From Janthinobacterium sp. 64 (GTDB lineage Bacteria; Pseudomonadota; Gammaproteobacteria; Burkholderiales; Burkholderiaceae_D): a stretch of DNA of 64,000 nucleotides. Location: contig NZ_PHUG01000001.1 in NCBI RefSeq assembly GCF_002813325.1, forward strand, positions 3,596,001 through 3,660,000. The letters are read 5' to 3'. The notes beneath the pieces were generated by a model. It had not been told where the DNA came from and did not search any database. It saw nothing but the letters and a program-made list of their open reading frames with translations. Below, in pieces: positions 1 to 64,000 of this stretch. The translations under genes and the position numbers were made by a program. Every line of letters begins with the position of its first letter. Positions within the stretch are counted from its first letter, which is position 1.

Positions 1-152
1 AGCACCACCACGCCGACATTGCCATGGCTCAACGCCGTCCACATCCCGCCAGCGGAGCTGGTGATATGGACTTCATGTTCGAGCTCAACGAGAAACTCCG
101 CCATGTCTTCGGCGTACTCCAGATTGTCTTCGACGATCAGTATTTTCGTCAT
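1..152 (-). CDS. Response regulator, N-terminal part only (runs off the window)
   Basis: The minus strand from the ATG at 152 reads MTKILIVEDNLEYAEDMAEF, the opening of a receiver domain: a first hydrophobic strand followed by the acidic ED pair that helps bind Mg2+. The gene leaves the window after about 50 codons, so the phosphoacceptor Asp and any output domain are not visible. It lies about 137 bp downstream of a histidine kinase on the same strand and is probably its partner. The direct view supports a receiver domain; which processes it controls cannot be said. Confidence 0.85.
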   Translation of the reverse strand, partial: MTKILIVEDNLEYAEDMAEFLVELEHEVHITSSAGGMWTALSHGNVGVVV

Positions 153-289
153 TGCAACGCCATTCTTCCATTAGTGAGCTACCGTGGGCAAACCATGCCA
201 TTCACTTCTACACCATGATGGACGGCACAATAGGTTTACGTCAAGGAATTATCACGGTTGCCTTCAGCGGAAGCAAGGCTTTTCCTTGT

Positions 290-1417
290 CTAGACAGGAA
301 GCGGCAACCAAATGCGGAAAAGCGCCCCGCCTTCGGGCAGATTATGCCCTTGCAAACTCCCCCCATGCACCTCGACAACGGCGCGCGCCATGTACAAGCC
401 CAGGCCAGCACCGGGATGCGTGGCATGGCTTCCACGGCTGCCTTTCTCGAACAGCTGCGCCATTTCTTCTTCCCGCAAGCCGGGCCCCGCATCGCGCACG
501 CACAGGGCCACGCCGCCCTCGGGCACCAGCCTGGCCGACACGGTGATGGCACTGCCCGGCGGGCTGAACTTGACGGCATTGTCCAGCAGGATTTTCAGGC
601 ACAGGGCCATGCCGGGCACGTCGCAGCGCAGGCGGGCCGGCAAGTCTTCATCCAGTTCCAGCTGCACGGTGTGGCTGGCCGGCACGGTGGCGGCCGCCTG
701 CTGCAGCAAGGCCAGCGGCGCGATGCCGTCGGCGGCCCGCTCGCGGCCAAGCGCCGCCATGCGCTCGGGCGACAGATAATCGTCGATCATGCCCAGCAGG
801 CGGTCGACGGCCGTCTGGATTTTCACGTAGCGCTTGCGCGTGGCCTCGTCGGCGTCTTTCGACGTCGAAACCAGGCGCTGGATGGCGCCGTCGATGGTGG
901 CCAGCGGCGTGCGAAATTCATGCGACAGCATCGAGGCGAAGCGCTTCTGCTCCTTTTCCCGCTCCGCTTCCTGCGCCTGGATGGCGCTGACGTCGCGCAG
1001 CGTGCCCGCCAAGGTCACGCCCCGCCCGGCCGCCGCGGGCACGATGGTCGAGCTGATTTCCAGCGCCAGTAGATGCCCGTCGGCATGCGGCAATTCCACT
1101 TCGCGCAGCAGGGACAAACGGCTGGTGTCGCCATCACGCCAGCGCTGCAGACGGGCCGGCAGATCGGCCGCCAGGCGCGCCGCGTGGCTCTGCAAGGCGG
1201 CCAGGTCATGGCCCGTCAGGTGCTGCGCGGCGGGGCTGATGTAGAGTAATTCGAGGGTGGTGGCGTCGAGCAGGAAGGCTGCGTCGCGGCCGTGTTCGGC
1301 CAGCAGGCGGAACTGCGCTTCGCCCGCGCGCGCGCGCAGCAGGGCGCGGCGCAACTGGACGAAACGCAGCGCCATGAGGATGGCGCCGGCAAGCAGCAGA
1401 AGGAGAAAGGGCAGCAT
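290..1417 (-). CDS. PAS-domain sensor histidine kinase
   Basis: This 375-residue membrane-anchored kinase has one N-terminal transmembrane helix (about residues 2-19), a PAS fold (about 33-145) and a HisKA dimerisation/phosphoacceptor domain with the H-box SHEFRTPLATIDG. An HATPase_c domain follows, with N-box DNAVKF, G1 DAGPGL and G2 GAGLGLYMARAV. All catalytic boxes look intact. There is essentially no periplasmic sensor loop, so the signal is probably read in the cytoplasm by the PAS domain. The start is 49 bp after the helicase gene stop and a response regulator gene follows, which suggests a two-component pair. The ligand is unknown. Confidence 0.88.
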   Translation of the reverse strand: MLPFLLLLLAGAILMALRFVQLRRALLRARAGEAQFRLLAEHGRDAAFLLDATTLELLYISPAAQHLTGHDLAALQSHAARLAADLPARLQRWRDGDTSRLSLLREVELPHADGHLLALEISSTIVPAAAGRGVTLAGTLRDVSAIQAQEAEREKEQKRFASMLSHEFRTPLATIDGAIQRLVSTSKDADEATRKRYVKIQTAVDRLLGMIDDYLSPERMAALGRERAADGIAPLALLQQAAATVPASHTVQLELDEDLPARLRCDVPGMALCLKILLDNAVKFSPPGSAITVSARLVPEGGVALCVRDAGPGLREEEMAQLFEKGSRGSHATHPGAGLGLYMARAVVEVHGGSLQGHNLPEGGALFRIWLPLPV

Positions 1418-1466
1418 GCGTTATACCTGGCAGGAAAGAATCGCCAAGTATAAGCGCGCGGCAGCG

Positions 1467-4400
1467 TTAATCTTCCAGCGGGGCGAAAATCTGCTGCAAG
1501 TCTTCCTGCGTGAGCGCCATCTTCTGCGCTTCGCCTTCGGCCAGGATCGATTGCGCCAGCTCCGATTTCTTTTGCTGCAGCAACTGGATTTTTTCTTCCA
1601 GGGTGCCCTTCGCAATCAATTTGTAGACGAACACGGGCTTGTCCTGGCCGATGCGCCAGGCGCGGTCCGTAGCCTGGTTTTCCGCCGCCGGATTCCACCA
1701 CGGATCGTAATGGATGACCGTGTCGGCCGCCGTCAGGTTCAGGCCCACGCCGCCCGCTTTCAGGCTGATCAGGAAAATCGGCACGGCGCCCTGCTGGAAG
1801 GCCGCCACTTGCGCGCCCCGGTCCTTCGTTTCGCCCGTCAGCAAGGCGTAGGGAATGTCGCGCGATTCGAGTTCTTCCTCGATCAATTCCAGCATGCTGG
1901 TAAATTGCGAGAAGACGAGGATCTTGCGCCCTTCGTCGAGCAAGTCTTCCACCATCTGCATCAGGTCGAGCAGCTTGGCCGAACCGGCCGACTGCTTCTT
2001 CGCCGGCAGGGATTTCACCAGGCGCGGGTCGCAACAGACCTGCCGCAGTTTCAGCAGCGCTTCGAGGATGACGATCTGGCTGCGCGCCACACCCTTCTTG
2101 TCGATTTCCTCGCGCACTTTCTGATCCATCGCCAGACGCACGGTTTCATACAGGTCGCGCTGCGGCCCCGTCAATTCCACCTTGCGCACCATTTCCGTCT
2201 TCGGCGGGAGCTCTTTGGCCACATTGTCTTTCGTGCGGCGCAGCAGGAACGGTTTGATGCGGCGGTTCAGCAGCATGCGGCGCAGCGGATCGTCCTGGCG
2301 CTCGATCGGATGGCGGAACTGGGTGTTGAACGTCTTCTCGTCGCCCAGCAAGCCCGGCAGCAGGAAGTGGAATTGCGACCACAATTCGCCCAGATGATTT
2401 TCCAGCGGCGTGCCGGACAAACACAGGCGGTGGCGCGCGCGCAGCAAGCCCGCGCTTTGCGCCGCCTTGCTGCGCGTATTCTTGATGTAGTGCGATTCGT
2501 CGAGGATGACCAGGTGGAAATCGTGCTCGCGCAAGGTTTCCTCGTCGCGCGGCAACAGGGCGTAGGTGGTCAGCACCAGGTCGCATTGATCGATCTGGTC
2601 GAATTGCTGGGCGCGGTCCTTGCCTTGCAGCAGCAACACTTTCAGGCTGGGCGCGAATTTGGCCGCCTCGTCCTGCCAGTTGCCCATCAAACTCGTCGGT
2701 GCAATGACGAGAGCCGGATGCGTGAGGCGTCCCGCTTCCTTTTCCACCAAAATATGCGCCAGGGTCTGCACGGTTTTACCGAGACCCATGTCATCGGCCA
2801 GGATGCCCGCCAGGTCATGGTCGCGCAGGAATTGCATCCACGCCAGGCCATCGGCCTGGTAGTCGCGCAGGGTCGCCTGCAGGCCGGCTGGCGCCGCCAC
2901 TTTTTGCACGGAACCGAACTGGCTCAGCTTGCGGCCCATGGCGCGCAACTGCTCGCCGCCCGTCCAGCGCAGTTCCAGCCCCCGCGCCAGCTCCTCCAGG
3001 CGCGCCGCATCGAGGGTCGACATGCGCACCGCATGTTTGATCTTGTCGCTGAAGTACAGTTCCCCCAGGGTGTTGAGGATGGGGCGCACACGGCCCCACG
3101 GCAGCGCGACGCGCGTGCCGTCCGGCAAGGTCGCCAGCATCTGGTCATCGTCGGCATGCGCCTCGATGACTTTCGGGTTGAAATCGTTGGGCGCGTTGCG
3201 GATCAGCTGCACCAGCACGGGCAGCAGCGGCACTCTTTCCTGGTTGACAACGATGCCCAGTTCCAGCTCGAACCAGGCATTGCCGCTGTCCGGGTCCTGG
3301 TCGTCGATCTCCGCGTACCAGTCGCCCACGTCGCTGACGTCATAGCGGTACTTGGCCGTTTTTTCCACGATCCAGCCCTGCTCCAGCAAGGCATCGATGC
3401 CGGACTCGGCAAAGCGCAGCCATTCCGCCTGGGACGGCAGTTGCAAGGCGCCCTTCAAGCCGCTCAAGGGGGCCGAGCCCGGCTTCTTGAATTGCAGCTC
3501 GGCCAGGGTGGCCAGCGCGCGCGCTTCATCGAGCGTATTTCTCTGGATAATTTCCGTCACCTCGCCCACTTGCCGCACCACGCGCTGCGACGGGTCGAAC
3601 GAGACTCTTTCCCCATCGTAGTCGTAGGACAGCACGGCAAAATCGCTCCAGCGCTGCGCGCTGCCATCGGCCAGCATGGCGCTGTCGAGCAGCAGGACCG
3701 GTTGCGCCGGCACGTCCTTGCGCAAGCGCTGCGGCAACGGTTGCGGCAGCGGCATCAAATGCTGCAATCCTTGCGCCAGCAGCAGTTGCGACACGCGCAC
3801 CTTGTCGTTCGCATTGAGCGGCGGCGCCTGCGCCACCAGCGCCTGCAGATCGGCGAGGGAAATATCGGAGCCGCCCTGGTTCAGTTCCAGCACGCCGCAC
3901 GACAGGTTGTCGATGTACCACGGCGGATCGGTGGGCAGCATGTAGTCGATCTGGTCGGCGCCATGGTGCTTCGCGCCTTCCGGCGGGTCCACTTGCCAGC
4001 CCAGGCGCATGGTCTTGCCTTCGTCGCGCCAGAACAGGCGCGCGGGACGCACGGGACCTTCCTTCAACGGGTACACGAGGCCATTGCCGACGTCTGCCCA
4101 GGAATTGGCCCACAACAGTTTATCTTGCTCGGCCAGCATTTTCAGCAGGGCCGCGCCCACCTTGCCCTTCGGCTCCGTGGCGCTGCCCGTCTGCGAATTC
4201 TGCCCGCTGCGCATGGCCACGAAGAAACGCACGAGGTCTTCGTCGGCTGGCGTCAAAAAGGTGGGCGGCGCCGACAGCAGCGAAAAGATTTCGCTGATGG
4301 GAGAAGCGGCCGCCACGTCGCCATTCGGCCGCAGCCGCGCCTTGTACAGGCACAGGGCCACATGGCGGCCACCGCTGGTGGGCGCCAGCACGTAGATCAA

Positions 4401-4580
4401 GCGATGCGCGTTGAGTTTGGGGTCCGGTTCGGCAATCGTCAGCACGGCCTTCGGATGGGCGGCAGCCTCCACCCGCTGCAGCCAGGTGGCGACGGCATAC
4501 GGCAAAGGCGCTCCCGGCGCGCTGGCCGGGGCAACTGGGGTTTCACTGGTTTCGTCGCGGGTAAAATCCATGGGGCGCAT
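1467..4580 (-). CDS. SNF2-family DEAD/DEAH-box helicase
   Basis: This is a large Swi2/Snf2 ATPase of about 1037 residues. The first 500 or so residues are family-specific with no motif I recognise. The ATPase core then begins with DDMGLGKTVQT (Walker A, near residue 602), followed by the DESH form of the DEAH box (near 695) and the SGTPLEN motif. The C-terminal helicase lobe carries VFSQFTSMLELIEEEL, SLKAGGVGLNLT and the arginine-finger-type DRAWRIGQ. Such proteins translocate on double-stranded DNA and are usually linked to transcription recycling or repair. The frame opens further up to 4655, but the upstream residues look unlike coding sequence. I chose the ATG at 4580; 4571 is an equal alternative, and neither has a strong ribosome-binding site. 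Confidence 0.9.
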   Translation of the reverse strand: MRPMDFTRDETSETPVAPASAPGAPLPYAVATWLQRVEAAAHPKAVLTIAEPDPKLNAHRLIYVLAPTSGGRHVALCLYKARLRPNGDVAAASPISEIFSLLSAPPTFLTPADEDLVRFFVAMRSGQNSQTGSATEPKGKVGAALLKMLAEQDKLLWANSWADVGNGLVYPLKEGPVRPARLFWRDEGKTMRLGWQVDPPEGAKHHGADQIDYMLPTDPPWYIDNLSCGVLELNQGGSDISLADLQALVAQAPPLNANDKVRVSQLLLAQGLQHLMPLPQPLPQRLRKDVPAQPVLLLDSAMLADGSAQRWSDFAVLSYDYDGERVSFDPSQRVVRQVGEVTEIIQRNTLDEARALATLAELQFKKPGSAPLSGLKGALQLPSQAEWLRFAESGIDALLEQGWIVEKTAKYRYDVSDVGDWYAEIDDQDPDSGNAWFELELGIVVNQERVPLLPVLVQLIRNAPNDFNPKVIEAHADDDQMLATLPDGTRVALPWGRVRPILNTLGELYFSDKIKHAVRMSTLDAARLEELARGLELRWTGGEQLRAMGRKLSQFGSVQKVAAPAGLQATLRDYQADGLAWMQFLRDHDLAGILADDMGLGKTVQTLAHILVEKEAGRLTHPALVIAPTSLMGNWQDEAAKFAPSLKVLLLQGKDRAQQFDQIDQCDLVLTTYALLPRDEETLREHDFHLVILDESHYIKNTRSKAAQSAGLLRARHRLCLSGTPLENHLGELWSQFHFLLPGLLGDEKTFNTQFRHPIERQDDPLRRMLLNRRIKPFLLRRTKDNVAKELPPKTEMVRKVELTGPQRDLYETVRLAMDQKVREEIDKKGVARSQIVILEALLKLRQVCCDPRLVKSLPAKKQSAGSAKLLDLMQMVEDLLDEGRKILVFSQFTSMLELIEEELESRDIPYALLTGETKDRGAQVAAFQQGAVPIFLISLKAGGVGLNLTAADTVIHYDPWWNPAAENQATDRAWRIGQDKPVFVYKLIAKGTLEEKIQLLQQKKSELAQSILAEGEAQKMALTQEDLQQIFAPLED

Positions 4581-4733
4581 GTTTGTGTAAAGGTCGTATC
4601 CAAATCGGCAACAGGCAATATTATCCGCCATACAGGCCTTGCTGGCTTGATTCACACACGCTCTTTGAACAGTTTTAATGCGCGATGCCTAAAAAATAAG
4701 TATTTAATACGACACTTGGGACCCGCAGACGGC

Positions 4734-4758
4734 AAAAATGGCCCGTCACGGGCCATCT
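4734..4758 (-). terminator. Intrinsic terminator after the YbjN gene
   Basis: The inverted repeat ATGGCCCGT/ACGGGCCAT (4739-4757) is followed on the minus strand by TTTTTG. This is a textbook rho-independent terminator, 24 bp past the YbjN stop. It marks the end of the long minus-strand adhesin/TonB operon. Confidence 0.75.
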
Positions 4759-4781
4759 TCGCCACCCGTGGATGGTTCTTG

Positions 4782-5273
4782 TCAGGCCGGCACAGTTTCT
4801 TCTTCCGCCACGCTGGCGGCCTCGACTACCGGCGCCGTGCCCGTATCGGCTGGCGTAAAGTTGCGCAAAAACAAAAAGAACTGGCCCATCATCTGCGTCC
4901 ACAGTTGCAGATTGATATTCAGGTATTCGCGGCTGACGCCACCGGCGACCAGCACATCCATTTCCAGCACGACGAAATCGCCATGCTGGGCCACGCGGGC
5001 AAAACGCTTGCTGCGGTGCCATTCGGCCAGCAAGCCGGCCGGCAAGTCGCCGCCCTGCACGCGCAGCGGGCAGCTCAGGGTCAGGTCCGCGTACTGGCCA
5101 GGCGCCGTTTCATTGCCCCACAGCACTTGAAAGCCGATGCCATGGCTGGCACTGTGCAGGCGCACGACGCCGTCGTGTTCGATGCTCGTCACGGCGCAGC
5201 CGGCCGCCTTGATGGCCTCGGCCGTTTGTTCCGCATTCAGGGTGGTCAGCAAGTTGGTGTTGGTGTGTTCCAT
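4782..5273 (-). CDS. YbjN domain-containing protein
   Basis: This is a small soluble protein of about 163 residues. Its sequence fits the YbjN family, whose fold resembles type III secretion chaperones: a short helix, then the beta-rich stretch around GIGFQVLWGNE, then the closing helix with LWTQMMGQFFLFLRNF. No signal peptide is present. The ATG at 5273 (MEHTNTN) is preferred because GGA lies 7 bases upstream; in-frame ATGs at 5279 and 5288 are alternatives. It is the last gene of the operon, 29 bp after the coiled-coil protein. A chaperone-like role for an exported partner is only an inference from the fold and position. Confidence 0.7.
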   Translation of the reverse strand: MEHTNTNLLTTLNAEQTAEAIKAAGCAVTSIEHDGVVRLHSASHGIGFQVLWGNETAPGQYADLTLSCPLRVQGGDLPAGLLAEWHRSKRFARVAQHGDFVVLEMDVLVAGGVSREYLNINLQLWTQMMGQFFLFLRNFTPADTGTAPVVEAASVAEEETVPA

Positions 5274-5302
5274 CGTCATTCCATTCATTTCAAAAAATAA
5301 AG

Positions 5303-5974
5303 TTATTGGGGTGCCGCCGCGGGAGCGGCCGGCGTTTCCGTCTGGCGCGCGTCAAAGCGTCCCTGGTACAGCTGGTCGCCATATTGCTGGGCGATTTGTT
5401 CCAGCTTGACCCGGCTTTGCGCGGCGAACGGCTGGCGCGCTTGCATGACGCCCAGCACATCGAGGCCTTCATACGCACGCAGGATGTCTTGCCCGGCCGC
5501 ATACAGCTGGGCATTCTTGCTTTCGCAGCGCGCCAGGGCGCTCCGCTGGGACGTCACTTCGCCGTCGAGGCGCGCACGCTCCGCTTCGATCTGCTTGCCC
5601 GTGGCGGCCAGCCGTTCGCTGGCCTGGCGGTACTGCGCCAGGCTGGCCGTTGCCTCTTGCGCGGCGGCGGCGCCGCGCTGTTGCTCGGCTGCCAGCTTTT
5701 CCCGCTGCGCGCGCTCCTGCGCCAGCTGCGACTGGCTGCGCGCCAGCTCCTTTTTCAAGCCGTCGCTGGCAGGCGCGGCGGCAGCGGGCACGGCCTTGGC
5801 TTTGAGTACGTCCAGCTCGCCGCGCGTCTGCTGCAATTGCGCCGTCACATTGCGCAATTCGGCCCGCAGACGCTCTTCCATGCTTTGCCCCTTCTGTCCC
5901 TGCGCCTGGGCCGTGCCGGCGCCCAGCAAGCTCAGCAACAGCAAAGGCAGGCGCATTTTCTTGGATATCAACAT
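5303..5974 (-). CDS. Periplasmic coiled-coil protein of unknown function
   Basis: The 223-residue product has a cleavable signal peptide (cut after GAGTAQA) followed by a long Ala/Gln/Glu/Arg-rich coiled coil (about residues 28-160). Its short C-terminal segment has a single Cys (SALARCESKNAQLYAAG) and an Ala/Pro tail. The start has a good AAGGAG ribosome-binding site. It begins 9 bp after the porin gene stop and is therefore almost certainly co-transcribed with it. Proteins of this look sit next to TonB/porin clusters in other proteobacteria, as far as I recall, but I know of no defined activity. It may be a periplasmic spacer or scaffold between the TonB complex and an outer-membrane partner. 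Confidence 0.65.
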   Translation of the reverse strand: MLISKKMRLPLLLLSLLGAGTAQAQGQKGQSMEERLRAELRNVTAQLQQTRGELDVLKAKAVPAAAAPASDGLKKELARSQSQLAQERAQREKLAAEQQRGAAAAQEATASLAQYRQASERLAATGKQIEAERARLDGEVTSQRSALARCESKNAQLYAAGQDILRAYEGLDVLGVMQARQPFAAQSRVKLEQIAQQYGDQLYQGRFDARQTETPAAPAAAPQ

Positions 5975-5983
5975 CGTGGCTCC

Positions 5984-7711
5984 TTAAAAGCGCGCGTTCA
6001 GTTCGATTTGCAGCGTGTCGATCGACAGCGCCGACCCGAACACTTCGCGGCTCGACGTCCAGCGGCCGTTCAGCCAGGTATTCTTGTCGAGCGCATACGC
6101 ACCGCCCAGGTAATAGCCGCGCGCATTCGTGCCGCCCAGGTGGAAGGTGGAATCGTTGTAGGCGTCAGGCAAGGCGTCCGGTTCGATGCGCTTGTAGCCG
6201 AGCAACACGTTCCAGTCGCCGCGCGCGGCCGGGCTGGCCTTGCCCAGGGTCGCCTGCAGCATGTAGGCATTGCCGCCGCTCCTGAAATCGGCTTGCGAGA
6301 CGCCGCCCGTGCCGCCGAAGTTGTTCATGATGCCGCCCTTGGCGCGCGCCCACATGGCACTCTTGTCGTAGGCCATGTTGCGCACATAATCGCCTTCGAT
6401 GCGCAAGTCCTGGCCGCCCGCCACCTTGCTGTCCCAGCGCGCATTGATATTGGCCAGACGGAATTTAGAGGCCAGACCGACGAATTGCGGCTGCGGCGTG
6501 TTCGCCGGATCGAGCGGGTTCAAGGCGATATTGCGCAGCAACATCAAGCTATTGCCCTTTTGCATGCTCGATGGACGCGACCAGTCCGTGCTGCAGCCAT
6601 CGGCGCCCGCGTACAGCGCACACGGCTGCGAGTACTCTCCGCTGATGTTGCGGAAGTTGTAGTAGGCCAGGGCGCCGCGCAATTGGTGGTCGCTATTGAT
6701 CTTCCACGAGGCGCCCACTTGCGCGCCCAGCAGCCACTTGTTTTCGCTGGCCATTTTTGCCTGGCTGCGGCTCGGTGCATTGTCGGACGAGTACTCGAGC
6801 GGAATGATGCCCAGGGTGCCGAAGACGGTGACGTCCTTGTTCGCGCCCACCGGTTGCTGCAGCTTGGCGGCGATGCCGTCGAAATTGAGTTCGCTGGAAA
6901 ACAGTTCGTCGCCAGAGACGAATGGATTGTCGAAGCGGCCCGCCGTCAGTTTCAGCCAGGAAGCGGGCTGGTACGACAACCAGGCCTGGTCCAGCCAGAT
7001 ATTTTTCTTGCCCAGGCCGCCACCGAGGGTTTGCGTGGTCGACACGGGGCTGTCGTCGTTGCCGCTGGCCAGGCGGATACCCGCTTGCGTGTTGTCGGAA
7101 AGGTCGGCCAGGATGCCCAGGCGGGCACGCGCGCGCAGCAAGTGCTTGCGGTCTTCGCGCGTGTTCAGCAGCGCCGGCAGGGCCAGGTTGGTGTTCGCAT
7201 TGACGTCGTAGCCGCTGCCGCTGTTGAGCGAGCGCCAGTCGATCTCGATATTGCTGTTGGCCATGTCGTAATAGCGCGATTCGTAGCGCGCGCGCACATC
7301 GCCTTCCAGACGGATGCGCTTGGTCCAGGCCGGCGTTTCATTCGGCGCCGCCCAGCCGCCCGCCTTGGCTTCGGCCAGCACTTGCCCCTTGATCTCGTCG
7401 CGGATCTGCTCGCGCACGGTGTGCGACAGATACGGCACGCGCACGTCGCCCGGCTGTACCTGCGCCAGGGCCGCCGGCGCGGCGGCCGGACGGGCTTGCG
7501 CTTCGCTCTGCGCTTGCGCCAGCAGCGCCTCGCCGGCATCCTTGTTGAGGGCGCCGCTCTGGATCAGGCCGCGGATCAGTTTGACCATGGTGCTGTCCGC
7601 CGGTGCTTGCGCTTGTGCTTGCACGGCGCCTGCCGCCACGCTCAGGGCCAGGGCAGCGAGCGCCAGCGGAAGGCGGCGCAGACGCTGTGGGGAGGTAAAT
7701 AAGGAATTCAT
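5984..7711 (-). CDS. Putative outer-membrane porin (Porin_5-like)
   Basis: A 575-residue protein with a signal peptide ending near AGAVQAQAQA. A short periplasmic helical segment follows (MVKLIRGLIQSGALNKDAGEALL), then a beta-barrel domain with alternating aromatic strands such as GDVRARYESRYYD and WLKLTAGRFDNPFVSGDELF. It ends in an aromatic residue (LQIELNARF), the classic outer-membrane sorting signal. This layout matches the putative porin family PF16930. The ATG follows an AAGAAG ribosome-binding site. It lies 36 bp after tonB, so the barrel may be a client or partner of this TonB system, although porins normally need no energy. The substrate is unknown. Confidence 0.82.
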   Translation of the reverse strand: MNSLFTSPQRLRRLPLALAALALSVAAGAVQAQAQAPADSTMVKLIRGLIQSGALNKDAGEALLAQAQSEAQARPAAAPAALAQVQPGDVRVPYLSHTVREQIRDEIKGQVLAEAKAGGWAAPNETPAWTKRIRLEGDVRARYESRYYDMANSNIEIDWRSLNSGSGYDVNANTNLALPALLNTREDRKHLLRARARLGILADLSDNTQAGIRLASGNDDSPVSTTQTLGGGLGKKNIWLDQAWLSYQPASWLKLTAGRFDNPFVSGDELFSSELNFDGIAAKLQQPVGANKDVTVFGTLGIIPLEYSSDNAPSRSQAKMASENKWLLGAQVGASWKINSDHQLRGALAYYNFRNISGEYSQPCALYAGADGCSTDWSRPSSMQKGNSLMLLRNIALNPLDPANTPQPQFVGLASKFRLANINARWDSKVAGGQDLRIEGDYVRNMAYDKSAMWARAKGGIMNNFGGTGGVSQADFRSGGNAYMLQATLGKASPAARGDWNVLLGYKRIEPDALPDAYNDSTFHLGGTNARGYYLGGAYALDKNTWLNGRWTSSREVFGSALSIDTLQIELNARF

Positions 7712-7747
7712 CGCTTCTTTCGGTAAATGAGGAATTAGTTCATGCGC

Positions 7748-8464
7748 TTACGGGCGCCGACCTTTAATGGAAACGCGGGCCGGGAACCGCAGGGATGCCG
7801 GTGGCCGCTCGTCGGCGCGGAAATCGCGCACCATGGCCAGCACTTGCTCATCGGTCTGCGCATTGCCCGTGCCTTGCACCAGCTGCACCTTCGTCGTCTT
7901 GCCTTCCGCATCGAGCCACAGGTCGACGCGGATATCGCTAAACGCCAGCTGGCGCGTGCGCGGGTCGCGGGCGAACGCCATCTGCAGGGCATTGGCCACA
8001 TAGCGGCCATACGATCCCGCGCCGAGTCCGCCGCCACCGCCGCCGCCCGTCATGCCGCCGCCGCGCCCGGCCTGGATGCCGAAGGCGTCGCTGCCGGCCT
8101 GCGCCGCACCATCGATGGTGACGGGGTCGCCCTTGTCCGGCGACGGGCTTTCCGGCGCGTCATCCATGGGCTTGTCGGCCGGCGTCGGTTCCGGTTCCGA
8201 CACTTCCGGCACCACCTTGTCGGGCGTCGGTTCCGGCAGTTTTTCCGGTTCCGGCGGCGGCGGTGGTGGCGGCGGCAGCATCAGCATCGGCGGGGCCGCC
8301 ACTTCGCGCTTGGTGGCGGCCGTGTCGGACAGCAAATACCAGACCAGCGCGGCCAGACCAGCGGCCAGCAGCGCGCCGCCAGCCACGCCGCCCCAGCGGC
8401 GCCACCACTGCGCCGCGCCCGACGCTTCCGGGGCGGCCATCTTCATCATATCGTCACGCTTCAC
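7748..8464 (-). CDS. tonB: TonB-family energy transducer
   Basis: The 238-residue protein begins with a short cytoplasmic tail and one transmembrane helix (about residues 26-46). A stiff Pro-rich periplasmic stretch follows (PPPPPPPPEPEKLPEPTPD), then a Gly-rich linker and a TonB C-terminal domain of about 90 residues (YGRYVANALQMAF, then VDLWLDAEGKTTKVQLVQG). TonB carries inner-membrane proton energy from ExbBD to outer-membrane partners. The start is a GTG at 8464 with GGAG 6 bases upstream, 10 bp after exbD. The linkage to a TPS pair and a porin, with no receptor gene beside it, suggests a dedicated rather than a general TonB. Confidence 0.88.
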   Translation of the reverse strand: MKRDDMMKMAAPEASGAAQWWRRWGGVAGGALLAAGLAALVWYLLSDTAATKREVAAPPMLMLPPPPPPPPEPEKLPEPTPDKVVPEVSEPEPTPADKPMDDAPESPSPDKGDPVTIDGAAQAGSDAFGIQAGRGGGMTGGGGGGGLGAGSYGRYVANALQMAFARDPRTRQLAFSDIRVDLWLDAEGKTTKVQLVQGTGNAQTDEQVLAMVRDFRADERPPASLRFPARVSIKGRRP

Positions 8465-8474
8465 CTTGCGCTCC

Positions 8475-8884
8475 TCATGCCGGCTTGCCGGTCACCAGGC
8501 CCACCTGGTTCAGGTCGATCCGGCGCAGCAAGTCGAGCACTTCGACCACTTTCGCGTATTGCACGGCAGCATCGCCACGCACGATCACGGGAAAGTCGGG
8601 CGTCAGGGCCTTTTCCGTGCGCAAGCGCTCTTCCAGCTCGGGCAGGGTGACGGGATAGGCATCGAGAAAGACCTGGCCCGCGTTGTCGATGGTGATGGCC
8701 TTGGTCTTCGGTTTTTCCAGCGCCATGGCCGAACTGGCCTTGGGCAGGTCGACCTTGATGCCGGGAATGCTGGCGTTGCTGGTCAGAATAAAAATCACCA
8801 GCACCACCAGCAGCACGTCGACGAAGGGCGTGATGTTGATGCCGCCGCTACGCTTGCGGGGGTAAACTTGGCGGAGGTGGCCAT
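8475..8884 (-). CDS. exbD: ExbD/TolR-family protein with an apparent frameshift near its start
   Basis: From the ATG at 8884 (13 bp after the exbB stop) the reading begins MATSAKFTP. The rest of a good ExbD lies in another frame: RKRSGGINITPFVDVLLVV, one transmembrane helix with the conserved proton-path Asp, then the periplasmic domain through DLPKASSAM to VGLVTGKPA. The join falls on five C residues (8858-8862). One extra C gives a continuous 136-residue ExbD. As written, the first frame stops after 29 codons. The second frame has only a GTG at 8816 as a start, which would remove the Asp and half of the helix. This is either a sequence error, a real indel or recoding. ExbD normally works with ExbB to drive TonB. 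Confidence 0.82.
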
Positions 8885-8897
8885 GGTTATGTGCCCC

Positions 8898-10679
8898 TCA
8901 CGCCTGTTGCAGCACGGGACGCATCTGGCGTCCGTCGCCCTGCTCTTCCGCCAGGCGCGTGGCGAATTCATCGACGAAGACGGCCATATCGGCGACGATG
9001 GCGTCCGAACGCGAAGACAGCCAGTTGTAGCCGAACAGCGCGGGAATCGCCACGCCCAGGCCGGCAGCCGTACACAGCAATGCTGCCGCCATGCCCGGCG
9101 CCACCGAGTTGATGTCCACGGCACCAGCCATGGCCGCCACGACGAACACCAGCATGATGCCGATCACGGTGCCGAACAGGCCGACGTAGGGCGCGCCTTC
9201 GATGGTGGTCGAGAGCCAGATCATGCGTTTGGACATGCGTTCGCTTTCGCGCACCATCACGCCATCCATGGCGGCGCGGATGGCGCCGATCGTCGCGTTC
9301 GAGACGGCGTTCAGGTCGTAGCCGCGGTCGTGGCGGCGGCGCATCTCGTCGATGGCCACGTCATACAAACGCCACAGCGAGGAATCGGTCTTCACGGAAG
9401 GGCTCAGCTTGCCGTTGCGCGCCAGGTGGTCGAGCGGCGCGCCGGCCGCTTCGTGGAAGGACTGCATGAATTGCGCATTCGCGCGCGCGATGGCGCCATA
9501 GCTGCGGCCCTTGCCGATCATGATGATCCACGACAAGACCATCATCAAGCCCAGCAGACCCACGACGATCCAGGCGTCGAGCGGCATGGCGGCGATGATG
9601 AAGCCGAAATGGCTTTTGCCCGCTTGCTGTTCATCGGCGCCAAACACGGCCAGGCGCGATTCGGAACCTTGCGAGACGGCGTCGGCCAGCAGCAGCGCAT
9701 CGGGACGGGCCGTGCGCGACAGGCGCAGCTCGTCGATGGCGCCCGTGAAGTTGGCCAGCGTGGCGGCGCCGGAAGCGACCGGCGGCGCATCGGCGCCCAC
9801 CGAGGCGGCCGTGGCGAACGCCGGCAGGGCCGTGGCCAGCGAGACGGCCGGACGGCCGCCCACGTACAGGGCCACGTTGGCTTTATCGGCTTTCACCGCC
9901 AGGTGCGACCATTGCGCCGCCTGGATCGGCTGGCCCGGCTTGCTGCGCTGGCCATTCACCTGCACGAAGGGCACGCCCTGGTCGATTCCGATCAGCAATT
10001 CATTGGCGCCATCGCGGCGCGCATACAGCACTTGCTGCGCGCCCAGGCTGTCCGGGCGCACCCAGGCCGAGAAGGTGAATGGCGCGCCGGCGGCCAGCGC
10101 CAGCGAAGGCGAGGCGGGCAGCATCAGCGGCGCGCTGCCCAGGCGGGCGCCGGCGCCGATGACGGAACCGTCCAGCGACGGCACGGCCGTCTGGGCGTGG
10201 TTGCCGTAGGCGGTGCTGTCGCGCGAGGGCACGCCAGGCTCGGTGAAGTGGTACACCAGGCTGTAGTCGGGATCGAACGTGCGCTGGCCATTGCCGGACG
10301 CGGGCGCCTTCGGATTGCCGTAGTACATCCACAGCTGCTGCGGCGTGCCGGCCGTCAGGGCCGGTACGTCGACCCAGATCAGGGCGATGCCCAGGAGCGG
10401 GTTGAACTGTTCGATCTGGTGGTTCAGCACCGTTTTATCGTCGCCCGCCACGAAGCGCAGGTCGGCGCCGTTGTCGCTGACGCCTTCGAAATTGAAATTA
10501 CCCGAATGCAAGCGCAGCAGCACGGGAATGCGGCCGGGATCGCCGCCCACGGCGCCGGCCTTCGGGCCCGCGTCGACGGTGACGGGTTTGCGGTAAGCCC
10601 AGTCGGGCTGCCACCAGGCATGCGCCAGGCCGGGAACGAGCGTGCCCAGGATCGTGAGCAGGAATAATAAACGTTGCAT
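8898..10679 (-). CDS. ExbB/TolQ proton-channel protein fused to a DUF2341-LamG periplasmic half
   Basis: A 593-residue chimera. The first 21 residues are a signal peptide (LVPGLAHA). The mature end opens with WWQPDWAYRKPVTVDAG, the signature of DUF2341, and goes on to a LamG/concanavalin-like domain (about residues 140-325; DYSLVYHFTE, PFTFSAWVRPDSL, FTGAIDELRLSRTARP). A transmembrane helix follows (AWIVVGLLGLMMVLSWIIMI). The rest is a MotA/TolQ/ExbB channel domain with the usual two conserved helices (EGAPYVGLFGTVIGIMLVF and AALLCTAAGLGVAIPALFGY). Normal ExbB is only about 230 residues and has no such head. It precedes exbD and tonB, and starts 56 bp after tpsB. A glycan or protein sensor coupled to the motor is an inference. 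Confidence 0.87.
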   Translation of the reverse strand: MQRLLFLLTILGTLVPGLAHAWWQPDWAYRKPVTVDAGPKAGAVGGDPGRIPVLLRLHSGNFNFEGVSDNGADLRFVAGDDKTVLNHQIEQFNPLLGIALIWVDVPALTAGTPQQLWMYYGNPKAPASGNGQRTFDPDYSLVYHFTEPGVPSRDSTAYGNHAQTAVPSLDGSVIGAGARLGSAPLMLPASPSLALAAGAPFTFSAWVRPDSLGAQQVLYARRDGANELLIGIDQGVPFVQVNGQRSKPGQPIQAAQWSHLAVKADKANVALYVGGRPAVSLATALPAFATAASVGADAPPVASGAATLANFTGAIDELRLSRTARPDALLLADAVSQGSESRLAVFGADEQQAGKSHFGFIIAAMPLDAWIVVGLLGLMMVLSWIIMIGKGRSYGAIARANAQFMQSFHEAAGAPLDHLARNGKLSPSVKTDSSLWRLYDVAIDEMRRRHDRGYDLNAVSNATIGAIRAAMDGVMVRESERMSKRMIWLSTTIEGAPYVGLFGTVIGIMLVFVVAAMAGAVDINSVAPGMAAALLCTAAGLGVAIPALFGYNWLSSRSDAIVADMAVFVDEFATRLAEEQGDGRQMRPVLQQA

Positions 10680-10735
10680 GACAGTGATTCTCCGAATTAA
10701 AGTCTAAAAAAGTGCAGTGCTGGTGAGCTGGCCCG

Positions 10736-12349
10736 TCAGTAGCTGGCCGACAGGTTGAAATTAATGCGGCGCACGTGTTTGTGCGTGCGCGGGCCATCGC
10801 GCAGCGGATACGCAAAGTCGATGCGGCCATTCAGGTAGCGCAGGAACTGAAAGCTGCTGCCCACGCCCACCGAGGCCAGGCCGAACAGGTCTTTCTGTTC
10901 CACCAACGGGTCGCGCAGGCGCAGGCGCGCGCCATCGGCAAACGCGTACAAACGCCAGTTTTCCAGGCGGCTGAAATACGTCAGCTGGGGCGTGCGCCAT
11001 TCGACCGTGCCGGACACGCCGTAGTCGCCCGTCGCTTCGGCCGACAGATAGCCGCGCACGGAATTGGCGCCGCCGGCGGCCATCTGCTCGCCCGACACCA
11101 GCGCCGCGTCGGCCAGTTGGCCGGCCAGCTTGCCGTACAGCTGCGCGCCGCTGCCCAGGGTGGTGGTGGCGTTGGCGTCGCCTTTCAGGACGAGGAAGCT
11201 GGGCGAGGCCTTGTAGCGCTTGTTGTCGTAGGCGGCGCTGTCGCTGCCATAGCCGAATGAAGCGCGCGTGCCGGCCACCAGCGACAGGCCCAGGCCGTAG
11301 GTCGCCGCCTCCGTCTGCGCAAAGCCGTTATATGACACGCTGAGCGGCACGTATTTCAAGGGAACGCTGGAACCGGCGCCATTCAGTTTCAGCGCTTCCT
11401 GGTTATCCTTGAAATCGATGCCGGCGCTAAAGCTGTGCCACCAGATGCCGCTGTTGGGCACCGTGTAATTGACTTTCATGCCCAGCGCATGGCCCTTGCC
11501 CAGCACGCTGGTGCCGCCCGTGCTGGCCACGTTGCTGTTCGACTGGTAGCCGGTCGCTTCCACGCTCCAGCCCTGCGTGCCGATCGGCGCCACGTACGAG
11601 GCGGACCACACCTTGGTCTGGTTCAGGTCGCCCGGCGTGCCGAAAAAGCTGATGGTGGCGCTATGGCCCAGTTGCCACAGGTTGTCGTGGCCGAGCGAGA
11701 CGCTGCTGCGCAGCTTCTTGGTATCGGCGCTGTAATCGTTGTTCAGGCCGACGCTGGCGCGCCACGGGCTGCTGTCGTCCACTTTCAAGTCCACGTCCAT
11801 GGTGCCGGGCAAACTGCCTTGCTTGACCAAGGGCATCACCTGGCGCTTGGGTCCCCGGTTCAGGGCCGTCAGTTCCACTTGCGCCTGGGTAAAGTCGGGC
11901 ACCTTGCCTTCCGTCAGCGCCGGCACTTGCTGGCGCACGTCGAGCGGCGAGTTGTATTGCGCACCGACCACGCGCAAGCGGCCCACCCTGGTTTCGCTCA
12001 CCTGCAGCACCACCACGCCCTGCTCCACCTGCTGCTCGGGCAAATCGACGTAGACGGACTGGTAGCCGCGCGCCTGATACGCGGCAACGAGGGCGTCGCG
12101 CGCCCCTTCCACGTCCTTCAAAGTGCGGCCCGGCCCCAGGAAGGGCGTGACGGCCTCTTCGATGGCACGCGCATCGAGTACGGTATTGCCGCGCACCAGG
12201 TATTCCTCGATCGTCACTTGCCGTTCCGGCGCGGCCACGGGGGCGGCGTCCTGGGCGCGCGCCATGCCGGGCAGCGCCAGCATGGCCAGGCACAGCATCG
12301 TCAAGGCGGTTGCGGGCGCCTGCGGCACGCCGTTACCTCGTTTATTCAT
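10736..12349 (-). CDS. TpsB-family outer-membrane transporter (ShlB/FhaC/HecB)
   Basis: A 537-residue outer-membrane protein: signal peptide ending near GMARA, then two POTRA repeats (VTIEEYLVRGNTVLDARAIE... and RVGRLRVVGAQYNSPLDVRQQ), then a 16-strand barrel. The barrel carries the family VRGY motif (ANSVRGYLSAEATGDYG) and ends in an aromatic residue (NFNLSASY). TpsB proteins bind the TPS domain of a partner exoprotein and pass it across the outer membrane. The partner is the huge tpsA immediately upstream. The ATG at 12349 is preferred over 12358 because GGAAG lies at a sensible distance. About 200 bp and a terminator separate it from tpsA, so it may have its own promoter. Confidence 0.9.
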   Translation of the reverse strand: MNKRGNGVPQAPATALTMLCLAMLALPGMARAQDAAPVAAPERQVTIEEYLVRGNTVLDARAIEEAVTPFLGPGRTLKDVEGARDALVAAYQARGYQSVYVDLPEQQVEQGVVVLQVSETRVGRLRVVGAQYNSPLDVRQQVPALTEGKVPDFTQAQVELTALNRGPKRQVMPLVKQGSLPGTMDVDLKVDDSSPWRASVGLNNDYSADTKKLRSSVSLGHDNLWQLGHSATISFFGTPGDLNQTKVWSASYVAPIGTQGWSVEATGYQSNSNVASTGGTSVLGKGHALGMKVNYTVPNSGIWWHSFSAGIDFKDNQEALKLNGAGSSVPLKYVPLSVSYNGFAQTEAATYGLGLSLVAGTRASFGYGSDSAAYDNKRYKASPSFLVLKGDANATTTLGSGAQLYGKLAGQLADAALVSGEQMAAGGANSVRGYLSAEATGDYGVSGTVEWRTPQLTYFSRLENWRLYAFADGARLRLRDPLVEQKDLFGLASVGVGSSFQFLRYLNGRIDFAYPLRDGPRTHKHVRRINFNLSASY

Positions 12350-12484
12350 CTCACGCATCTTCCATTCACCTTAAAATCAAACGGTTGCCCTACCCGGTAT
12401 TGCGGCGCCGAACGCTATGCTCAGCAAGACAGTACCTAGACGAACGCCACATGCACGAACTGACGTTTGTCATCAAATGTTCAT

Positions 12485-12519
12485 AAAACTCCGGCCGCGA
12501 CCTTGGCGCCGCGGCCGGA
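12485..12519 (-). terminator. Intrinsic terminator between tpsA and tpsB
   Basis: A perfect 10-bp stem (TCCGGCCGCG at 12490-12499, its complement at 12510-12519) is followed on the minus strand by GTTTTATG. It sits about 30 bp past the tpsA stop and should stop much of the tpsA transcript before tpsB. Partial read-through or a second promoter would then set the transporter level. Confidence 0.7.
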
Positions 12520-12547
12520 AAGGCCTCCCGTCAAGCCCGGACTGCGC

Positions 12548-15500
12548 TTACGGCTGCAAGCCGCGCCGCTCGTTTGGCGTGAGCGCCTGCAGCTGCGGCG
12601 CCGTCAGCGGCCCCGCGCCCAGCACCTGCACCACGCCGGCCGGCTGGTAGCTGGACGCTTGCGGCTCGCTGCCCTTGCCCTTGCTGCCCTCGTCCGCCTG
12701 CTCGTTGCCAAAGCCCAGCACCTTCACGGTAAACAGCGATGGCAGCGCCTGGCGCGTGGCGGCCCGTTCGCGCTGCAGCACGTCCTGCGCCGCCGTCACG
12801 GCTTGCGAGGCGGCCGCGCTGGCGTTGCTCAGTGCGCCCACGTTCACGGAAGCGATGGTCGGCACGCCCGTCGACTTGCCCTGCACCTGGATGTTTTCCG
12901 CATTCACCACCTGCAAGGCAGCCAGGTTGACGTTGCCCGAGACGCGGATGCCCGCCTCGCCCGCGTCGATGCTGCCCAGCGGGGCGATCAGGTCGATGTC
13001 GCCGGGCGGCACCTCCGGGATCGGATTCAGGGTGGCGATGCCGGCGCCCGTCGTCGGCGTGCTCGGCGACAGGCTGACCAGGCCGATGCTGTCGTAGGTA
13101 CGGCGCTGCGGCGTGTAGACGACGGTGGACTTGGTGCCGCGGCCCGCATTGATGTCGCCCGTGGCCGACCAGGCCAGGATGTTGCCGCCGAAGGTGGTGA
13201 AGATGCGGCTCTGGCCCAGCAGGATGCTGTCTTTCGCATACATCTGGATGTCGCCCTGTCCCTGCGTCAGCACGCCCGAGCCTTCGCCCGGCGCATAGCC
13301 GCCATCGACGCCGATCAGCGCGCGCCCGCCCGGCACCGTGATGCCGATGTCGCCGCCGGCATCCGTGTGGATGCCCGCATCGTTGACGGTCACATAAGGC
13401 ACGTTGTAGTCGGGACGGCCGGCCTCGGCCCATTCCTGCGGACTCAGGTAACGCACGCCCGCGACGGGACGCTTGGTGTACACGCCGCCGTATCCGTTGA
13501 CCGTGTACAGCGCGCTGCTGAACATCGTCAGGTCGCCCTGGTACTCGATCTTCTGGCCCGCCTTGTCCTGCGATGGGAACAGGGTGGCGATCGCTTCGCG
13601 GCCGCGCAGGTAGCTGCCGCGGCGCATGCCGTCCGGATCGTTGTACTCGCGTCCGGCCGCCTTCAGTTCGGCAAAGTAGACATTGCTCAGGTAGACCTGC
13701 TGCTGTTCCTTCGGCAAGGCGGCAAAGAAACTGCGCGCATCGGTGGCCGGGTCGTAACGGATGCCCAGGCCGCTGTCGCCGCCAAAGCGCGTCGTCAGCC
13801 AGTTCACCAGGTGCAGCTGGCTGACCTGCGCATACTCGCGCGCCAGGTCGCGCCGCACGCCGCCCGTCTGCTGGCCGGCCTTTTCCAGTTCCGCCTGCTT
13901 CGTGCCGAGGAAGGCGGACGCGCCCGCCTCGTCGCCGCTGTAGGCGAACTGGCCGCGCAGCCAGTCGGCCAGGGTCAGCTTGCCGCCGTAGACATACACG
14001 GCGCTGCCGGCCTGGTCGGCCAGCGGCTTGGCCGGATCGGCCAGCCTGGACGGGTCCAGATAGCGCGCCGCGAAGGCCGCATAGTCGGGACCGTTGCGGC
14101 CCACGCCGGCGGCCACGCTGATGCCGGCGCCGTTGCCGCGCTTGTCCTGGCCGACATTGACGATGGAGCCGAGGCTGCGCAATTCCGCCTTGTCGGCCAT
14201 GTACAAATCGCGCCCGGCGCTCACGTTCAGCTGGCCCGGCCCCGCCACATAGAAGGTGCTGTAGCGGATGTCGCGGCCGGCGCTGACGACGGAAACGTCG
14301 TCGGCATGGCGGTGCACGAACAGGTTGCCGCGCGCCGATGAGCTGCCGAAGACGACCGGCTTTTCCGGCAGTTCGGGACTGTTGGCAAAGGGCTGGCCGG
14401 TCCATCCCGCTGCGCCGTCCGGTACGCTCTCGACGTTGCCGAGCGGCGTGCCGGAGTTGACGATGTCGCGTCCGGCACGCACGGCCACGGCGCCGCCGCC
14501 CTCGTACCACAGGCCCAGGGCGCCGCTGACGCCCTTCAGGTTGCCCCGGTACACGATACCGCCCGTGCGCAGGCCGACGATGTCGCCGCTATTGGCATAG
14601 AAGTGCGCGGGCAACTGGCCTGCCGGCACATAATCGGAAACCGTCGGCGGGGTCATGCTGAACAGCGGATACGTCTGCTGCGCACCGCTGGCGCCGTTGC
14701 TGGTCGCCCCCAGCAATTTCAGCGCTGAAGGCGCCAGCGCCTCCTGGCTGACGTTATGCAGCGGCAAGTGGCCGAACCACACCGGGCCCAGGGCACCGAC
14801 GAAACCGGGATTGAACGGGCTCGGCAAGAGTCGCGGATCGGCGCCCGATTGCGTGATCGGATAGCCGGCCGCATGGATGGAGTCGGCGGCCAGCATTTCC
14901 AGCTGGCCCGCGCCCGTCCTGACAAACTGCGGCGCCACCGGTGACGGCGCCAGGATCACGCCGTTTTGCGGCATGTCGACCTTGCCGCCATCACCCAGCC
15001 TGCCCAGGCTGGCATTGCCGTAGTACAAACTGCCGCTGGCGGCCACGGCGCGCAGCACGGACGGCATGACGAAACGCCCGTCCGACGGCGCGTAGTTGTC
15101 GCCGACCGTCGCATTGATCCAGGACGAGGTGGGCGTCAGGTTGCCGCCCGCGCTGAACAGGTCGATGGCCGTGGCCGGCGTCCACAGCGAGAACCAGCTC
15201 CAGCCTTCGCCGGTGCGCTCCACGCCCTGGTAGCTGAACGGCGAACCATAGCCCAGTTGCTTCACGCGGCCCGCATCGGCCACGCCGCCCAGCACCACAT
15301 CGCCGCGCGCATCGATGCGCACGCCGCTGTCGCCCGGCACCAGGATAGGCCCGCCGCTGGCGATCGCCGTACCCGCCGTGTAGGTTTCATACGGCCGCGA
15401 TTCCTTCGGATCGGCGCGGTCGAAGCGCAATTCGATGCCGCCCACGGCGCCCGCCTCCAGGCGCAGCGCGCCGCGCAGGTTGGTCAGCGTGCTGTTCAGG

Positions 15501-18500
15501 CCAGGCAGCTGGCGTTCGAAACGCGTGTTCGGGTTCGGCCGGTCGCTATTGCTGTCGAAGCTGCGCACCTCGGCCACAGGGTTCAGCCCGCCGCCGATGC
15601 GGATATCGAGATCGCCGCCGCCCGTCAGCAGCAGCTTGCCGTCCGGCGTCACCCTGCCCGTGCTGCCCACGGCCACGTTCAGGCCCTGGCTGCGCGGCGC
15701 GAACTCGCCGCCCGCATCGGCGCGCGAGGCCAGCATGCCGGCGTCGCCGCCCGCCTGCAGCAGCAGATTGCCGCCACCGAGGGTGCCGATGCCCGTAAAG
15801 CCCGACAGGAAAGGCATGCCCGAATACAGGTCCGCCCCTTCGGTGCCCGGAACATAGGTGCCGAAGTTGATCCACCATGCCGTCGGCACGCCGCCGCCCG
15901 TGCTGCCGCTGCCCTGGCGCCACAGCCAGGTGCCGATGTCGCTGGTGTCCTGCTGTGGACGCAGCCAGCCGATCGCGTCTTCGCGCCGGCTGACGGAGGC
16001 GGCCAGCGTATCGCCCTTGACGTCGCCCTGGGCGCGCAGCAGCAGGTTGCCGCCATGCTCGGGATACCAGGCGCGGTACAGGCTCTGGCTGCCGCCGTCG
16101 ACGAACGGGATGAAGGCATCGCCGTCCGTCCCCAGCAGCTGGCCCTTGACGGTCCGCGCGCGCGGCAGATTGAACAGGTCCTTGCCGCCCACCAGCGGCG
16201 AGGCCGACTGCGTGCCCGCCGTGTAGACGCCATACAGGGAACGCATGTCGAAGTCGCCCGCAGCGAGCAAATCGAGGTCGCCCGTGCCCGTGCGCAGCAC
16301 GCTGAACAGGGGCTGGCGCGCCGGCTCCACGCTGATCACCTCAACGGGCGGCGTGCCCTCCGCCACCTTGATCACAAAGTGCGCAAAGTACTCCAGCATG
16401 ATTTCCTCGCCGCCAAAGTCTTCGACATTGACGTCGCCCGGTCCGTAGCCCTCGGCGATAGCCGCATCGCTGTAGATATATTTGGCCGGCAAACCCGTGC
16501 CCGGCTTGATGGAAGTCACCTTGCCCATGCCGTAATGCGCATCGGCCAGCATCAGATGCGCGTCCTTCGCATGCGGCTTCAGCGCGCGCGTGTCGGCGGC
16601 CGCCGTATCGGCGCCACCCACCAGGCGCAGCGACCACGCTTGCGAACCCTGGGCCAGCATGGGCGCCAGCGCCAGGTTGCGGCCCTGGCTGCCGCTGCCA
16701 TCCGCGCTGCGCAGCGACACCATGGTGACGTCGCCCGGCAGCTTGACCACGGTGCCGGCGGGCAGCACGCTGCCCTTGTCCAGCGCCAGCGCCGAGGCCA
16801 GCACCACGCCATTGACGGCATTCGTGGCATCGGCCACATCCCACGGCCTGCCTTCGGGGAAAGGCAGGGCCACGTTCGCCGGCCACAGCATGGCCGCCAC
16901 CCTGGCCGCGCCAGGCAGGCGCAGGCCGGCATCGAGCTGCATGCCGCTCGACAAGGTCAGCGCCTTTGGCAAGACCGTGCCAGCCGCGTACAGCACGCTG
17001 CCGTCGGCATTGCGCACGGCGCCGCCCAGCACGCTGCCTGCCGGCAGATTCAACTCCGCCGTCAAGGTGGCGCGCGCCGCCAGCAAGGTGCCACTGCGCA
17101 ACTCCATGGCTTTCATCGGCACGGCGAAATTGACGCTCGTGCCCGATTTGAAATACGTGTCCTCGGCCAGGGTCACCAGGCCCGCTTGCGGCACGACAAC
17201 CTCGCCGCCCCACGGCAGCCGGCCTTTCACCAGCTGCCAGCCCTTGTCATCGACCGTGACTGGCAGGGCGCTGGTATCGAAACCGTCGGTGATGCTGCCA
17301 AAGACGCTGAGCTTGCCGCCAGCGCGCAGCACCAGCGCACCGGCCTCGCCCGAGCCGTACACGCCGCTCAGGCGCGCCAGCGGGTTGACGCCGTCGTAGC
17401 GGTGGCCGGACAGGTCGATGTCGCCATCGATATGCAGGTCGCCGCCCGGCGTGGCGCTGACGATCTCGACGCCGGGGCGCAGGTGAAAAGCGTTGGCGTC
17501 GCCGCGCAAGCCGCGCAATTTGTTGTCCATCAAGTTGCCGTTGGCCAGTGCGTGGGCCATGAAGGCCTGGCTGTCCGCGTGTTTCTCGTCCAGGTAAGCC
17601 TGGTTGATGCTCTGGTAGCTGCGGCCGTCCGCATCCTTGCCCGTGCCAGCCGGCGCATCCTTGTATTGCCAGAAGGCATTAACGTTGACCGTGCGCGCGC
17701 CGGCGATGTTCAGCGCGCCGGCCGCGTCGATGTCGATGTCGTCGCCCGTGGCGCCGCCCAGGCGGCGCGCGTTCAGGTCGATGCTGCCGTAGTTGCCGCC
17801 CTTGTCTCCGCTGCGCAGGTCGAAACGCGCGCCGCTTTCCAGGGTCAGGCGGCCGCCAGGCGCGGCCAGTTCGATCACGGCGCGGTTCGGCGCCTCGATC
17901 ACCTGGCCATAGCTGTCCGTGCGCAGCACCGTGCCGTGCGCATCGAGCACGGCGCCGGATTGGATGGTGACACCGTCGCGACCGGCCAGGCGGATGCTGC
18001 CCACCTGCTCGCCGCTGGCGTCGATGCGGCCGCTCACCGTCAAGCTGCCGCCGTCGACGGAGACGCTCACTTCGCGTGCCTTGAGCTCGTCGCCGATGGT
18101 CAGATTGCCCTGCTTGAGCTGGAAGCTGCGGCTGCCGAACACCTTGCCCGTGTTCAGGCGCTGGTTCAGGCCGGCGAAGTCGCCGATCTGTTGGGCCCGC
18201 ACCTCCACGCCGCCCGCCGCGTACGGCACCTGGGTACCGCCCGCGTCATAATGGCCGCTGGCGCCGCCCAGCAGGCTGCCGCGCAAGTCGGCCGTGCCTG
18301 CCGCGTCGCCCGTGGCGACCACGCTGAGCTTGCCGGCGCGGTTGTTCACGGCCGACACGTCGATCACGGAAGCGGCCGCCTGGCGCACGTCGCCTGCGCG
18401 GCTGTCGAGGATCACGTCGCCGCCCCAGCTGTACTTGCTCGTGTCGTAGAAATCGATCTTGCGGCCCGCCAGGTCCAGCTTGGCCTTGTCGCCCAGCAGC

Positions 18501-21500
18501 ACATCGCGCTCGGCCGACAGGGTCAGCTTTCCGCTTGGCAGAACCACCGAGGTATCGACGCTGACACTGTTGCCGCTGAGCGCCACTTCCGCGCCCAGGG
18601 CGCCGGCCAGCGCCGCATTCGTCGGCGTGGCGGCAGCGGCACCGGCCGGTGCGCTCACCTTGACGGCGCCGCCCGCCGTGAGGCGGTTGACGGAGCCGGC
18701 CGCGCCCGTCAACAGCGGCGTGTTGATCAGCAGATCGCCGCCGCTGTAACGGTAGCCATTGGTGGCCGTATCCCACGCGCTTTGCGACTGGTAGACGGAC
18801 AGGCTGCCCTTGTTGTTGGCCGTCAGCTGTTCGCTGGCATTCAACGCCACCTGGCCGAAGCCCAGCATCAAACGGTCGAGGTTATGGATGGTGTCGGGAC
18901 GGCTGTCCGGCGTAAAGCCGAACTCGATGCGCCTGGCGTCGACCTGCAAACGGCCGCTGCCCGTGCCGGGACCATTGGCGACCACGGCGCCCGGTGCATT
19001 CGTCGCGCCCTGCCACACGAGGGTGTCCGTGTGGATGCGCGCCAGCGCGTCCGTGCCGCCATAGCCGTAGATGGCCGGCGTATTGAGCACCAGGCGCGAC
19101 AGCGAGGACTTGCCCGTGGCCGCATCGATGGTCGACAGTTGCGACGAATCATAGAAGTTGAAGGAATTACGCGCCGTCAAACCCAGGCTTTCCAGCGCCG
19201 GTGCGCCCGTGCTGGTGTCGCCGCGCAGCAGGCGGTCGAGCACGCCCTGGTTCAGCGCCAGGCCGTCGGGCAAGGCGCCGCGGGCGCTGGCGTCCGCCAG
19301 CGACGCCTCGCTGCCGACATTGATCGCCCCCATGCCCAGCACCAGGTTGCGCGTGCCGTAGCGCACGTTGTCGCGCAGGGTAAACGCGCGCTCCGTCACG
19401 GCCGCGATGGTGCCCTCGGAATACAGCGAGGTGCTGCCGCCGCAGGCGCCGCCAACTTTCGTGCAGGCGCCGATATCGATGATGCCGGGGCCATACGATT
19501 CGGACGACGGCGGCGCGGCCGGCAGCATGTCCAGCCAGCCGTTCGAGACGGCCAGCACGCTGCCCATGGGCTCGTACACATAGCCATCGCGCGAATCCCA
19601 GGCGGCCTTGCCGCGGCCCAGCGTATTGATGCCGGAGCCCTGCTCCAGGATGATGCCGTCGTCTTTTCTCGCCGTCACCAGAAACACTTCGGCCGCCTTC
19701 AGCACGGCGCCGTCGCGCAGCACGATGCCGCCCGCCGATTCCTTGATGGCGGCGATATTGGCGTGCTGGTTGCTGCCCGTGCCAAAATCGCTGTAGTTCA
19801 CGCGCGGCAAGCCGCCGATGCCCACGCGCTGAGCACCGAAGGCATTGATCTGCGACGCATGCACGGACACGCCATCGAAATCGGCCAGCGGCGCCGTGCC
19901 GTCGGCCAGCACTTCGTAGCGCGTCGACGCATGGTTGCCCGTGCCCAGCAACAGGGAGCCGCCGAAGCCGCCCTCGGCCGGCGCATACAGGGCGCTGCCA
20001 TCCATCATCAACGGCGTGTGGTTATCCTTGACGCTGTGCACGGATGGGGCGATCAGCTGCACCCGCACGCCCTTGGCATCGCGCTCCAGCGCGGCGCGCG
20101 GCACGCCGTCGCGCGTGGCTTGCGCCACGGCAAAGGCGGCATAGCCCGTTTCATTGTATTGCGAATAGCTGCGCAGCACGTCGGCCGGCGTCAGGATCGC
20201 TTGCTGCGCCACCACGTCGCGGATCGCCGTGCCTGCCACGCCCGTCTGCGCCGCCGTGGCAAACGAACCGTTGCGCATGGCGATCGTGCCGCCCGTCTCG
20301 ACGGCGCCGGCCAGGCCATTCAATTCCACGCGGAAAGCACCGGGCAGCAGGGCGAAATTCGATGGCAGCAGGGTATAGGTGCCGGCCGCCAGGCCAGGCA
20401 CGCCCGCCGCTATGGTGATCTGGCGTCCCACGGCGGGCTGGCCCGCGCCTTGCTCGGCCGTCAAAGGCGCCACGTCGGGCTGTACGCCGGGAATGATGGC
20501 GTACACGGGATTGGTATTCAGGCCGGGCAAGGTAAAGCCGCCGTTCGGCTTCATCTGCACCAGCGGATTGAGGCGCGCGTCGGTGGACCCGCCGCGTCCG
20601 GCCAGGAAGGCCGCGCCCGTCAAGGTGCCGCCGCCCGACATGTCGAGCACGGCGCCGGCCTGCACGTCGATGGCGGCGCCCGTCAAGGCGATCTCGGGGC
20701 CGTTGCCCACGCCCTTGAAGACGACATCGTTGCCGTCATACAGGTAGCTCAAGCCATCGAGCGTGCCGCCGTAGGGCATCGTCAAGCCTTTCGCGCTGAC
20801 CGAGGTCAGGCTGCCAGGCAACAGGTTGACGCGGCCCGTATTGGCTTCAAAGCCTTCGGCGCCCAGGTTGATCTGGCCCAGCGGCGCGCGCAGCACGCCA
20901 TGCTGGTTGATGGTGGGCGCAACCAGGCTCAGGGTGCCGAACACGGAGAACGGCTGGTTTGGCGTGGCGCCGTCGCCGCTGCGCCCGATATTGAGCGTGC
21001 GCAGCGGATCGAGCGTGACGCGGAGGTTGCCGTATTCGTCGATGCCGCTCTGCTGGCCCACCGTGACCATGCCGCTGTCGCCCGTGGCCGGGTAGATTTG
21101 CGCGGCCACCAGGGTGGCATTGCCGGGCTGGTACAGGGCGGCGCTGTTCGACAGGCGCATGTCGCCGCGGCTGTTCAGGGTCAGCTGCTCGAAGGCATCG
21201 CGCTCGACCACCAGGTCGGCGCCGCTGCTCTGCGCGATGGTGCCGCGCGTACCCATGTTGACCTCGCCCGCGATATCGAGCATGCCCGCATCGATCTGCA
21301 GCAGGGAATCCTCGGCCACCAGCGGCACGCCCAGGATGCCGCGTCCCTTGCCCAGGTTCTTCGAACCTTTCACGGCATTGGGCACGATGTAATCGTCCTT
21401 CTGCGCACGCACGGCCGTACCCAGGCGCACGTACGGCGCCGCCAGGTGCACCTGGCTGGCAAGGCTGCCCGCCTTGTCCTGGCCATCAGGCAAAGGCTGC

Positions 21501-24500
21501 TGCGCCAGCCCCAGCGAGGTGGCGCTCAGGCGCAGGCTCTGGCCCAGCGACAGCTTGACGTCGCCGTCAAAACTGAGCATGCCGTTCACATGCAGGGCCA
21601 GGTTGTCGAAACCGCCCGCCTGCACGCGGTCGGCGCCCAGGCGCGCGCTGCCGTAGCGCAGCGCCGCATCCTGCTGGCCGGCGCGCAAGTCCTCGGGCAA
21701 GGCGCTGTCGCCCTGCACCTGCGCCAGCTGCAGTTCGCGCGGCACGCGCACCGCGTTGTCCACGTTGTCGCCTTGCAAGTCGTAGCGGTTGACCTTGCCA
21801 TAATTGGGCGTGTCCAGCGCCAGCGCCAGGGTGCCGCCGGCCGCACCGGCGCCACCGGCCACGGCGCGCAGGGTGCCATCGGCAAAGATGCCGTTATACG
21901 AACTGAGCGCAATCAAACCGCCGTTGCCGGCCACGTTGACGGCGCCCTGGTTCGGCAAGTCCAGCGTGGCTTGCGCGCCGCTGGCGTCAAGCAGCGCACC
22001 AGGCCGCACGACGACAAAGGCGTCAGCCGCGTCGACGCTGGCGGCGTCGGCCTTGTAGCGGGCACCGATTTCGATGCTGCCGCCCTTGTCGGCGCGGCCA
22101 TAGCGGTCGCCGCGCATGTCGGTGGCGACCGTGGCGCGTCCGGCGACGTCGAGCACGGCCTTGTCGCCGATCCAGATCGACGTGGCTTGTCCCTTGCCGT
22201 TCGGCACATCCACCTCATTGCCCGTGCCAAACGTGCCGGGCAGGACGGCGATCTTGCCGCCCCAGGCGTCGAGGCGGCCGTCGATGGTGATCTGGTCATT
22301 GCCTGTCAGGCTGATCTGGCGGCCCGGATCGACCTTGATGGCGGCACCTTCCTGCACCGCCAGGGCCCCCTTCACGTAGGAGCTGCCGGCCGTCAGCGAC
22401 AGGTTGGCGCCGGCGCGCTGCGTCAGACGGGCCTTGCGCGCATCTTCCTGGTACAGCTGTGGCGTCCACAGTTCCAGCGCTGCAGCCGGATCGGTACCGC
22501 CCGCCACCGTGTGGCCCGTGGCGGGATTGAAACGCAGCACGGGCATCGCGACATCGATCTGCGCATCCTTGACCACCACGACGCCATCGCGGCCCGTGAT
22601 GGCGTAGTCGGCAAAGCCGCTCTGGAACAGGCTCGCGCCCAGCGCCAGCATGGGCTGGACGGCAACATCGCGTCCCAGCACCATGCCAGTCGGCAGCAGC
22701 ATGCCGCGCGGCGCGCGCACGTCGTCGGTGGCGACGCTGCCAGCCGCATACTGCGTCGTCACTGGCTGAATCGGCAAGCCGTTCGGAAAAACCGCCGCCG
22801 AGACCTCGAAACCTGTAGTGAGACCGTTGATGGCCGTTACCACGCTGCCGGCGGGAACGATGGAACCACCCCAGACATACGCCGTGCCGTTGATGAAGAA
22901 GCTCGCGCCCTGCGGCACCAGCAAGTCGGCCCCCAGCACCAGCGGTTTCTGCATCGACACATCCGCCGTCACGGGCTTGGCCAAGGTCTGGCCCGGCTTG
23001 ATCAGGCTGGTGATGATGGCGAAATCAAAGGGGACCTTCTCGCCCTTGGCAATCAAAAATTCATCGCTCAGGCGCAGGCCGACGGGGGCGCTGCTCCCCG
23101 CCGCCAGCACGTCGCCGCCCTGCAGCTTGCCGCCGATGCTGACGGCCGTGCCGCTGTCGATCACCAGGCGCCCGCCGCCCTTCACGCCATGGCCGCGCAA
23201 CTCGCCGTCAAGCTTGAGCAAGGCGCCCGTCGACGCTTTCTCCGTCGGCAGATCGACCGCCAGGGTGATGTCGCCGCCGCGCCCGCCCTGCAGGCTGCCA
23301 TTGCTCATCAGGGCCGCGCCGGACGAGACGTCGATGACGCTGCCGCCCGTCAGCTCAACGCCGCCCGAGCTTTTCAGAGTGACCTTGCCGCCATTCACAT
23401 ATGGCAAGCCGGCGACCGCGCCCGGATCGAGTTCCAGGTTGCTCCACAGGCCGCGCGCATCGAGACGCACGCCGGGCGCCACGCGCACGCCGGCCGTTCC
23501 CGCAGGACGGTTGTCCGGCACCAGCTTGCCTTCGACCCATACCGCGCCCGCATTCGCCAGGTAGCGCGAGATGATGTCACCGGCGGCGATGCTGCCGCCG
23601 CGCGCGCTCACGTTCGCCTTGATGGCCACGTCGGTGGCGTGCAGGGCGACGTCGCCGCCATCGGCCACGCGCACGTCCCCGTTGACGTCGAGCTTGTCGT
23701 AGGCGTAGATATTCAGGGCGCCCAGTTCCAGGCCATTGAGCCAGTCCGCATCGAGCTGCAAGGTCTTGCTGCGCGCGGCCGGCAAGGCTTCAGTGAGCAG
23801 CTGGCCATCGGCAACAGGCGCCACCTTGCCGATCTCGACTTTTTCCAGCACGGCTTGCGGGCTGTCGCGCAGCTGGCCCGCCTTCGTGTCGAAGACGGGC
23901 GTCATTTTGCCGACGATCAATTGACCGGCGCGCGCCGCCGACGTCTGCGCCTGCTTGTAGCTATCCATGCCGTCATCGCGCTTGCGCTGCTGGCGCTCGC
24001 CCTGGAACACGGACGTGTCGATATCGCCTTCCAGCACGGCCGCGCCCGTGGAAACGATCAGGCGGCCCGCATCGCGGCCCACCGTGTAGCCGTTTTCCAG
24101 GCGTTCGCGCGGACCGATCAAGGCATTCGCATAGGTTTCCGTCGTGTTCGCGCCCCAGCGCGCATGCGTGCTTTCAAAGCCGCGGTACAAGCCAGTGTAC
24201 AGATTGTCGCCGGGGGCAGTGCTGAGCTTGTACATCGCGCCATCGGCGCCCTTCAGCCACGTCTGCCTGACCATGCCCGTCTGCACGTCCAGCGAGCCGC
24301 CGGCGATATTGATGCGCGAACCGGCCTGCGTCACCACTTCGCCGCCGCCAAAGCCGACGGTGCCGCCCTGGGCCGCCCACTCGCCGATGCCGTGGCCACT
24401 GGTATTGAGGTAGCCGCTCACTTCCAGCAGGCCGCCGGCCGTGTACCAGCGGTCCGTGGCGTAGCCATTGGTGCCGGCCGGCACCAGCACCAGATCGCGG

Positions 24501-26176
24501 CGGTCGACCCACACGTCGCTGTTGTTCAGGTATTTCGCGTCGCGGCTGCCAGGTGCGTCGCGCTGTTCGTTGCCCTGCACATTGATCAGCACATTGTTGC
24601 TGCTCATGTCGACCTTCACGCCGACGGCGCCGGAGACGTCGATGGCGGCGTCGCGCGCCACGTGGCTGCGGCGGGCCGCGTCGACCAGCACCTGGCCGCC
24701 CGTGGCCAGGGTCAGCGAATCGCCTTCGAATTCCACGTTACCGGCCGAAACGATGCGCACCAGCGACTGGTCGCGCCGGTCCAGCGGCGTGTCCGTGCCC
24801 TTGCCCGTGTCTTTCAGCAAGGTATCGCGCTGCACGTCGAGCGCCGTGGCGCCGTTGTCGTCGATAAAAATGGCGCTGACGCTGCCGCGTCCCATGGTGA
24901 CCTTGGCGTCCTCGCCCGCCGCCGACAGGTGGATGGCGCCGCGTCCGTTGACGGAGGTGCTCGACAGCAGCATGCCGTCCTGGCGCAGCGTGTTGCCGCT
25001 CAGCGTGATGTCGCCGCCGGCCGACTGGATCAAGCCGCGGTTGACGACGGCGCCGGCGCCGCTGCCGGCCGTGCGCAGCATCTCGACTTCATTGCCGCGC
25101 GTGCTCGAATGCTGGTTCTTGTCCGTGCCCTGGCCCGGGCGCACGACGATGGCGTCGCCGGCGGCCAGCGTGGTCTGGCCATTCGGCGTGGTGATGGCGC
25201 CCGCATTGTCGACGCTGCGGCCGGCCAGCAGCACATAGCCGCCGCCTTCCGTCACCGTTTGCGGCTTGCGCGTGTCGATGCGCGCGCCGGCGGCGACGAC
25301 GACGTCGGCCTCGGCCTTGCCATGCGTAAAGGTATTCTGGCCCAGCAACAAATCATTCGCGAAGGTCGGCACGGCGCCCGCGCCCTGCGCCTTGCCGTAC
25401 AGGCCGCTCTTGAACTGGCTGTCGCTCATGCCCATGGCGGCGGCCGCCAGGTTGCGCGTATCGACCTGGCTGCTGCCCGTAAACACGATGCCGTTGCGGT
25501 TGACGATCATCACCGTGCCGTCGGCCTTGATCTGGCCCTGGATCTGGCTGGGGCGCGCCAGCGGATCATTCACGCGGTTCAAGACGGACCAGTGCGATTT
25601 CTGCTCGAACTGCACGGTGGTGTTTTTGCCGACGTTAAAACTTTCCCAGTTCAAAATCGCCTTGTCGTCCGTCTGCACCACCTGCACGACGGTCTTGCCG
25701 TCGGCCTGGCTCTGCACGGGGCCCTGGGCGTTGAGCCAGCCCGCCGTCAGGCTGTTAGTGTCGACCTGCAAGCCGCCCTTGACCAGGCCATCGGGCGCAC
25801 CGCCGGCGGCCAGTGCCGCCTGGCGCGCAGCCGCCTGCACCGCCTGTTCGGCGGCGATGCCGCGCGCGGCCAGCAACAGGTTGTTCAGCGATTGCTGCAG
25901 CTTGCCTTCGGCCTTTTGCTGCTGCAGCAAAGGATTGTTCAGCGAGGTGGCCGGCTGGCCATTCGGCAAGCGTCCCGTGGTGGCGGCCGTGCCCTGCTGC
26001 GCGCCCTTGCCCGCGAACCAGGCGCCGCTGAACGGCTGCTGCGCTTGCGCACCGCCCGCCTGCAGCAGCATGGCGATGGCCAGCGCCAGCGGTTTCAGGC
26101 GCACCGGACGCCCGTGGTGGCTGCCCGCCATGGCGGAGGAGGATGCGTGTTTCGTGACCGACTTGCTTCGCTGCAT
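12548..26176 (-). CDS. Giant two-partner-secretion exoprotein (filamentous haemagglutinin family, DUF3739)
   Basis: A 4542-residue exoprotein. A long basic leader of about 46 residues (VRLKPLALAIAMLLQAGGAQAQ) precedes a TPS secretion domain at about residues 130-310, with NWESFNVGKNTTVQFEQ and VNRNGIVFTGSSQVDTRN. Thousands of residues of beta-helix follow, rich in G, A, V, D and N. Near 4030-4180 a helical insert interrupts the helix (PDYAAFAARYLDPSRL to AELKAAGREYNDPDGMRRG). Residues about 4350-4430 match the DUF3739 tail (GDIDLIAPLGSIDAGEAGIR). The only cysteines I noticed form a CX6C pair near 2240. It is most likely an adhesin secreted by the adjacent TpsB. The ATG has AAAGGGAA upstream. 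No toxin domain is seen at the C-terminus, so a CdiA-type role is unlikely. Confidence 0.93.
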   Translation of the reverse strand: MQRSKSVTKHASSSAMAGSHHGRPVRLKPLALAIAMLLQAGGAQAQQPFSGAWFAGKGAQQGTAATTGRLPNGQPATSLNNPLLQQQKAEGKLQQSLNNLLLAARGIAAEQAVQAAARQAALAAGGAPDGLVKGGLQVDTNSLTAGWLNAQGPVQSQADGKTVVQVVQTDDKAILNWESFNVGKNTTVQFEQKSHWSVLNRVNDPLARPSQIQGQIKADGTVMIVNRNGIVFTGSSQVDTRNLAAAAMGMSDSQFKSGLYGKAQGAGAVPTFANDLLLGQNTFTHGKAEADVVVAAGARIDTRKPQTVTEGGGYVLLAGRSVDNAGAITTPNGQTTLAAGDAIVVRPGQGTDKNQHSSTRGNEVEMLRTAGSGAGAVVNRGLIQSAGGDITLSGNTLRQDGMLLSSTSVNGRGAIHLSAAGEDAKVTMGRGSVSAIFIDDNGATALDVQRDTLLKDTGKGTDTPLDRRDQSLVRIVSAGNVEFEGDSLTLATGGQVLVDAARRSHVARDAAIDVSGAVGVKVDMSSNNVLINVQGNEQRDAPGSRDAKYLNNSDVWVDRRDLVLVPAGTNGYATDRWYTAGGLLEVSGYLNTSGHGIGEWAAQGGTVGFGGGEVVTQAGSRINIAGGSLDVQTGMVRQTWLKGADGAMYKLSTAPGDNLYTGLYRGFESTHARWGANTTETYANALIGPRERLENGYTVGRDAGRLIVSTGAAVLEGDIDTSVFQGERQQRKRDDGMDSYKQAQTSAARAGQLIVGKMTPVFDTKAGQLRDSPQAVLEKVEIGKVAPVADGQLLTEALPAARSKTLQLDADWLNGLELGALNIYAYDKLDVNGDVRVADGGDVALHATDVAIKANVSARGGSIAAGDIISRYLANAGAVWVEGKLVPDNRPAGTAGVRVAPGVRLDARGLWSNLELDPGAVAGLPYVNGGKVTLKSSGGVELTGGSVIDVSSGAALMSNGSLQGGRGGDITLAVDLPTEKASTGALLKLDGELRGHGVKGGGRLVIDSGTAVSIGGKLQGGDVLAAGSSAPVGLRLSDEFLIAKGEKVPFDFAIITSLIKPGQTLAKPVTADVSMQKPLVLGADLLVPQGASFFINGTAYVWGGSIVPAGSVVTAINGLTTGFEVSAAVFPNGLPIQPVTTQYAAGSVATDDVRAPRGMLLPTGMVLGRDVAVQPMLALGASLFQSGFADYAITGRDGVVVVKDAQIDVAMPVLRFNPATGHTVAGGTDPAAALELWTPQLYQEDARKARLTQRAGANLSLTAGSSYVKGALAVQEGAAIKVDPGRQISLTGNDQITIDGRLDAWGGKIAVLPGTFGTGNEVDVPNGKGQATSIWIGDKAVLDVAGRATVATDMRGDRYGRADKGGSIEIGARYKADAASVDAADAFVVVRPGALLDASGAQATLDLPNQGAVNVAGNGGLIALSSYNGIFADGTLRAVAGGAGAAGGTLALALDTPNYGKVNRYDLQGDNVDNAVRVPRELQLAQVQGDSALPEDLRAGQQDAALRYGSARLGADRVQAGGFDNLALHVNGMLSFDGDVKLSLGQSLRLSATSLGLAQQPLPDGQDKAGSLASQVHLAAPYVRLGTAVRAQKDDYIVPNAVKGSKNLGKGRGILGVPLVAEDSLLQIDAGMLDIAGEVNMGTRGTIAQSSGADLVVERDAFEQLTLNSRGDMRLSNSAALYQPGNATLVAAQIYPATGDSGMVTVGQQSGIDEYGNLRVTLDPLRTLNIGRSGDGATPNQPFSVFGTLSLVAPTINQHGVLRAPLGQINLGAEGFEANTGRVNLLPGSLTSVSAKGLTMPYGGTLDGLSYLYDGNDVVFKGVGNGPEIALTGAAIDVQAGAVLDMSGGGTLTGAAFLAGRGGSTDARLNPLVQMKPNGGFTLPGLNTNPVYAIIPGVQPDVAPLTAEQGAGQPAVGRQITIAAGVPGLAAGTYTLLPSNFALLPGAFRVELNGLAGAVETGGTIAMRNGSFATAAQTGVAGTAIRDVVAQQAILTPADVLRSYSQYNETGYAAFAVAQATRDGVPRAALERDAKGVRVQLIAPSVHSVKDNHTPLMMDGSALYAPAEGGFGGSLLLGTGNHASTRYEVLADGTAPLADFDGVSVHASQINAFGAQRVGIGGLPRVNYSDFGTGSNQHANIAAIKESAGGIVLRDGAVLKAAEVFLVTARKDDGIILEQGSGINTLGRGKAAWDSRDGYVYEPMGSVLAVSNGWLDMLPAAPPSSESYGPGIIDIGACTKVGGACGGSTSLYSEGTIAAVTERAFTLRDNVRYGTRNLVLGMGAINVGSEASLADASARGALPDGLALNQGVLDRLLRGDTSTGAPALESLGLTARNSFNFYDSSQLSTIDAATGKSSLSRLVLNTPAIYGYGGTDALARIHTDTLVWQGATNAPGAVVANGPGTGSGRLQVDARRIEFGFTPDSRPDTIHNLDRLMLGFGQVALNASEQLTANNKGSLSVYQSQSAWDTATNGYRYSGGDLLINTPLLTGAAGSVNRLTAGGAVKVSAPAGAAAATPTNAALAGALGAEVALSGNSVSVDTSVVLPSGKLTLSAERDVLLGDKAKLDLAGRKIDFYDTSKYSWGGDVILDSRAGDVRQAAASVIDVSAVNNRAGKLSVVATGDAAGTADLRGSLLGGASGHYDAGGTQVPYAAGGVEVRAQQIGDFAGLNQRLNTGKVFGSRSFQLKQGNLTIGDELKAREVSVSVDGGSLTVSGRIDASGEQVGSIRLAGRDGVTIQSGAVLDAHGTVLRTDSYGQVIEAPNRAVIELAAPGGRLTLESGARFDLRSGDKGGNYGSIDLNARRLGGATGDDIDIDAAGALNIAGARTVNVNAFWQYKDAPAGTGKDADGRSYQSINQAYLDEKHADSQAFMAHALANGNLMDNKLRGLRGDANAFHLRPGVEIVSATPGGDLHIDGDIDLSGHRYDGVNPLARLSGVYGSGEAGALVLRAGGKLSVFGSITDGFDTSALPVTVDDKGWQLVKGRLPWGGEVVVPQAGLVTLAEDTYFKSGTSVNFAVPMKAMELRSGTLLAARATLTAELNLPAGSVLGGAVRNADGSVLYAAGTVLPKALTLSSGMQLDAGLRLPGAARVAAMLWPANVALPFPEGRPWDVADATNAVNGVVLASALALDKGSVLPAGTVVKLPGDVTMVSLRSADGSGSQGRNLALAPMLAQGSQAWSLRLVGGADTAAADTRALKPHAKDAHLMLADAHYGMGKVTSIKPGTGLPAKYIYSDAAIAEGYGPGDVNVEDFGGEEIMLEYFAHFVIKVAEGTPPVEVISVEPARQPLFSVLRTGTGDLDLLAAGDFDMRSLYGVYTAGTQSASPLVGGKDLFNLPRARTVKGQLLGTDGDAFIPFVDGGSQSLYRAWYPEHGGNLLLRAQGDVKGDTLAASVSRREDAIGWLRPQQDTSDIGTWLWRQGSGSTGGGVPTAWWINFGTYVPGTEGADLYSGMPFLSGFTGIGTLGGGNLLLQAGGDAGMLASRADAGGEFAPRSQGLNVAVGSTGRVTPDGKLLLTGGGDLDIRIGGGLNPVAEVRSFDSNSDRPNPNTRFERQLPGLNSTLTNLRGALRLEAGAVGGIELRFDRADPKESRPYETYTAGTAIASGGPILVPGDSGVRIDARGDVVLGGVADAGRVKQLGYGSPFSYQGVERTGEGWSWFSLWTPATAIDLFSAGGNLTPTSSWINATVGDNYAPSDGRFVMPSVLRAVAASGSLYYGNASLGRLGDGGKVDMPQNGVILAPSPVAPQFVRTGAGQLEMLAADSIHAAGYPITQSGADPRLLPSPFNPGFVGALGPVWFGHLPLHNVSQEALAPSALKLLGATSNGASGAQQTYPLFSMTPPTVSDYVPAGQLPAHFYANSGDIVGLRTGGIVYRGNLKGVSGALGLWYEGGGAVAVRAGRDIVNSGTPLGNVESVPDGAAGWTGQPFANSPELPEKPVVFGSSSARGNLFVHRHADDVSVVSAGRDIRYSTFYVAGPGQLNVSAGRDLYMADKAELRSLGSIVNVGQDKRGNGAGISVAAGVGRNGPDYAAFAARYLDPSRLADPAKPLADQAGSAVYVYGGKLTLADWLRGQFAYSGDEAGASAFLGTKQAELEKAGQQTGGVRRDLAREYAQVSQLHLVNWLTTRFGGDSGLGIRYDPATDARSFFAALPKEQQQVYLSNVYFAELKAAGREYNDPDGMRRGSYLRGREAIATLFPSQDKAGQKIEYQGDLTMFSSALYTVNGYGGVYTKRPVAGVRYLSPQEWAEAGRPDYNVPYVTVNDAGIHTDAGGDIGITVPGGRALIGVDGGYAPGEGSGVLTQGQGDIQMYAKDSILLGQSRIFTTFGGNILAWSATGDINAGRGTKSTVVYTPQRRTYDSIGLVSLSPSTPTTGAGIATLNPIPEVPPGDIDLIAPLGSIDAGEAGIRVSGNVNLAALQVVNAENIQVQGKSTGVPTIASVNVGALSNASAAASQAVTAAQDVLQRERAATRQALPSLFTVKVLGFGNEQADEGSKGKGSEPQASSYQPAGVVQVLGAGPLTAPQLQALTPNERRGLQP

Positions 26177-26331
26177 GGCGACATTCCCTTTTCATGTTCC
26201 GTTGCTGACCGATATCGCGAAAGGGCGCGCGGCACGCACGGGGCGGGCGGCAGGCACTGATTCGCGGCTTCCAGCAGCATTGACAGGGAACAAGGTCCGG
26301 GACTGCAAAAGGTCATGAAAATGTCATAATT

Positions 26332-26381
26332 GGCTGAGCACCTCGGGGCGCCAAGGCGGAGCGCCAAGGCGGGGCTCAGCC
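26332..26381 (-). repeat. Hairpin with a tandem 13-bp repeat at the fecR-like gene end
   Basis: GGCTGAGC and GCTCAGCC enclose two direct copies of GCGCCAAGGCGG(A/G). The structure overlaps the stop codon of the FecR-like gene and ends about 155 bp before tpsA. No T-run follows on the minus strand, so it is more likely an RNA-stabilising or attenuating structure than a classic terminator. Confidence 0.45.
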
Positions 26382-27323
26382 GAACAGCACGATGCCGCCC
26401 GGCAGCCGCGTCACGCGCGCGCCATACGCGTCCTGGATCAGGGCGATCACGTCGTCGAGGCGGTCGAGCGAAAAGCTCGCTTGCACGCGCGTCAGTTTCA
26501 AAGCCTCGCCATTGAGGATCAGCTTGCCGGGACGGTAGCGGTTCACCTCGTCCACCACCTCGGCCAGGGTGCTTTGTTTAAAAACCAGCAACCGGTGGCG
26601 CCACGCGCTGACGTCGCTTTTTGCCACCGCGCGGGCGATGCCGAAATGCTCGGGCCGGTAGCGCAGCTGCTGGCCCGCCGCCAGTTCCGCATCGTTGCCG
26701 GCCTGCGCCACGCGCAAGCGGCCCGCCAGGCACGTCACGCACACTTCCTGGCCGAACAGCCGGATATTGAAGCGCGCACTGCCGGCCGACACCGTGCCGT
26801 CGCCCGCCTGCACGCGCACCCGCGCCGCGCCGCGCAAGCCGGCCTGAAATTCCGCTTCGCCCGCCAGCAGCACCAGCGCCGCGGCGCCATCCTGCAGCGG
26901 CGCCGCATCGAGGCGCGTCTGCGTATTCATCTGCACCAGCACGCCGCCGTCGAGCGCCACTTCGCGCTGCTCGCCCGTGCCGGTGGCGTAGTCGGCGGCA
27001 AGACCGGCCACGGCCGGCCACAGGTCCGTGGGCGGGCGCAGCACCAGTAAACCCAGCGAGGCGGCCACGGCGCCACCGAGCCAGGCGCGCCGCGCCACGT
27101 TGACGGGCGCCTGCGCCCGCTTGACGGCGCGCGCGGCCGGCGCCATGGCGCCCCACACGGCGCGCGCCTCGGCAAAGGCGTTGGCATGCTTGCGGCTGCG
27201 CGCGCACCAGTGGCGAAACACTTGCGCGTCGCGCTCGCTGACCTGGCCCGAGGCCAGGCGCACGACCCACGCCTGCGCTTCCTTCTGGATGACACCCATG
27301 TCGTCTTCCGTTTGTTCAATCAT
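26376..27323 (-). CDS. FecR-like anti-sigma factor
   Basis: A 315-residue regulator. The cytoplasmic N-terminus matches the FecR N-terminal domain (AQAWVVRLASGQVSERDAQVFRHWC). One transmembrane helix follows (about residues 75-97), then the periplasmic FecR domain (REVALDGGVLVQMNTQTRLD, LLAGEAEFQAG). It ends in an STN-like closing region (STLAEVVDEVNRYRPGKLIL). Such proteins hold an ECF sigma factor until a periplasmic signal arrives. The start at 27323 overlaps the sigma gene by 8 bp, which implies translational coupling. The open frame continues upstream to 27671 but only as the sigma gene read in a wrong frame. It is the last gene before tpsA, so tpsA is a likely target. Confidence 0.88.
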   Translation of the reverse strand: MIEQTEDDMGVIQKEAQAWVVRLASGQVSERDAQVFRHWCARSRKHANAFAEARAVWGAMAPAARAVKRAQAPVNVARRAWLGGAVAASLGLLVLRPPTDLWPAVAGLAADYATGTGEQREVALDGGVLVQMNTQTRLDAAPLQDGAAALVLLAGEAEFQAGLRGAARVRVQAGDGTVSAGSARFNIRLFGQEVCVTCLAGRLRVAQAGNDAELAAGQQLRYRPEHFGIARAVAKSDVSAWRHRLLVFKQSTLAEVVDEVNRYRPGKLILNGEALKLTRVQASFSLDRLDDVIALIQDAYGARVTRLPGGIVLFG

Positions 27324-27873
27324 GATGTTTAGACGTTTTTCCCGCGCCGGGACCGAAGCGCTGGATGAAATCGCGTCCCATGCGTTCACAACAGTGTTCG
27401 AGGCCGGCGCGCAATTCCTTCTCCACCGTGCGGGCGGAAATGCCGAAGCGCTCGGCGATGTCGCGGTGCGGCAACTGGTCGACGCGGGCGGCGATGACGA
27501 TGGCGCGCCGGCGTTTCGGCAACTCCTGCATGGCCCGTTCCAGTTCTTCCAGTTCGGCGCGCGCGCTGAAGGTGCGGGCCGGGTCGGCCAATTCATCGGC
27601 CATCTCGTACAAGTCGTCGATGTCGGGCAGGCTGAGCAGACGCGCATTGTCGCGGCGTTGATCTTCCGCAATGTTGATGGCGATACGCATCAGATACGCG
27701 GACGGGTAGCTGATCGCCTCGGGCGTATTCATCCGTTCCACCCGCAGATACGTTTCATGCAGCGCGTCATTGGCCAGGTCTTCCGAGCCGAGGCGGCGCT
27801 GCAGGTGGCGGCGAAACTGGCCGTAGCGCTCCAGGAACAGCTTGCGCAAGGTGGTTTTGAGTAATTCCGACAT
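27316..27873 (-). CDS. ECF-family RNA polymerase sigma factor (FecI-like)
   Basis: A 185-residue sigma factor. Region 2 runs from about residue 10 (FLERYGQFRRHLQRRLGSED, then AYLMRIAINIAEDQRRD). Region 4 is a helix-turn-helix near the end (LPHRDIAERFGISARTVEKE). The ATG at 27873 has GGAG 10 bases upstream and lies 2 bp after the STN protein stop; an in-frame ATG at 27912 would overlap that gene. The order of STN protein, sigma and FecR resembles iron-type cell-surface signalling, except that no TonB-dependent transducer barrel is next to it. It probably transcribes the adhesin operon downstream, but a promoter could not be shown. Confidence 0.9.
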   Translation of the reverse strand: MSELLKTTLRKLFLERYGQFRRHLQRRLGSEDLANDALHETYLRVERMNTPEAISYPSAYLMRIAINIAEDQRRDNARLLSLPDIDDLYEMADELADPARTFSARAELEELERAMQELPKRRRAIVIAARVDQLPHRDIAERFGISARTVEKELRAGLEHCCERMGRDFIQRFGPGAGKTSKHHD

Positions 27874-27875
27874 GC

Positions 27876-28607
27876 TCAGGGCGCTCCAGCCAGCTGCAGG
27901 TAGGGCGCGCAATCGGCGCCAGGGTCGGGCCGCGGCGTTAATAAAATCGTCAGCGGCTGCGGCAAGCCCGCCGGCGGCGCGCCATCGATCAGCAGGCTGC
28001 TCAAGCGCAGCAGCACGGCACGGTCGCGCTGTTCCACGCCGCTCGGTTCGAGCACGTGCACGGCGCGCACCTTGCCCCGCTCGTCAAGCCACAGCTGGAA
28101 GGCCAGCCGGTAGCGGCCAAAGGCGTCCGGATGCAGCCGGCACAGGGCGCGCGTGAGCGAGCGCTGCAGGATGGCGGCATAGCCTTGCAATGCTGCGCTG
28201 GCAGGGGTCACTTCGGCAGGCACGGGCGCTGCTGCCACGGGCGCGTCGGCCAGCGCCAGCAAGGTAAACGCATTGCTGCCGCTGAAGCGCGCGCCCAGCT
28301 GGGTGCCTGCCAGCAGGCGCTGCAGCGCTTCGGCCGGCGTGTAATCGCCGCGCACGGGCGCGGCCACTTTGCCGGCCGCCAACTGGCTGCTGACGAGCAC
28401 GGAATACCCGGTCACTTCGCCAAACGCCACCAGGGCCGCATCGAGCGGCTGGGCGGGCAAGTCGAAGCGCACGGTGGCCTGCGTGCCGGCCTCATTGCCG
28501 GACGCACTGGCAGCCGGCCGCGCGAATGTCATGAATGTCATCAATGTCATCAGCAAGCAGGCGGACAGGGCATTACCCCTTGCGGTGCGGCGGTGGATTC
28601 GTGTCAT
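27876..28607 (-). CDS. Secreted STN-domain protein with a TonB-C-like tail
   Basis: A 243-residue periplasmic protein. A signal peptide (about residues 1-36) precedes an STN domain at about 46-115 (FDLPAQPLDAALVAFGEVTG, APVRGDYTPAEALQRLLAGT). After a short linker comes a C-terminal domain resembling TonB-C folds (RYRLAFQLWLDERGKVRAVHV). STN domains normally sit at the front of TonB-dependent transducers or secretins and signal to FecR; here there is no barrel at all. The gene is directly upstream of the sigma factor (2-bp gap), so it is likely the periplasmic input or adaptor of that switch. Both domain assignments are by eye; the STN call is the firmer one. Confidence 0.8.
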   Translation of the reverse strand: MTRIHRRTARGNALSACLLMTLMTFMTFARPAASASGNEAGTQATVRFDLPAQPLDAALVAFGEVTGYSVLVSSQLAAGKVAAPVRGDYTPAEALQRLLAGTQLGARFSGSNAFTLLALADAPVAAAPVPAEVTPASAALQGYAAILQRSLTRALCRLHPDAFGRYRLAFQLWLDERGKVRAVHVLEPSGVEQRDRAVLLRLSSLLIDGAPPAGLPQPLTILLTPRPDPGADCAPYLQLAGAP

Positions 28608-28798
28608 TGTCCAGGGAAATCAACGAGAGCCTGCTCATGAAGTGTCTTGACTGCAATGTTGTCTGCAGAATGGCAGGATGGTAGCTTCATAAAATGACAA
28701 CTGCATGACATGGCGCCAGCCCGCATCCCGCCTGTGTCATCGCCGCGACATATGATCTTGCTATGCTGAACGCCTCATCCACCTCTCCGGGAGCCGCC

Positions 28799-29164
28799 AT
28801 GGCACGCCTGTTATCACTGTTGCTGCTGGCCTGCGCCACCCTGCCCGCGCAGGCGGACGAGCACACCGTCGTCGTGCAAGCCGCCGCACCGGAGAAGGGC
28901 TGCGTGGAAGTGGAAGTGAACGGCAAGCGCGCGCAATCGATGTCTTGCTTGAGTGAAAAATTATTACCCAACAGCAACACCGTGAACCGGCCGCCGCCTG
29001 CCCTGTCCGGCGCGGAGGCGGTCATGCAGCGCCCGTCGAACCAGCTGGGCCTGTACAACCGCGCCGCCCTCGAACACCGCATGGGCAATGCCTTTGGCAA
29101 ATCCGTCACGCCGCAGCGCCCGAGCACGCCGCCGCCCGCCAGCCCGCTGCTGCCGCCGCGTTGA
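28799..29164 (+). CDS. Small secreted protein of unknown function
   Basis: A 121-residue product with a clear signal peptide ([19 protein letters not shown]). The short mature chain has two Cys residues (KGCVEVEV and [10 protein letters not shown]) and a Pro-rich tail ([14 protein letters not shown]). The ATG at 28799 is chosen over 28763 because GGGAG lies 5 bases upstream and the signal peptide begins there. It is divergent from the STN/sigma/FecR genes, with about 190 bp between them. I do not recognise the family. A spaced Cys pair suggests a disulfide in the periplasm. Confidence 0.65.
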
Positions 29165-29258
29165 CCTTGTTGTCAACGCACAGTCCATTTGCGCTGTCAA
29201 GATTGCGCAATCGCGCCGATTGCGTATCATTCCAGGCTTGATCGCTCTGGAAACAACC

Positions 29259-31607
29259 ATGCTGCCCACTATCGAACAACGCCTTGCCCTTGAACTTGCC
29301 GCCAAACCGGTGCAGGTTGCCGCCGCCATCGAACTGCTCGACGAAGGCGCCACCGTGCCCTTCATCGCCCGTTACCGCAAGGAAGCGACCGGCGGCCTCG
29401 ACGATATCCAGCTGCGCCTGCTCGAAGAGCGCTTGCGCTATCTGCGCGAGCTGGAAGAGCGGCGCGCCGCCATCGTGGCCTCGATCACGGAACAGAACAA
29501 GATGACGCCCGAGCTGCTCGACGCCGTCATGCACGCGGAAGACAAGACGCGCCTGGAAGATTTGTACTTGCCGTACAAACAGAAGCGCCGCACGAAGGCG
29601 CAGATCGCCATCGAAGCGGGCCTGATGCCGCTGGCCCACTGTTTGCTGGAGAACCCTGAACTGACGCCGGAAATGGAAGCGGGCAAGTTCCTGCGCGACG
29701 CGTTTACTAGTGCCGACGGCAACAACCCGGGCGTGGCGGACACCAAGGCGGCCCTCGACGGCGCGCGCCAGATTCTGATGGAACGCTTCGCCGAAGACGC
29801 AACCTTGCTGCAAACTTTGCGCGAATACGTGCAGGAACATGGCATCGTCGAATCGAAAGTGGTGGAAGGCAAGCAGGACGAAGGTGAAAAATTCGCCGAT
29901 TATTTCGACTACTCGGAAACCATTTCCACAGTCCCATCACACCGCGCGCTGGCGCTGCTGCGCGGCCGCCGCGAGGTTATCCTCGACGTCACCCTGCGCC
30001 TGGACACGGAAGCGGAAAAACCGAAATGGGATGCGCCGCACAACCCGTGCGAAGGCCGCATCGCCGCCCGCTTCGGCATCAAGCAACAAGGCCGCCCGGC
30101 CGACAAATGGCTGGCGGACACGGCACGCTGGACCTGGCGCGTGAAAAGCTTCATGCACCTGGAAACGGAACTGATGGGCGCGCTGCGCGAACGCTCGGAA
30201 CTCGACGCCATCAACGTCTTCGCCACCAATCTGAAAGCGCTGCTGCTGGCCGCGCCGGCCGGCCAGCGCGCCACCATGGGCCTCGACCCTGGCTTGCGCA
30301 CGGGCGTCAAGGTCGCTGTCGTCGATGCCACCGGTAAAGTCGTCGACACGGCCGTGATCTACCCGCACCAGCCGAAGAATGACTGGGACGGCTCGCTGCA
30401 TACGCTGGGCCGCCTGGCCGCCAAGCACAATGTGTCGCTCATTTCGATTGGCAACGGCACCGCCTCGCGCGAGACCGATAAACTGGCGCAGGATTTGATC
30501 AAGCAGCACCCGGAAGCGAAGATGACGAAGATCGTCGTCTCGGAAGCGGGCGCGTCGGTGTATTCGGCGTCCGAATTCGCGTCGAAAGAGTTGCCGGACA
30601 TGGATGTGTCCCTGCGCGGCGCCGTCTCCATCGCCCGCCGTCTGCAAGACCCGCTGGCCGAACTGGTCAAGATTGACCCGAAATCGATCGGCGTGGGCCA
30701 GTACCAGCACGACGTGAGCCAAAGCCAGCTGGCTCGCTCGCTCGATGCGGTGGTGGAAGATTGCGTGAACGCCGTCGGCGTGGACGTCAATACGGCGTCG
30801 GCGCCCCTGCTGGCGCGCGTGTCCGGCCTGTCGGCCAGCGTGGCGCAAAGCATCGTCAGCTACCGCGACATGAAGGGCGCGTTCACTTCGCGCGCGGCCT
30901 TGAAAGCCGTGCCGCGCCTGGGCGACAAGACGTATGAACAGGCTGCGGGCTTTTTGCGCGTGATGGGCGGAGACAACCCGCTGGACGCTTCGGCCGTCCA
31001 CCCGGAATCGTACCCGCTGGTGGAAAAAATCCTCGCCGACATCAAAAAGGATATCCAGGCCGTCATCGGCGAAACGGCGCTGCTGAAAACCTTGAGCCCC
31101 GCAAAGTACGCCGATGAAACGTTTGGCGTGCCAACCATTTCCGACATTTTGAAGGAACTGGAAAAGCCGGGCCGCGACCCGCGTCCGGAATTCACCACCG
31201 CCACCTTCAAGGAAGGCGTGGAAGAAATCCGCGACTTGCGCCCGGACATGATTTTAGAAGGCGTAGTCACCAACGTGGCCGCCTTTGGCGCCTTCGTCGA
31301 CATCGGCGTGCACCAGGATGGCCTCGTGCACATCTCGGCCCTGTCGAACACCTTTGTAAAAGACCCGCACACGGTGGTCAAAGCTGGCCAGGTCGTGCGC
31401 GTGAAAGTGCTGGAAGTCGACGAAAAGCGCAAGCGCATCGCGCTGACCATGCGTTTGACGGACAGCGCGCCGCAGGCGGGCAGCAAACCCGAGCAAAAGG
31501 GCGACCGCAACGACCGCCGCAGCATGGCGCAGCACCAGTCGCAGTCGCGCAATGCGCCCGAGCCGGCCGGCAGCATGGCCGCTGCGTTCGCCAAGCTGCG
31601 CGGCTAA
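29259..31607 (+). CDS. tex: Tex-family transcription accessory / S1 RNA-binding protein
   Basis: A 782-residue cytoplasmic protein, typical Tex length. It opens with the helical Tex N-terminal domain ([21 protein letters not shown]). The YqgF/RuvC-like fold follows ([20 protein letters not shown]), then helix-hairpin-helix repeats ([40 protein letters not shown]). A C-terminal S1 domain comes last ([20 protein letters not shown]). Tex is thought to bind RNA and influence transcription and ribosome-associated processes. I placed the start at the ATG at 29259; the longer frame from 29088 overlaps the secreted-protein gene and does not resemble Tex. Confidence 0.95.
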
Positions 31608-31611
31608 GTGC

Positions 31612-32082
31612 ATGGCCGCCGGGCATGATCTGATCATCCTGGCGGTGGATGCCGCCAGCGCCGATGCCCAGTTGCTGCTCGACGCATTGTCGGACGCGCT
31701 GCTGCGCATCAATGGCGACAGTGGCCGTTCTTCCTTCGATGTAGAAGCGGCAACGCCGCGCGGCGGCTTTTACCTGGCCCGCGATGCGGCTGGAGAACTG
31801 TTCGGCTGCGCCGCCCTGCGCCCGCTGGGCGAAGCGGACAGCGCCATAGGCGAACTCAAGCGCATGTATGCGCGCCCGGGTTCGGCCGGCGTGGGCGCGG
31901 CCCTGCTGGCCCATGTGGAGGCGCAGGCGCGTGTGCATGGCTACCAGGCCTTGCACCTGTCCACGCGCGTGGCGAATAGCCGTGCCGTGGCGTTTTATGC
32001 CAAACACGGCTATGCACCCGTCATTGCCTGGGGCAAATACGTGGGTGCGGCACAATCGGTATGCCTGGGCAAGACCTTATAA
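31612..32082 (+). CDS. GNAT-family N-acetyltransferase
   Basis: A 156-residue acetyltransferase with the GNAT acetyl-CoA site (KRMYARPGSAGVGAALLAHVEAQAR) and the closing NSRAVAFYAKHGYAPV motif. It begins 4 bp after the tex stop, so the two are probably co-transcribed. The frame extends back to 31552 inside tex, but the ATG at 31612 fits the start of the fold. The acceptor substrate is unknown; amino acids, polyamines or a protein N-terminus are all possible for this family. Confidence 0.82.
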   Translation: MAAGHDLIILAVDAASADAQLLLDALSDALLRINGDSGRSSFDVEAATPRGGFYLARDAAGELFGCAALRPLGEADSAIGELKRMYARPGSAGVGAALLAHVEAQARVHGYQALHLSTRVANSRAVAFYAKHGYAPVIAWGKYVGAAQSVCLGKTL

Positions 32083-32130
32083 GCGTCAGCGTGGCTGACT
32101 TGCCCGATTTATGACTTGAGCGCATACCCG

Positions 32131-32159
32131 TGCCGTCGTTTTCTTATAAAATGACGGCA
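32131..32159. promoter_or_regulatory. Stem-loop before grxD
   Basis: TGCCGTC and GACGGCA flank a run of T and A residues that extends the stem (TTTT/AAAA), just before grxD. It contains a TATAAA that could be a -10 element, and it could instead act as a weak terminator for the GNAT gene. The sequence alone does not decide between them. Confidence 0.4.
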
Positions 32160-32187
32160 TCTATTTATTTACCCATCAGAGGCAGCT

Positions 32188-32499
32188 ATGAGCGACGTAC
32201 AAACCTGGATCAAAGAAACCGTGACGAACACGCCAGTCGTGCTGTTCATGAAGGGCACCGCCCAATTTCCGCAGTGCGGCTTTTCCGGCCGCGCCATCCA
32301 GATCCTGAAGGCCTGCGGCGTGGAAAACATCGCTACCGTCAACGTGCTGGACGACCCGGAAGTTCGCCAGGGCATCAAGGATTACTCGAACTGGCCAACC
32401 ATTCCGCAGCTGTATGTGAAAGGCGAGTTCATCGGTGGTTCCGATATCATGAATGAAATGTTTGAATCGGGCGAATTGAAATCCCTGATCAATGCCTGA
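32188..32499 (+). CDS. grxD: Monothiol glutaredoxin, Grx4 family
   Basis: A 103-residue CGFS-type glutaredoxin with the active site [14 protein letters not shown] and the glutathione-binding segments [19 protein letters not shown]. These proteins carry [2Fe-2S] clusters and pass them to client proteins rather than acting as general reductases. The start has an AGAGG ribosome-binding site. Its last 8 bp overlap ubiX, so the two are translationally coupled. Length and motif are standard. Confidence 0.96.
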
Positions 32500-33106
32500 T
32501 AGCCAGCTTGCGCGGCCGCGCCGTATCGTCGTGGCCATCACGGGCGCCACGGGCGCCGTGTATGGCTTGCGGCTGCTGCAGTTACTCGGCGCCATCCCCG
32601 GCGTCGAGACGCATCTGGTCTTGTCGGATGCGGCCGTACTGACCCTGCACCAGGAAACGGGCGTGGGGCGCAAGGACATCGAAGCGCAGGCACATGTGGT
32701 GCACAAGCTGCGCGACATCGGCGCGTCGATCGCCAGCGGCTCGTTTCAATCGGATGGCATGGTCGTCGCGCCGTGCTCGATGAAGACGCTGGCGGCCGTG
32801 GCGCATGGCTTGTCGGATAATTTGATCACGCGGGCCGCCGATGTGGTGCTCAAGGAGCGCCGGCGCCTGATCCTGATGGTGCGCGAAACGCCGTTCAACC
32901 TGGCGCACCTGCGCAATATGACAGCCGTGACCGAAATGGGCGGCATCATCTTCCCGCCCTTGCCAAGCTTTTATCACCACCCGCACAGCATCGCGGACAT
33001 GGTCGACCATACGGTGGCGCGCGTCATCGACCTGCTCGGCATCGAGCACGCCCTGGCGCCACGGTGGAATGGTTTGAAAACGCCAGACCAGCCAGCAACA
33101 AACTAA
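32492..33106 (+). CDS. ubiX: Flavin prenyltransferase UbiX
   Basis: A 204-residue flavoprotein of the UbiX/Pad1 family, with the N-terminal Rossmann start [20 protein letters not shown] and the core [25 protein letters not shown]. The arginine-rich [19 protein letters not shown] and the C-terminal [11 protein letters not shown] follow. It makes prenylated FMN, the cofactor UbiD needs to decarboxylate the ubiquinone precursor. It overlaps grxD by 8 bp. The length is normal. Confidence 0.95.
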
Positions 33107-33135
33107 CAGGCTACATCACCAACTACGCACGTCAC

Positions 33136-33255
33136 GATGCCTGACAAAAGCGTAGCGAGCGTCAGTGATTTGTGGCCGAGAAGCGCAACCGTGCTGAAGC
33201 ACGGTGAGCATCGCCGGCCGCAAAGCGCGATGCGCAGTAGCTTTGGTCAGGCATC
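33136..33255. repeat. 120-bp imperfect palindromic element
   Basis: GATGCCTGAC at 33136-33145 is mirrored by GTCAGGCATC at 33246-33255. Further pairing runs inwards: AAAGC with GCTTT, and TTTGTGGCC with GGCCGCAAA allowing one G-T pair. At the centre ACCGTGCT and AGCACGGT enclose GA. The whole can fold into one long hairpin. It sits in the gap after ubiX. It resembles a small non-coding mobile repeat (REP or MITE type), but copy number cannot be seen here. Confidence 0.7.
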
Positions 33256-33257
33256 CC

Positions 33258-33428
33258 TCATCTCTTGTCGAACTGCATGGCACTTGCCTGTTTCAAATCC
33301 CTGGCTTCTTCAACCATCCTGCGGTGGGCGATCCGTTTGCGCATCACTTCCGCATGTTGCGCGGCAGTCATGGGAGGCACGGTCATCAAGTCCTTCAGCT
33401 GCGCGGTATTGCTGTAGTTACTTTTCAT
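33258..33428 (-). CDS. Possible small basic protein (56 residues)
   Basis: The short frame from the ATG at 33428 begins MKSNYSNTAQLKDLMTVPPM and ends with a Met/Arg-rich, charged helix (HAEVMRKRIAHRRMVEEARD). The frame is open further upstream to 33584, but that part is low-complexity. There is no strong ribosome-binding site and no recognisable family. It abuts the palindromic element. It may be a real small gene or chance; I lean slightly towards real because of the helical, amphipathic composition. Confidence 0.4.
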   Translation of the reverse strand: MKSNYSNTAQLKDLMTVPPMTAAQHAEVMRKRIAHRRMVEEARDLKQASAMQFDKR

Positions 33429-33673
33429 AAGACGGCTCAAATGCTCGGCTCCGTAGTGGATGAACTGGCTGCTTCTGCTGTGATTATGCGCTGGTATTGG
33501 CTGCCGCGCCGCTGCGTACGGGATTATTGTCAAATAATTCCGCTGCAGCGCAACATGCGAGGTCTTATTGTGCAGCAAAATCATGTCTCCAGTATGACCT
33601 TGCGCAAATAAAATGACAGGGGGAGCACCGCCAGCGAAAAGCGGACGGCGCCGGCCTGGGAGGGCCTGAATGC

Positions 33674-34081
33674 TTACTTTTGGTAGTTGACTCTGACCAG
33701 CATGCGAATAAATTCACGCGCGATTTGACGATGATGTTCATCTAATCTTTGCAAATCGGCAATTAATTTCACATCGGCGGACTCAAAACGCGACAAAGCG
33801 CTGCCCGCTTCGCCATTCGGCGTGGCGCTTTCCGGGCCGCCAAACCGCAACCATTCCGCCGGAACGCCCAACCATTGGGCAATCATGCGCAATTTCTCTT
33901 GCGTAGGAATTGCTTCACCTACTAACCATTTCCTAGCTGCATGCACGGTAATCGGGCGTCCGTCGAAACGGATGTTGAATTCCCGGGCCAGTCTGGTCGG
34001 GCTGTCTGGAGAGTAATGGGCGTTTTTGAGAGCCAACTGAAGTCGTTGGCTGAAGCTTTCGCGTTCGTTAGAAGAATTCAT
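33674..34081 (-). CDS. HTH-type transcriptional regulator (Cro/CI-like)
   Basis: A 135-residue regulator with an N-terminal helix-turn-helix (TRLAREFNIRFDGRPITVHAARKWL, then IPTQEKLRMIAQWLGV). A C-terminal helical segment probably dimerises (LQRLDEHHRQIAREFIRMLV). The start sits 10 bp from a perfect 9-bp inverted repeat on its upstream side, which suggests that it represses itself. The surrounding DNA is AT-rich compared with the rest of the window, so the gene may have been acquired. Other targets are not visible; the neighbour upstream is non-coding. Confidence 0.8.
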   Translation of the reverse strand: MNSSNERESFSQRLQLALKNAHYSPDSPTRLAREFNIRFDGRPITVHAARKWLVGEAIPTQEKLRMIAQWLGVPAEWLRFGGPESATPNGEAGSALSRFESADVKLIADLQRLDEHHRQIAREFIRMLVRVNYQK

Positions 34082-34091
34082 AGGTGTACTA

Positions 34092-34111
34092 TTTCATGTT
34101 GTAACATGAAA
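34092..34111. promoter_or_regulatory. Perfect inverted-repeat operator at the HTH regulator promoter
   Basis: The sequence is TTTCATGTTGTAACATGAAA: two exact 9-bp arms around GT, 10 bp from the ATG of the regulator. A related half-site, TGTTACAT, lies about 30 bp further upstream. Position and symmetry point to autoregulation. Confidence 0.65.
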
Positions 34112-34690
34112 GTCAGTTTCTTGAATGACCATACAGATTGTTACATTTGAAAAGAGTGAAAATTAACAATTAACACTCCGGCCAGGCTTTTCAGGTGCAA
34201 AAGTGGCCCAAATTTTCTCTTGTGATTCTGTGTGGCTTCGGTTCAAATTCGCGGCTGGCCTTGATTTTCGCACTGCAGCACGATTCAAAGCCTCGGTTTG
34301 GCATTACAACGTACGGTATCGGATAATGCCTTCCTCTACGATACATGCAATGCCCATGTCATACAATTTCTTGTAGACAAAGTTTTCAGAAGGGCCATTT
34401 TGTTTTCAATATAGAAACGACAAATACAACGTACTCATAGCAAAACGTTGTTTTTTTGATCGTGCCTACTGGATACAGACTGCGTCCAAAAATTTTACTG
34501 CCATCGCAGCGAAAAGAATGTCGCCGTTATGCCAGGAAAGCTCTTTTTGGTGTCATCTTGGCCACCAACTCTCGATCTTAAGCGCGTTTGCGCAAGAAGA
34601 ATCAATTTATTTTCAGTAATTGTTGTCTGATTCGCCAAACTCCCGCGTTCACGCCTTCTTTTTTCTTTGTTGCAGCACGGGCAGGGCACG
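34112..34690. other. AT-rich non-coding stretch
   Basis: This stretch of about 580 bp has clearly lower GC than its neighbours and no convincing gene on either strand. Short open frames lack ribosome-binding sites and protein-like composition. ACAACGTAC occurs twice about 120 bp apart. It may be the remains of an inserted element or simply a foreign spacer; nothing else is seen. Confidence 0.5.
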
Positions 34691-34702
34691 CTACAATAGT
34701 AT

Positions 34703-34722
34703 TGACGTTGACGTAAACGGCA
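34703..34722. promoter_or_regulatory. LiuR-type operator upstream of the MerR gene
   Basis: TGACGTTGACGTAAACGGCA matches the perfect palindrome found before ivd at 18 of 20 positions. It lies about 70-90 bp before the MerR start and suggests autoregulation. Confidence 0.65.
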
Positions 34723-34792
34723 CTTTGCCACCATTGCCTCGCAGTACCCATCCAGCTACCGATCACCCATGCAACCGACACCGCCCGCAGCA

Positions 34793-35197
34793 ATGACGAC
34801 CTATACCATTACCGAACTGGCGCGGGAATTCGACATCACGGCACGCGCCATCCGTTTCTATGAAGACCAGGGCTTGCTCAGCCCGAAACGCGAAGGCGCC
34901 GGCGGGCGCAGCCGTGTCTACACGCCGCGCGACCGCACCCGCCTGAAGCTGACCCTGCGCGGCAAGCGCCTGGGCCTGGCCTTGTCGGAAATCAAGAGCC
35001 TGGTCGACATGTACGAGTCGCCGAAGGACACGCGCGCGCAGATGGACCGCTTCCTGGGCGTGCTGGCGCAGCACCGGCAAACGCTGGAGCAGCAGCGCAT
35101 CGATATCGAAATGGCGCTGGCGGAAATCAGCGCGCATGAAGACGCATGCGCGCGCATGCTGGCGGACTTGAACCTTGATAAGGCGCAAACAAACTAA
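34793..35197 (+). CDS. liuR: MerR-family regulator, LiuR-like
   Basis: A 134-residue MerR protein. The N-terminal winged helix reads YTITELAREFDITARAIRFYEDQGLLSPKR, and a long dimerisation helix follows (RFLGVLAQHRQTLEQQRIDIEMALAEI). LiuR regulators of this type control leucine/isovalerate breakdown genes in proteobacteria. The assignment rests on the family start and on the isovaleryl-CoA dehydrogenase gene immediately downstream. Two matching palindromes flank this gene, one before it and one before ivd. The ATG at 34793 fits MerR alignments; an in-frame ATG at 34769 is possible. Confidence 0.85.
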   Translation: MTTYTITELAREFDITARAIRFYEDQGLLSPKREGAGGRSRVYTPRDRTRLKLTLRGKRLGLALSEIKSLVDMYESPKDTRAQMDRFLGVLAQHRQTLEQQRIDIEMALAEISAHEDACARMLADLNLDKAQTN

Positions 35198-35231
35198 AGG
35201 CGCGAGCAGCAGACCGCTGCCGCGCATCGGT

Positions 35232-35251
35232 TGACGTTTACGTAAACGTCA
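35232..35251. promoter_or_regulatory. Perfect 20-bp palindrome, LiuR-type operator for ivd
   Basis: TGACGTTTACGTAAACGTCA is a perfect palindrome in the gap between the MerR gene and ivd, about 80 bp before the ivd start. It is the natural binding site for the adjacent regulator and probably controls the whole catabolic cluster. Confidence 0.75.
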
Positions 35252-35327
35252 CAACTGAGTATCATAGCTTCACTGACCCGGCACCCATGACCGCTACACT
35301 CATACTTATAACGACGACGAGGACGAC

Positions 35328-36512
35328 ATGCTCCATCTCCCAGGCTTGACCTTTGACCACGGCGACGACATCGCCTCCTTGCGTGAAGCGATCCAACAAT
35401 TCGCCGCCGCCGAAATCGCGCCGCGCGCGGCCGACATCGACCGCACGGACCAGTTCCCCATGGATCTGTGGCGCAAGATGGGCGACATGGGTTTGCTCGG
35501 CATCACCGTCAGCGAAGAGTACGGCGGCGCTGGCATGGGCTACCTGGCGCACATCATCGCCATGGAAGAGATCTCGCGCGCCTCGGCGTCCGTCGGCCTG
35601 TCCTACGGCGCCCACTCGAACCTGTGCGTGAACCAGATCAAGCGCAACGGCACGGCCGAGCAAAAAGCCAAATACCTGCCGAAACTGATCACGGGCGAGC
35701 ACATCGGCGCGCTGGCCATGTCGGAGCCGAACGCGGGCTCGGACGTCGTCAGCATGAAGCTGCGCGCCGACTTCAAGGGCGACCGCTGGGTCTTGAACGG
35801 CACCAAGATGTGGATCACCAACGGCCCCGACGCGGACGTGCTGGTGGTGTACGCGAAAAACGACCTGGAAGCAGGTCCGCGCGGCATGACGGCCTTCCTG
35901 ATCGAAAAGAATTTCAAGGGCTTTTCCATCGCGCAAAAACTCGACAAGCTGGGCATGCGCGGCTCGCACACGGGCGAACTGGTGTTCCAGGATTGCGAAG
36001 TGCCGGCCGAAAACGTGCTCGGTGGCCTGGGCAAGGGCGTCAATGTACTGATGTCGGGGCTCGACTTCGAGCGCACCGTGCTGTCCGGCGGCCCGCTGGG
36101 CATCATGCAGGCTTGCATGGACCTGGTCGTGCCCTACGTGCATGACCGCAAGCAATTCGGCCAGGCCATCGGCGAATTCCAGTTGATGCAAGGTAAGCTG
36201 GCCGATATGTATTCGACCATGATGGCGTGCAAGGCCTATGTCTACGCAGTGGGCCAGGCCTGCGACCGCGCCACCACGCCGGAAGCCGTGCGCCAGTTGC
36301 GCAAGGATGCGGCCGGCGCCATTCTGTATAGTGCAGAGAAAGCGACCTGGATGGCGGGCGAAGCGATCCAGGCCCTGGGCGGCAACGGCTACATCAACGA
36401 GTATCCGGCCGGCCGCCTGTGGCGCGATGCCAAGCTGTATGAAATCGGCGCCGGGACCAGCGAAATCCGCCGCATGCTGATAGGCCGCGAACTGTTTGCG
36501 GAAACCAAGTAA
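35328..36512 (+). CDS. ivd: Isovaleryl-CoA dehydrogenase
   Basis: A 394-residue FAD enzyme that oxidises isovaleryl-CoA to 3-methylcrotonyl-CoA in leucine breakdown, passing electrons to ETF. It has the acyl-CoA dehydrogenase folds in order, with [15 protein letters not shown] and [15 protein letters not shown] at the flavin site. The sequence [16 protein letters not shown] holds the Glu in the position used as catalytic base by isovaleryl-CoA dehydrogenases, unlike most relatives. At the end [16 protein letters not shown] lacks the Glu used by medium-chain enzymes. The gene follows a LiuR-type operator. The carboxylase and lyase that usually follow in liu operons are not in the window. Confidence 0.95.
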
Positions 36513-36565
36513 GCACGGGCGCGCGACGATCGACTGGGTGATGAGCCATTCATGCGAGCACAACT

Positions 36566-38365
36566 ATGACGCACATTGCCTTCCCCAAATTGCTCTCTTC
36601 CCAGATTGCATTCGATATCGCGCGCACCATCCGCGACGGCTTCGACAAGCATTACCGTCTGTTCCGTGAAACGAGCCAGCACGCCAAGCGGTACTTCGAG
36701 CAAGGCGCCTGGAGCGCGGCGCAAACGGCAGCCCGCGAACGCATCGACTTTTATGACAAGCGCGTGCAGGAATGCGTGCAGATGCTCGAAGATGAGTACG
36801 AAGAGTCGGAGTTGAGCGACGAAGTGTGGCGCGAACTGAAGCTGCACTACATCGGCATGCTGACGGAACACAAGCAGCCGGAACTGGCGGAAACCTTCTT
36901 CAATTCCGTCTGCTGCAACATCCTGCACCGCACGTATTTCAATAACGACTATATTTTCGTGCGTCCCGTCGTTTCCACGGAATACATCGAGACGCAAGAC
37001 CCCGTCCCCACCTACCGCGTGTATTACCCCGGCAAGGATGGCTTGCGCCATACTCTGCAAGGCATGGTGACGGGCTTCCAGCTCGACTGCGCCTTTGCCG
37101 ACCTGGAGCGTGACGTGGCCCAGGTGGAAGCGCGTTTGCAGCAGCTGTTCGGCAGTGACCGGATCGAGCCGAACCACCAGCTCCAGGTCTTGACCAGCTT
37201 GTTTTACCGCAACAAGGGTGCCTACCTGGTCGGCAAGGGCATCAACGGCAACCGCGAATATCCGTTCGTCGTGCCGATCCTGCACAACCGCCACGGCAAG
37301 CTGGTACTCGACACGGTGCTGTTCGAGCAGCAGCAGATCGCCGTGCTGTTTTCGTTTACGCGCGCCTACTTCCTGGTGGATATGGAAGTGCCGTCGGCCT
37401 ATGTGCAATTCCTGCGCAGCTTGCTGCCGCGCAAACCGCGCAGCGAAATCTATACGATCCTGGGCCTGCAGAAACAAGGCAAGACCTTGTTTTACCGCGA
37501 CTACCTGCAGCATTTAAAACACTCATCGGACCACTTTGAAAGCGCGCCCGGCATCCGCGGCCTCGTGATGCTGGTGTTTGCCCTGCCCTCGTTTCCGTAT
37601 GTCTTCAAGGTCATCAAGGATTTCTTTCCTCCCCCCAAGGAAACCACGCGCGCGCAAGTCCAGCAAAAGTATTTGCTGGTGAAACACCATGACCGCGTGG
37701 GCCGCATGGCCGACACGCTCGAGTATTCCAACGTGGCCTTTCCCCGCGCCCGTTTTGCCGAGGAATTGCTGGCCGAGCTGAAACAATTCGCCCCCTCGCT
37801 GATCGAAGAAGACGACGAGCAGATCATCATCCGCCACCTGTACATCGAGCGGCGCATGGTGCCGCTGAACATGTGGCTGAGCAATGCCGAAAAGGAAGGC
37901 CGCGCTGACCTGGTGGAACACGCCATCATCGAGTACGGCAACGCCATCAAGGAGTTGGTGGCGGCGAATATTTTCCCCGGCGACATGCTGTATAAAAACT
38001 TTGGCGTGACCCGTCATCAGCGTGTCGTTTTTTACGATTACGATGAAATCGAGTACATCACCGATTGCCAGTTCCGCATCATCCCGCAAGCCCGCACGGA
38101 GGAGGAAGAAATGTCGGCCGAACCGTGGTATCCCATCGGCAAGCACGATGTGTTTCCCGAACAATTCGGCACCTTCCTGCTGGGCAATCCCCGCATCCGC
38201 AAGTATTTCATGCAGCACCATGCCGACCTGCTGACGGCGCAATATTGGCAGGCGCGCAAGCAGCGCATCGAAGACGGCCATATCGAGGACGTCTTCCCGT
38301 ATCCGCAGCACCTGCGTTTTTGTATGCAGTCACCCTCCCCACCCTTAACCGGAGATCCAACATGA
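36566..38365 (+). CDS. aceK: Isocitrate dehydrogenase kinase/phosphatase
   Basis: A 599-residue AceK, full length. It begins [20 protein letters not shown] and has the regulatory half with [18 protein letters not shown]. The protein-kinase-like half contains [20 protein letters not shown] (ATP lysine region) and [19 protein letters not shown] (catalytic and metal-binding Asp region). AceK phosphorylates isocitrate dehydrogenase to divert carbon into the glyoxylate bypass, and reverses this. In enteric bacteria it lies with aceBA; here it lies between ivd and a thiolase, overlapping the thiolase gene by 4 bp (ATGA). Confidence 0.97.
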
Positions 38366-39558
38366 ATGATCCAGTCGTAATCGTCGGTGCCGCGCGCACC
38401 CCCATGGGCGCCTTCCAGGGCGACTTTGCCAACGTCACCGCCAGCGACCTGGGCGCCGTGGCCATCCGCGCCGCCGTGGAACGCTCCGGCGTGGCGCCGG
38501 ATGCCGTTGAGCACGTGTTTTTCGGCAATTGCCTGATGGCCGGCCAGGGCCAGGCACCTGCCCGTCAAGCCTTGCGCAAGGCCGGCTTGCCCGATTCCAC
38601 GGGTGCCGTGACCCTGTCGAAAATGTGCGGCTCGGCCATGCAGACGACCATGTTCGCGCATGACACCTTGCTCGCCGGCAGCGCCGACGTGGTGGTGGCG
38701 GGCGGCATGGAATCGATGACCAACGCCCCCTACCTGGTGCCGAAGGCGCGCGGCGGCTACCGCATCGGCCACGGCATGATCTATGACCACATGATGATGG
38801 ATGGCCTGGAAGACGCCTACAGCCGCGATGAAAAGGGCAACGCCCGCTCGATGGGCACGTTTGCCGAAGAATGCGCCAGCCAGTACCAGTTCACGCGCGA
38901 AGCGCAGGATGCGTTTGCCATCGAATCGGTGAAACGCGCGCAAGCGGCCACCAAGGATGGCAGTTTTGCATGGGAAATCGCGCCAGTCACCGTTTCCGGC
39001 CGCGGCGGCGACACCATCGTCAGTATCGATGAAGGCCCACAAAAAGCCCGCCTGGAAAAAATCCCGACCTTGAAGGCCGCGTTCAAGAAGGATGGCACCA
39101 TCACAGCCGCCTCGTCCTCGTCGATCAACGATGGCGCGGCAGCCCTGGTGCTGATGCGCGAATCGACGGCGAAAAAGCTCGGCTGCACCGTCATCGCCAA
39201 GATCCACGGCCACGCCACGCATGCGCAGGCGCCGAACGAGTTCACCACGGCCCCCATCGGGGCGGTGAAAAAGCTGTACGCCAAGACGGGCTGGAGCAGC
39301 AGCAACGTCGACTTGTTCGAGATCAATGAAGCGTTCGCGGCCGTGCCGATGGCCGCCATGCACGACCTCGACATTCCGCACAGCAAGATCAACATCCACG
39401 GCGGCGCGTGCGCGCTGGGCCACCCGATCGGCGCCTCGGGCGCGCGCATCATCGTCACCCTGCTGGGTGCCTTGAAAAAAACCGGCGGCAAGCGCGGCGT
39501 GGCAGCCCTGTGCATCGGCGGCGGCGAAGCGACGGCGATGGCAATCGAACTGGTATAA
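38362..39558 (+). CDS. Acetyl-CoA C-acetyltransferase (thiolase)
   Basis: A 398-residue thiolase with the nucleophile Cys in [12 protein letters not shown], the [12 protein letters not shown] segment, and the C-terminal [14 protein letters not shown] with the active His. The second Cys lies in [12 protein letters not shown]. It splits or forms acetoacetyl-CoA. The ATG at 38362 has GGAG upstream and overlaps the aceK stop. In this setting it fits the last step of leucine or ketone-body breakdown, giving acetyl-CoA. A role in polyhydroxyalkanoate synthesis is the alternative, as the sequence class does not separate them. Confidence 0.93.
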
Positions 39559-39577
39559 GCTCTTCCTGAGCAAGGGC

Positions 39578-39616
39578 GCGCACCGCGGTTCACGGTGTGC
39601 GCTTTCATTTTATTTT
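39578..39616 (+). terminator. Possible terminator or attenuator after thiolase
   Basis: GCGCAC (39578-39583) and GTGCGC (39597-39602) form a stem with some further pairing inside, followed by TTTCATTTTATTTT. It lies between the thiolase and SDR genes and may lower transcription of the last two genes. Confidence 0.45.
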
Positions 39617-39630
39617 CAGGGAGAATAAAT

Positions 39631-40299
39631 ATGCCTACCGCATTGATCATCGGCGCCTCGCGCGGCATCGGCCACGCAATCGTCCGTCAATACCGCCACG
39701 ACGGCTGGCGGGTGATTGCCACGGCGCGCACGCAAGACGCTTGCGACGCCCTCGCGCAACTGGGCGCCGAAGCGCACCGGCTCGACGTGACGGATGTGGA
39801 AGGCTGTGCCGGCCTGGGCTGGAAGCTCGACGATGAAAAGCTCGACGTGGCCATCCTCAACGCGGGCGTGTATGGCCCCCGTCACGACGGTACGCCCACG
39901 CAAGAAGATTTCGATGCCGTCATGCACACGAACGTGCTGGCGGCCATGCGGCTGCTGCCGATCCTGGCGCCGCTGGTCGGCAATGCCAAAGGCAAGCTGG
40001 CTGTGCTGTCCTCGCACATGGGTTCCCTGAGCGAGCGGGGCAACCCCAGCGGTTCGCTGTACCGCGCCAGCAAGGCGGCCTTGAATTCCGTGCTGATCGA
40101 CACGTCCCTCGTGCATGGCCCGCAAGGCGTCAGCTGCATCGCCTTCCACCCGGGCTGGGTACGCACGGACATGGGCGGCGCCGGCGCCGATATTTCGCCC
40201 GAGCAAAGCGCTGCCGGCATCCGCACCACCTTGGCCAGCCTGCCGGCCACGGACAAGGCCGTGTTCCGCAACTACGATGGCAAGCCCATCGCCTGGTAA
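39631..40299 (+). CDS. Short-chain dehydrogenase/reductase (SDR)
   Basis: A 222-residue NAD(P)-binding enzyme with ALIIGASRGIGHAIV (cofactor glycine motif), AILNAGVYGP, the active Ser in VLSSHMGS and YRASKAA (catalytic Tyr and Lys). The start has GGGAGAA upstream. The chemistry is an alcohol/ketone oxidoreduction on an unknown substrate. It lies between a thiolase and an acyl-CoA dehydrogenase, so a hydroxyacyl or related intermediate is plausible. C-signal-type SDRs look similar. Confidence 0.88.
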   Translation: MPTALIIGASRGIGHAIVRQYRHDGWRVIATARTQDACDALAQLGAEAHRLDVTDVEGCAGLGWKLDDEKLDVAILNAGVYGPRHDGTPTQEDFDAVMHTNVLAAMRLLPILAPLVGNAKGKLAVLSSHMGSLSERGNPSGSLYRASKAALNSVLIDTSLVHGPQGVSCIAFHPGWVRTDMGGAGADISPEQSAAGIRTTLASLPATDKAVFRNYDGKPIAW

Positions 40300-40338
40300 T
40301 TCCCGCATCCACTATAAAAATATACGAGACGACGTCCC

Positions 40339-41466
40339 ATGATACTCAATGAAGAACAAACGATGATCCAGGAAGCGCTGCGCAGTTTTTCGCGCGAGCG
40401 CCTGGCGCCCAATGCGGCCCGCTGGGACAAGGAACATCATTTCCCGAAAGAAGAATTGCAGGAACTGGCCGCGCTGGGCGCCTTTGGCGTGGCCGTGCCG
40501 GAAGCGCTCGGTGGCGCCGGCCTCGATTACGTGTCGCTGGCCCTGGTGCTGGAAGAAATCGCCGCCGGTGATGGCGGCACCTCGACCATCATTTCCGTGA
40601 ATAATTGCCCCGTGTGCAGCATCGCCATGATGTACGCCAACGACGCGCAAAAGGAACAATGGCTGCGTCCGCTGGCGCAAGGCGCCATGCTCGGTGCGTT
40701 TTGCCTGACGGAACCGCATACGGGCAGCGACGCCTCGGCCCTGCGCACGACGGCCACGCGCGATGGCAATGCATACGTCATCAACGGCACGAAACAATTC
40801 ATTACCAGCGGCAAGTATGCGGACGTGGCCATCGTCATGGCCGTCACCGACAAGGCAGCCGGCAAGCGCGGCATCAGTGCCTTCTGGGTGCCGACGAACA
40901 CGCCAGGCTACATTGTGGCGGGACTGGAACAGAAGATGGGCCAGCATTCGTCGGACACGGCGCAAATCCTGTTCGACAATTGCCGCATCCCGGCCGAAAA
41001 TTTAATCGGTGAAGAAGGACAAGGCTACAAGATCGCCCTGTCCGGCCTGGAAGGCGGACGCATCGGCATCGCCTCGCAAGCCGTGGGCATGGCGCGCGCC
41101 GCATATGAGGCAGCCCTGCAGTACGCACGCGAGCGCGAAAGTTTCGGCAAGCCCATCTATGAACACCAGGCCGTGCAATTCCGCCTGGCCGACATGGCCA
41201 CGCAGATCGAAGCGGCGCGCCAGCTGATACGCCACGCGGCGGCCATGAAGGATGCGGGCTTGCCCTGCCTGAAGGAAGCGGCCATGGCCAAGCTGTTTGC
41301 GTCGGAAATGGCGGAAAAAGTGTGCTCGGACGCCATCCAGGTGCATGGCGGCTACGGCTATGTGTCCGACTTCCCCGTCGAGCGCATCTACCGCGACGTG
41401 CGCGTGTGCCAGATTTATGAGGGAACCAGCGATATTCAGAAGATTTTGATTGCGCGGGCTTTGTAA
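40339..41466 (+). CDS. Acyl-CoA dehydrogenase (short- or branched-chain type)
   Basis: A 375-residue FAD enzyme with the family motifs FCLTEPHTGSDASALRTTA and VINGTKQFITSGKYADVAIV. The catalytic Glu is in CQIYEGTSDIQKILI, the normal place for short- and medium-chain enzymes and different from the ivd gene in the same cluster. It probably oxidises butyryl-, isobutyryl- or 2-methylbutyryl-CoA, with electrons going to ETF. It begins 39 bp after the SDR gene. The substrate cannot be fixed from sequence alone. Confidence 0.92.
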   Translation: MILNEEQTMIQEALRSFSRERLAPNAARWDKEHHFPKEELQELAALGAFGVAVPEALGGAGLDYVSLALVLEEIAAGDGGTSTIISVNNCPVCSIAMMYANDAQKEQWLRPLAQGAMLGAFCLTEPHTGSDASALRTTATRDGNAYVINGTKQFITSGKYADVAIVMAVTDKAAGKRGISAFWVPTNTPGYIVAGLEQKMGQHSSDTAQILFDNCRIPAENLIGEEGQGYKIALSGLEGGRIGIASQAVGMARAAYEAALQYARERESFGKPIYEHQAVQFRLADMATQIEAARQLIRHAAAMKDAGLPCLKEAAMAKLFASEMAEKVCSDAIQVHGGYGYVSDFPVERIYRDVRVCQIYEGTSDIQKILIARAL

Positions 41467-41483
41467 ACCCCACGGCAAAGACC

Positions 41484-41511
41484 GGGGTCGTACCCTGCAG
41501 GGTACGACCCC
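41484..41511. repeat. Perfect 28-bp palindrome
   Basis: GGGGTCGTACCCTG is followed directly by its exact reverse complement, 17 bp past the acyl-CoA dehydrogenase stop. There is no T-run. It can form a tight hairpin that would protect the 3' end of the transcript, or it may be a dispersed repeat. Confidence 0.65.
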
Positions 41512-41549
41512 AGCTTCTGCCTTTGGGTTTCTCCTGCCAACAATAGACG

Positions 41550-41576
41550 AAAAAAAAGCCCGCTAGCGCGGGCTTC
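41550..41576 (-). terminator. Minus-strand intrinsic terminator
   Basis: AGCCCGC/GCGGGCT with a TAGC loop is followed on the minus strand by eight T residues. It terminates a transcript coming from the right, ending just after the small frame 41588-41848, and may also serve the BrkB-like gene. Confidence 0.75.
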
Positions 41577-41587
41577 GTTCCAATGTA

Positions 41588-41848
41588 TTACCAATGCTTT
41601 AATCGTGTCATGGACGCCAGTGCTATCTGCAAAGTGCCTCCTGATTTTCGGACTCCCATGCTATCTGCAAGGTGACTCCAAGTGTAAAATCGACCATCGT
41701 ATCCGGAATTACAAAATCCATTTCTTCGCACTGTCACGCCATCGACATTACACCTGTCGGTCGCCGCGCTGAAACTGGATGGTGAGATGATTTGCTGCCA
41801 AATCTCAATCACTGAACGGAGTATAGCACAGCATTTTGTGCGGTGCAA
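41588..41848 (-). CDS. Hypothetical small protein, possibly a gene fragment
   Basis: An 86-residue frame with lower GC than its surroundings. It contains three spaced Cys residues in SAATDRCNVDGVTVRRNGFCNSG and an earlier KCCAIL, and it ends SMTRLKHW. No signal peptide or known family is seen. A strong minus-strand terminator stands 12 bp after the stop, which argues that something is transcribed here. It begins 14 bp downstream of the BrkB-like gene stop. It may be the end of a decayed acquired gene. Confidence 0.35.
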   Translation of the reverse strand: MHRTKCCAILRSVIEIWQQIISPSSFSAATDRCNVDGVTVRRNGFCNSGYDGRFYTWSHLADSMGVRKSGGTLQIALASMTRLKHW

Positions 41849-41861
41849 TAAATATTTAAAA

Positions 41862-42755
41862 TCAAGTCCTTAGCGCCAGCGGCTTGTCCTCTTCGCCGCC
41901 ACGCGCCACTCTTTCGTATTCGGAAATTACTTGCGCGCCCAGCAGCAGCAGGGTGGCGCCGATTTCCAGGCTGAACATGACGACGATGGCCGTCGTCATC
42001 GAGCCATACACGACGTTGACCTGCGACAAGGTGGAGAAATACCAGACCAGCACATGGCGCGCGATTTCCCACAGCAGGGCCGCCGTCACGCCGCCGATCA
42101 GCGCATGCGTAATCGATAATCTTCCCACCGGCATGACCAGGTAGATCGAGCTGAGCACGAGGATTTCACCCGCCAGCCCCAGCAGATACAGCAGCACGCC
42201 GGACACGCCTTCCAGGCCCCAGTCGTGGCGCAAGAAGCGCACGCTTTCCTCGCCCATCACCTGCAAGCCGCCCGCCACCAGGGTGATCAGCAGGATACCC
42301 ACGCCCAGGCACAGGATGTAGCAATACGGCAGCACGGCGGAAATGAGGAAATGGCGGCGGCGGATGGCCACGCGGTGAATAAAGATCACGCTCATGGCGT
42401 TTTCAAGCACGGTAAACGCCAGGGAGCTGAAGAACAGCATGGTGAGCAGCAGCAGCCAGCCGATCACGCCCCGGTTGTCGAGAAAATGCGCGATCTCGCC
42501 CACGATGGCTTTCGATTGTCCCGGTACCAGCCACTCCAGGTAATGGCCGATTGTTTGCAGCAATTCGTCCTGCGCGATCACGTGCGACAAGGCCACCACC
42601 ACCAGCATCAGCAGGGGCACGATGGACAGCAGCGAGTAATACGCGACGGCGCCCGCCAGCAGCAAGCCCTGGTTGGCGCGAAAGCCCTTCAGCACCTGCA
42701 GCACGAAGGCCAGCGGATGGCTGAGGATGTAGGTACTGGCGTGGCGGTTGATCAT
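41862..42755 (-). CDS. YihY/BrkB-family inner-membrane protein
   Basis: A 297-residue integral membrane protein with about six helices. It carries the family opening FRANQGLLLAGAVAYYSLLSIVPLLML and the core VLENAMSVIFIHRVAIRRR. Near the end is the last pair of helices (VYGSMTTAIVVMFSLEIGATLLLLGAQV). The family was once described as ribonuclease BN and as a serum-resistance factor; its real activity is unsettled, with lipid transport or envelope roles discussed. It follows the LD-carboxypeptidase gene on the same strand after 86 bp. Confidence 0.9.
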   Translation of the reverse strand: MINRHASTYILSHPLAFVLQVLKGFRANQGLLLAGAVAYYSLLSIVPLLMLVVVALSHVIAQDELLQTIGHYLEWLVPGQSKAIVGEIAHFLDNRGVIGWLLLLTMLFFSSLAFTVLENAMSVIFIHRVAIRRRHFLISAVLPYCYILCLGVGILLITLVAGGLQVMGEESVRFLRHDWGLEGVSGVLLYLLGLAGEILVLSSIYLVMPVGRLSITHALIGGVTAALLWEIARHVLVWYFSTLSQVNVVYGSMTTAIVVMFSLEIGATLLLLGAQVISEYERVARGGEEDKPLALRT

Positions 42756-42841
42756 ATCGGGTGCGGTGAAAAGGCGACGCGGCCTCGTGCCACGCCTGCA
42801 ATCACACTAGCATACGGACAAGCGCCCCGCTGCACCGTACG

Positions 42842-43921
42842 CTAGCAGACGCCTGGCTCCAATAAAGTCAAGGTTTGCCGGTCCGCATCGAGAGTGGCCA
42901 ATATACCCATCGGTAGCGTGAACTGGTGGCGGATGTGGCCAAACGAGTAGCCGCTGACGGCCGGCACGCGCAAAGGCTGCAAATGCTGGTCCAGGGTGTC
43001 GTTCAGGGTCAGCGACGTATCGCCGTCGGCCGCCTCGCAATGCTCGAAGATGCCCAGCATCAATGCCGCCGCCTTGTTGAACCCCACGGACAGGTCGAGC
43101 TGGCACAACATCCTGTCGATGCGGTACGGCACTTCGTTGATTTCTTCGAGGAAAAGAATATGCTCGCGGAAATCGGCCGCATACGGCGTGCCGGCCAGCG
43201 CGCTGACCAGGCACAGGTTGCCGCCCGTCAAGCGTCCCGTCGCCTGGCCGCCGTGCACGGTGCGGATGGCGAAGTTCGGCTGCGTCTGCGCGCGGCGGTG
43301 ATTCTCCAGCGCCATCGGGATCGTGTACTGCTCTTGCGGCATCATCAGCACGTTTTGCAGCTGCGTCACCGTGTACTCGGAAAACGTCGATGAAGCCACG
43401 GGACCGTGAAACGTCACCAGGCCCGTCTGGCTGGCGATGGCCAGGTGCAAGGCCGTGATGTCGGAATAGCCGATCAGCACTTTCGGGTTGGCGCGTATCA
43501 AGGCATAGTCGAGCAGCGCCAGCAGTGAAATGCAGCCGGAGCCGCCGCGTATCGCCCACACGGCCTTGACGTCCGGGTCGCGGAAAGCGGCGTGCAAGTC
43601 GTCGAGGCGTTGCTGCACCGTGCCCGCATAATTGCCGTGCACGGCGCGAATATTCGCGCCCAGACTGGCGCGCAATCCCAGCGCTTCGATATTGCGCTGG
43701 GCCTTGGCGATGGCGTCTTCATCCGTAAAGCCGCCCGGTGCGATGATGGCGACCAGGTCACCCGGCTGCAGGCGCGCCGGCTTGATCAATGCGTGTGGCT
43801 GTTGCATGCGTTTGCCCTTCCCTTGCGCGGCCGCCGCCCAGGCCGGTGTGCCTGCCGCCCCCAAGGTAGCGGCCAGCAAGCCGCCGAAGCGGCGCCGGCT
43901 GAGATTGGTCTGACTGGACAT
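42842..43921 (-). CDS. LD-carboxypeptidase (peptidase S66) with a twin-arginine signal
   Basis: A 359-residue murein LD-carboxypeptidase. The N-terminus has the Tat motif SRRRFGG followed by an Ala-rich stretch, so it is probably exported folded; the classic LdcA is cytoplasmic. The S66 parts are present: PGDLVAIIAPGGFTDEDAI, AIRGGSGCISLL and the nucleophile Ser in LIGYSDITALH. The Glu region is LFLEEINEVPYRIDRML and the His region SGYSFGHIRHQFTLPMG. It removes D-Ala from murein tetrapeptides. The ATG at 43921 is chosen over 43969 because GGAAAGGG precedes it and the Tat motif follows directly. It lies downstream of the TonB-dependent receptor. Confidence 0.9.
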   Translation of the reverse strand: MSSQTNLSRRRFGGLLAATLGAAGTPAWAAAAQGKGKRMQQPHALIKPARLQPGDLVAIIAPGGFTDEDAIAKAQRNIEALGLRASLGANIRAVHGNYAGTVQQRLDDLHAAFRDPDVKAVWAIRGGSGCISLLALLDYALIRANPKVLIGYSDITALHLAIASQTGLVTFHGPVASSTFSEYTVTQLQNVLMMPQEQYTIPMALENHRRAQTQPNFAIRTVHGGQATGRLTGGNLCLVSALAGTPYAADFREHILFLEEINEVPYRIDRMLCQLDLSVGFNKAAALMLGIFEHCEAADGDTSLTLNDTLDQHLQPLRVPAVSGYSFGHIRHQFTLPMGILATLDADRQTLTLLEPGVC

Positions 43922-44010
43922 GCGGCCCTTTCCTGAAACAAAAAACGGCGACGTCAGGCGCCGCCGCACGAGAGTAGCATGCCGGCAATCTTGCCGCCGG
44001 CAGCGCTGCC

Positions 44011-46761
44011 TTACATGAACTTGTACTTCAGCTGGAAGGTGAAGGCGCGGCCACGCGGGTCGGCCACGCGCGGATCCCAGCCGGCGCCCACCACTTCATC
44101 CACGTTGTGCGCGGTGAACGGCGGATCGCGGTCGAACAGGTTCTGGATGCCCAGGGTCAAGGTGGTATTCTTGAAGCCCGTGTACGTGCCCGACAAGTTA
44201 TACGTGGTGTAGCTGGACACATCGGCCTTGAAGCCCGGCGGCGGCGTGCCCTTGCCGTCATTCGGTACCTGGTCCTTGTAGCCGGAAGCAAAACTCTGGA
44301 CCAGCAAGCCGCTCCAGTCGCCGCGCGAGACACCGAGGCTGGCATTGTGTTTCCAGCGCAGGTACAAATCACGCGTGTAGAAATTGCCGACCAGCTCCTT
44401 GTATTCTTGCCCCTTGTATTCGGCAAATTTAAAACTGTCCATGTACGTGCCGTCCAGGGTAGCCGTCCATTTCACTTCCTGGACCTTGCCTTCGCCGCGC
44501 AAGCTGACGTCCAGGCCGCGCACGCGGCTGCCGCCCGCATTGAACCAGCCCGCCTGTACATAATCGATGGTGCCATCGGATTTGCGGAAAATGTACTGGT
44601 TCAGCGCCTGGTAATTGGCCAGCACGACTTGCGGCGTGCGTTTCAGGAGCTGGTCCTGGGTATTGATGGCCCAGTAATCGAACGAGGCGGAATACCCCTT
44701 CACCGGTTCGATGACGATGCCGACGCTGCCCTGCTTCGACGTTTCCGGCTTCAGGTTCAGATTGCCACCCGTCGTGTAGCTGAGACGATCGATGCTGCAA
44801 TATTCCTTCACGCCAGGATTTTTGGCGCAGCCTTCCTGATCTTTCACACCATTCGGCAATTCCTGCGTCAATACACCTGAATAGAGCTGGTCGAAACTCG
44901 GAGCCAGGAAGCCCTTGCTGGCCGAGGCGCGGAACAGCACGAAGTCGGCCGGCTGATAACGCAAGGCAATCTTCGGATTCGTCGTGGCGCCCACCTGGCT
45001 GTAATCGTCACGACGCACGGCCAGCTGCATTTCCAGGTCTTTCATGACGGGCACCAGCAACTCGGCATACACGGCCTTGACGTTGCGGCTGACATCCTTC
45101 AATGCGGCATTTCCTGGCGCCAACAGAATCAGGTTGGCATCGACATCCTGTCCGAAACTGTAGCCCTCGCGGCGCAAATCAAAACCGGCCGCCATCGCCA
45201 CGGCGCCAGCCGGCAGCTGGAACAGCTCGCCCGAGACGGCGCCATCGATCTGGGTCAGGGTCGTCTTGCCATGCTGGAAGGCGCCACGGAACTTGGTCGA
45301 CTCGATCAATTGCCTGGCCGCTTCCGTCTGGCTCTGGCCCGCGCCCACCCACGGATTGATGATGCCTGTCCCCAGGGCCGCGTACAGCTTGTCCGTGTAG
45401 GAATAGCCATCCGTCAGCTTGGTCTTGGTGGTGCTTTGCGCGTAGGAAACGCCGGTCTTGTAATCCCACTTGCCGAAGTTGCCTTCAAAACCCAGCAGTA
45501 CGCGGGCGTTATCGGTGGTATTTTCCTGCGTGCGGTTGCCAACGTCATTGGCGCGCCATTTGTAGGCAATCGGCTTGGTCTTGTCGAAAGACGGGATGTA
45601 GGCCGACAAATCCTGGTAATACGCGCCGCCCACGGGGTAGACGGCCTTGTTGGCAATGCTGGTCTGCACCTGCATCGGCGTCAAAATCGCCGTAGCCTTG
45701 GTGCGCGAACCGAGCGCTTCGACAAACATGCGGTGGTCGGGTGCCAGCTTGAACGTGCCGCGTGACAGGAAATTGGCCCGCTCAACAGGGAATTGCAGCA
45801 CATAGTCGGCGCCATAGTCGTAGGCGCAGGAATACTTGGTGCGCAACGGCGACGTCACGTCTTTCCACAGTGCCGTCTGGTATTGCGACATACCCGGTAC
45901 CGTGTCGCACTTGCCCTGGAAGCTCAGGGGATTGGCTTGCAGGTATTGATTCGCATCGCCAGGCAGCTGGAAGGCGGTGCCCAATGCCGTGCCGGCCCCC
46001 GCCATCTGGTTGGCAAACGGCGTGCCCGTGGTATCGGGCGACAGGCCGCGGCCCGGCTGGTAGCCATTGACGAAGGAGCGGTCGCTGCCGTTCAGGCGCT
46101 GCGCCTTGTCGACGGTCAGGCTGCCCATGAGGTTGTAGCCGTCCTCTTCCAGCGAACCCGTGCCGGCCAGGATGGAAGCGCGGCGCGTGGCGCCGCCACC
46201 CGCTTGCGTGTCGTTGGTGGAAACGGAGGCTTCCACGCCGCTGTAATTGGTTTTCAGAATGAAATTGATCACGCCGCCGATGGCATCCGTGCCGTAGATG
46301 GCCGAGGCGCCATCCTTGAGGATTTCCACGCGAGAAATTGCACCGAGCGGAATGGAATTCAAGTCGACGGCGCGGCCACTGGCGCCATGCGTGGCCACGC
46401 GGCGGCCATTCAGCAGCACCAAGGTCGCGCCCGGTCCCAAGCCGCGCAGCGAGGCGAACGAGGCGCCGCCGGCCAGACGGTCCGCGTCGGCGCCAAAGAC
46501 GTTATTGCCCGAAGTCATGTTCTCGGCACCCGTGCCGTTTGCCGACAGGGTACGCACCAGTTGCTCGGCCGTCGTGATGCCCTGCTTTTCCATCTGCTCA
46601 AAACTGATGACTTGCACCGGCAGCGCGCCTTCCTTGGCCACACGTTTGATGCTGCTGCCCGTGACTTCGACCCGTTGCATCGCTGGCGCCGCTTCCTGTG
46701 CCATCACCGGCCCCACCACCCCCATCAATGCCACCAACTGCGCTAGCTTCTTCAACTTCAC
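44011..46761 (-). CDS. TonB-dependent outer-membrane receptor
   Basis: A 916-residue receptor. The signal peptide (LKKLAQLVALMGVVGPVMAQ) is followed by a likely TonB box (MQRVEVTGSSIKR). The plug domain contains RGLGPGATLVLLNGRRV and EILKDGASAIYGTDAIGGVI, and a 22-strand barrel ends FTFQLKYKFM. There is no STN domain. The start is a GTG at 46761 with an AAGGAGAG ribosome-binding site; the upstream ATG at 46803 has none. It imports a substrate using TonB. A peptide-type binding protein is encoded upstream and an LD-carboxypeptidase downstream, which suggests a peptide or muropeptide, but this is an inference. It is far from the tonB gene of this window. Confidence 0.92.
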   Translation of the reverse strand: MKLKKLAQLVALMGVVGPVMAQEAAPAMQRVEVTGSSIKRVAKEGALPVQVISFEQMEKQGITTAEQLVRTLSANGTGAENMTSGNNVFGADADRLAGGASFASLRGLGPGATLVLLNGRRVATHGASGRAVDLNSIPLGAISRVEILKDGASAIYGTDAIGGVINFILKTNYSGVEASVSTNDTQAGGGATRRASILAGTGSLEEDGYNLMGSLTVDKAQRLNGSDRSFVNGYQPGRGLSPDTTGTPFANQMAGAGTALGTAFQLPGDANQYLQANPLSFQGKCDTVPGMSQYQTALWKDVTSPLRTKYSCAYDYGADYVLQFPVERANFLSRGTFKLAPDHRMFVEALGSRTKATAILTPMQVQTSIANKAVYPVGGAYYQDLSAYIPSFDKTKPIAYKWRANDVGNRTQENTTDNARVLLGFEGNFGKWDYKTGVSYAQSTTKTKLTDGYSYTDKLYAALGTGIINPWVGAGQSQTEAARQLIESTKFRGAFQHGKTTLTQIDGAVSGELFQLPAGAVAMAAGFDLRREGYSFGQDVDANLILLAPGNAALKDVSRNVKAVYAELLVPVMKDLEMQLAVRRDDYSQVGATTNPKIALRYQPADFVLFRASASKGFLAPSFDQLYSGVLTQELPNGVKDQEGCAKNPGVKEYCSIDRLSYTTGGNLNLKPETSKQGSVGIVIEPVKGYSASFDYWAINTQDQLLKRTPQVVLANYQALNQYIFRKSDGTIDYVQAGWFNAGGSRVRGLDVSLRGEGKVQEVKWTATLDGTYMDSFKFAEYKGQEYKELVGNFYTRDLYLRWKHNASLGVSRGDWSGLLVQSFASGYKDQVPNDGKGTPPPGFKADVSSYTTYNLSGTYTGFKNTTLTLGIQNLFDRDPPFTAHNVDEVVGAGWDPRVADPRGRAFTFQLKYKFM

Positions 46762-46977
46762 GGGTCTCTCCTTTATTTGGGCAATCGAAACTTGAGTTAT
46801 CAAGTCAGGCTGTTAGATATGTCGCAACGTCTGTCCCGCAGTACATTTTTTATGACATTTGCGCATGACTTTATTTGTTTTCATTTTCAGAGTAGCGCGA
46901 TGCATCCGGGCCCAGCCAATGAAAAATGCTTTCCTAACCATAACTTTTTGGAATGAATGCCCTTTTCAGCGACGTGG

Positions 46978-48783
46978 TCACCTGCCTGCGGGGCGGCCCT
47001 TGGCGGGATCGACGTCCAGATAGCGCCAGGACGTGAATTCCACGGGGTGGCGCCTGTAGTTTTTTAGCCACGGTTGCTGCAGATCGGCAGAGATGGGATG
47101 CGTCAGCAATACCCACGGCGTGTAAGCGTGGATCAGCTGAAACAGGTCGAAGTACAGACTGCGTCGGCGCGGCGTATCGGATAGCAGGCGCGCCTCCTCA
47201 TAGCGTTTATTGTAATCGGGCAAGTTGAAGCGGGCATAGTTGGCGCGGCCAACGTTGCCGCCATACAACAATTGCATAAAGTTATCACCATCGGGGAAGT
47301 CGGCGATCCAGTTGGTCTCGAACATTTGCACCTTGCCCAGGCGCGAGGCCTTGATGATTTCCGTCTTCTTGTCGCTTTTGAACTCCACGCGCAGGCCGAT
47401 GGCGTTCAGGTTGCGGCGCCACAATTCGTCGCGCAAGCGCCCCACCGTGCTCGGTTCCGTATGCATGGTGAGCAGCAAGGGTGTGCCGTCCGGCTGCGTG
47501 CGGAAACCATCGACGCCCACCTTGTAGCCGAAGCGCTCCAGCAAGGCGCGCGCCAGCACGGGATCGTAGCCGACGGGACTGCGGTAGCTCTTGTCGTAAC
47601 CGAGCACATTGGGCGGCAGCGGCGATTGCGCCGGCAAGGCCAGCCCCTTTTTTAATAACGCGATGTCTTCGCGGCTGTTGTAGCTGAGGGCAATGGCGCG
47701 CCGCAGGGCCAGCTTGTCCTTGCTCGTACCACCCAGCACGGGATCGTCCATGTTCATCCACATGTAATACGTCTGCAGCACGGGAAAGCGCGTCAGCTGC
47801 AAGCCCTTGGCGGCCAACGCCGGTTTCAGGGCGCCGTTTTCCAGCACCATGTCCGTCATCGATTCCGGTACTTGCTCCAGGTAATCGAATTCACCTTTCA
47901 AAAAACCCAGCATGCGCGATTGATATTCCTCGACGATGCGCACTTCGATGCGCTCGACCAGCGGCAGACGCTGGCCTTCCAGCGCCATGGCGATGGCGCG
48001 CGCGTCGACCGGCAAGGCGGCCAGCGCCTTGGCCTCGGTATGAAACACGGTGGCACGGAAAGTCGGGTTGGCTTGCAGCACGATCTTGTCGCTGCGTTTC
48101 CACTCCTTCACCAGAAACGGCCCCGTGCCCACGGGGTGATTACCGATCTGCCCTGCCGCCGGGTACGCTTCGGCCACTTCGCGCGCCACCACGGCGGTCG
48201 CCGGCATGGCCAGGTAAAACAGGAAGTTCGGGTCGACGCCATTGAGGCGGATGCGCAGGGTGTATTTGTCCAGCGCCTGCAAGCCGGCGATCGGCGTGTC
48301 GTAGCTAAACTTGCTTTTCAAGGCCGCATCGCCCACCAGCTTGTCTTCCAGCAAGAACAGCCACGGCGACTTCAGGCTGGGGTCATACAGCCGCGTCAGG
48401 CTGTAGACATAATCCTGCGCCGTCACTTCGCGCGGCTGTCCCTTGAAAGCGGGATCGGGCGTGAAGAAAATACCTGGCTGCAAGTGAAAGGTATACGTGC
48501 GCCCGCCATCTTCCACGGCGGGCAAGCCGCGCGCAGTATTGCCCTGCAGCTGCACCGGACGCGCCAGGTAGTCATAGCGCAAGAGCGGATCAAAAATGTT
48601 TTCCATCAAGTTCAGGCTGGCCAGGTCCGACGCCACGGCCGGGTCCAGGCCCGTCTCGCTGGTGCTCAAAAACAAGTGCAAGGTCTTGTTCGCGCGGGCA
48701 TCGGCGGCGGCGTGGGCCGCTACAGTGAACAGCGTCAACAGGGCCAGGCCGGCGGCGCAGGCGGTTTTGCGTAAAAACATCAT
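46978..48783 (-). CDS. ABC-type peptide/solute-binding protein, family 5
   Basis: A 601-residue periplasmic binding protein of the OppA/DppA class. The signal peptide is ACAAGLALLTLFTVAAHAAA. The family core includes LMENIFDPLLRYDYLARPVQ, AQDYVYSLTRLYDPSLKSPW and LRRAIALSYNSREDI. No permease or ATPase genes are next to it, so it is an orphan. The start at 48783 (48780 is equal) is where the signal peptide begins; the open frame to 48981 is not protein-like. It lies 216 bp upstream of the TonB-dependent receptor gene on the same strand. The ligand is probably an oligopeptide. Confidence 0.88.
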   Translation of the reverse strand: MMFLRKTACAAGLALLTLFTVAAHAAADARANKTLHLFLSTSETGLDPAVASDLASLNLMENIFDPLLRYDYLARPVQLQGNTARGLPAVEDGGRTYTFHLQPGIFFTPDPAFKGQPREVTAQDYVYSLTRLYDPSLKSPWLFLLEDKLVGDAALKSKFSYDTPIAGLQALDKYTLRIRLNGVDPNFLFYLAMPATAVVAREVAEAYPAAGQIGNHPVGTGPFLVKEWKRSDKIVLQANPTFRATVFHTEAKALAALPVDARAIAMALEGQRLPLVERIEVRIVEEYQSRMLGFLKGEFDYLEQVPESMTDMVLENGALKPALAAKGLQLTRFPVLQTYYMWMNMDDPVLGGTSKDKLALRRAIALSYNSREDIALLKKGLALPAQSPLPPNVLGYDKSYRSPVGYDPVLARALLERFGYKVGVDGFRTQPDGTPLLLTMHTEPSTVGRLRDELWRRNLNAIGLRVEFKSDKKTEIIKASRLGKVQMFETNWIADFPDGDNFMQLLYGGNVGRANYARFNLPDYNKRYEEARLLSDTPRRRSLYFDLFQLIHAYTPWVLLTHPISADLQQPWLKNYRRHPVEFTSWRYLDVDPAKGRPAGR

Positions 48784-48997
48784 CAGTGATCCAGTGCAGA
48801 CAAGGGTAAGGAACAGCGGTAAGCGACAGGCATCCCCCACACTACGCGGGCAAGCGACGGGGCGCCAATGAAAACAGGCTGCCAGCTTATAACTTTTTGG
48901 CATGCGATTGCTGCATTCTTTCATCAACTCGTATCGGGCTGCCCCTATACTTTGTTTGCAGACATTTTTCACTCCCGACACACAGAACTGATCGCAT

Positions 48998-50236
48998 ATG
49001 GCACTTAATTACATCTGGTCCGGCTTTTTCCTCGTTGGCTTCCTGGCCGCAGTGCTGCAGTGGCTGTTTCTCGGCGATACCGATATCTTCAAGCGCATCA
49101 TCGACGGCACCTTCGAAACGGCGCGCATGGGCGTGATGGATATCGCCCTGCCGCTGGCGGGCGTGATGACCTTGTGGCTGGGCATCATGAACATCGGTGA
49201 AAAGGCGGGCATCGTCGGCTGGCTGGCCAAAGTCATCGCACCCTTCTTTTCGCGCATCTTCCCGGAAATTCCGAAAGACCATCCGGCCACGGGCCACATG
49301 GTGATGAATTTCTCGGCCAACCTGCTGGGCCTGGACAATGCGGCCACGCCGTTCGGTCTCAAAGCCATGGAAAGCCTGCAAACCCTGAATCCGAACAAGG
49401 AAGAGGCGACAAATGCGCAAATCATGTTTCTGGTGCTGCACACCTCGGGCCTGACCCTGATTCCGCTGGCCATCATGGCGCAGCGCTCCATCCTCGGCGC
49501 GGCCGATCCATCCGACATCTTTATCCCCTGCATGATCGCCACCTATGTAGCCACCATGGTCGGCATCATCACGGTATCCATCAAGCAACGCATCAACTTG
49601 CTCAACCGGGTCGTGCTGGGCTGGATGGGCGGCATGACGAGCGCCATCGTCGCCATGATCTGGTACTTCACGCAATACCTGACGAAACAGGAAATCGAGC
49701 TGGTCTCGAAGGTGGTCAGCAACCTGGTGCTCATCAGCGTCATCGCCATTTTCATCATCGGCGCGCTGCGCAAGAAAGTGAACGTGTATGACGCCTTCAT
49801 CGAGGGGGCGAAAGGCGGCATCCAGACCTCGATTACCGTGATTCCCTACCTGGTCGGCATGCTGGTGGCCATCAGCGTGATCCGCAATGCGGGCGTGTTC
49901 AATTTCCTGATGAGCGGCATGAACTGGTTCTTTGCCAACCTGGGCATCAATACGGATTTCGTGCCCGCCCTGCCGACGGCCATGATGAAGCCGCTCAGCG
50001 GTTCCGGCTCGAAAGCCATGATGATCGACGCCATGAACACCTACGGCGTCGACTCCTTCGTCGGCCGCCTGGCCTGCGTCTTCCAGGGCTCGGCCGACAC
50101 CACCTTCTATATCGTGGCCCTGTACTTCGGTTCCGTCGGCATCCGCAAGACGCGCTATGCGATCACGGCCGGCCTCATCGCCGATTTCGCTGGCGTGGTC
50201 ACGGCCGTCTTCGTCGCCTACGTCTTTTTCCACTAA
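48998..50236 (+). CDS. Nucleoside-recognition (Gate) domain membrane protein, SpmA/SpmB-like
   Basis: A 412-residue inner-membrane protein with about eight helices and two Gate domains. The first half (DIALPLAGVMTLWLGIMNIG, FSANLLGLDNAATPFGLKAM) resembles spore maturation protein A. The second half (SITVIPYLVGMLVAISVIRN, KPLSGSGSKAMMIDAM, FQGSADTTFYIVALYFGSVG) resembles spore maturation protein B. Single-chain fusions of the two are common in non-sporing bacteria; the transported molecule is unknown. It is followed after 8 bp by a PBP4 gene, so a cell-wall link is likely. Confidence 0.88.
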   Translation: MALNYIWSGFFLVGFLAAVLQWLFLGDTDIFKRIIDGTFETARMGVMDIALPLAGVMTLWLGIMNIGEKAGIVGWLAKVIAPFFSRIFPEIPKDHPATGHMVMNFSANLLGLDNAATPFGLKAMESLQTLNPNKEEATNAQIMFLVLHTSGLTLIPLAIMAQRSILGAADPSDIFIPCMIATYVATMVGIITVSIKQRINLLNRVVLGWMGGMTSAIVAMIWYFTQYLTKQEIELVSKVVSNLVLISVIAIFIIGALRKKVNVYDAFIEGAKGGIQTSITVIPYLVGMLVAISVIRNAGVFNFLMSGMNWFFANLGINTDFVPALPTAMMKPLSGSGSKAMMIDAMNTYGVDSFVGRLACVFQGSADTTFYIVALYFGSVGIRKTRYAITAGLIADFAGVVTAVFVAYVFFH

Positions 50237-50244
50237 GGAGCACC

Positions 50245-51747
50245 ATGTTACGTCCTGTTCTGATGGCTGCGCTGTTGGCGGGTCTTGGCCTGTCGACGGC
50301 CCACGCGCAATTGCCCGAGTCCGTCAGCCTGCTGCTGCGCAGCGCGAATATCCCCGAAGACGCCATGGGCGCCATCGTCTTGCGTGGCAACACCACCGTG
50401 CTGTCGCATGGGGCCGAACGCAGCATGCAGCCCGCTTCCACCATGAAGCTGGTGACGACGGCGGTGGGCCTGGAGCAATTGGGCCCCATCTTTCGCGGCC
50501 GTACGGAGTTGCGCACCAGTGCCGACGTCATCAATGGTGTGCTGAAGGGCGACTTGATCCTGCGCGGCGGCGCCGACACGGATTTCAATGCGGACGTGCT
50601 GGCACACATGCTGCAAACTCTGCGCAACCAGGGCATCGTCAAAATCAAGGGCGATTTGATCCTCGACCGCCAACTGTTCCAGCCGGCCCGGCCCGATATC
50701 GGCGCAGCGCCATTCGATGAATCGGCCGAATTCCGCTACAACGTCATCCCCGATGCTTTATTGCTGAACACCAACCTGCTCGATATCAATATGACTTCGA
50801 CGGACCGGCAATTGAGCATCCTGATGCAGCCGCCGCTGGAGAACGTCAGCATCACGAGCGACATGAAGCTCATCAAGGGCAGTTGTGCAAGATGGGAAGA
50901 CGGCTGGCGCCCACCCGAATACCGGCGCGATGCGAGCGGCAAGCTGCAAGTAATACTGCATGGCACCTTCCCGCAAAACTGCAACAAGGCCACCAGCATC
51001 AATGTGCTGGACCGCACTGATTATGCGGACCGCTTGTTCCGTGCCACCTGGAAACGCCTGGGCGGCACGCTCACGGGCACGGTGCGCGAAGCACCGTTGA
51101 CGGGCTTGCCGCCGACGGCCGAACCGGTCGGCACGCGCATGCTGGCCGATCATGTGGCGCGCGCCTTGCCGGAAATCTTGCGCGATATCAACAAGACGTC
51201 TGACAACACCTTGGCCCGCACCCTGTTCCTGAGCCTGGGCAGCTTGCAAAGCGATGGCTGGCTGGGCAGCCGCCCCGTTGCCATGGCAGCGCCGGAAGAT
51301 ACGGCCACGCGGGCGCGGCTAGTGATCCAGGAATGGTTCCAGCGGCACCATATCGACACTCAGGGCATGCTGATCGACAACGGTTCCGGCTTGTCGCGCA
51401 CGGGGCGCATTGCGCCTGCGCAAATGGCCGGCGTCTTGCAGGCGATGCAGCAAAGTCCGTGGGCGCCCGAGTTCCAGTCCAGCCTGCCCATCGTGGCACT
51501 GGACGGCACCATGCGCAAGCGCCTGCTGAACACTCCGGCCGCCGCGCGCGCCCGCATCAAGACGGGAACATTAAAGAATGTGGTGGCCATCGCCGGCTAT
51601 GTGCCCGACGCCAACAACCAGCTATGCGTGGTGGTCGCCATGATCAATAGCGACCTGGTGGGCAATGGCAATGGCCGCGCCGCCGTCGATGCGCTGATCG
51701 AGTGGGTGGCCAGGAGCGGCGCCACGCCGGTGGTGGCTGGCCAATAA
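50245..51747 (+). CDS. dacB: D-alanyl-D-alanine carboxypeptidase/endopeptidase (PBP4)
   Basis: A 500-residue periplasmic murein hydrolase of the PBP4 (peptidase S13) type, with a signal peptide ending at STAHA. The three penicillin-binding motifs are in order: STMK at residues 65-68, SDN near 319 and KTGT near 438. An insert domain separates the first two, as normal for PBP4. It trims D-Ala from murein peptides and can cut cross-links. The gene begins with AAGGAG 6 bp upstream and only 8 bp after the membrane protein gene, forming a likely two-gene operon. Confidence 0.95.
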   Translation: MLRPVLMAALLAGLGLSTAHAQLPESVSLLLRSANIPEDAMGAIVLRGNTTVLSHGAERSMQPASTMKLVTTAVGLEQLGPIFRGRTELRTSADVINGVLKGDLILRGGADTDFNADVLAHMLQTLRNQGIVKIKGDLILDRQLFQPARPDIGAAPFDESAEFRYNVIPDALLLNTNLLDINMTSTDRQLSILMQPPLENVSITSDMKLIKGSCARWEDGWRPPEYRRDASGKLQVILHGTFPQNCNKATSINVLDRTDYADRLFRATWKRLGGTLTGTVREAPLTGLPPTAEPVGTRMLADHVARALPEILRDINKTSDNTLARTLFLSLGSLQSDGWLGSRPVAMAAPEDTATRARLVIQEWFQRHHIDTQGMLIDNGSGLSRTGRIAPAQMAGVLQAMQQSPWAPEFQSSLPIVALDGTMRKRLLNTPAAARARIKTGTLKNVVAIAGYVPDANNQLCVVVAMINSDLVGNGNGRAAVDALIEWVARSGATPVVAGQ

Positions 51748-51763
51748 GGCCGGTGAGCGGCCT
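51747..51763. terminator. Short hairpin between convergent genes
   Basis: AGGCCG and CGGCCT enclose GTGAG exactly between dacB and the CPBP protease gene, which converge. It could help end both transcripts, but it has no T-run. Confidence 0.35.
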
Positions 51764-52613
51764 AGCGTGGTGCGCTGGCGAAGGCCAGGCGCAGCACGTA
51801 GGCGGCGACGGCGCTGATCAGCAAGACCGTCACCAGCGACGCTTCCACACCGAAGGCGCCGCCCGTCAGCATGGCATTGCCCAGCAGTTCGCCACGCAGC
51901 AGACCATCCGTGGCCGCATGGCCCGATACAGTCGAGGAGAACACTTGGCTCACACAATAATTCCAGCCGACATGCGTGCCGATGCACACCCACAGGCGGC
52001 GGGTCTGCATGTACAGGGCGGCCTGCAGCACGCCATACGAGGTAATCGCAAGGATTGCCAGCAGCGAAAAGCCGGCATTGGGCAAATGGGCGAGGGCGAA
52101 CACCAGCGATGAAATCACGATGGCGGCCTTGCTGCCCAGCGCACGTGCCGTCACGCCGAACAGGATGCCGCGAAACATCATCTCCTCGGCCATGCCGACC
52201 AGCACCAGTTCGGCCAGCGGCAGCAACAGCACGGCATGCACGGCATTGACACCGCTAAACTGATACACGCCCAGCACTGCCAGCACGATAAAGGTGAGGC
52301 AGACCAGTCCGGCGCCGAGCAGCAGTCCCCGTCCCAGTTCTCGCGCCATGCCCGGCATCGCCAATTCGGTCGGCTGGCGCTTTTCGATGTGGCGCACATA
52401 AAAACGGTAGCCGCACCACACCAGCAGCGCCGCCAGCAATTGCGGCCACAGGATGCGGTAAGGCTTTTCCACCAGCTGGGAGGCGGTGCCCATCACCAAC
52501 GGTACCGCGGCAAACGTCAGGACCATGCCCAGCACAATCTGCACCAGGGGATAGGCCATCAGGCGCGCCAGGGGGGATTTTTTGCTTGCCATACTCAGGG
52601 TGTTGTCCATCAT
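51762..52613 (-). CDS. CPBP-family intramembrane glutamic protease
   Basis: A 283-residue membrane protein with about seven helices. The active-site motif is VGMAEEMMFRGILFG (the EExxxR of the CAAX/CPBP class), followed by SSLVFALAHLPN with the conserved His and GTHVGWNYCVSQ with the second His/Asn. All catalytic residues of the family are present. These proteases act on membrane proteins or peptides, some in bacteriocin immunity. The in-frame ATG one codon on is an equal start. A 22-bp palindrome lies about 165 bp upstream. Confidence 0.9.
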   Translation of the reverse strand: MMDNTLSMASKKSPLARLMAYPLVQIVLGMVLTFAAVPLVMGTASQLVEKPYRILWPQLLAALLVWCGYRFYVRHIEKRQPTELAMPGMARELGRGLLLGAGLVCLTFIVLAVLGVYQFSGVNAVHAVLLLPLAELVLVGMAEEMMFRGILFGVTARALGSKAAIVISSLVFALAHLPNAGFSLLAILAITSYGVLQAALYMQTRRLWVCIGTHVGWNYCVSQVFSSTVSGHAATDGLLRGELLGNAMLTGGAFGVEASLVTVLLISAVAAYVLRLAFASAPR

Positions 52614-52778
52614 CGCTTTCCTCGTGGGTTGTCAGGGAGTGGCTGTTACTTTCTAGCTTGCATCGCGGATGCGCTCGCCGAATGAACGCTGTTCCAGCAT
52701 CGTGATGGCTTGCGCCAGGCATGTGGATAAAGGAAATGCCAGTTCCGCGTCCAGGCTGTCTTCATCGATAGTACAGCA

Positions 52779-52800
52779 TTTATATAAGCGCTTATATAAA
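52779..52800. promoter_or_regulatory. Perfect 22-bp AT-rich palindrome
   Basis: TTTATATAAGC is followed at once by its exact reverse complement. The shape is that of an operator for a dimeric winged-helix repressor. It lies in the gap between the rRNA operon end and the CPBP protease gene. No repressor gene is next to it. Confidence 0.55.
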
Positions 52801-52886
52801 TAGTGAAAGCTGTTGCATTTTATGCACAATGCATCTGCTGGGTGCCTGAAAATGGGAGGAGAGTGGCAAGGAATCGCCAGACGAAA

Positions 52887-52917
52887 AAAAACCCGACCAT
52901 TTCTGATCGGGTTTTTC
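52887..52917 (-). terminator. rRNA operon terminator
   Basis: AAAACCCGACC and GATCGGGTTTT pair with one mismatch around ATTTCT, with T-runs on both strands, about 20 bp past the 5S gene. It ends the rRNA transcript and can also work for transcripts coming from the left. Confidence 0.85.
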
Positions 52918-52935
52918 TCTACTGCGTATAACAAG

Positions 52936-53049
52936 CCTGACGATAACCTACTTTCACACTGGTTGCAGCACTATCATCGGCGCAAAGTTGTTTCACGGTC
53001 CTGTTCGGGATGGGAAGGGGTGGGACCAACTTGCTATGGTCATCAGGCA
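52936..53049 (-). rRNA. rrf: 5S ribosomal RNA
   Basis: The minus strand begins TGCCTGATGACCATAGCAAG and continues with the conserved CCCATCCCGAACAGGACCGT. Its 3' end pairs with the 5' end (TGCCTGATGA with TCGTCAGGC). Length is about 114 nt. The ends are placed by that pairing and may be off by a few bases. Confidence 0.93.
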
Positions 53050-53112
53050 TAACTTGCACTGGCATTTGTCTCCACTTGGACGACAAAGCCTGAATCTGGA
53101 AGAAGCAAAGAT

Positions 53113-53174
53113 TGGGGTAATGACTGGTAGTATCAACAAACACGCAACGTTGTACCGTCTTATCCTCTGTACCT
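53113..53174. repeat. Downstream half of the 23S processing stalk
   Basis: This segment is largely complementary to 56114-56176 on the other side of 23S; shared blocks include GTACAACGTTG, TTGTTTGTTGATAC and TCATTACCC. In the pre-rRNA the two halves fold together into the RNase III substrate that frees 23S. Confidence 0.7.
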
Positions 53175-53180
53175 GCTAAG

Positions 53181-56082
<2,902 letters not shown>

Positions 56083-56113
56083 GTTAGCCTCTCATCATTT
56101 GCATGAGGAAAGA

Positions 56114-56176
56114 GCGCTACAGGGATAAGAAAGTACAACGTTGTTGCTTGTTTGTTGATACATACAATCATTACCC
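56114..56176. repeat. Upstream half of the 23S processing stalk
   Basis: It pairs with 53113-53174 across the 23S gene to form the RNase III stem. Confidence 0.7.
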
Positions 56177-56229
56177 ATCGATTTACCTTTTACGGCAAAC
56201 CGATCAATAAATAATCTTTACTTCTTCCA

Positions 56230-56245
56230 GATTGTTAAAGAACAT
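56230..56245 (-). promoter_or_regulatory. boxA-like antitermination element in the 16S-23S spacer
   Basis: The minus strand reads TGTTCTTTAACAATCT between tRNA-Ala and 23S, matching the boxA core TTCTTTAACA that recruits NusB/NusE antitermination factors. Confidence 0.6.
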
Positions 56246-56317
56246 ACAGCACTTGGTCTCGAAAAGACCAAACCTAAATCCCGGCGCACTATCTGCACTG
56301 ATTTACGTTTGAACTTT

Positions 56318-56393
56318 TGGTGGAGGATGACGGGATCGAACCGACGACCCCCTGCTTGCAAAGCAGGTGCTCTCCCAGCTGAGCTAATCCCCC
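56318..56393 (-). tRNA. tRNA-Ala (TGC)
   Basis: A 76-nt cloverleaf starting GGGGGATTAGCTCAGCTGGG and ending in encoded CCA. The anticodon loop is CTTTGCAAG (anticodon TGC), and the T-arm is GGTTCGATCC. It is in the usual position before 23S. Confidence 0.97.
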
Positions 56394-56418
56394 TAGGGTA
56401 TTTCCAGACTACAGAAAC

Positions 56419-56495
56419 TGGTAGGGCTGGTTGGACTCGAACCAACGACCCCCGCGTTATCAACACGGTGCTCTAACCAGCTGAGCTACAGCCCC
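56419..56495 (-). tRNA. tRNA-Ile (GAT)
   Basis: A 77-nt cloverleaf starting GGGGCTGTAGCTCAGCTGGT and ending in encoded CCA. The anticodon loop contains TTGATAA (anticodon GAT), and the T-arm is GGTTCGAGTCC. It lies 25 bp upstream of tRNA-Ala in the transcript. Confidence 0.97.
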
Positions 56496-56510
56496 AAATG
56501 CTGTTCTTTA

Positions 56511-56542
56511 TATTAACAGCCGATAAGTGTGAACATTTGATG
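56511..56542. repeat. Downstream half of the 16S processing stalk
   Basis: TTAACAGCCGATAAGTGTGA and the following 12 bases match the reverse complement of 58262-58292 with about three differences. Together they form the RNase III stem around 16S. Confidence 0.7.
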
Positions 56543-56571
56543 CGTGAATCATTACTGATTCGTGCAAACTC

Positions 56572-58107
<1,536 letters not shown>

Positions 58108-58261
58108 TCTCTGTTACTTTGCCCTTTTACAGGCACCATCATTGCTGATGGGTCGCTCACTCAAAAAACTGACAGGCCACTACTTTCGTAGCGCCTATTT
58201 CATTATTTCTTGTGAACATTTGATATTTTAAGTTTTACACTGCTTGCGCAGCGCTGCACTT

Positions 58262-58292
58262 ACATCAAATGCCCACACTTATCGACTGTTAA
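58262..58292. repeat. Upstream half of the 16S processing stalk
   Basis: Inverted partner of 56511-56542; the pair closes the RNase III stem around 16S. Confidence 0.7.
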
Positions 58293-58305
58293 TTGTTAAA
58301 GAACT
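58286..58305 (-). promoter_or_regulatory. boxA antitermination element in the rRNA leader
   Basis: The minus strand reads AGTTCTTTAACAATTAACAG in the leader about 180 bp before 16S. It carries the boxA core TTCTTTAACA. Confidence 0.65.
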
Positions 58306-58379
58306 GTATTCGGTACTGCTTATTTACTACTCTCGCGCTATCGACAAAGCGTTGTGTTTGTCAGCTGCGAAGAAGGAAG

Positions 58380-58420
58380 AGTATGAAGCATTTCGCTACA
58401 TCCGTCAACTCCTTTTTTTA
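58380..58420 (-). promoter_or_regulatory. rRNA operon promoter
   Basis: On the minus strand the -35 box TTGACG (58403-58408) and -10 box CATACT (58380-58385) are exactly 17 bp apart. A run of A residues (58411-58420) stands in the place of an UP element. This layout suits a strong sigma-70 rRNA promoter. Confidence 0.75.
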
Positions 58421-58496
58421 CTACTCATCGCCGTTTCCGGTGATCCTCAAGTGCCGCATTTGACTGCGTCTCATTGGGGAGGCGAACTATAGCAAA

Positions 58497-58515
58497 GCCA
58501 CCCACGGGCGGCAAG
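58497..58515 (-). terminator. Weak terminator after the dehydrogenase gene
   Basis: GCCGCCC and GGGTGGC pair with one G-T around GT on the minus strand, followed by TTTG. It lies between the tartrate dehydrogenase-like gene and the rRNA promoter. Confidence 0.4.
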
Positions 58516-58517
58516 CT

Positions 58518-59597
58518 TTATTTCAGCAATTCGGCAACTGCCTTACCCACCTCGGTAGTACTAGCGCTGCCGCCCATATCCGGTGTGCGCGGACCATGCT
58601 CGAGCACCTGTTCGATGGCGCGTAAAACCGCGTCATGCGCCGCCGTGTAATTGGCGTCGCCATTACCGAGGAAGTCCAGCATCATGGCGCCCGACCAGAT
58701 CATGCCGATCGGGTTGGCGATATTCTGGCCATAGATATCAGGGGCGGAACCGTGTACCGGCTCAAAGACAGAGGGGAATGTGCGCTCCGGATTGATATTG
58801 GCCGATGGCGCGATGGCAATCGTCCCCGTGCAGGCAGGACCAAGATCAGACAATATGTCGCCAAACAGGTTCGACGCCACCACCACGTCGAAACGCTCGG
58901 GACTGAGCACAAAACGCGCCGCCAGAATGTCGATATGGTATTTGTCCCAGTGCACATCGGGGAAGCTCGGACCCATCGCCTCCACCCGCTCATCCCAATA
59001 TGGCATGCTAATGGCAATGCCATTCGACTTTGTGGCCGATGTCAGGTGTTTTTTAGGCCGGCTTTGCGCCAGCTCGAATGCGTATTTCAATATCCGGTCG
59101 ACGCCCTTGCGCGTAAACACGGATTCCTGCAGCACCGTTTCGCGCTCCGTTCCCTCGAACATGCGCCCACCCACGGATGAATATTCTCCTTCCGTATTTT
59201 CACGCACCACATAGAAGTCGATATCGCCAGGCTTCTTGTTCGCCAGCGGACACGGCACGCCCGGCATCAGGCGCACGGGGCGCAAATTGACGTATTCGTC
59301 GAATTCGCGCCGAAACTTTAATAAAGAGCCCCAAAGCGAGATATGGTCGGGTACCTTGTCCGGCCAGCCCACCGCGCCAAAATAGATGGCGTCGAAATCC
59401 TTGAGCTGCGCAAACCAGTCCGAGGGCATCATCTGCCCGTGTTCCAGGTAATAGTCGCAATTGGCCCACTCCATGGTCGTGAACTGCAGGTCGATATTGA
59501 AACGACGGGCAGCCGCTTCAATTACACGCAAGCCCTCCGGCATGACTTCATTGCCAATGCCGTCACCGGCGATGACCGCGATTTTATGTGTGCTCAT
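58518..59597 (-). CDS. Tartrate / D-malate dehydrogenase-type decarboxylating enzyme
   Basis: A 359-residue member of the isocitrate/isopropylmalate dehydrogenase family. The start KIAVIAGDGIGNEVMPEGL and the phosphate/substrate region RREFDEYVNLRPVRLMPGV are typical. The NAD-binding closing motif EPVHGSAPDIYGQNIANPIG and the metal-binding VVVASNLFGDILSDLGP are present. The segment VVRENTEGEYSSVGGRMFEG fits tartrate dehydrogenase and DmlA rather than LeuB. It oxidises tartrate or D-malate with NAD and Mn/Mg. The start is 38 bp after the DUF3482 gene. A choice between the two substrates needs an assay. Confidence 0.88.
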   Translation of the reverse strand: MSTHKIAVIAGDGIGNEVMPEGLRVIEAAARRFNIDLQFTTMEWANCDYYLEHGQMMPSDWFAQLKDFDAIYFGAVGWPDKVPDHISLWGSLLKFRREFDEYVNLRPVRLMPGVPCPLANKKPGDIDFYVVRENTEGEYSSVGGRMFEGTERETVLQESVFTRKGVDRILKYAFELAQSRPKKHLTSATKSNGIAISMPYWDERVEAMGPSFPDVHWDKYHIDILAARFVLSPERFDVVVASNLFGDILSDLGPACTGTIAIAPSANINPERTFPSVFEPVHGSAPDIYGQNIANPIGMIWSGAMMLDFLGNGDANYTAAHDAVLRAIEQVLEHGPRTPDMGGSASTTEVGKAVAELLK

Positions 59598-59635
59598 GGG
59601 AAACCCTGTTGGAAATAGGCGATGGAAGCCTGTAT

Positions 59636-61126
59636 TTACATCTGCTGCGCCACGTCCGGGTACAAGCGCGCCAGCACATCGGAAGTGATCGTCGTGAGGA
59701 TTGGCTGCGTGCGTTCGGTCGCCGACTCAAGGGATTTCTCGCGGCGCACGTCTTTCCACAACTCGGCCAATACGCCCTCATGGCGCGCCACCGCTTGTTC
59801 GACCTCATCCTGCCAAAAGGCCGGCGCTTCGCTTTCCACGAAATTGCCGCGGCCACGGCCAAAATGCGCCACCGCCAAGTAACGCAGCACACCTGCTACC
59901 ACCAGGGTACGCAGGAAGGCATCTGTAAATTGCATCGTGGGTTCATTGCGGTCGGTGCCGGAATTAAAACCCCAGGCGGCGCCCGCGAATGTCAGCGCAC
60001 CGACCACACCGCCGAGCAAGGCGCCCGTGCCCAAGGTCAGGCCGCCGGAAATCAGGTCGGCCGACAAGCCCGTCGCCGCACCGGAAATCATGGCGCCCAA
60101 TAACCCCGCCTGTGCCTTGTCGATCGGCGCACGCACAGCGAAATTTTCCCGTATCCGGCTGTTGATCTTATGCGCATCGGTAGGATCGAGTTTGTGCAAG
60201 ATCAACAGTTCACGCGTCGTTTCGCCGCTGTGCGTATTGAGCCGCGCCACCAGATTGGCCATGGCCTTTTCTTGCCTTTGCTGTTCAGCATTCTTGCCGA
60301 TACCCACGACCTGCAAAGCCGATTTCAGCAAGCCCTTGGCGACGGGCTCAATGGCTTCGCGATCCTGCCCAGCCATGGCCAGCTGCGTGGCCAGCAAATG
60401 CATAGCCTGCTGGAAACGTGCCGTATTCTGCGTTTGCCAGGCCGCAAACAAACGCGCATAGCCGGCTTGCTGCGATTGTGGCAACAACTTGCCCACAGCT
60501 TCGTAAAACACGCGCTCATGCACCCAGCAGCGGGCAAAGGCGTCGAGGGCCAGGACGTCGCGCACGATGGGATATTGCTCCAAATGCTCGCGCCAACGCG
60601 CCTGCTCGCCGTGCTCCTCATTGCCAGGGCGCGGCGGCCCCATCTGATTGAGCAAGACCACCACCGGCTTGCCCAGCCATTCGAGAATTTTCATTTCCGC
60701 CGGCAAGTAACCCGCATCCCTGGGGTTTTCCGAAGAATTCACCAGGTATAGCACGACGTCGGCCGCGTCCTTGGCCGTGCGCAACGCTTGCTGACTGAGC
60801 CAGAACGGACGGTCGCGATAACGGTCCAGCACTTCGCGCAGGAACCAGCCGATGGGATTGCCGGACTGCCCCAGACGCTTGAGCAAGCGCACGGAGTCGC
60901 CAAAGCCGGGGGTGTCCCACAATTGCAAGGCATCGCCCTGCGGCGTGGCCAGCAAGGTGTGCGATTCCGCAAACACGGTCACGTGGGCGGCGTCGCGCAC
61001 TTCGCCGATATCCACGCCCACCAGGGTGCGCGCCAAGGTCGTCTTGCCATTATTCGTATGCGAAATCAGCGCAAACTGAATCTGCACCGCATCATCCTGG
61101 ACATCTTTATTCACATTCACACTCAT
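59636..61126 (-). CDS. GTPase with DUF3482 domain
   Basis: A 496-residue protein. The N-terminal GTPase domain has the P-loop in ALISHTNNGKTTLARTLVG, the switch II motif WDTPGFGDS and a G4-like VVLLNQMGP in place of the usual NKxD. The DUF3482 half follows. A hydrophobic Gly/Ala-rich hairpin near residues 355-400 (LLGAMISGAATGLSADLISG, LLGGVVGALTFAGAAWGF) suggests membrane contact. The ATG at 61126 overlaps the stop of the DUF2868 gene by 4 bp (ATGA); the longer frame to 61237 lies inside that gene. The pair is conserved in proteobacteria as far as I recall, with no known role. Confidence 0.9.
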   Translation of the reverse strand: MSVNVNKDVQDDAVQIQFALISHTNNGKTTLARTLVGVDIGEVRDAAHVTVFAESHTLLATPQGDALQLWDTPGFGDSVRLLKRLGQSGNPIGWFLREVLDRYRDRPFWLSQQALRTAKDAADVVLYLVNSSENPRDAGYLPAEMKILEWLGKPVVVLLNQMGPPRPGNEEHGEQARWREHLEQYPIVRDVLALDAFARCWVHERVFYEAVGKLLPQSQQAGYARLFAAWQTQNTARFQQAMHLLATQLAMAGQDREAIEPVAKGLLKSALQVVGIGKNAEQQRQEKAMANLVARLNTHSGETTRELLILHKLDPTDAHKINSRIRENFAVRAPIDKAQAGLLGAMISGAATGLSADLISGGLTLGTGALLGGVVGALTFAGAAWGFNSGTDRNEPTMQFTDAFLRTLVVAGVLRYLAVAHFGRGRGNFVESEAPAFWQDEVEQAVARHEGVLAELWKDVRREKSLESATERTQPILTTITSDVLARLYPDVAQQM

Positions 61127-62601
61127 GCTGCGGCCGATACTTTCAAGCCGACACCGGCGTCGAGCGGGTGCAAGGCGGGATTGAGCAAATTGACCACGGT
61201 GGCCGTGGTTTGATGGAACTGGCAGAACTGTTTCCACAGAGCAACTCGCTCCGCCAGACGCGCGCCGTTATCCGCCTGCTCGCCAGCGTGCTCCAAATAG
61301 CTGGACTCATCGACCAGCACGGCGATGCCGCGTGTCGACGATTGCACCAGGTAATCGAGGAAGGCGCCGTGATTTTCCTTTTCCGGCGTCGCCGTCAGGT
61401 TGAACAGCACGGCCGTGATATTGACTTGCGGATCATTCAGGTCCGTGCCGCGCAAGACCTCCTGCGGCTCGTCGCCATACGACGTCGATGGACGCAGCAT
61501 CATGCGCCCCTGCTCGCCAAACAGCATGATGGACAACTGGCCCAGGCCCTTGTGGCGCGCCTCATCGACAGTAAAGCTGTACGGCAAGACGCGCAGCATG
61601 CCGCCCGTGGCCACACCGATGCTTTCATTGAGCTTGCGGAAATACGGTTGATCAAGATCCAGCGGAAAGTGCTTGGCCAGGCGCGCGGCGCGCCAATTGT
61701 TGACCAGGGCAAGGATCAGGCGGGGGACGACGACCAGCAGGAAAATCGTTGCCGCATACAAATGCACCCAGCGCGCGCCACCTTCGACGGTCGTCGTTTG
61801 CGGGAAACGCAGCGCTTCGATTTCCGCCAGCGAAAAACCTTGCAAATGAAACAGGGCAATCGCTGGCGCAAACAGGGTCGAAAGCAGGCTGTGCACCTGG
61901 CTGGCACTCAAAAAGGTGCTCTCCCAGCCGGCCGCGTATTGCGACAGGAAACCGCGCGCATACAGCGAGGCGACGGCGCCGATGGCAAACATGGCGGCGC
62001 TCAAATGGATGGTACGGCTCAGGCGCGCGGCCGTCAGCTTGGCGCTCAGGTGCGCCCATTCCCCCATGAAACTGAGCAAGCCCGAGGACAGGGCGTGCGG
62101 CAGCTTGCGCGGCAAAGCCAGGCGGCCCACGCTCAGGTGGCGCACCAGTCCCGCTTTTGGCCAGCCCAGGGAGTGCGAGGGGATGCATAGCCAGATCAGC
62201 AAGCCCAGGTAGACCAGCACATTCCAGGCGATGATCAGCAGCAAGGGCGCCGACAGCAGGTCCACGCGGTGCGGATCGGTGATGCGGTCGAGCCCGGCGC
62301 CCAGCAGCAGGGCCAGCAAGGGCAGGGTCAGCGCCAGGGTTTTCATGCCGTTGCGACGCGTCGCAAACGCAGCGAAGGCGGGGGTGCGCTCGGTGATGCG
62401 CTTGATGATCAGTTCGGAGCGCTGCTGCAGGAAATCGTCACCCGTGACTTCGGCCTGCTTGCCCGAGGCTTGCCACTGCGCAAGCTCACGCGCGCTGCGG
62501 CTGGCATACATGCGGTCGTCCTCGCTGAGGACTTCTTTTTTCTGATCGGCCGTTTCGATAGCACGGACCAATACCACTTCTCTCGCAATCTGCTCGTTCA
62601 T
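61123..62601 (-). CDS. DUF2868 membrane protein
   Basis: A 492-residue protein. A charged N-terminus (MNEQIAREVVLVRAIETADQ) precedes several transmembrane helices: two near residues 85-140, one after LSRTIHLSAAMFAIGAVASL, and one near ATIFLLVVVPRLILALV. A soluble C-terminal domain follows (VLPYSFTVDEARHKGLGQLS, GIAVLVDESSYLEHAGEQAD). The ATG at 62601 has AGGAGC upstream; the long upstream frame is not protein-like. It is translationally coupled to the DUF3482 GTPase, so the two probably form a membrane-GTPase complex. The function is unknown. Confidence 0.88.
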   Translation of the reverse strand: MNEQIAREVVLVRAIETADQKKEVLSEDDRMYASRSARELAQWQASGKQAEVTGDDFLQQRSELIIKRITERTPAFAAFATRRNGMKTLALTLPLLALLLGAGLDRITDPHRVDLLSAPLLLIIAWNVLVYLGLLIWLCIPSHSLGWPKAGLVRHLSVGRLALPRKLPHALSSGLLSFMGEWAHLSAKLTAARLSRTIHLSAAMFAIGAVASLYARGFLSQYAAGWESTFLSASQVHSLLSTLFAPAIALFHLQGFSLAEIEALRFPQTTTVEGGARWVHLYAATIFLLVVVPRLILALVNNWRAARLAKHFPLDLDQPYFRKLNESIGVATGGMLRVLPYSFTVDEARHKGLGQLSIMLFGEQGRMMLRPSTSYGDEPQEVLRGTDLNDPQVNITAVLFNLTATPEKENHGAFLDYLVQSSTRGIAVLVDESSYLEHAGEQADNGARLAERVALWKQFCQFHQTTATVVNLLNPALHPLDAGVGLKVSAAA

Positions 62602-62663
62602 GGTGCTCCTGTTCTTGTATGAAACGACAACTAGACAGGCAGATTGTGACGTACTTTTGTGTT

Positions 62664-63365
62664 TCAGGCCAACGCGTCCTCGGCCCGGAACAAATGATGC
62701 AGCAGATATATCAGGAAAGCAGCGATCCAGGCAGACCACAAGGTGTGCGTGAAAAATTGCGTACCTTGCAACTGCTGCTGCCAGCCTGCCACCAAACCGC
62801 ACAGCAGCATGATCGCTGCCAGCAGAAACGCCATGCGTGGCCGTGCTGGCAGGCAGAACAATGGTAAGGCCAGTATCCACCAGGCAGTGTTTGCCTGAGT
62901 CGCCGGCAGGCAAACCATGGCAGACGCACTGGCGGGCAATGTTTCCAGCAGACGCGCATAAGGTTCCAGTCCGCCATAGCGCAGCAAATCCGTGGGGCAA
63001 GGCACGTCGCTGAATGAAGAGAGTAAATAGATGCTTGGCGGTACCAAAACGGCCGACAGGGCCACGACGCGCAAGGCACTGCGGCGTGATGCAAGCCAGG
63101 CCAGCGGACGCAAGGTATCCCAGATGGCCAGGCCGATCACGGCGGCGCCAAGCAAGGTCATGCCAAACTGAAAACTGCCCACCAACGCGCTGTCAGCGCC
63201 GGCAAATTGCCCACGCGTCCCATCAAACATACTGTCGGCGATCATGAGGTCGAGGTTGCTGTAATTGCCGATCCAGAGGATCAGCACGGCTGACAGCATC
63301 AGGATGCTATCAATGCCTTTGGGAGTTTTGACGAGTTTAAGCTTGGCCAGCATGGGTGCACACAT
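62664..63365 (-). CDS. PAP2-like membrane protein lacking most catalytic residues
   Basis: A product of about 233 residues with five or six helices. The C-terminal half follows the membrane PAP2 phosphatase pattern, but where active enzymes have a PSGH-type motif this one reads CLPATQANTAWW, without the His. Where they have a SHDLW-type motif it reads FFTHTLWSAW, keeping one His but losing the Asp. No KxxxxxxRP motif is visible. It may be a pseudo-enzyme that binds lipid phosphates. The start at 63365 is uncertain (63353 is an option; the frame is open to 63500). An OmpR-type direct repeat and a sensor kinase gene lie just upstream. Confidence 0.7.
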   Translation of the reverse strand: MCAPMLAKLKLVKTPKGIDSILMLSAVLILWIGNYSNLDLMIADSMFDGTRGQFAGADSALVGSFQFGMTLLGAAVIGLAIWDTLRPLAWLASRRSALRVVALSAVLVPPSIYLLSSFSDVPCPTDLLRYGGLEPYARLLETLPASASAMVCLPATQANTAWWILALPLFCLPARPRMAFLLAAIMLLCGLVAGWQQQLQGTQFFTHTLWSAWIAAFLIYLLHHLFRAEDALA

Positions 63366-63537
63366 TACTTGATGAGATGAAAGGGACTGGCCGCACAGGA
63401 CTGCAGCCATGGAAGTCATCGTACAGTGCCAATATGAAGAGAACATGACGCTGCCCACCGAGCGCAGCACGCACGATGCAAAATGAGCTTCCGGTCTCAC
63501 CTTACAAGTGCCAGCATGAATTACGTGTCAACAGGGC

Positions 63538-63554
63538 GTTAAGTTTTCGTTAAC
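63538..63554. promoter_or_regulatory. Possible PmrA/OmpR-type direct repeat
   Basis: GTTAAGTTTTCGTTAAC has two GTTAA half-sites 11 bp apart, the spacing favoured by OmpR-family regulators such as PmrA and QseB. It lies in the gap between the sensor kinase gene end and the PAP2-like gene start. Confidence 0.5.
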
Positions 63555-63572
63555 TACACGCAAAAAGCCAGC

Positions 63573-64000
63573 TTAAATGAAATCAATCCGCAGCACGCTG
63601 CCCCCTGCGGGGCGGGCAGCGAATCCCAGTTCCGCGCCCAGATACAGGCAAATGCGTTGAACCAGGCCCAGCCCCAGGCCTGTACCGGATGAGCCGCTCA
63701 AATTGACCGGTATGGGTTGACGCAGCAGGCGTGCGCGGGCCGCTTCGGGCAAGCCCGGCCCCGTATCCTCGACGATCAGCGCGCGTCCGGCCAGGCGCAC
63801 GGTCACTTCTCCCTGCAAGGTGTACTGGCAGGCATTGCGCACCAGGTTGCCAATGGCGGCGGCCAGCAATTCACGCGGGGCGTTGACCAGAAAATCCTCG
63901 CCATCCGCAAACACCAGGGTAAGCGGTTTGCCTGCCGTATATGATTGACAGCGCAGGCATTCCTGGCGAGCCAGTTCCGCCACGGAGAGTGACGTGCACT
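63573..64000 (-). CDS. Sensor histidine kinase, C-terminal part (runs off the window)
   Basis: The last 142 or so residues of a kinase. The HATPase domain is complete, with N-box NLVRNACQYT, G1 EDTGPGLP and G2 GTGLGLGLVQRI, ending SVLRIDFI. The reading stays open to the window edge, so the sensor and HisKA parts lie beyond. The type resembles the QseC/PmrB group, which usually pairs with OmpR-type regulators; the regulator gene would lie outside the window. The PAP2-like gene follows about 200 bp downstream. Confidence 0.88.
   Translation of the reverse strand, partial: CTSLSVAELARQECLRCQSYTAGKPLTLVFADGEDFLVNAPRELLAAAIGNLVRNACQYTLQGEVTVRLAGRALIVEDTGPGLPEAARARLLRQPIPVNLSGSSGTGLGLGLVQRICLYLGAELGFAARPAGGSVLRIDFI

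Follow-up and report, generated by a model that had tools for sequence, protein, structure and literature searches.

A DUF3739 two-partner secretion adhesin is co-inherited with an ExbB-ExbD-TonB motor module in Janthinobacterium sp. 64 and other bacteria

Overview

Genome comparisons show, at the level of gene content, that TpsB, an ExbB fusion, ExbD, TonB, a Porin_5 protein and a coiled-coil protein form a single evolutionary module that is inherited together with DUF3739 adhesins. The coupling of the motor and the adhesin is well supported. We propose that the locus is probably a motor-equipped type Vb system. In it, TonB and an STN sensor would read the periplasmic tail of the adhesin, to hold, pull or release it.

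The adhesin locus and its motor

The window is a stretch of 64,000 nucleotides from Janthinobacterium sp. 64. An earlier note had described eleven consecutive minus-strand genes in it. Gene calls and profile hits recovered all of them in that order (Table 1), with the qualification that the exbD frame is broken as assembled. The TPS domain on TpsA, together with POTRA_2 and the ShlB barrel on TpsB, means that the features of two-partner (type Vb) secretion are present. The genome carries four adhesin-sensor cassettes and two copies of the module from tpsB to the coiled-coil gene.

Table 1. Features of the adhesin locus (positions in the window)
Feature	Position	Strand	Evidence or remark
STN sensor protein, VreA-like, no barrel	27876..28607	-	STN domain PF07660 E 3.5e-11; TonB-type C-terminal domain
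ECF sigma factor, VreI-like	27316..27873	-	Sigma70_r4_2 E 2e-15; TIGR02937 65.6 bits; start read by eye
FecR-type anti-sigma factor, VreR-like, DUF4880 + FecR	26376..27323	-	PF04773 E 5e-12; PF16220 E 3e-10; start read by eye
TpsA giant adhesin, PdtA-like, 4542 aa	12548..26176	-	TPS domain E 2e-19; DUF3739 E 1e-38
DUF3739 domain of TpsA; predicted end of beta-solenoid (AF2)	12857..13189	-	
Tail motif copy 1, VKVLGFG, low-confidence TpsA C-terminal tail	12707..12727	-	Low confidence in AF2 model
Tail motif copy 2, VQVLGAG, begins 27 residues from the C-terminus	12611..12631	-	
TpsB outer-membrane transporter, PdtB-like	10736..12358	-	PF08479 (POTRA_2); PF03865 (ShlB)
DUF2341 + LamG + MotA/TolQ/ExbB fusion, motor A subunit, ExbB2-like	8898..10679	-	Profile hits
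exbD, motor B subunit, frameshifted near start as assembled	8475..8884	-	
TonB, TonB4-like: proline-rich linker and system-specific C-terminal domain	7748..8464	-	NCBIfam TIGR01352 30 bits (cut-off 27.1)
Porin_5, PA0696-like	5984..7711	-	PF16930 E 2.2e-186
Coiled-coil protein with signal peptide, position of PA0697	5303..5974	-	
YbjN-family protein, PA0698-like	4782..5288	-	PF10722 E 4e-8
pho-box-like site, 12 of 14 positions, ~100 bp upstream of STN gene	28694..28711	-	
pho-box-like site, 11 of 14, upstream of tpsA	26310..26327	+	

The ExbB/ExbD/TonB architecture is that of the canonical Ton system. Nevertheless, several parts differ. The solved chains closest to the ExbB fusion are TolQ, and the fusion carries a DUF2341-LamG part. 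The pore residues Thr148 and Thr181 (ExbB numbering as given in the relevant part of PMC8599685) are kept in 92/92 relatives. In contrast, Glu176 is found in 0/92, replaced by alanine, glycine or serine, so this motor may not work like ExbB. The pore aspartate of ExbD is conserved in all 101 relatives that cover the column. The C-terminal domain of TonB is divergent and reaches 16.7 bits with the Pfam TonB_C profile, under its cut-off of 24.6. Finally, none of the eleven genes encodes a TonB-dependent receptor; a receptor is present in the window at 44011-46803. A plain iron-uptake Ton system was rejected on the TolQ-like ExbB, the lost Glu176 and the lack of a receptor among the eleven genes.

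The broken exbD frame and the second copy of the module

A block of 7.1 kb (5308..12406), from tpsB with about 48 bp before it to the coiled-coil gene, is repeated at C1:1707652-1714752 with 99.4% identity. The exbD gene is intact in the second copy. Compared with that copy and with two sister genomes, the exbD of the window differs in length by one base, in a short stretch of C close to the 5' end, and this breaks the ATG frame. Slippage or an assembly error may explain it.

If the frameshift is real, the motor of the window could be a decaying copy and only the second module would work. The comparison with the second copy and the sister genomes is in line with decay. However, the break is the sole difference in about 6.1 kb otherwise identical between the copies, an assembly error in a homopolymer looks alike, and the remaining genes of the module are open. 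We consider decay somewhat unlikely.

Co-inheritance of the adhesin and the motor

The earlier note had placed the motor with the two-partner secretion system, and the distribution of both bears this out. Of 349 Pseudomonadota genomes, 11 have DUF3739 adhesins, and exactly these 11 also have the DUF2341-ExbB motor. Within the genus, both are again found in the same 20 of the 31 genomes. At the order level (250 genomes), the adhesin is present in 28 and the motor in 28, with both in 27 (27/29 positives). TpsB relatives of at least 38% identity are restricted to genomes with adhesin and motor (10 of the 11); the eleventh, G284, gave no TpsB match and has its motor on a contig of 3.8 kb. Ten other genomes of the 349 have TpsBs at no more than 33% identity, without the motor and without DUF3739. 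The same note would have taken a rare co-occurrence of tpsAB pairs with the exbB fusion and tonB as refuting its proposal. This does not apply to the DUF3739 class, in which they co-occur; the TpsBs outside it have no such motor.

We kept 80 named loci with the ExbB fusion from the scan, many of them with flanks cut by contig ends. By profile hits, these loci contain ExbD (79), TonB (76), the porin (73), the coiled-coil protein (66) and TpsB (46). TpsA or TpsB is present in 75, and five have neither within the fetched flanks. The count for STN (76) was set aside, because TonB C-termini cross-match and inflate it. The arrangement of the genes is far beyond chance. Such loci were found in Alpha-, Beta- and Gammaproteobacteria and in Verrucomicrobiota, and Pseudomonas loci (for example, L093-L099 and L169) have the same tpsAB-exbBD-tonB-porin block. 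This co-inheritance supports the TPS machine or the adhesin, and not nutrient uptake, as the client of the motor.

A conserved motif in the adhesin tail

At the C-terminus, the DUF3739 adhesins carry a disordered tail in which a V-x-V-L-G-x-G motif is conserved; the window has two copies of it (Table 1). In its strict form, the motif occurs in 26 of 47 tails, compared with 0.17% of body windows. The loose form is found in 23% of random body windows. Seven of the 47 tails lack even the loose form, and in six of these a degenerate form can be seen by eye. None of seven motorless TpsAs has even the loose motif, each of them with a TPS-domain profile score of 71-139 bits. These controls came from six of the ten genomes with motorless TpsBs plus the third system of the Janthinobacterium genome itself (L173, L174, L175 and G140 were left out). 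The motif resembles a TonB box, a likeness that is short and partial. Since the tails are homologous, the likeness among them is not convergence.

AF2 models were made for TpsB and for the C-terminus of TpsA. The input for the latter comprised 42 of 45 tails, without two near-duplicate tails and one running across a cut. Foldseek with the TpsA C-terminal model gave no match at E <= 0.001. When a profile built from the tail alignment was searched against PDB sequences, it matched two agglutinin chains alone, with E 0.35-0.40. A literature search of open PubMed Central found no paper on DUF3739.

The sensor follows the adhesin

In all 20 genus genomes with adhesins, the number of sensors among the matches listed equals that of adhesins (45 and 45). 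The motor, and the module with it, is single-copy in 19 of these 20, while the sensors multiply with the adhesins. As read from gene counts, sensors go with adhesins at a ratio of one to one, and the module (motor and TpsB) is shared. The matches listed, which extend to about E 8e-14, include no full-length sensor from the 11 genus genomes that lack adhesins. One further match of the sensor search, outside those listed, lies in genome G374 (E 9e-9).

The C-terminus of the STN sensor is similar to that of the TonB of the same system (hhalign probability 99.1, E 4e-19). All 12 sensors scored with the profile of the TonB C-terminus reach 32-69 bits. Eight of the 11 canonical TonB places were examined in the same way, and they reach at most 15. 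By these profile scores, the sensor domain is much closer to the TonB domain of its system than to the other TonBs of the genome. Four membrane-anchored TonB-like proteins that lie by sensors in alphaproteobacterial loci were also considered; they score 9-13.5 bits and fall outside the shared subfamily.

The earlier note had also suggested that the adhesin is sensed and reported to FecR. The equal counts in 20/20 genomes and the kinship of the C-terminal domains lend it indirect support. On the other side, deletion of vreA (the sensor) in P. aeruginosa changes neither sigma-VreI activity nor virulence, according to the passages of PMC4971064 and PMC7035377 on this mutant.

Proposed mechanism and alternatives

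In the reading that we favour, the adhesin would be exported through TpsB, and its disordered C-terminal tail would stay in the periplasm. The C-terminal domain of TonB may then bind the V-x-V-L-G-x-G motif or motifs of the tail, and the motor, through TonB, could hold, pull or release the adhesin. The kin domain of the sensor would read the same tail and inform FecR. Both the retention of the tail and the binding of the motif by the two domains are inferred. Several observations weigh against this reading: the dispensable vreA and the still virulent insertion mutants of P. aeruginosa (see below), the tails that lack the motif, the frequency of its loose form in body windows, the short and partial likeness to TonB boxes, the broken exbD frame, the missing Glu176, and the five motor loci with neither TpsA nor TpsB in their flanks.

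Two alternatives place the action of TonB elsewhere, and we regard each as fairly improbable. In the first, the target of TonB is TpsB, and secretion is powered or gated in this way, as an energised type Vb system. TpsB belongs to the conserved block and to the repeated 7.1-kb unit. Its AF2 monomer has two POTRA domains and a 16-strand barrel, and it best matches CdiB and FhaC. This predicted monomer shows no N-terminal plug helix of the kind that solved TpsBs typically have, and only a short stretch precedes POTRA1, so another gate could be needed. Residues 46-47 of the model align to residue 53 of CdiB (6wim) and to residue 57 of FhaC (4qky). The TpsBs of the clade members listed also have a short low-complexity stretch before POTRA1. 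However, no TonB-box-like segment was seen in TpsB beyond the first POTRA strand. A TonB box at its N-terminus was rejected: in the motorless TpsB of the same genome (L040), the N-terminus is likewise short and its first strand similar. The earlier note had named the TpsB or porin barrel as what the motor acts on, and neither barrel stands out as the target of TonB in these data. Moreover, type V translocation proceeds in liposomes without added energy, in the section of PMC5422565 that treats it, and the SiiAB channel of Salmonella is dispensable for adhesin secretion in the corresponding part of PMC12607715.

In the second alternative, the sensor and TonB would read a common ligand other than the TpsA tail, such as periplasmic parts of TpsB or of the porin, and report the state of assembly to FecR. 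The C-terminal domain subfamily common to both proteins agrees with this. Nevertheless, the module stays single-copy in nearly all adhesin-bearing genus genomes while the sensors multiply with the adhesins, and this argues against the second alternative.

Another possibility concerns phosphate. The best pho-box scores ahead of the four sensor genes are 12, 11, 10 and 11 of 14. In background windows of 300 bp, scores of at least 10 occur in 12%, at least 11 in 2.5% and at least 12 in 0.7%. The count over the whole window is not above chance (5 vs 3.3), and no pho-box-like site above background precedes the remaining three tpsA genes of the genome. In P. aeruginosa, the regulon is expressed under low phosphate, as stated in part of PMC4971064. 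Moreover, full-length Porin_5 is found in just those 11 of the 349 genomes that have adhesin and motor. It could therefore be argued that the motor serves to open Porin_5 to a nutrient that runs short in phosphate starvation, with the adhesin merely co-regulated. This is very unlikely. Co-regulation alone leaves unexplained why the motor is inherited together with DUF3739 adhesins at all three taxonomic depths. In addition, exbB-exbD-tonB of genome G268 lies on another contig than the porin, which has remained next to tpsB, tpsA and the coiled-coil gene.

Relation to known systems

Matched by published names and gene order, the locus is the counterpart, in Janthinobacterium, of the PUMA3/sigma-VreI-PdtAB locus of Pseudomonas aeruginosa. 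The arrangement is not new, since the match extends to the porin, coiled-coil and YbjN genes. PUMA3 with TPS, ExbBD and PA0696 has been in print since 2009, with Janthinobacterium included and the cluster multiplied there (PMC2729926, in part). The regulon described in part of PMC7035377 comprises pdtA, pdtB, exbB2, exbD2, tonB4, the putative porin PA0696, PA0697 and PA0698 (YbjN). In the portions of the published accounts that describe PUMA3, the shared features are the STN protein with a TolA/TonB-like C-terminus, the ECF sigma, the FecR-type anti-sigma, TpsA and TpsB. Likewise, they share exbB-exbD-tonB, the porin, a further periplasmic-type protein, the YbjN protein and a pho-box-like site before the sensor gene. 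Compared with the same portions, our locus has no phdA-sized gap between tpsA and tpsB (189 bp). It has an SNF2 helicase instead of PpiC after YbjN, and no Hxc genes among the neighbours scanned. The four adhesin-sensor cassettes, the two module copies and the frameshifted exbD also set it apart. Insertion mutants of tpsA, tpsB, the tonB homologue and PA0696 in P. aeruginosa kept undiminished virulence in zebrafish, as reported in a part of PMC2729926.

Two other systems present a likeness of logic only. In Salmonella SPI-4, SiiA-SiiB is likewise a proton channel of the Mot/Exb/Tol family dedicated to a giant secreted adhesin, SiiE, and is thought to govern its retention and release (PMC12607715, in the part on SiiE). 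It differs in using type I secretion and another adhesin. In the gliding and type IX secretion of Bacteroidota, the 5:2 proton motor GldLM moves the surface adhesin SprB (PMC9389320, in part).

A broader reading, rather speculative in our view, is a distinct and widespread class of motor-equipped TPS. In this class, a TonB-box-like tail would be kept periplasmic, pulled by a TolQ-like motor and read by the related TonB domain of the sensor. The proton motive force would drive adhesin tension or occupancy, which would also be reported to transcription.

The relevant part of PMC5422565 describes two-partner secretion as a process without an energy source. Against this description, the DUF3739 class is almost never without a proton motor in the genomes sampled. 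The co-inheritance, the kinship of the sensor and TonB domains and the tail motif of the adhesin are what is newly added here, and they lead to specific and simple tests.

The locus and its published relatives

The genome has a size of 6.3 Mb, and the window lies on its large contig (C1) at 3,596,001-3,660,000. Among named relatives, the best protein matches of this genome come from Janthinobacterium. Profile searches of the window found all eleven genes of the layout claimed by the earlier note, each at its place. The TonB reaches 30 bits on the NCBIfam TonB model (cut-off 27.1) and stays below the Pfam cut-off; it is genuine yet divergent.

The vreA-vreI-vreR module was described in Pseudomonas aeruginosa by Llamas et al. 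2009 (PMC2729926). In that description, VreA consists of an STN domain and a TolA/TonB-like C-terminus and is mostly periplasmic, and the sigma factor VreI upregulates tpsA (PA0690), tpsB (PA0692), exbB2, exbD2 and PA0696-PA0699. The same source associates PUMA3 clusters outside P. aeruginosa, Janthinobacterium included, with TPS, ExbBD and PA0696 homologues. In work from 2020 (PMC7035377), PA0695 is named tonB4, PA0696 is listed as a putative porin of the outer membrane, PA0698 is assigned to the YbjN family, and the motor is termed "still uncharacterized". Compared by gene family and published order, the window agrees with this PUMA3/VreI locus. Therefore, the arrangement is a further member of a published kind; in itself it is ordinary and already in print.

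Elsewhere in the window, tRNA-Ala and tRNA-Ile are adjacent in a stretch of lower GC content, which is probably the spacer region of an rRNA operon.

Table. Coordinates of the features (L, fetched loci)
Feature	Location	Strand
Module copy in the window	window 5308-12406	
Second module copy	C1:1707652-1714752	
exbD	window 8475-8897	
TonB-dependent receptor	window 44011-46803	minus
tRNA-Ala and tRNA-Ile	window 56318-56495	minus
Two orphan adhesin cassettes	C1 ~460-504 kb	
Second ECF sigma gene, orphan cassette	L036:266-979	
Second ECF sigma gene, orphan cassette	L037:12929-13534	
Small TonB-C-terminal-domain protein	L038:4956-5528	
Small TonB-C-terminal-domain protein	L103:16468-16974	
Small TonB-C-terminal-domain protein	L100:20093-20560	
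Small TonB-C-terminal-domain protein	L100:16254-16700	
Small TonB-C-terminal-domain protein	L050:17267-17830	
Small TonB-C-terminal-domain protein	L045:3479-4234	

Co-inheritance of adhesin, motor and sensor

We found the DUF2341-ExbB fusion (E <= 1e-30) in 11 of 349 Pseudomonadota genomes, and the DUF3739 adhesin in the identical 11. Among 250 genomes of the order, each occurs in 28 and both in 27; the two genomes that break the pattern are G422, an 84% complete assembly in 520 contigs, and G499, with DUF3739 at a contig edge. Likewise, adhesin and motor are both present in the same 20 of 31 genus genomes, and two more of this set (G357 and G360) show sub-cut-off DUF3739 matches and no motor. 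Since the sampled genomes are related and the samples overlap in members, formal odds for these co-occurrences overstate independence. Within the fetched flanks, several of them cut by contig ends, 75 of the 80 best named loci located through the fusion carry TpsA or TpsB. This co-inheritance lends good support to the view that the TPS machine is what the motor serves.

Two exbD genes were observed in several such loci, most of them from Betaproteobacteria (L121, L148, L150, L153, L155, L157, L158, L159, L162, L164, L165 and L168).

The number of STN-TonB sensors equals that of DUF3739 adhesins in all 20 adhesin-bearing genus genomes (45 and 45; the G376 tally was taken from two contig-end fragments). 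Among the matches listed (to about E 8e-14), the 11 adhesin-less genus genomes have no full-length sensor. Equal numbers mean that the sensor goes with the adhesin. Up to five adhesins occur per motor in the 20 genomes, and they appear to share one TpsB-motor-porin machine.

Module copies in the genome

The genome encodes four DUF3739 adhesins, each with its own STN-sigma-FecR set ahead, and two TpsB-motor modules. These are 99.4% identical over 7.1 kb, in a repeat that holds tpsB, exbB, exbD, tonB, the porin and the coiled coil, and about 48 bp before tpsB. The differences concentrate at both edges; the middle (~6.1 kb) is identical except for one exbD base. The exbD frame of the window is broken near its start as assembled, and intact in the second copy and in two sister genomes. 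The pattern resembles that left by gene conversion or recent duplication, and may also be an effect of assembly in a repeat. Three sister genomes (G363, G368 and G371) share the module order, and only this genome among the 31 has a second motor copy. A third TpsB is 30% identical and has no motor nearby. The two orphan adhesin cassettes each carry a further gene for an ECF sigma factor, which begins at the adhesin stop codon.

Motor subunits

By sequence, TolQ is a nearer relative of the motor A subunit than ExbB is (75 and 46 bits in comparison with solved chains). All 92 A-subunit relatives retain the two pore threonines, and at the position of ExbB Glu176 they carry alanine (82), glycine (8) or serine (2). 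The ExbD aspartate is kept in all 101 relatives that cover its column. A Sphingobium ExbB without this glutamate, perhaps of another class, was reported in 2021 as dispensable for growth and likely not functioning as ExbB (PMC8599685).

Regulation

Each of the four sensor genes has, 91-119 bp upstream, a site like a pho box, scored against a pho-box consensus (12, 11, 10 and 11 of 14 positions; background in 300-bp windows, 0.7%, 2.5%, 12% and 2.5%). The window tpsA has such a site (11 of 14); the upstream scan gave none for the other three tpsA genes of the genome. The vreAIR genes are described as under PhoB control in P. aeruginosa (PMC4971064), and the sensor-gene sites are modest evidence in agreement with it.

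The adhesin tail and candidate clients of the motor

The alignment of 45 DUF3739-TpsA C-termini shows a conserved stretch, PSxxxVEVLGFG in consensus, past the solenoid and a variable linker. In several species it is the very end of the protein. The strict core occurs in 26 of 47 non-redundant tails, vs 0.17% of random same-protein windows and 0.13% of shuffled tails. The loose form occurs in 40 (vs 23% and 18%), and six of the other seven tails have a degenerate motif by eye. All seven C-termini examined from motorless TpsAs lack the motif in either form. Both copies in the window TpsA are outside the confident solenoid of the AF2 model (pLDDT about 60 or less).

A TonB box, RVEVTGS, soon follows the signal peptide of the TonB-dependent receptor of the window. 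Across genome and genus, 4 of the 16 receptors examined have TLRVTGQG or TLRVNGQG; the remaining 12 carry boxes less like the motif, such as TVTVSA or EITVTA. The tail motif resembles RVEVTGS, TLRVTGQG and TLRVNGQG, in a short and weak likeness.

Tails of L129, L138, L140, L148 and L152 carry, past the motif, two cysteines that might close a loop for anchoring. Motorless TpsAs of three different genomes (L040, L170 and L172) all end in YCN, a distinct C-terminal signature.

The sensor C-terminus aligns to that of the system's TonB (profile comparison, probability 99.1, E 4e-19, 88 columns). With a TonB C-terminus profile built without sensors, 12/12 sensors scored 32-69 bits and canonical TonBs at most 15 (8 of the genome's 11 places). 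Next to sensors of Alphaproteobacteria, four TonB-like proteins with a membrane anchor gave only 9-13.5 bits. Previously, the VreA C-terminus was tied to the TolA fold at 9.3% identity (PMC2729926). Six small proteins with little beyond this domain, near adhesin or YbjN genes, scored 25-43 bits; none was recognised in the window.

A domain common to sensor and TonB, and specific to the system, suggests a common ligand. In the preferred reading, the motor would act on the adhesin's tail in the periplasm, and the sensor would read the same tail. The logic of a motor serving a giant adhesin has a precedent by analogy in Salmonella. There, SiiAB is described as a Mot/Exb/Tol proton channel for SiiE, unneeded for secretion and required for invasion of polarized cells (PMC12607715).

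Alternatively, sensor and TonB may share a ligand other than the tail. Against tail reading, P. aeruginosa VreA is reported as dispensable for sigma activation and virulence (PMC4971064, PMC7035377), and single TPS, tonB-homologue and PA0696 mutants are described without a zebrafish phenotype (PMC2729926). TonB may also act on the porin; full-length Porin_5 is present in the 11 of 349 genomes that have adhesin and motor, and 5 further genomes match weakly or in part. Finally, TonB may act on TpsB. Its AF2 monomer (pLDDT 87) is predicted to have two POTRA domains and a 16-strand barrel, best matched by CdiB and FhaC, with the signal peptide as the sole helix before POTRA1. Solved type Vb barrels are described as plugged by a helix (PMC5422565). 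The stretch ahead of POTRA1 is short in the clade TpsBs listed. It does not point to the client of the motor, because the motorless TpsB of the genome is short as well.

As a class, the system is more than ordinary: its parts are nearly inseparable in the sampled genomes and point to a concrete coupling that can be tested.
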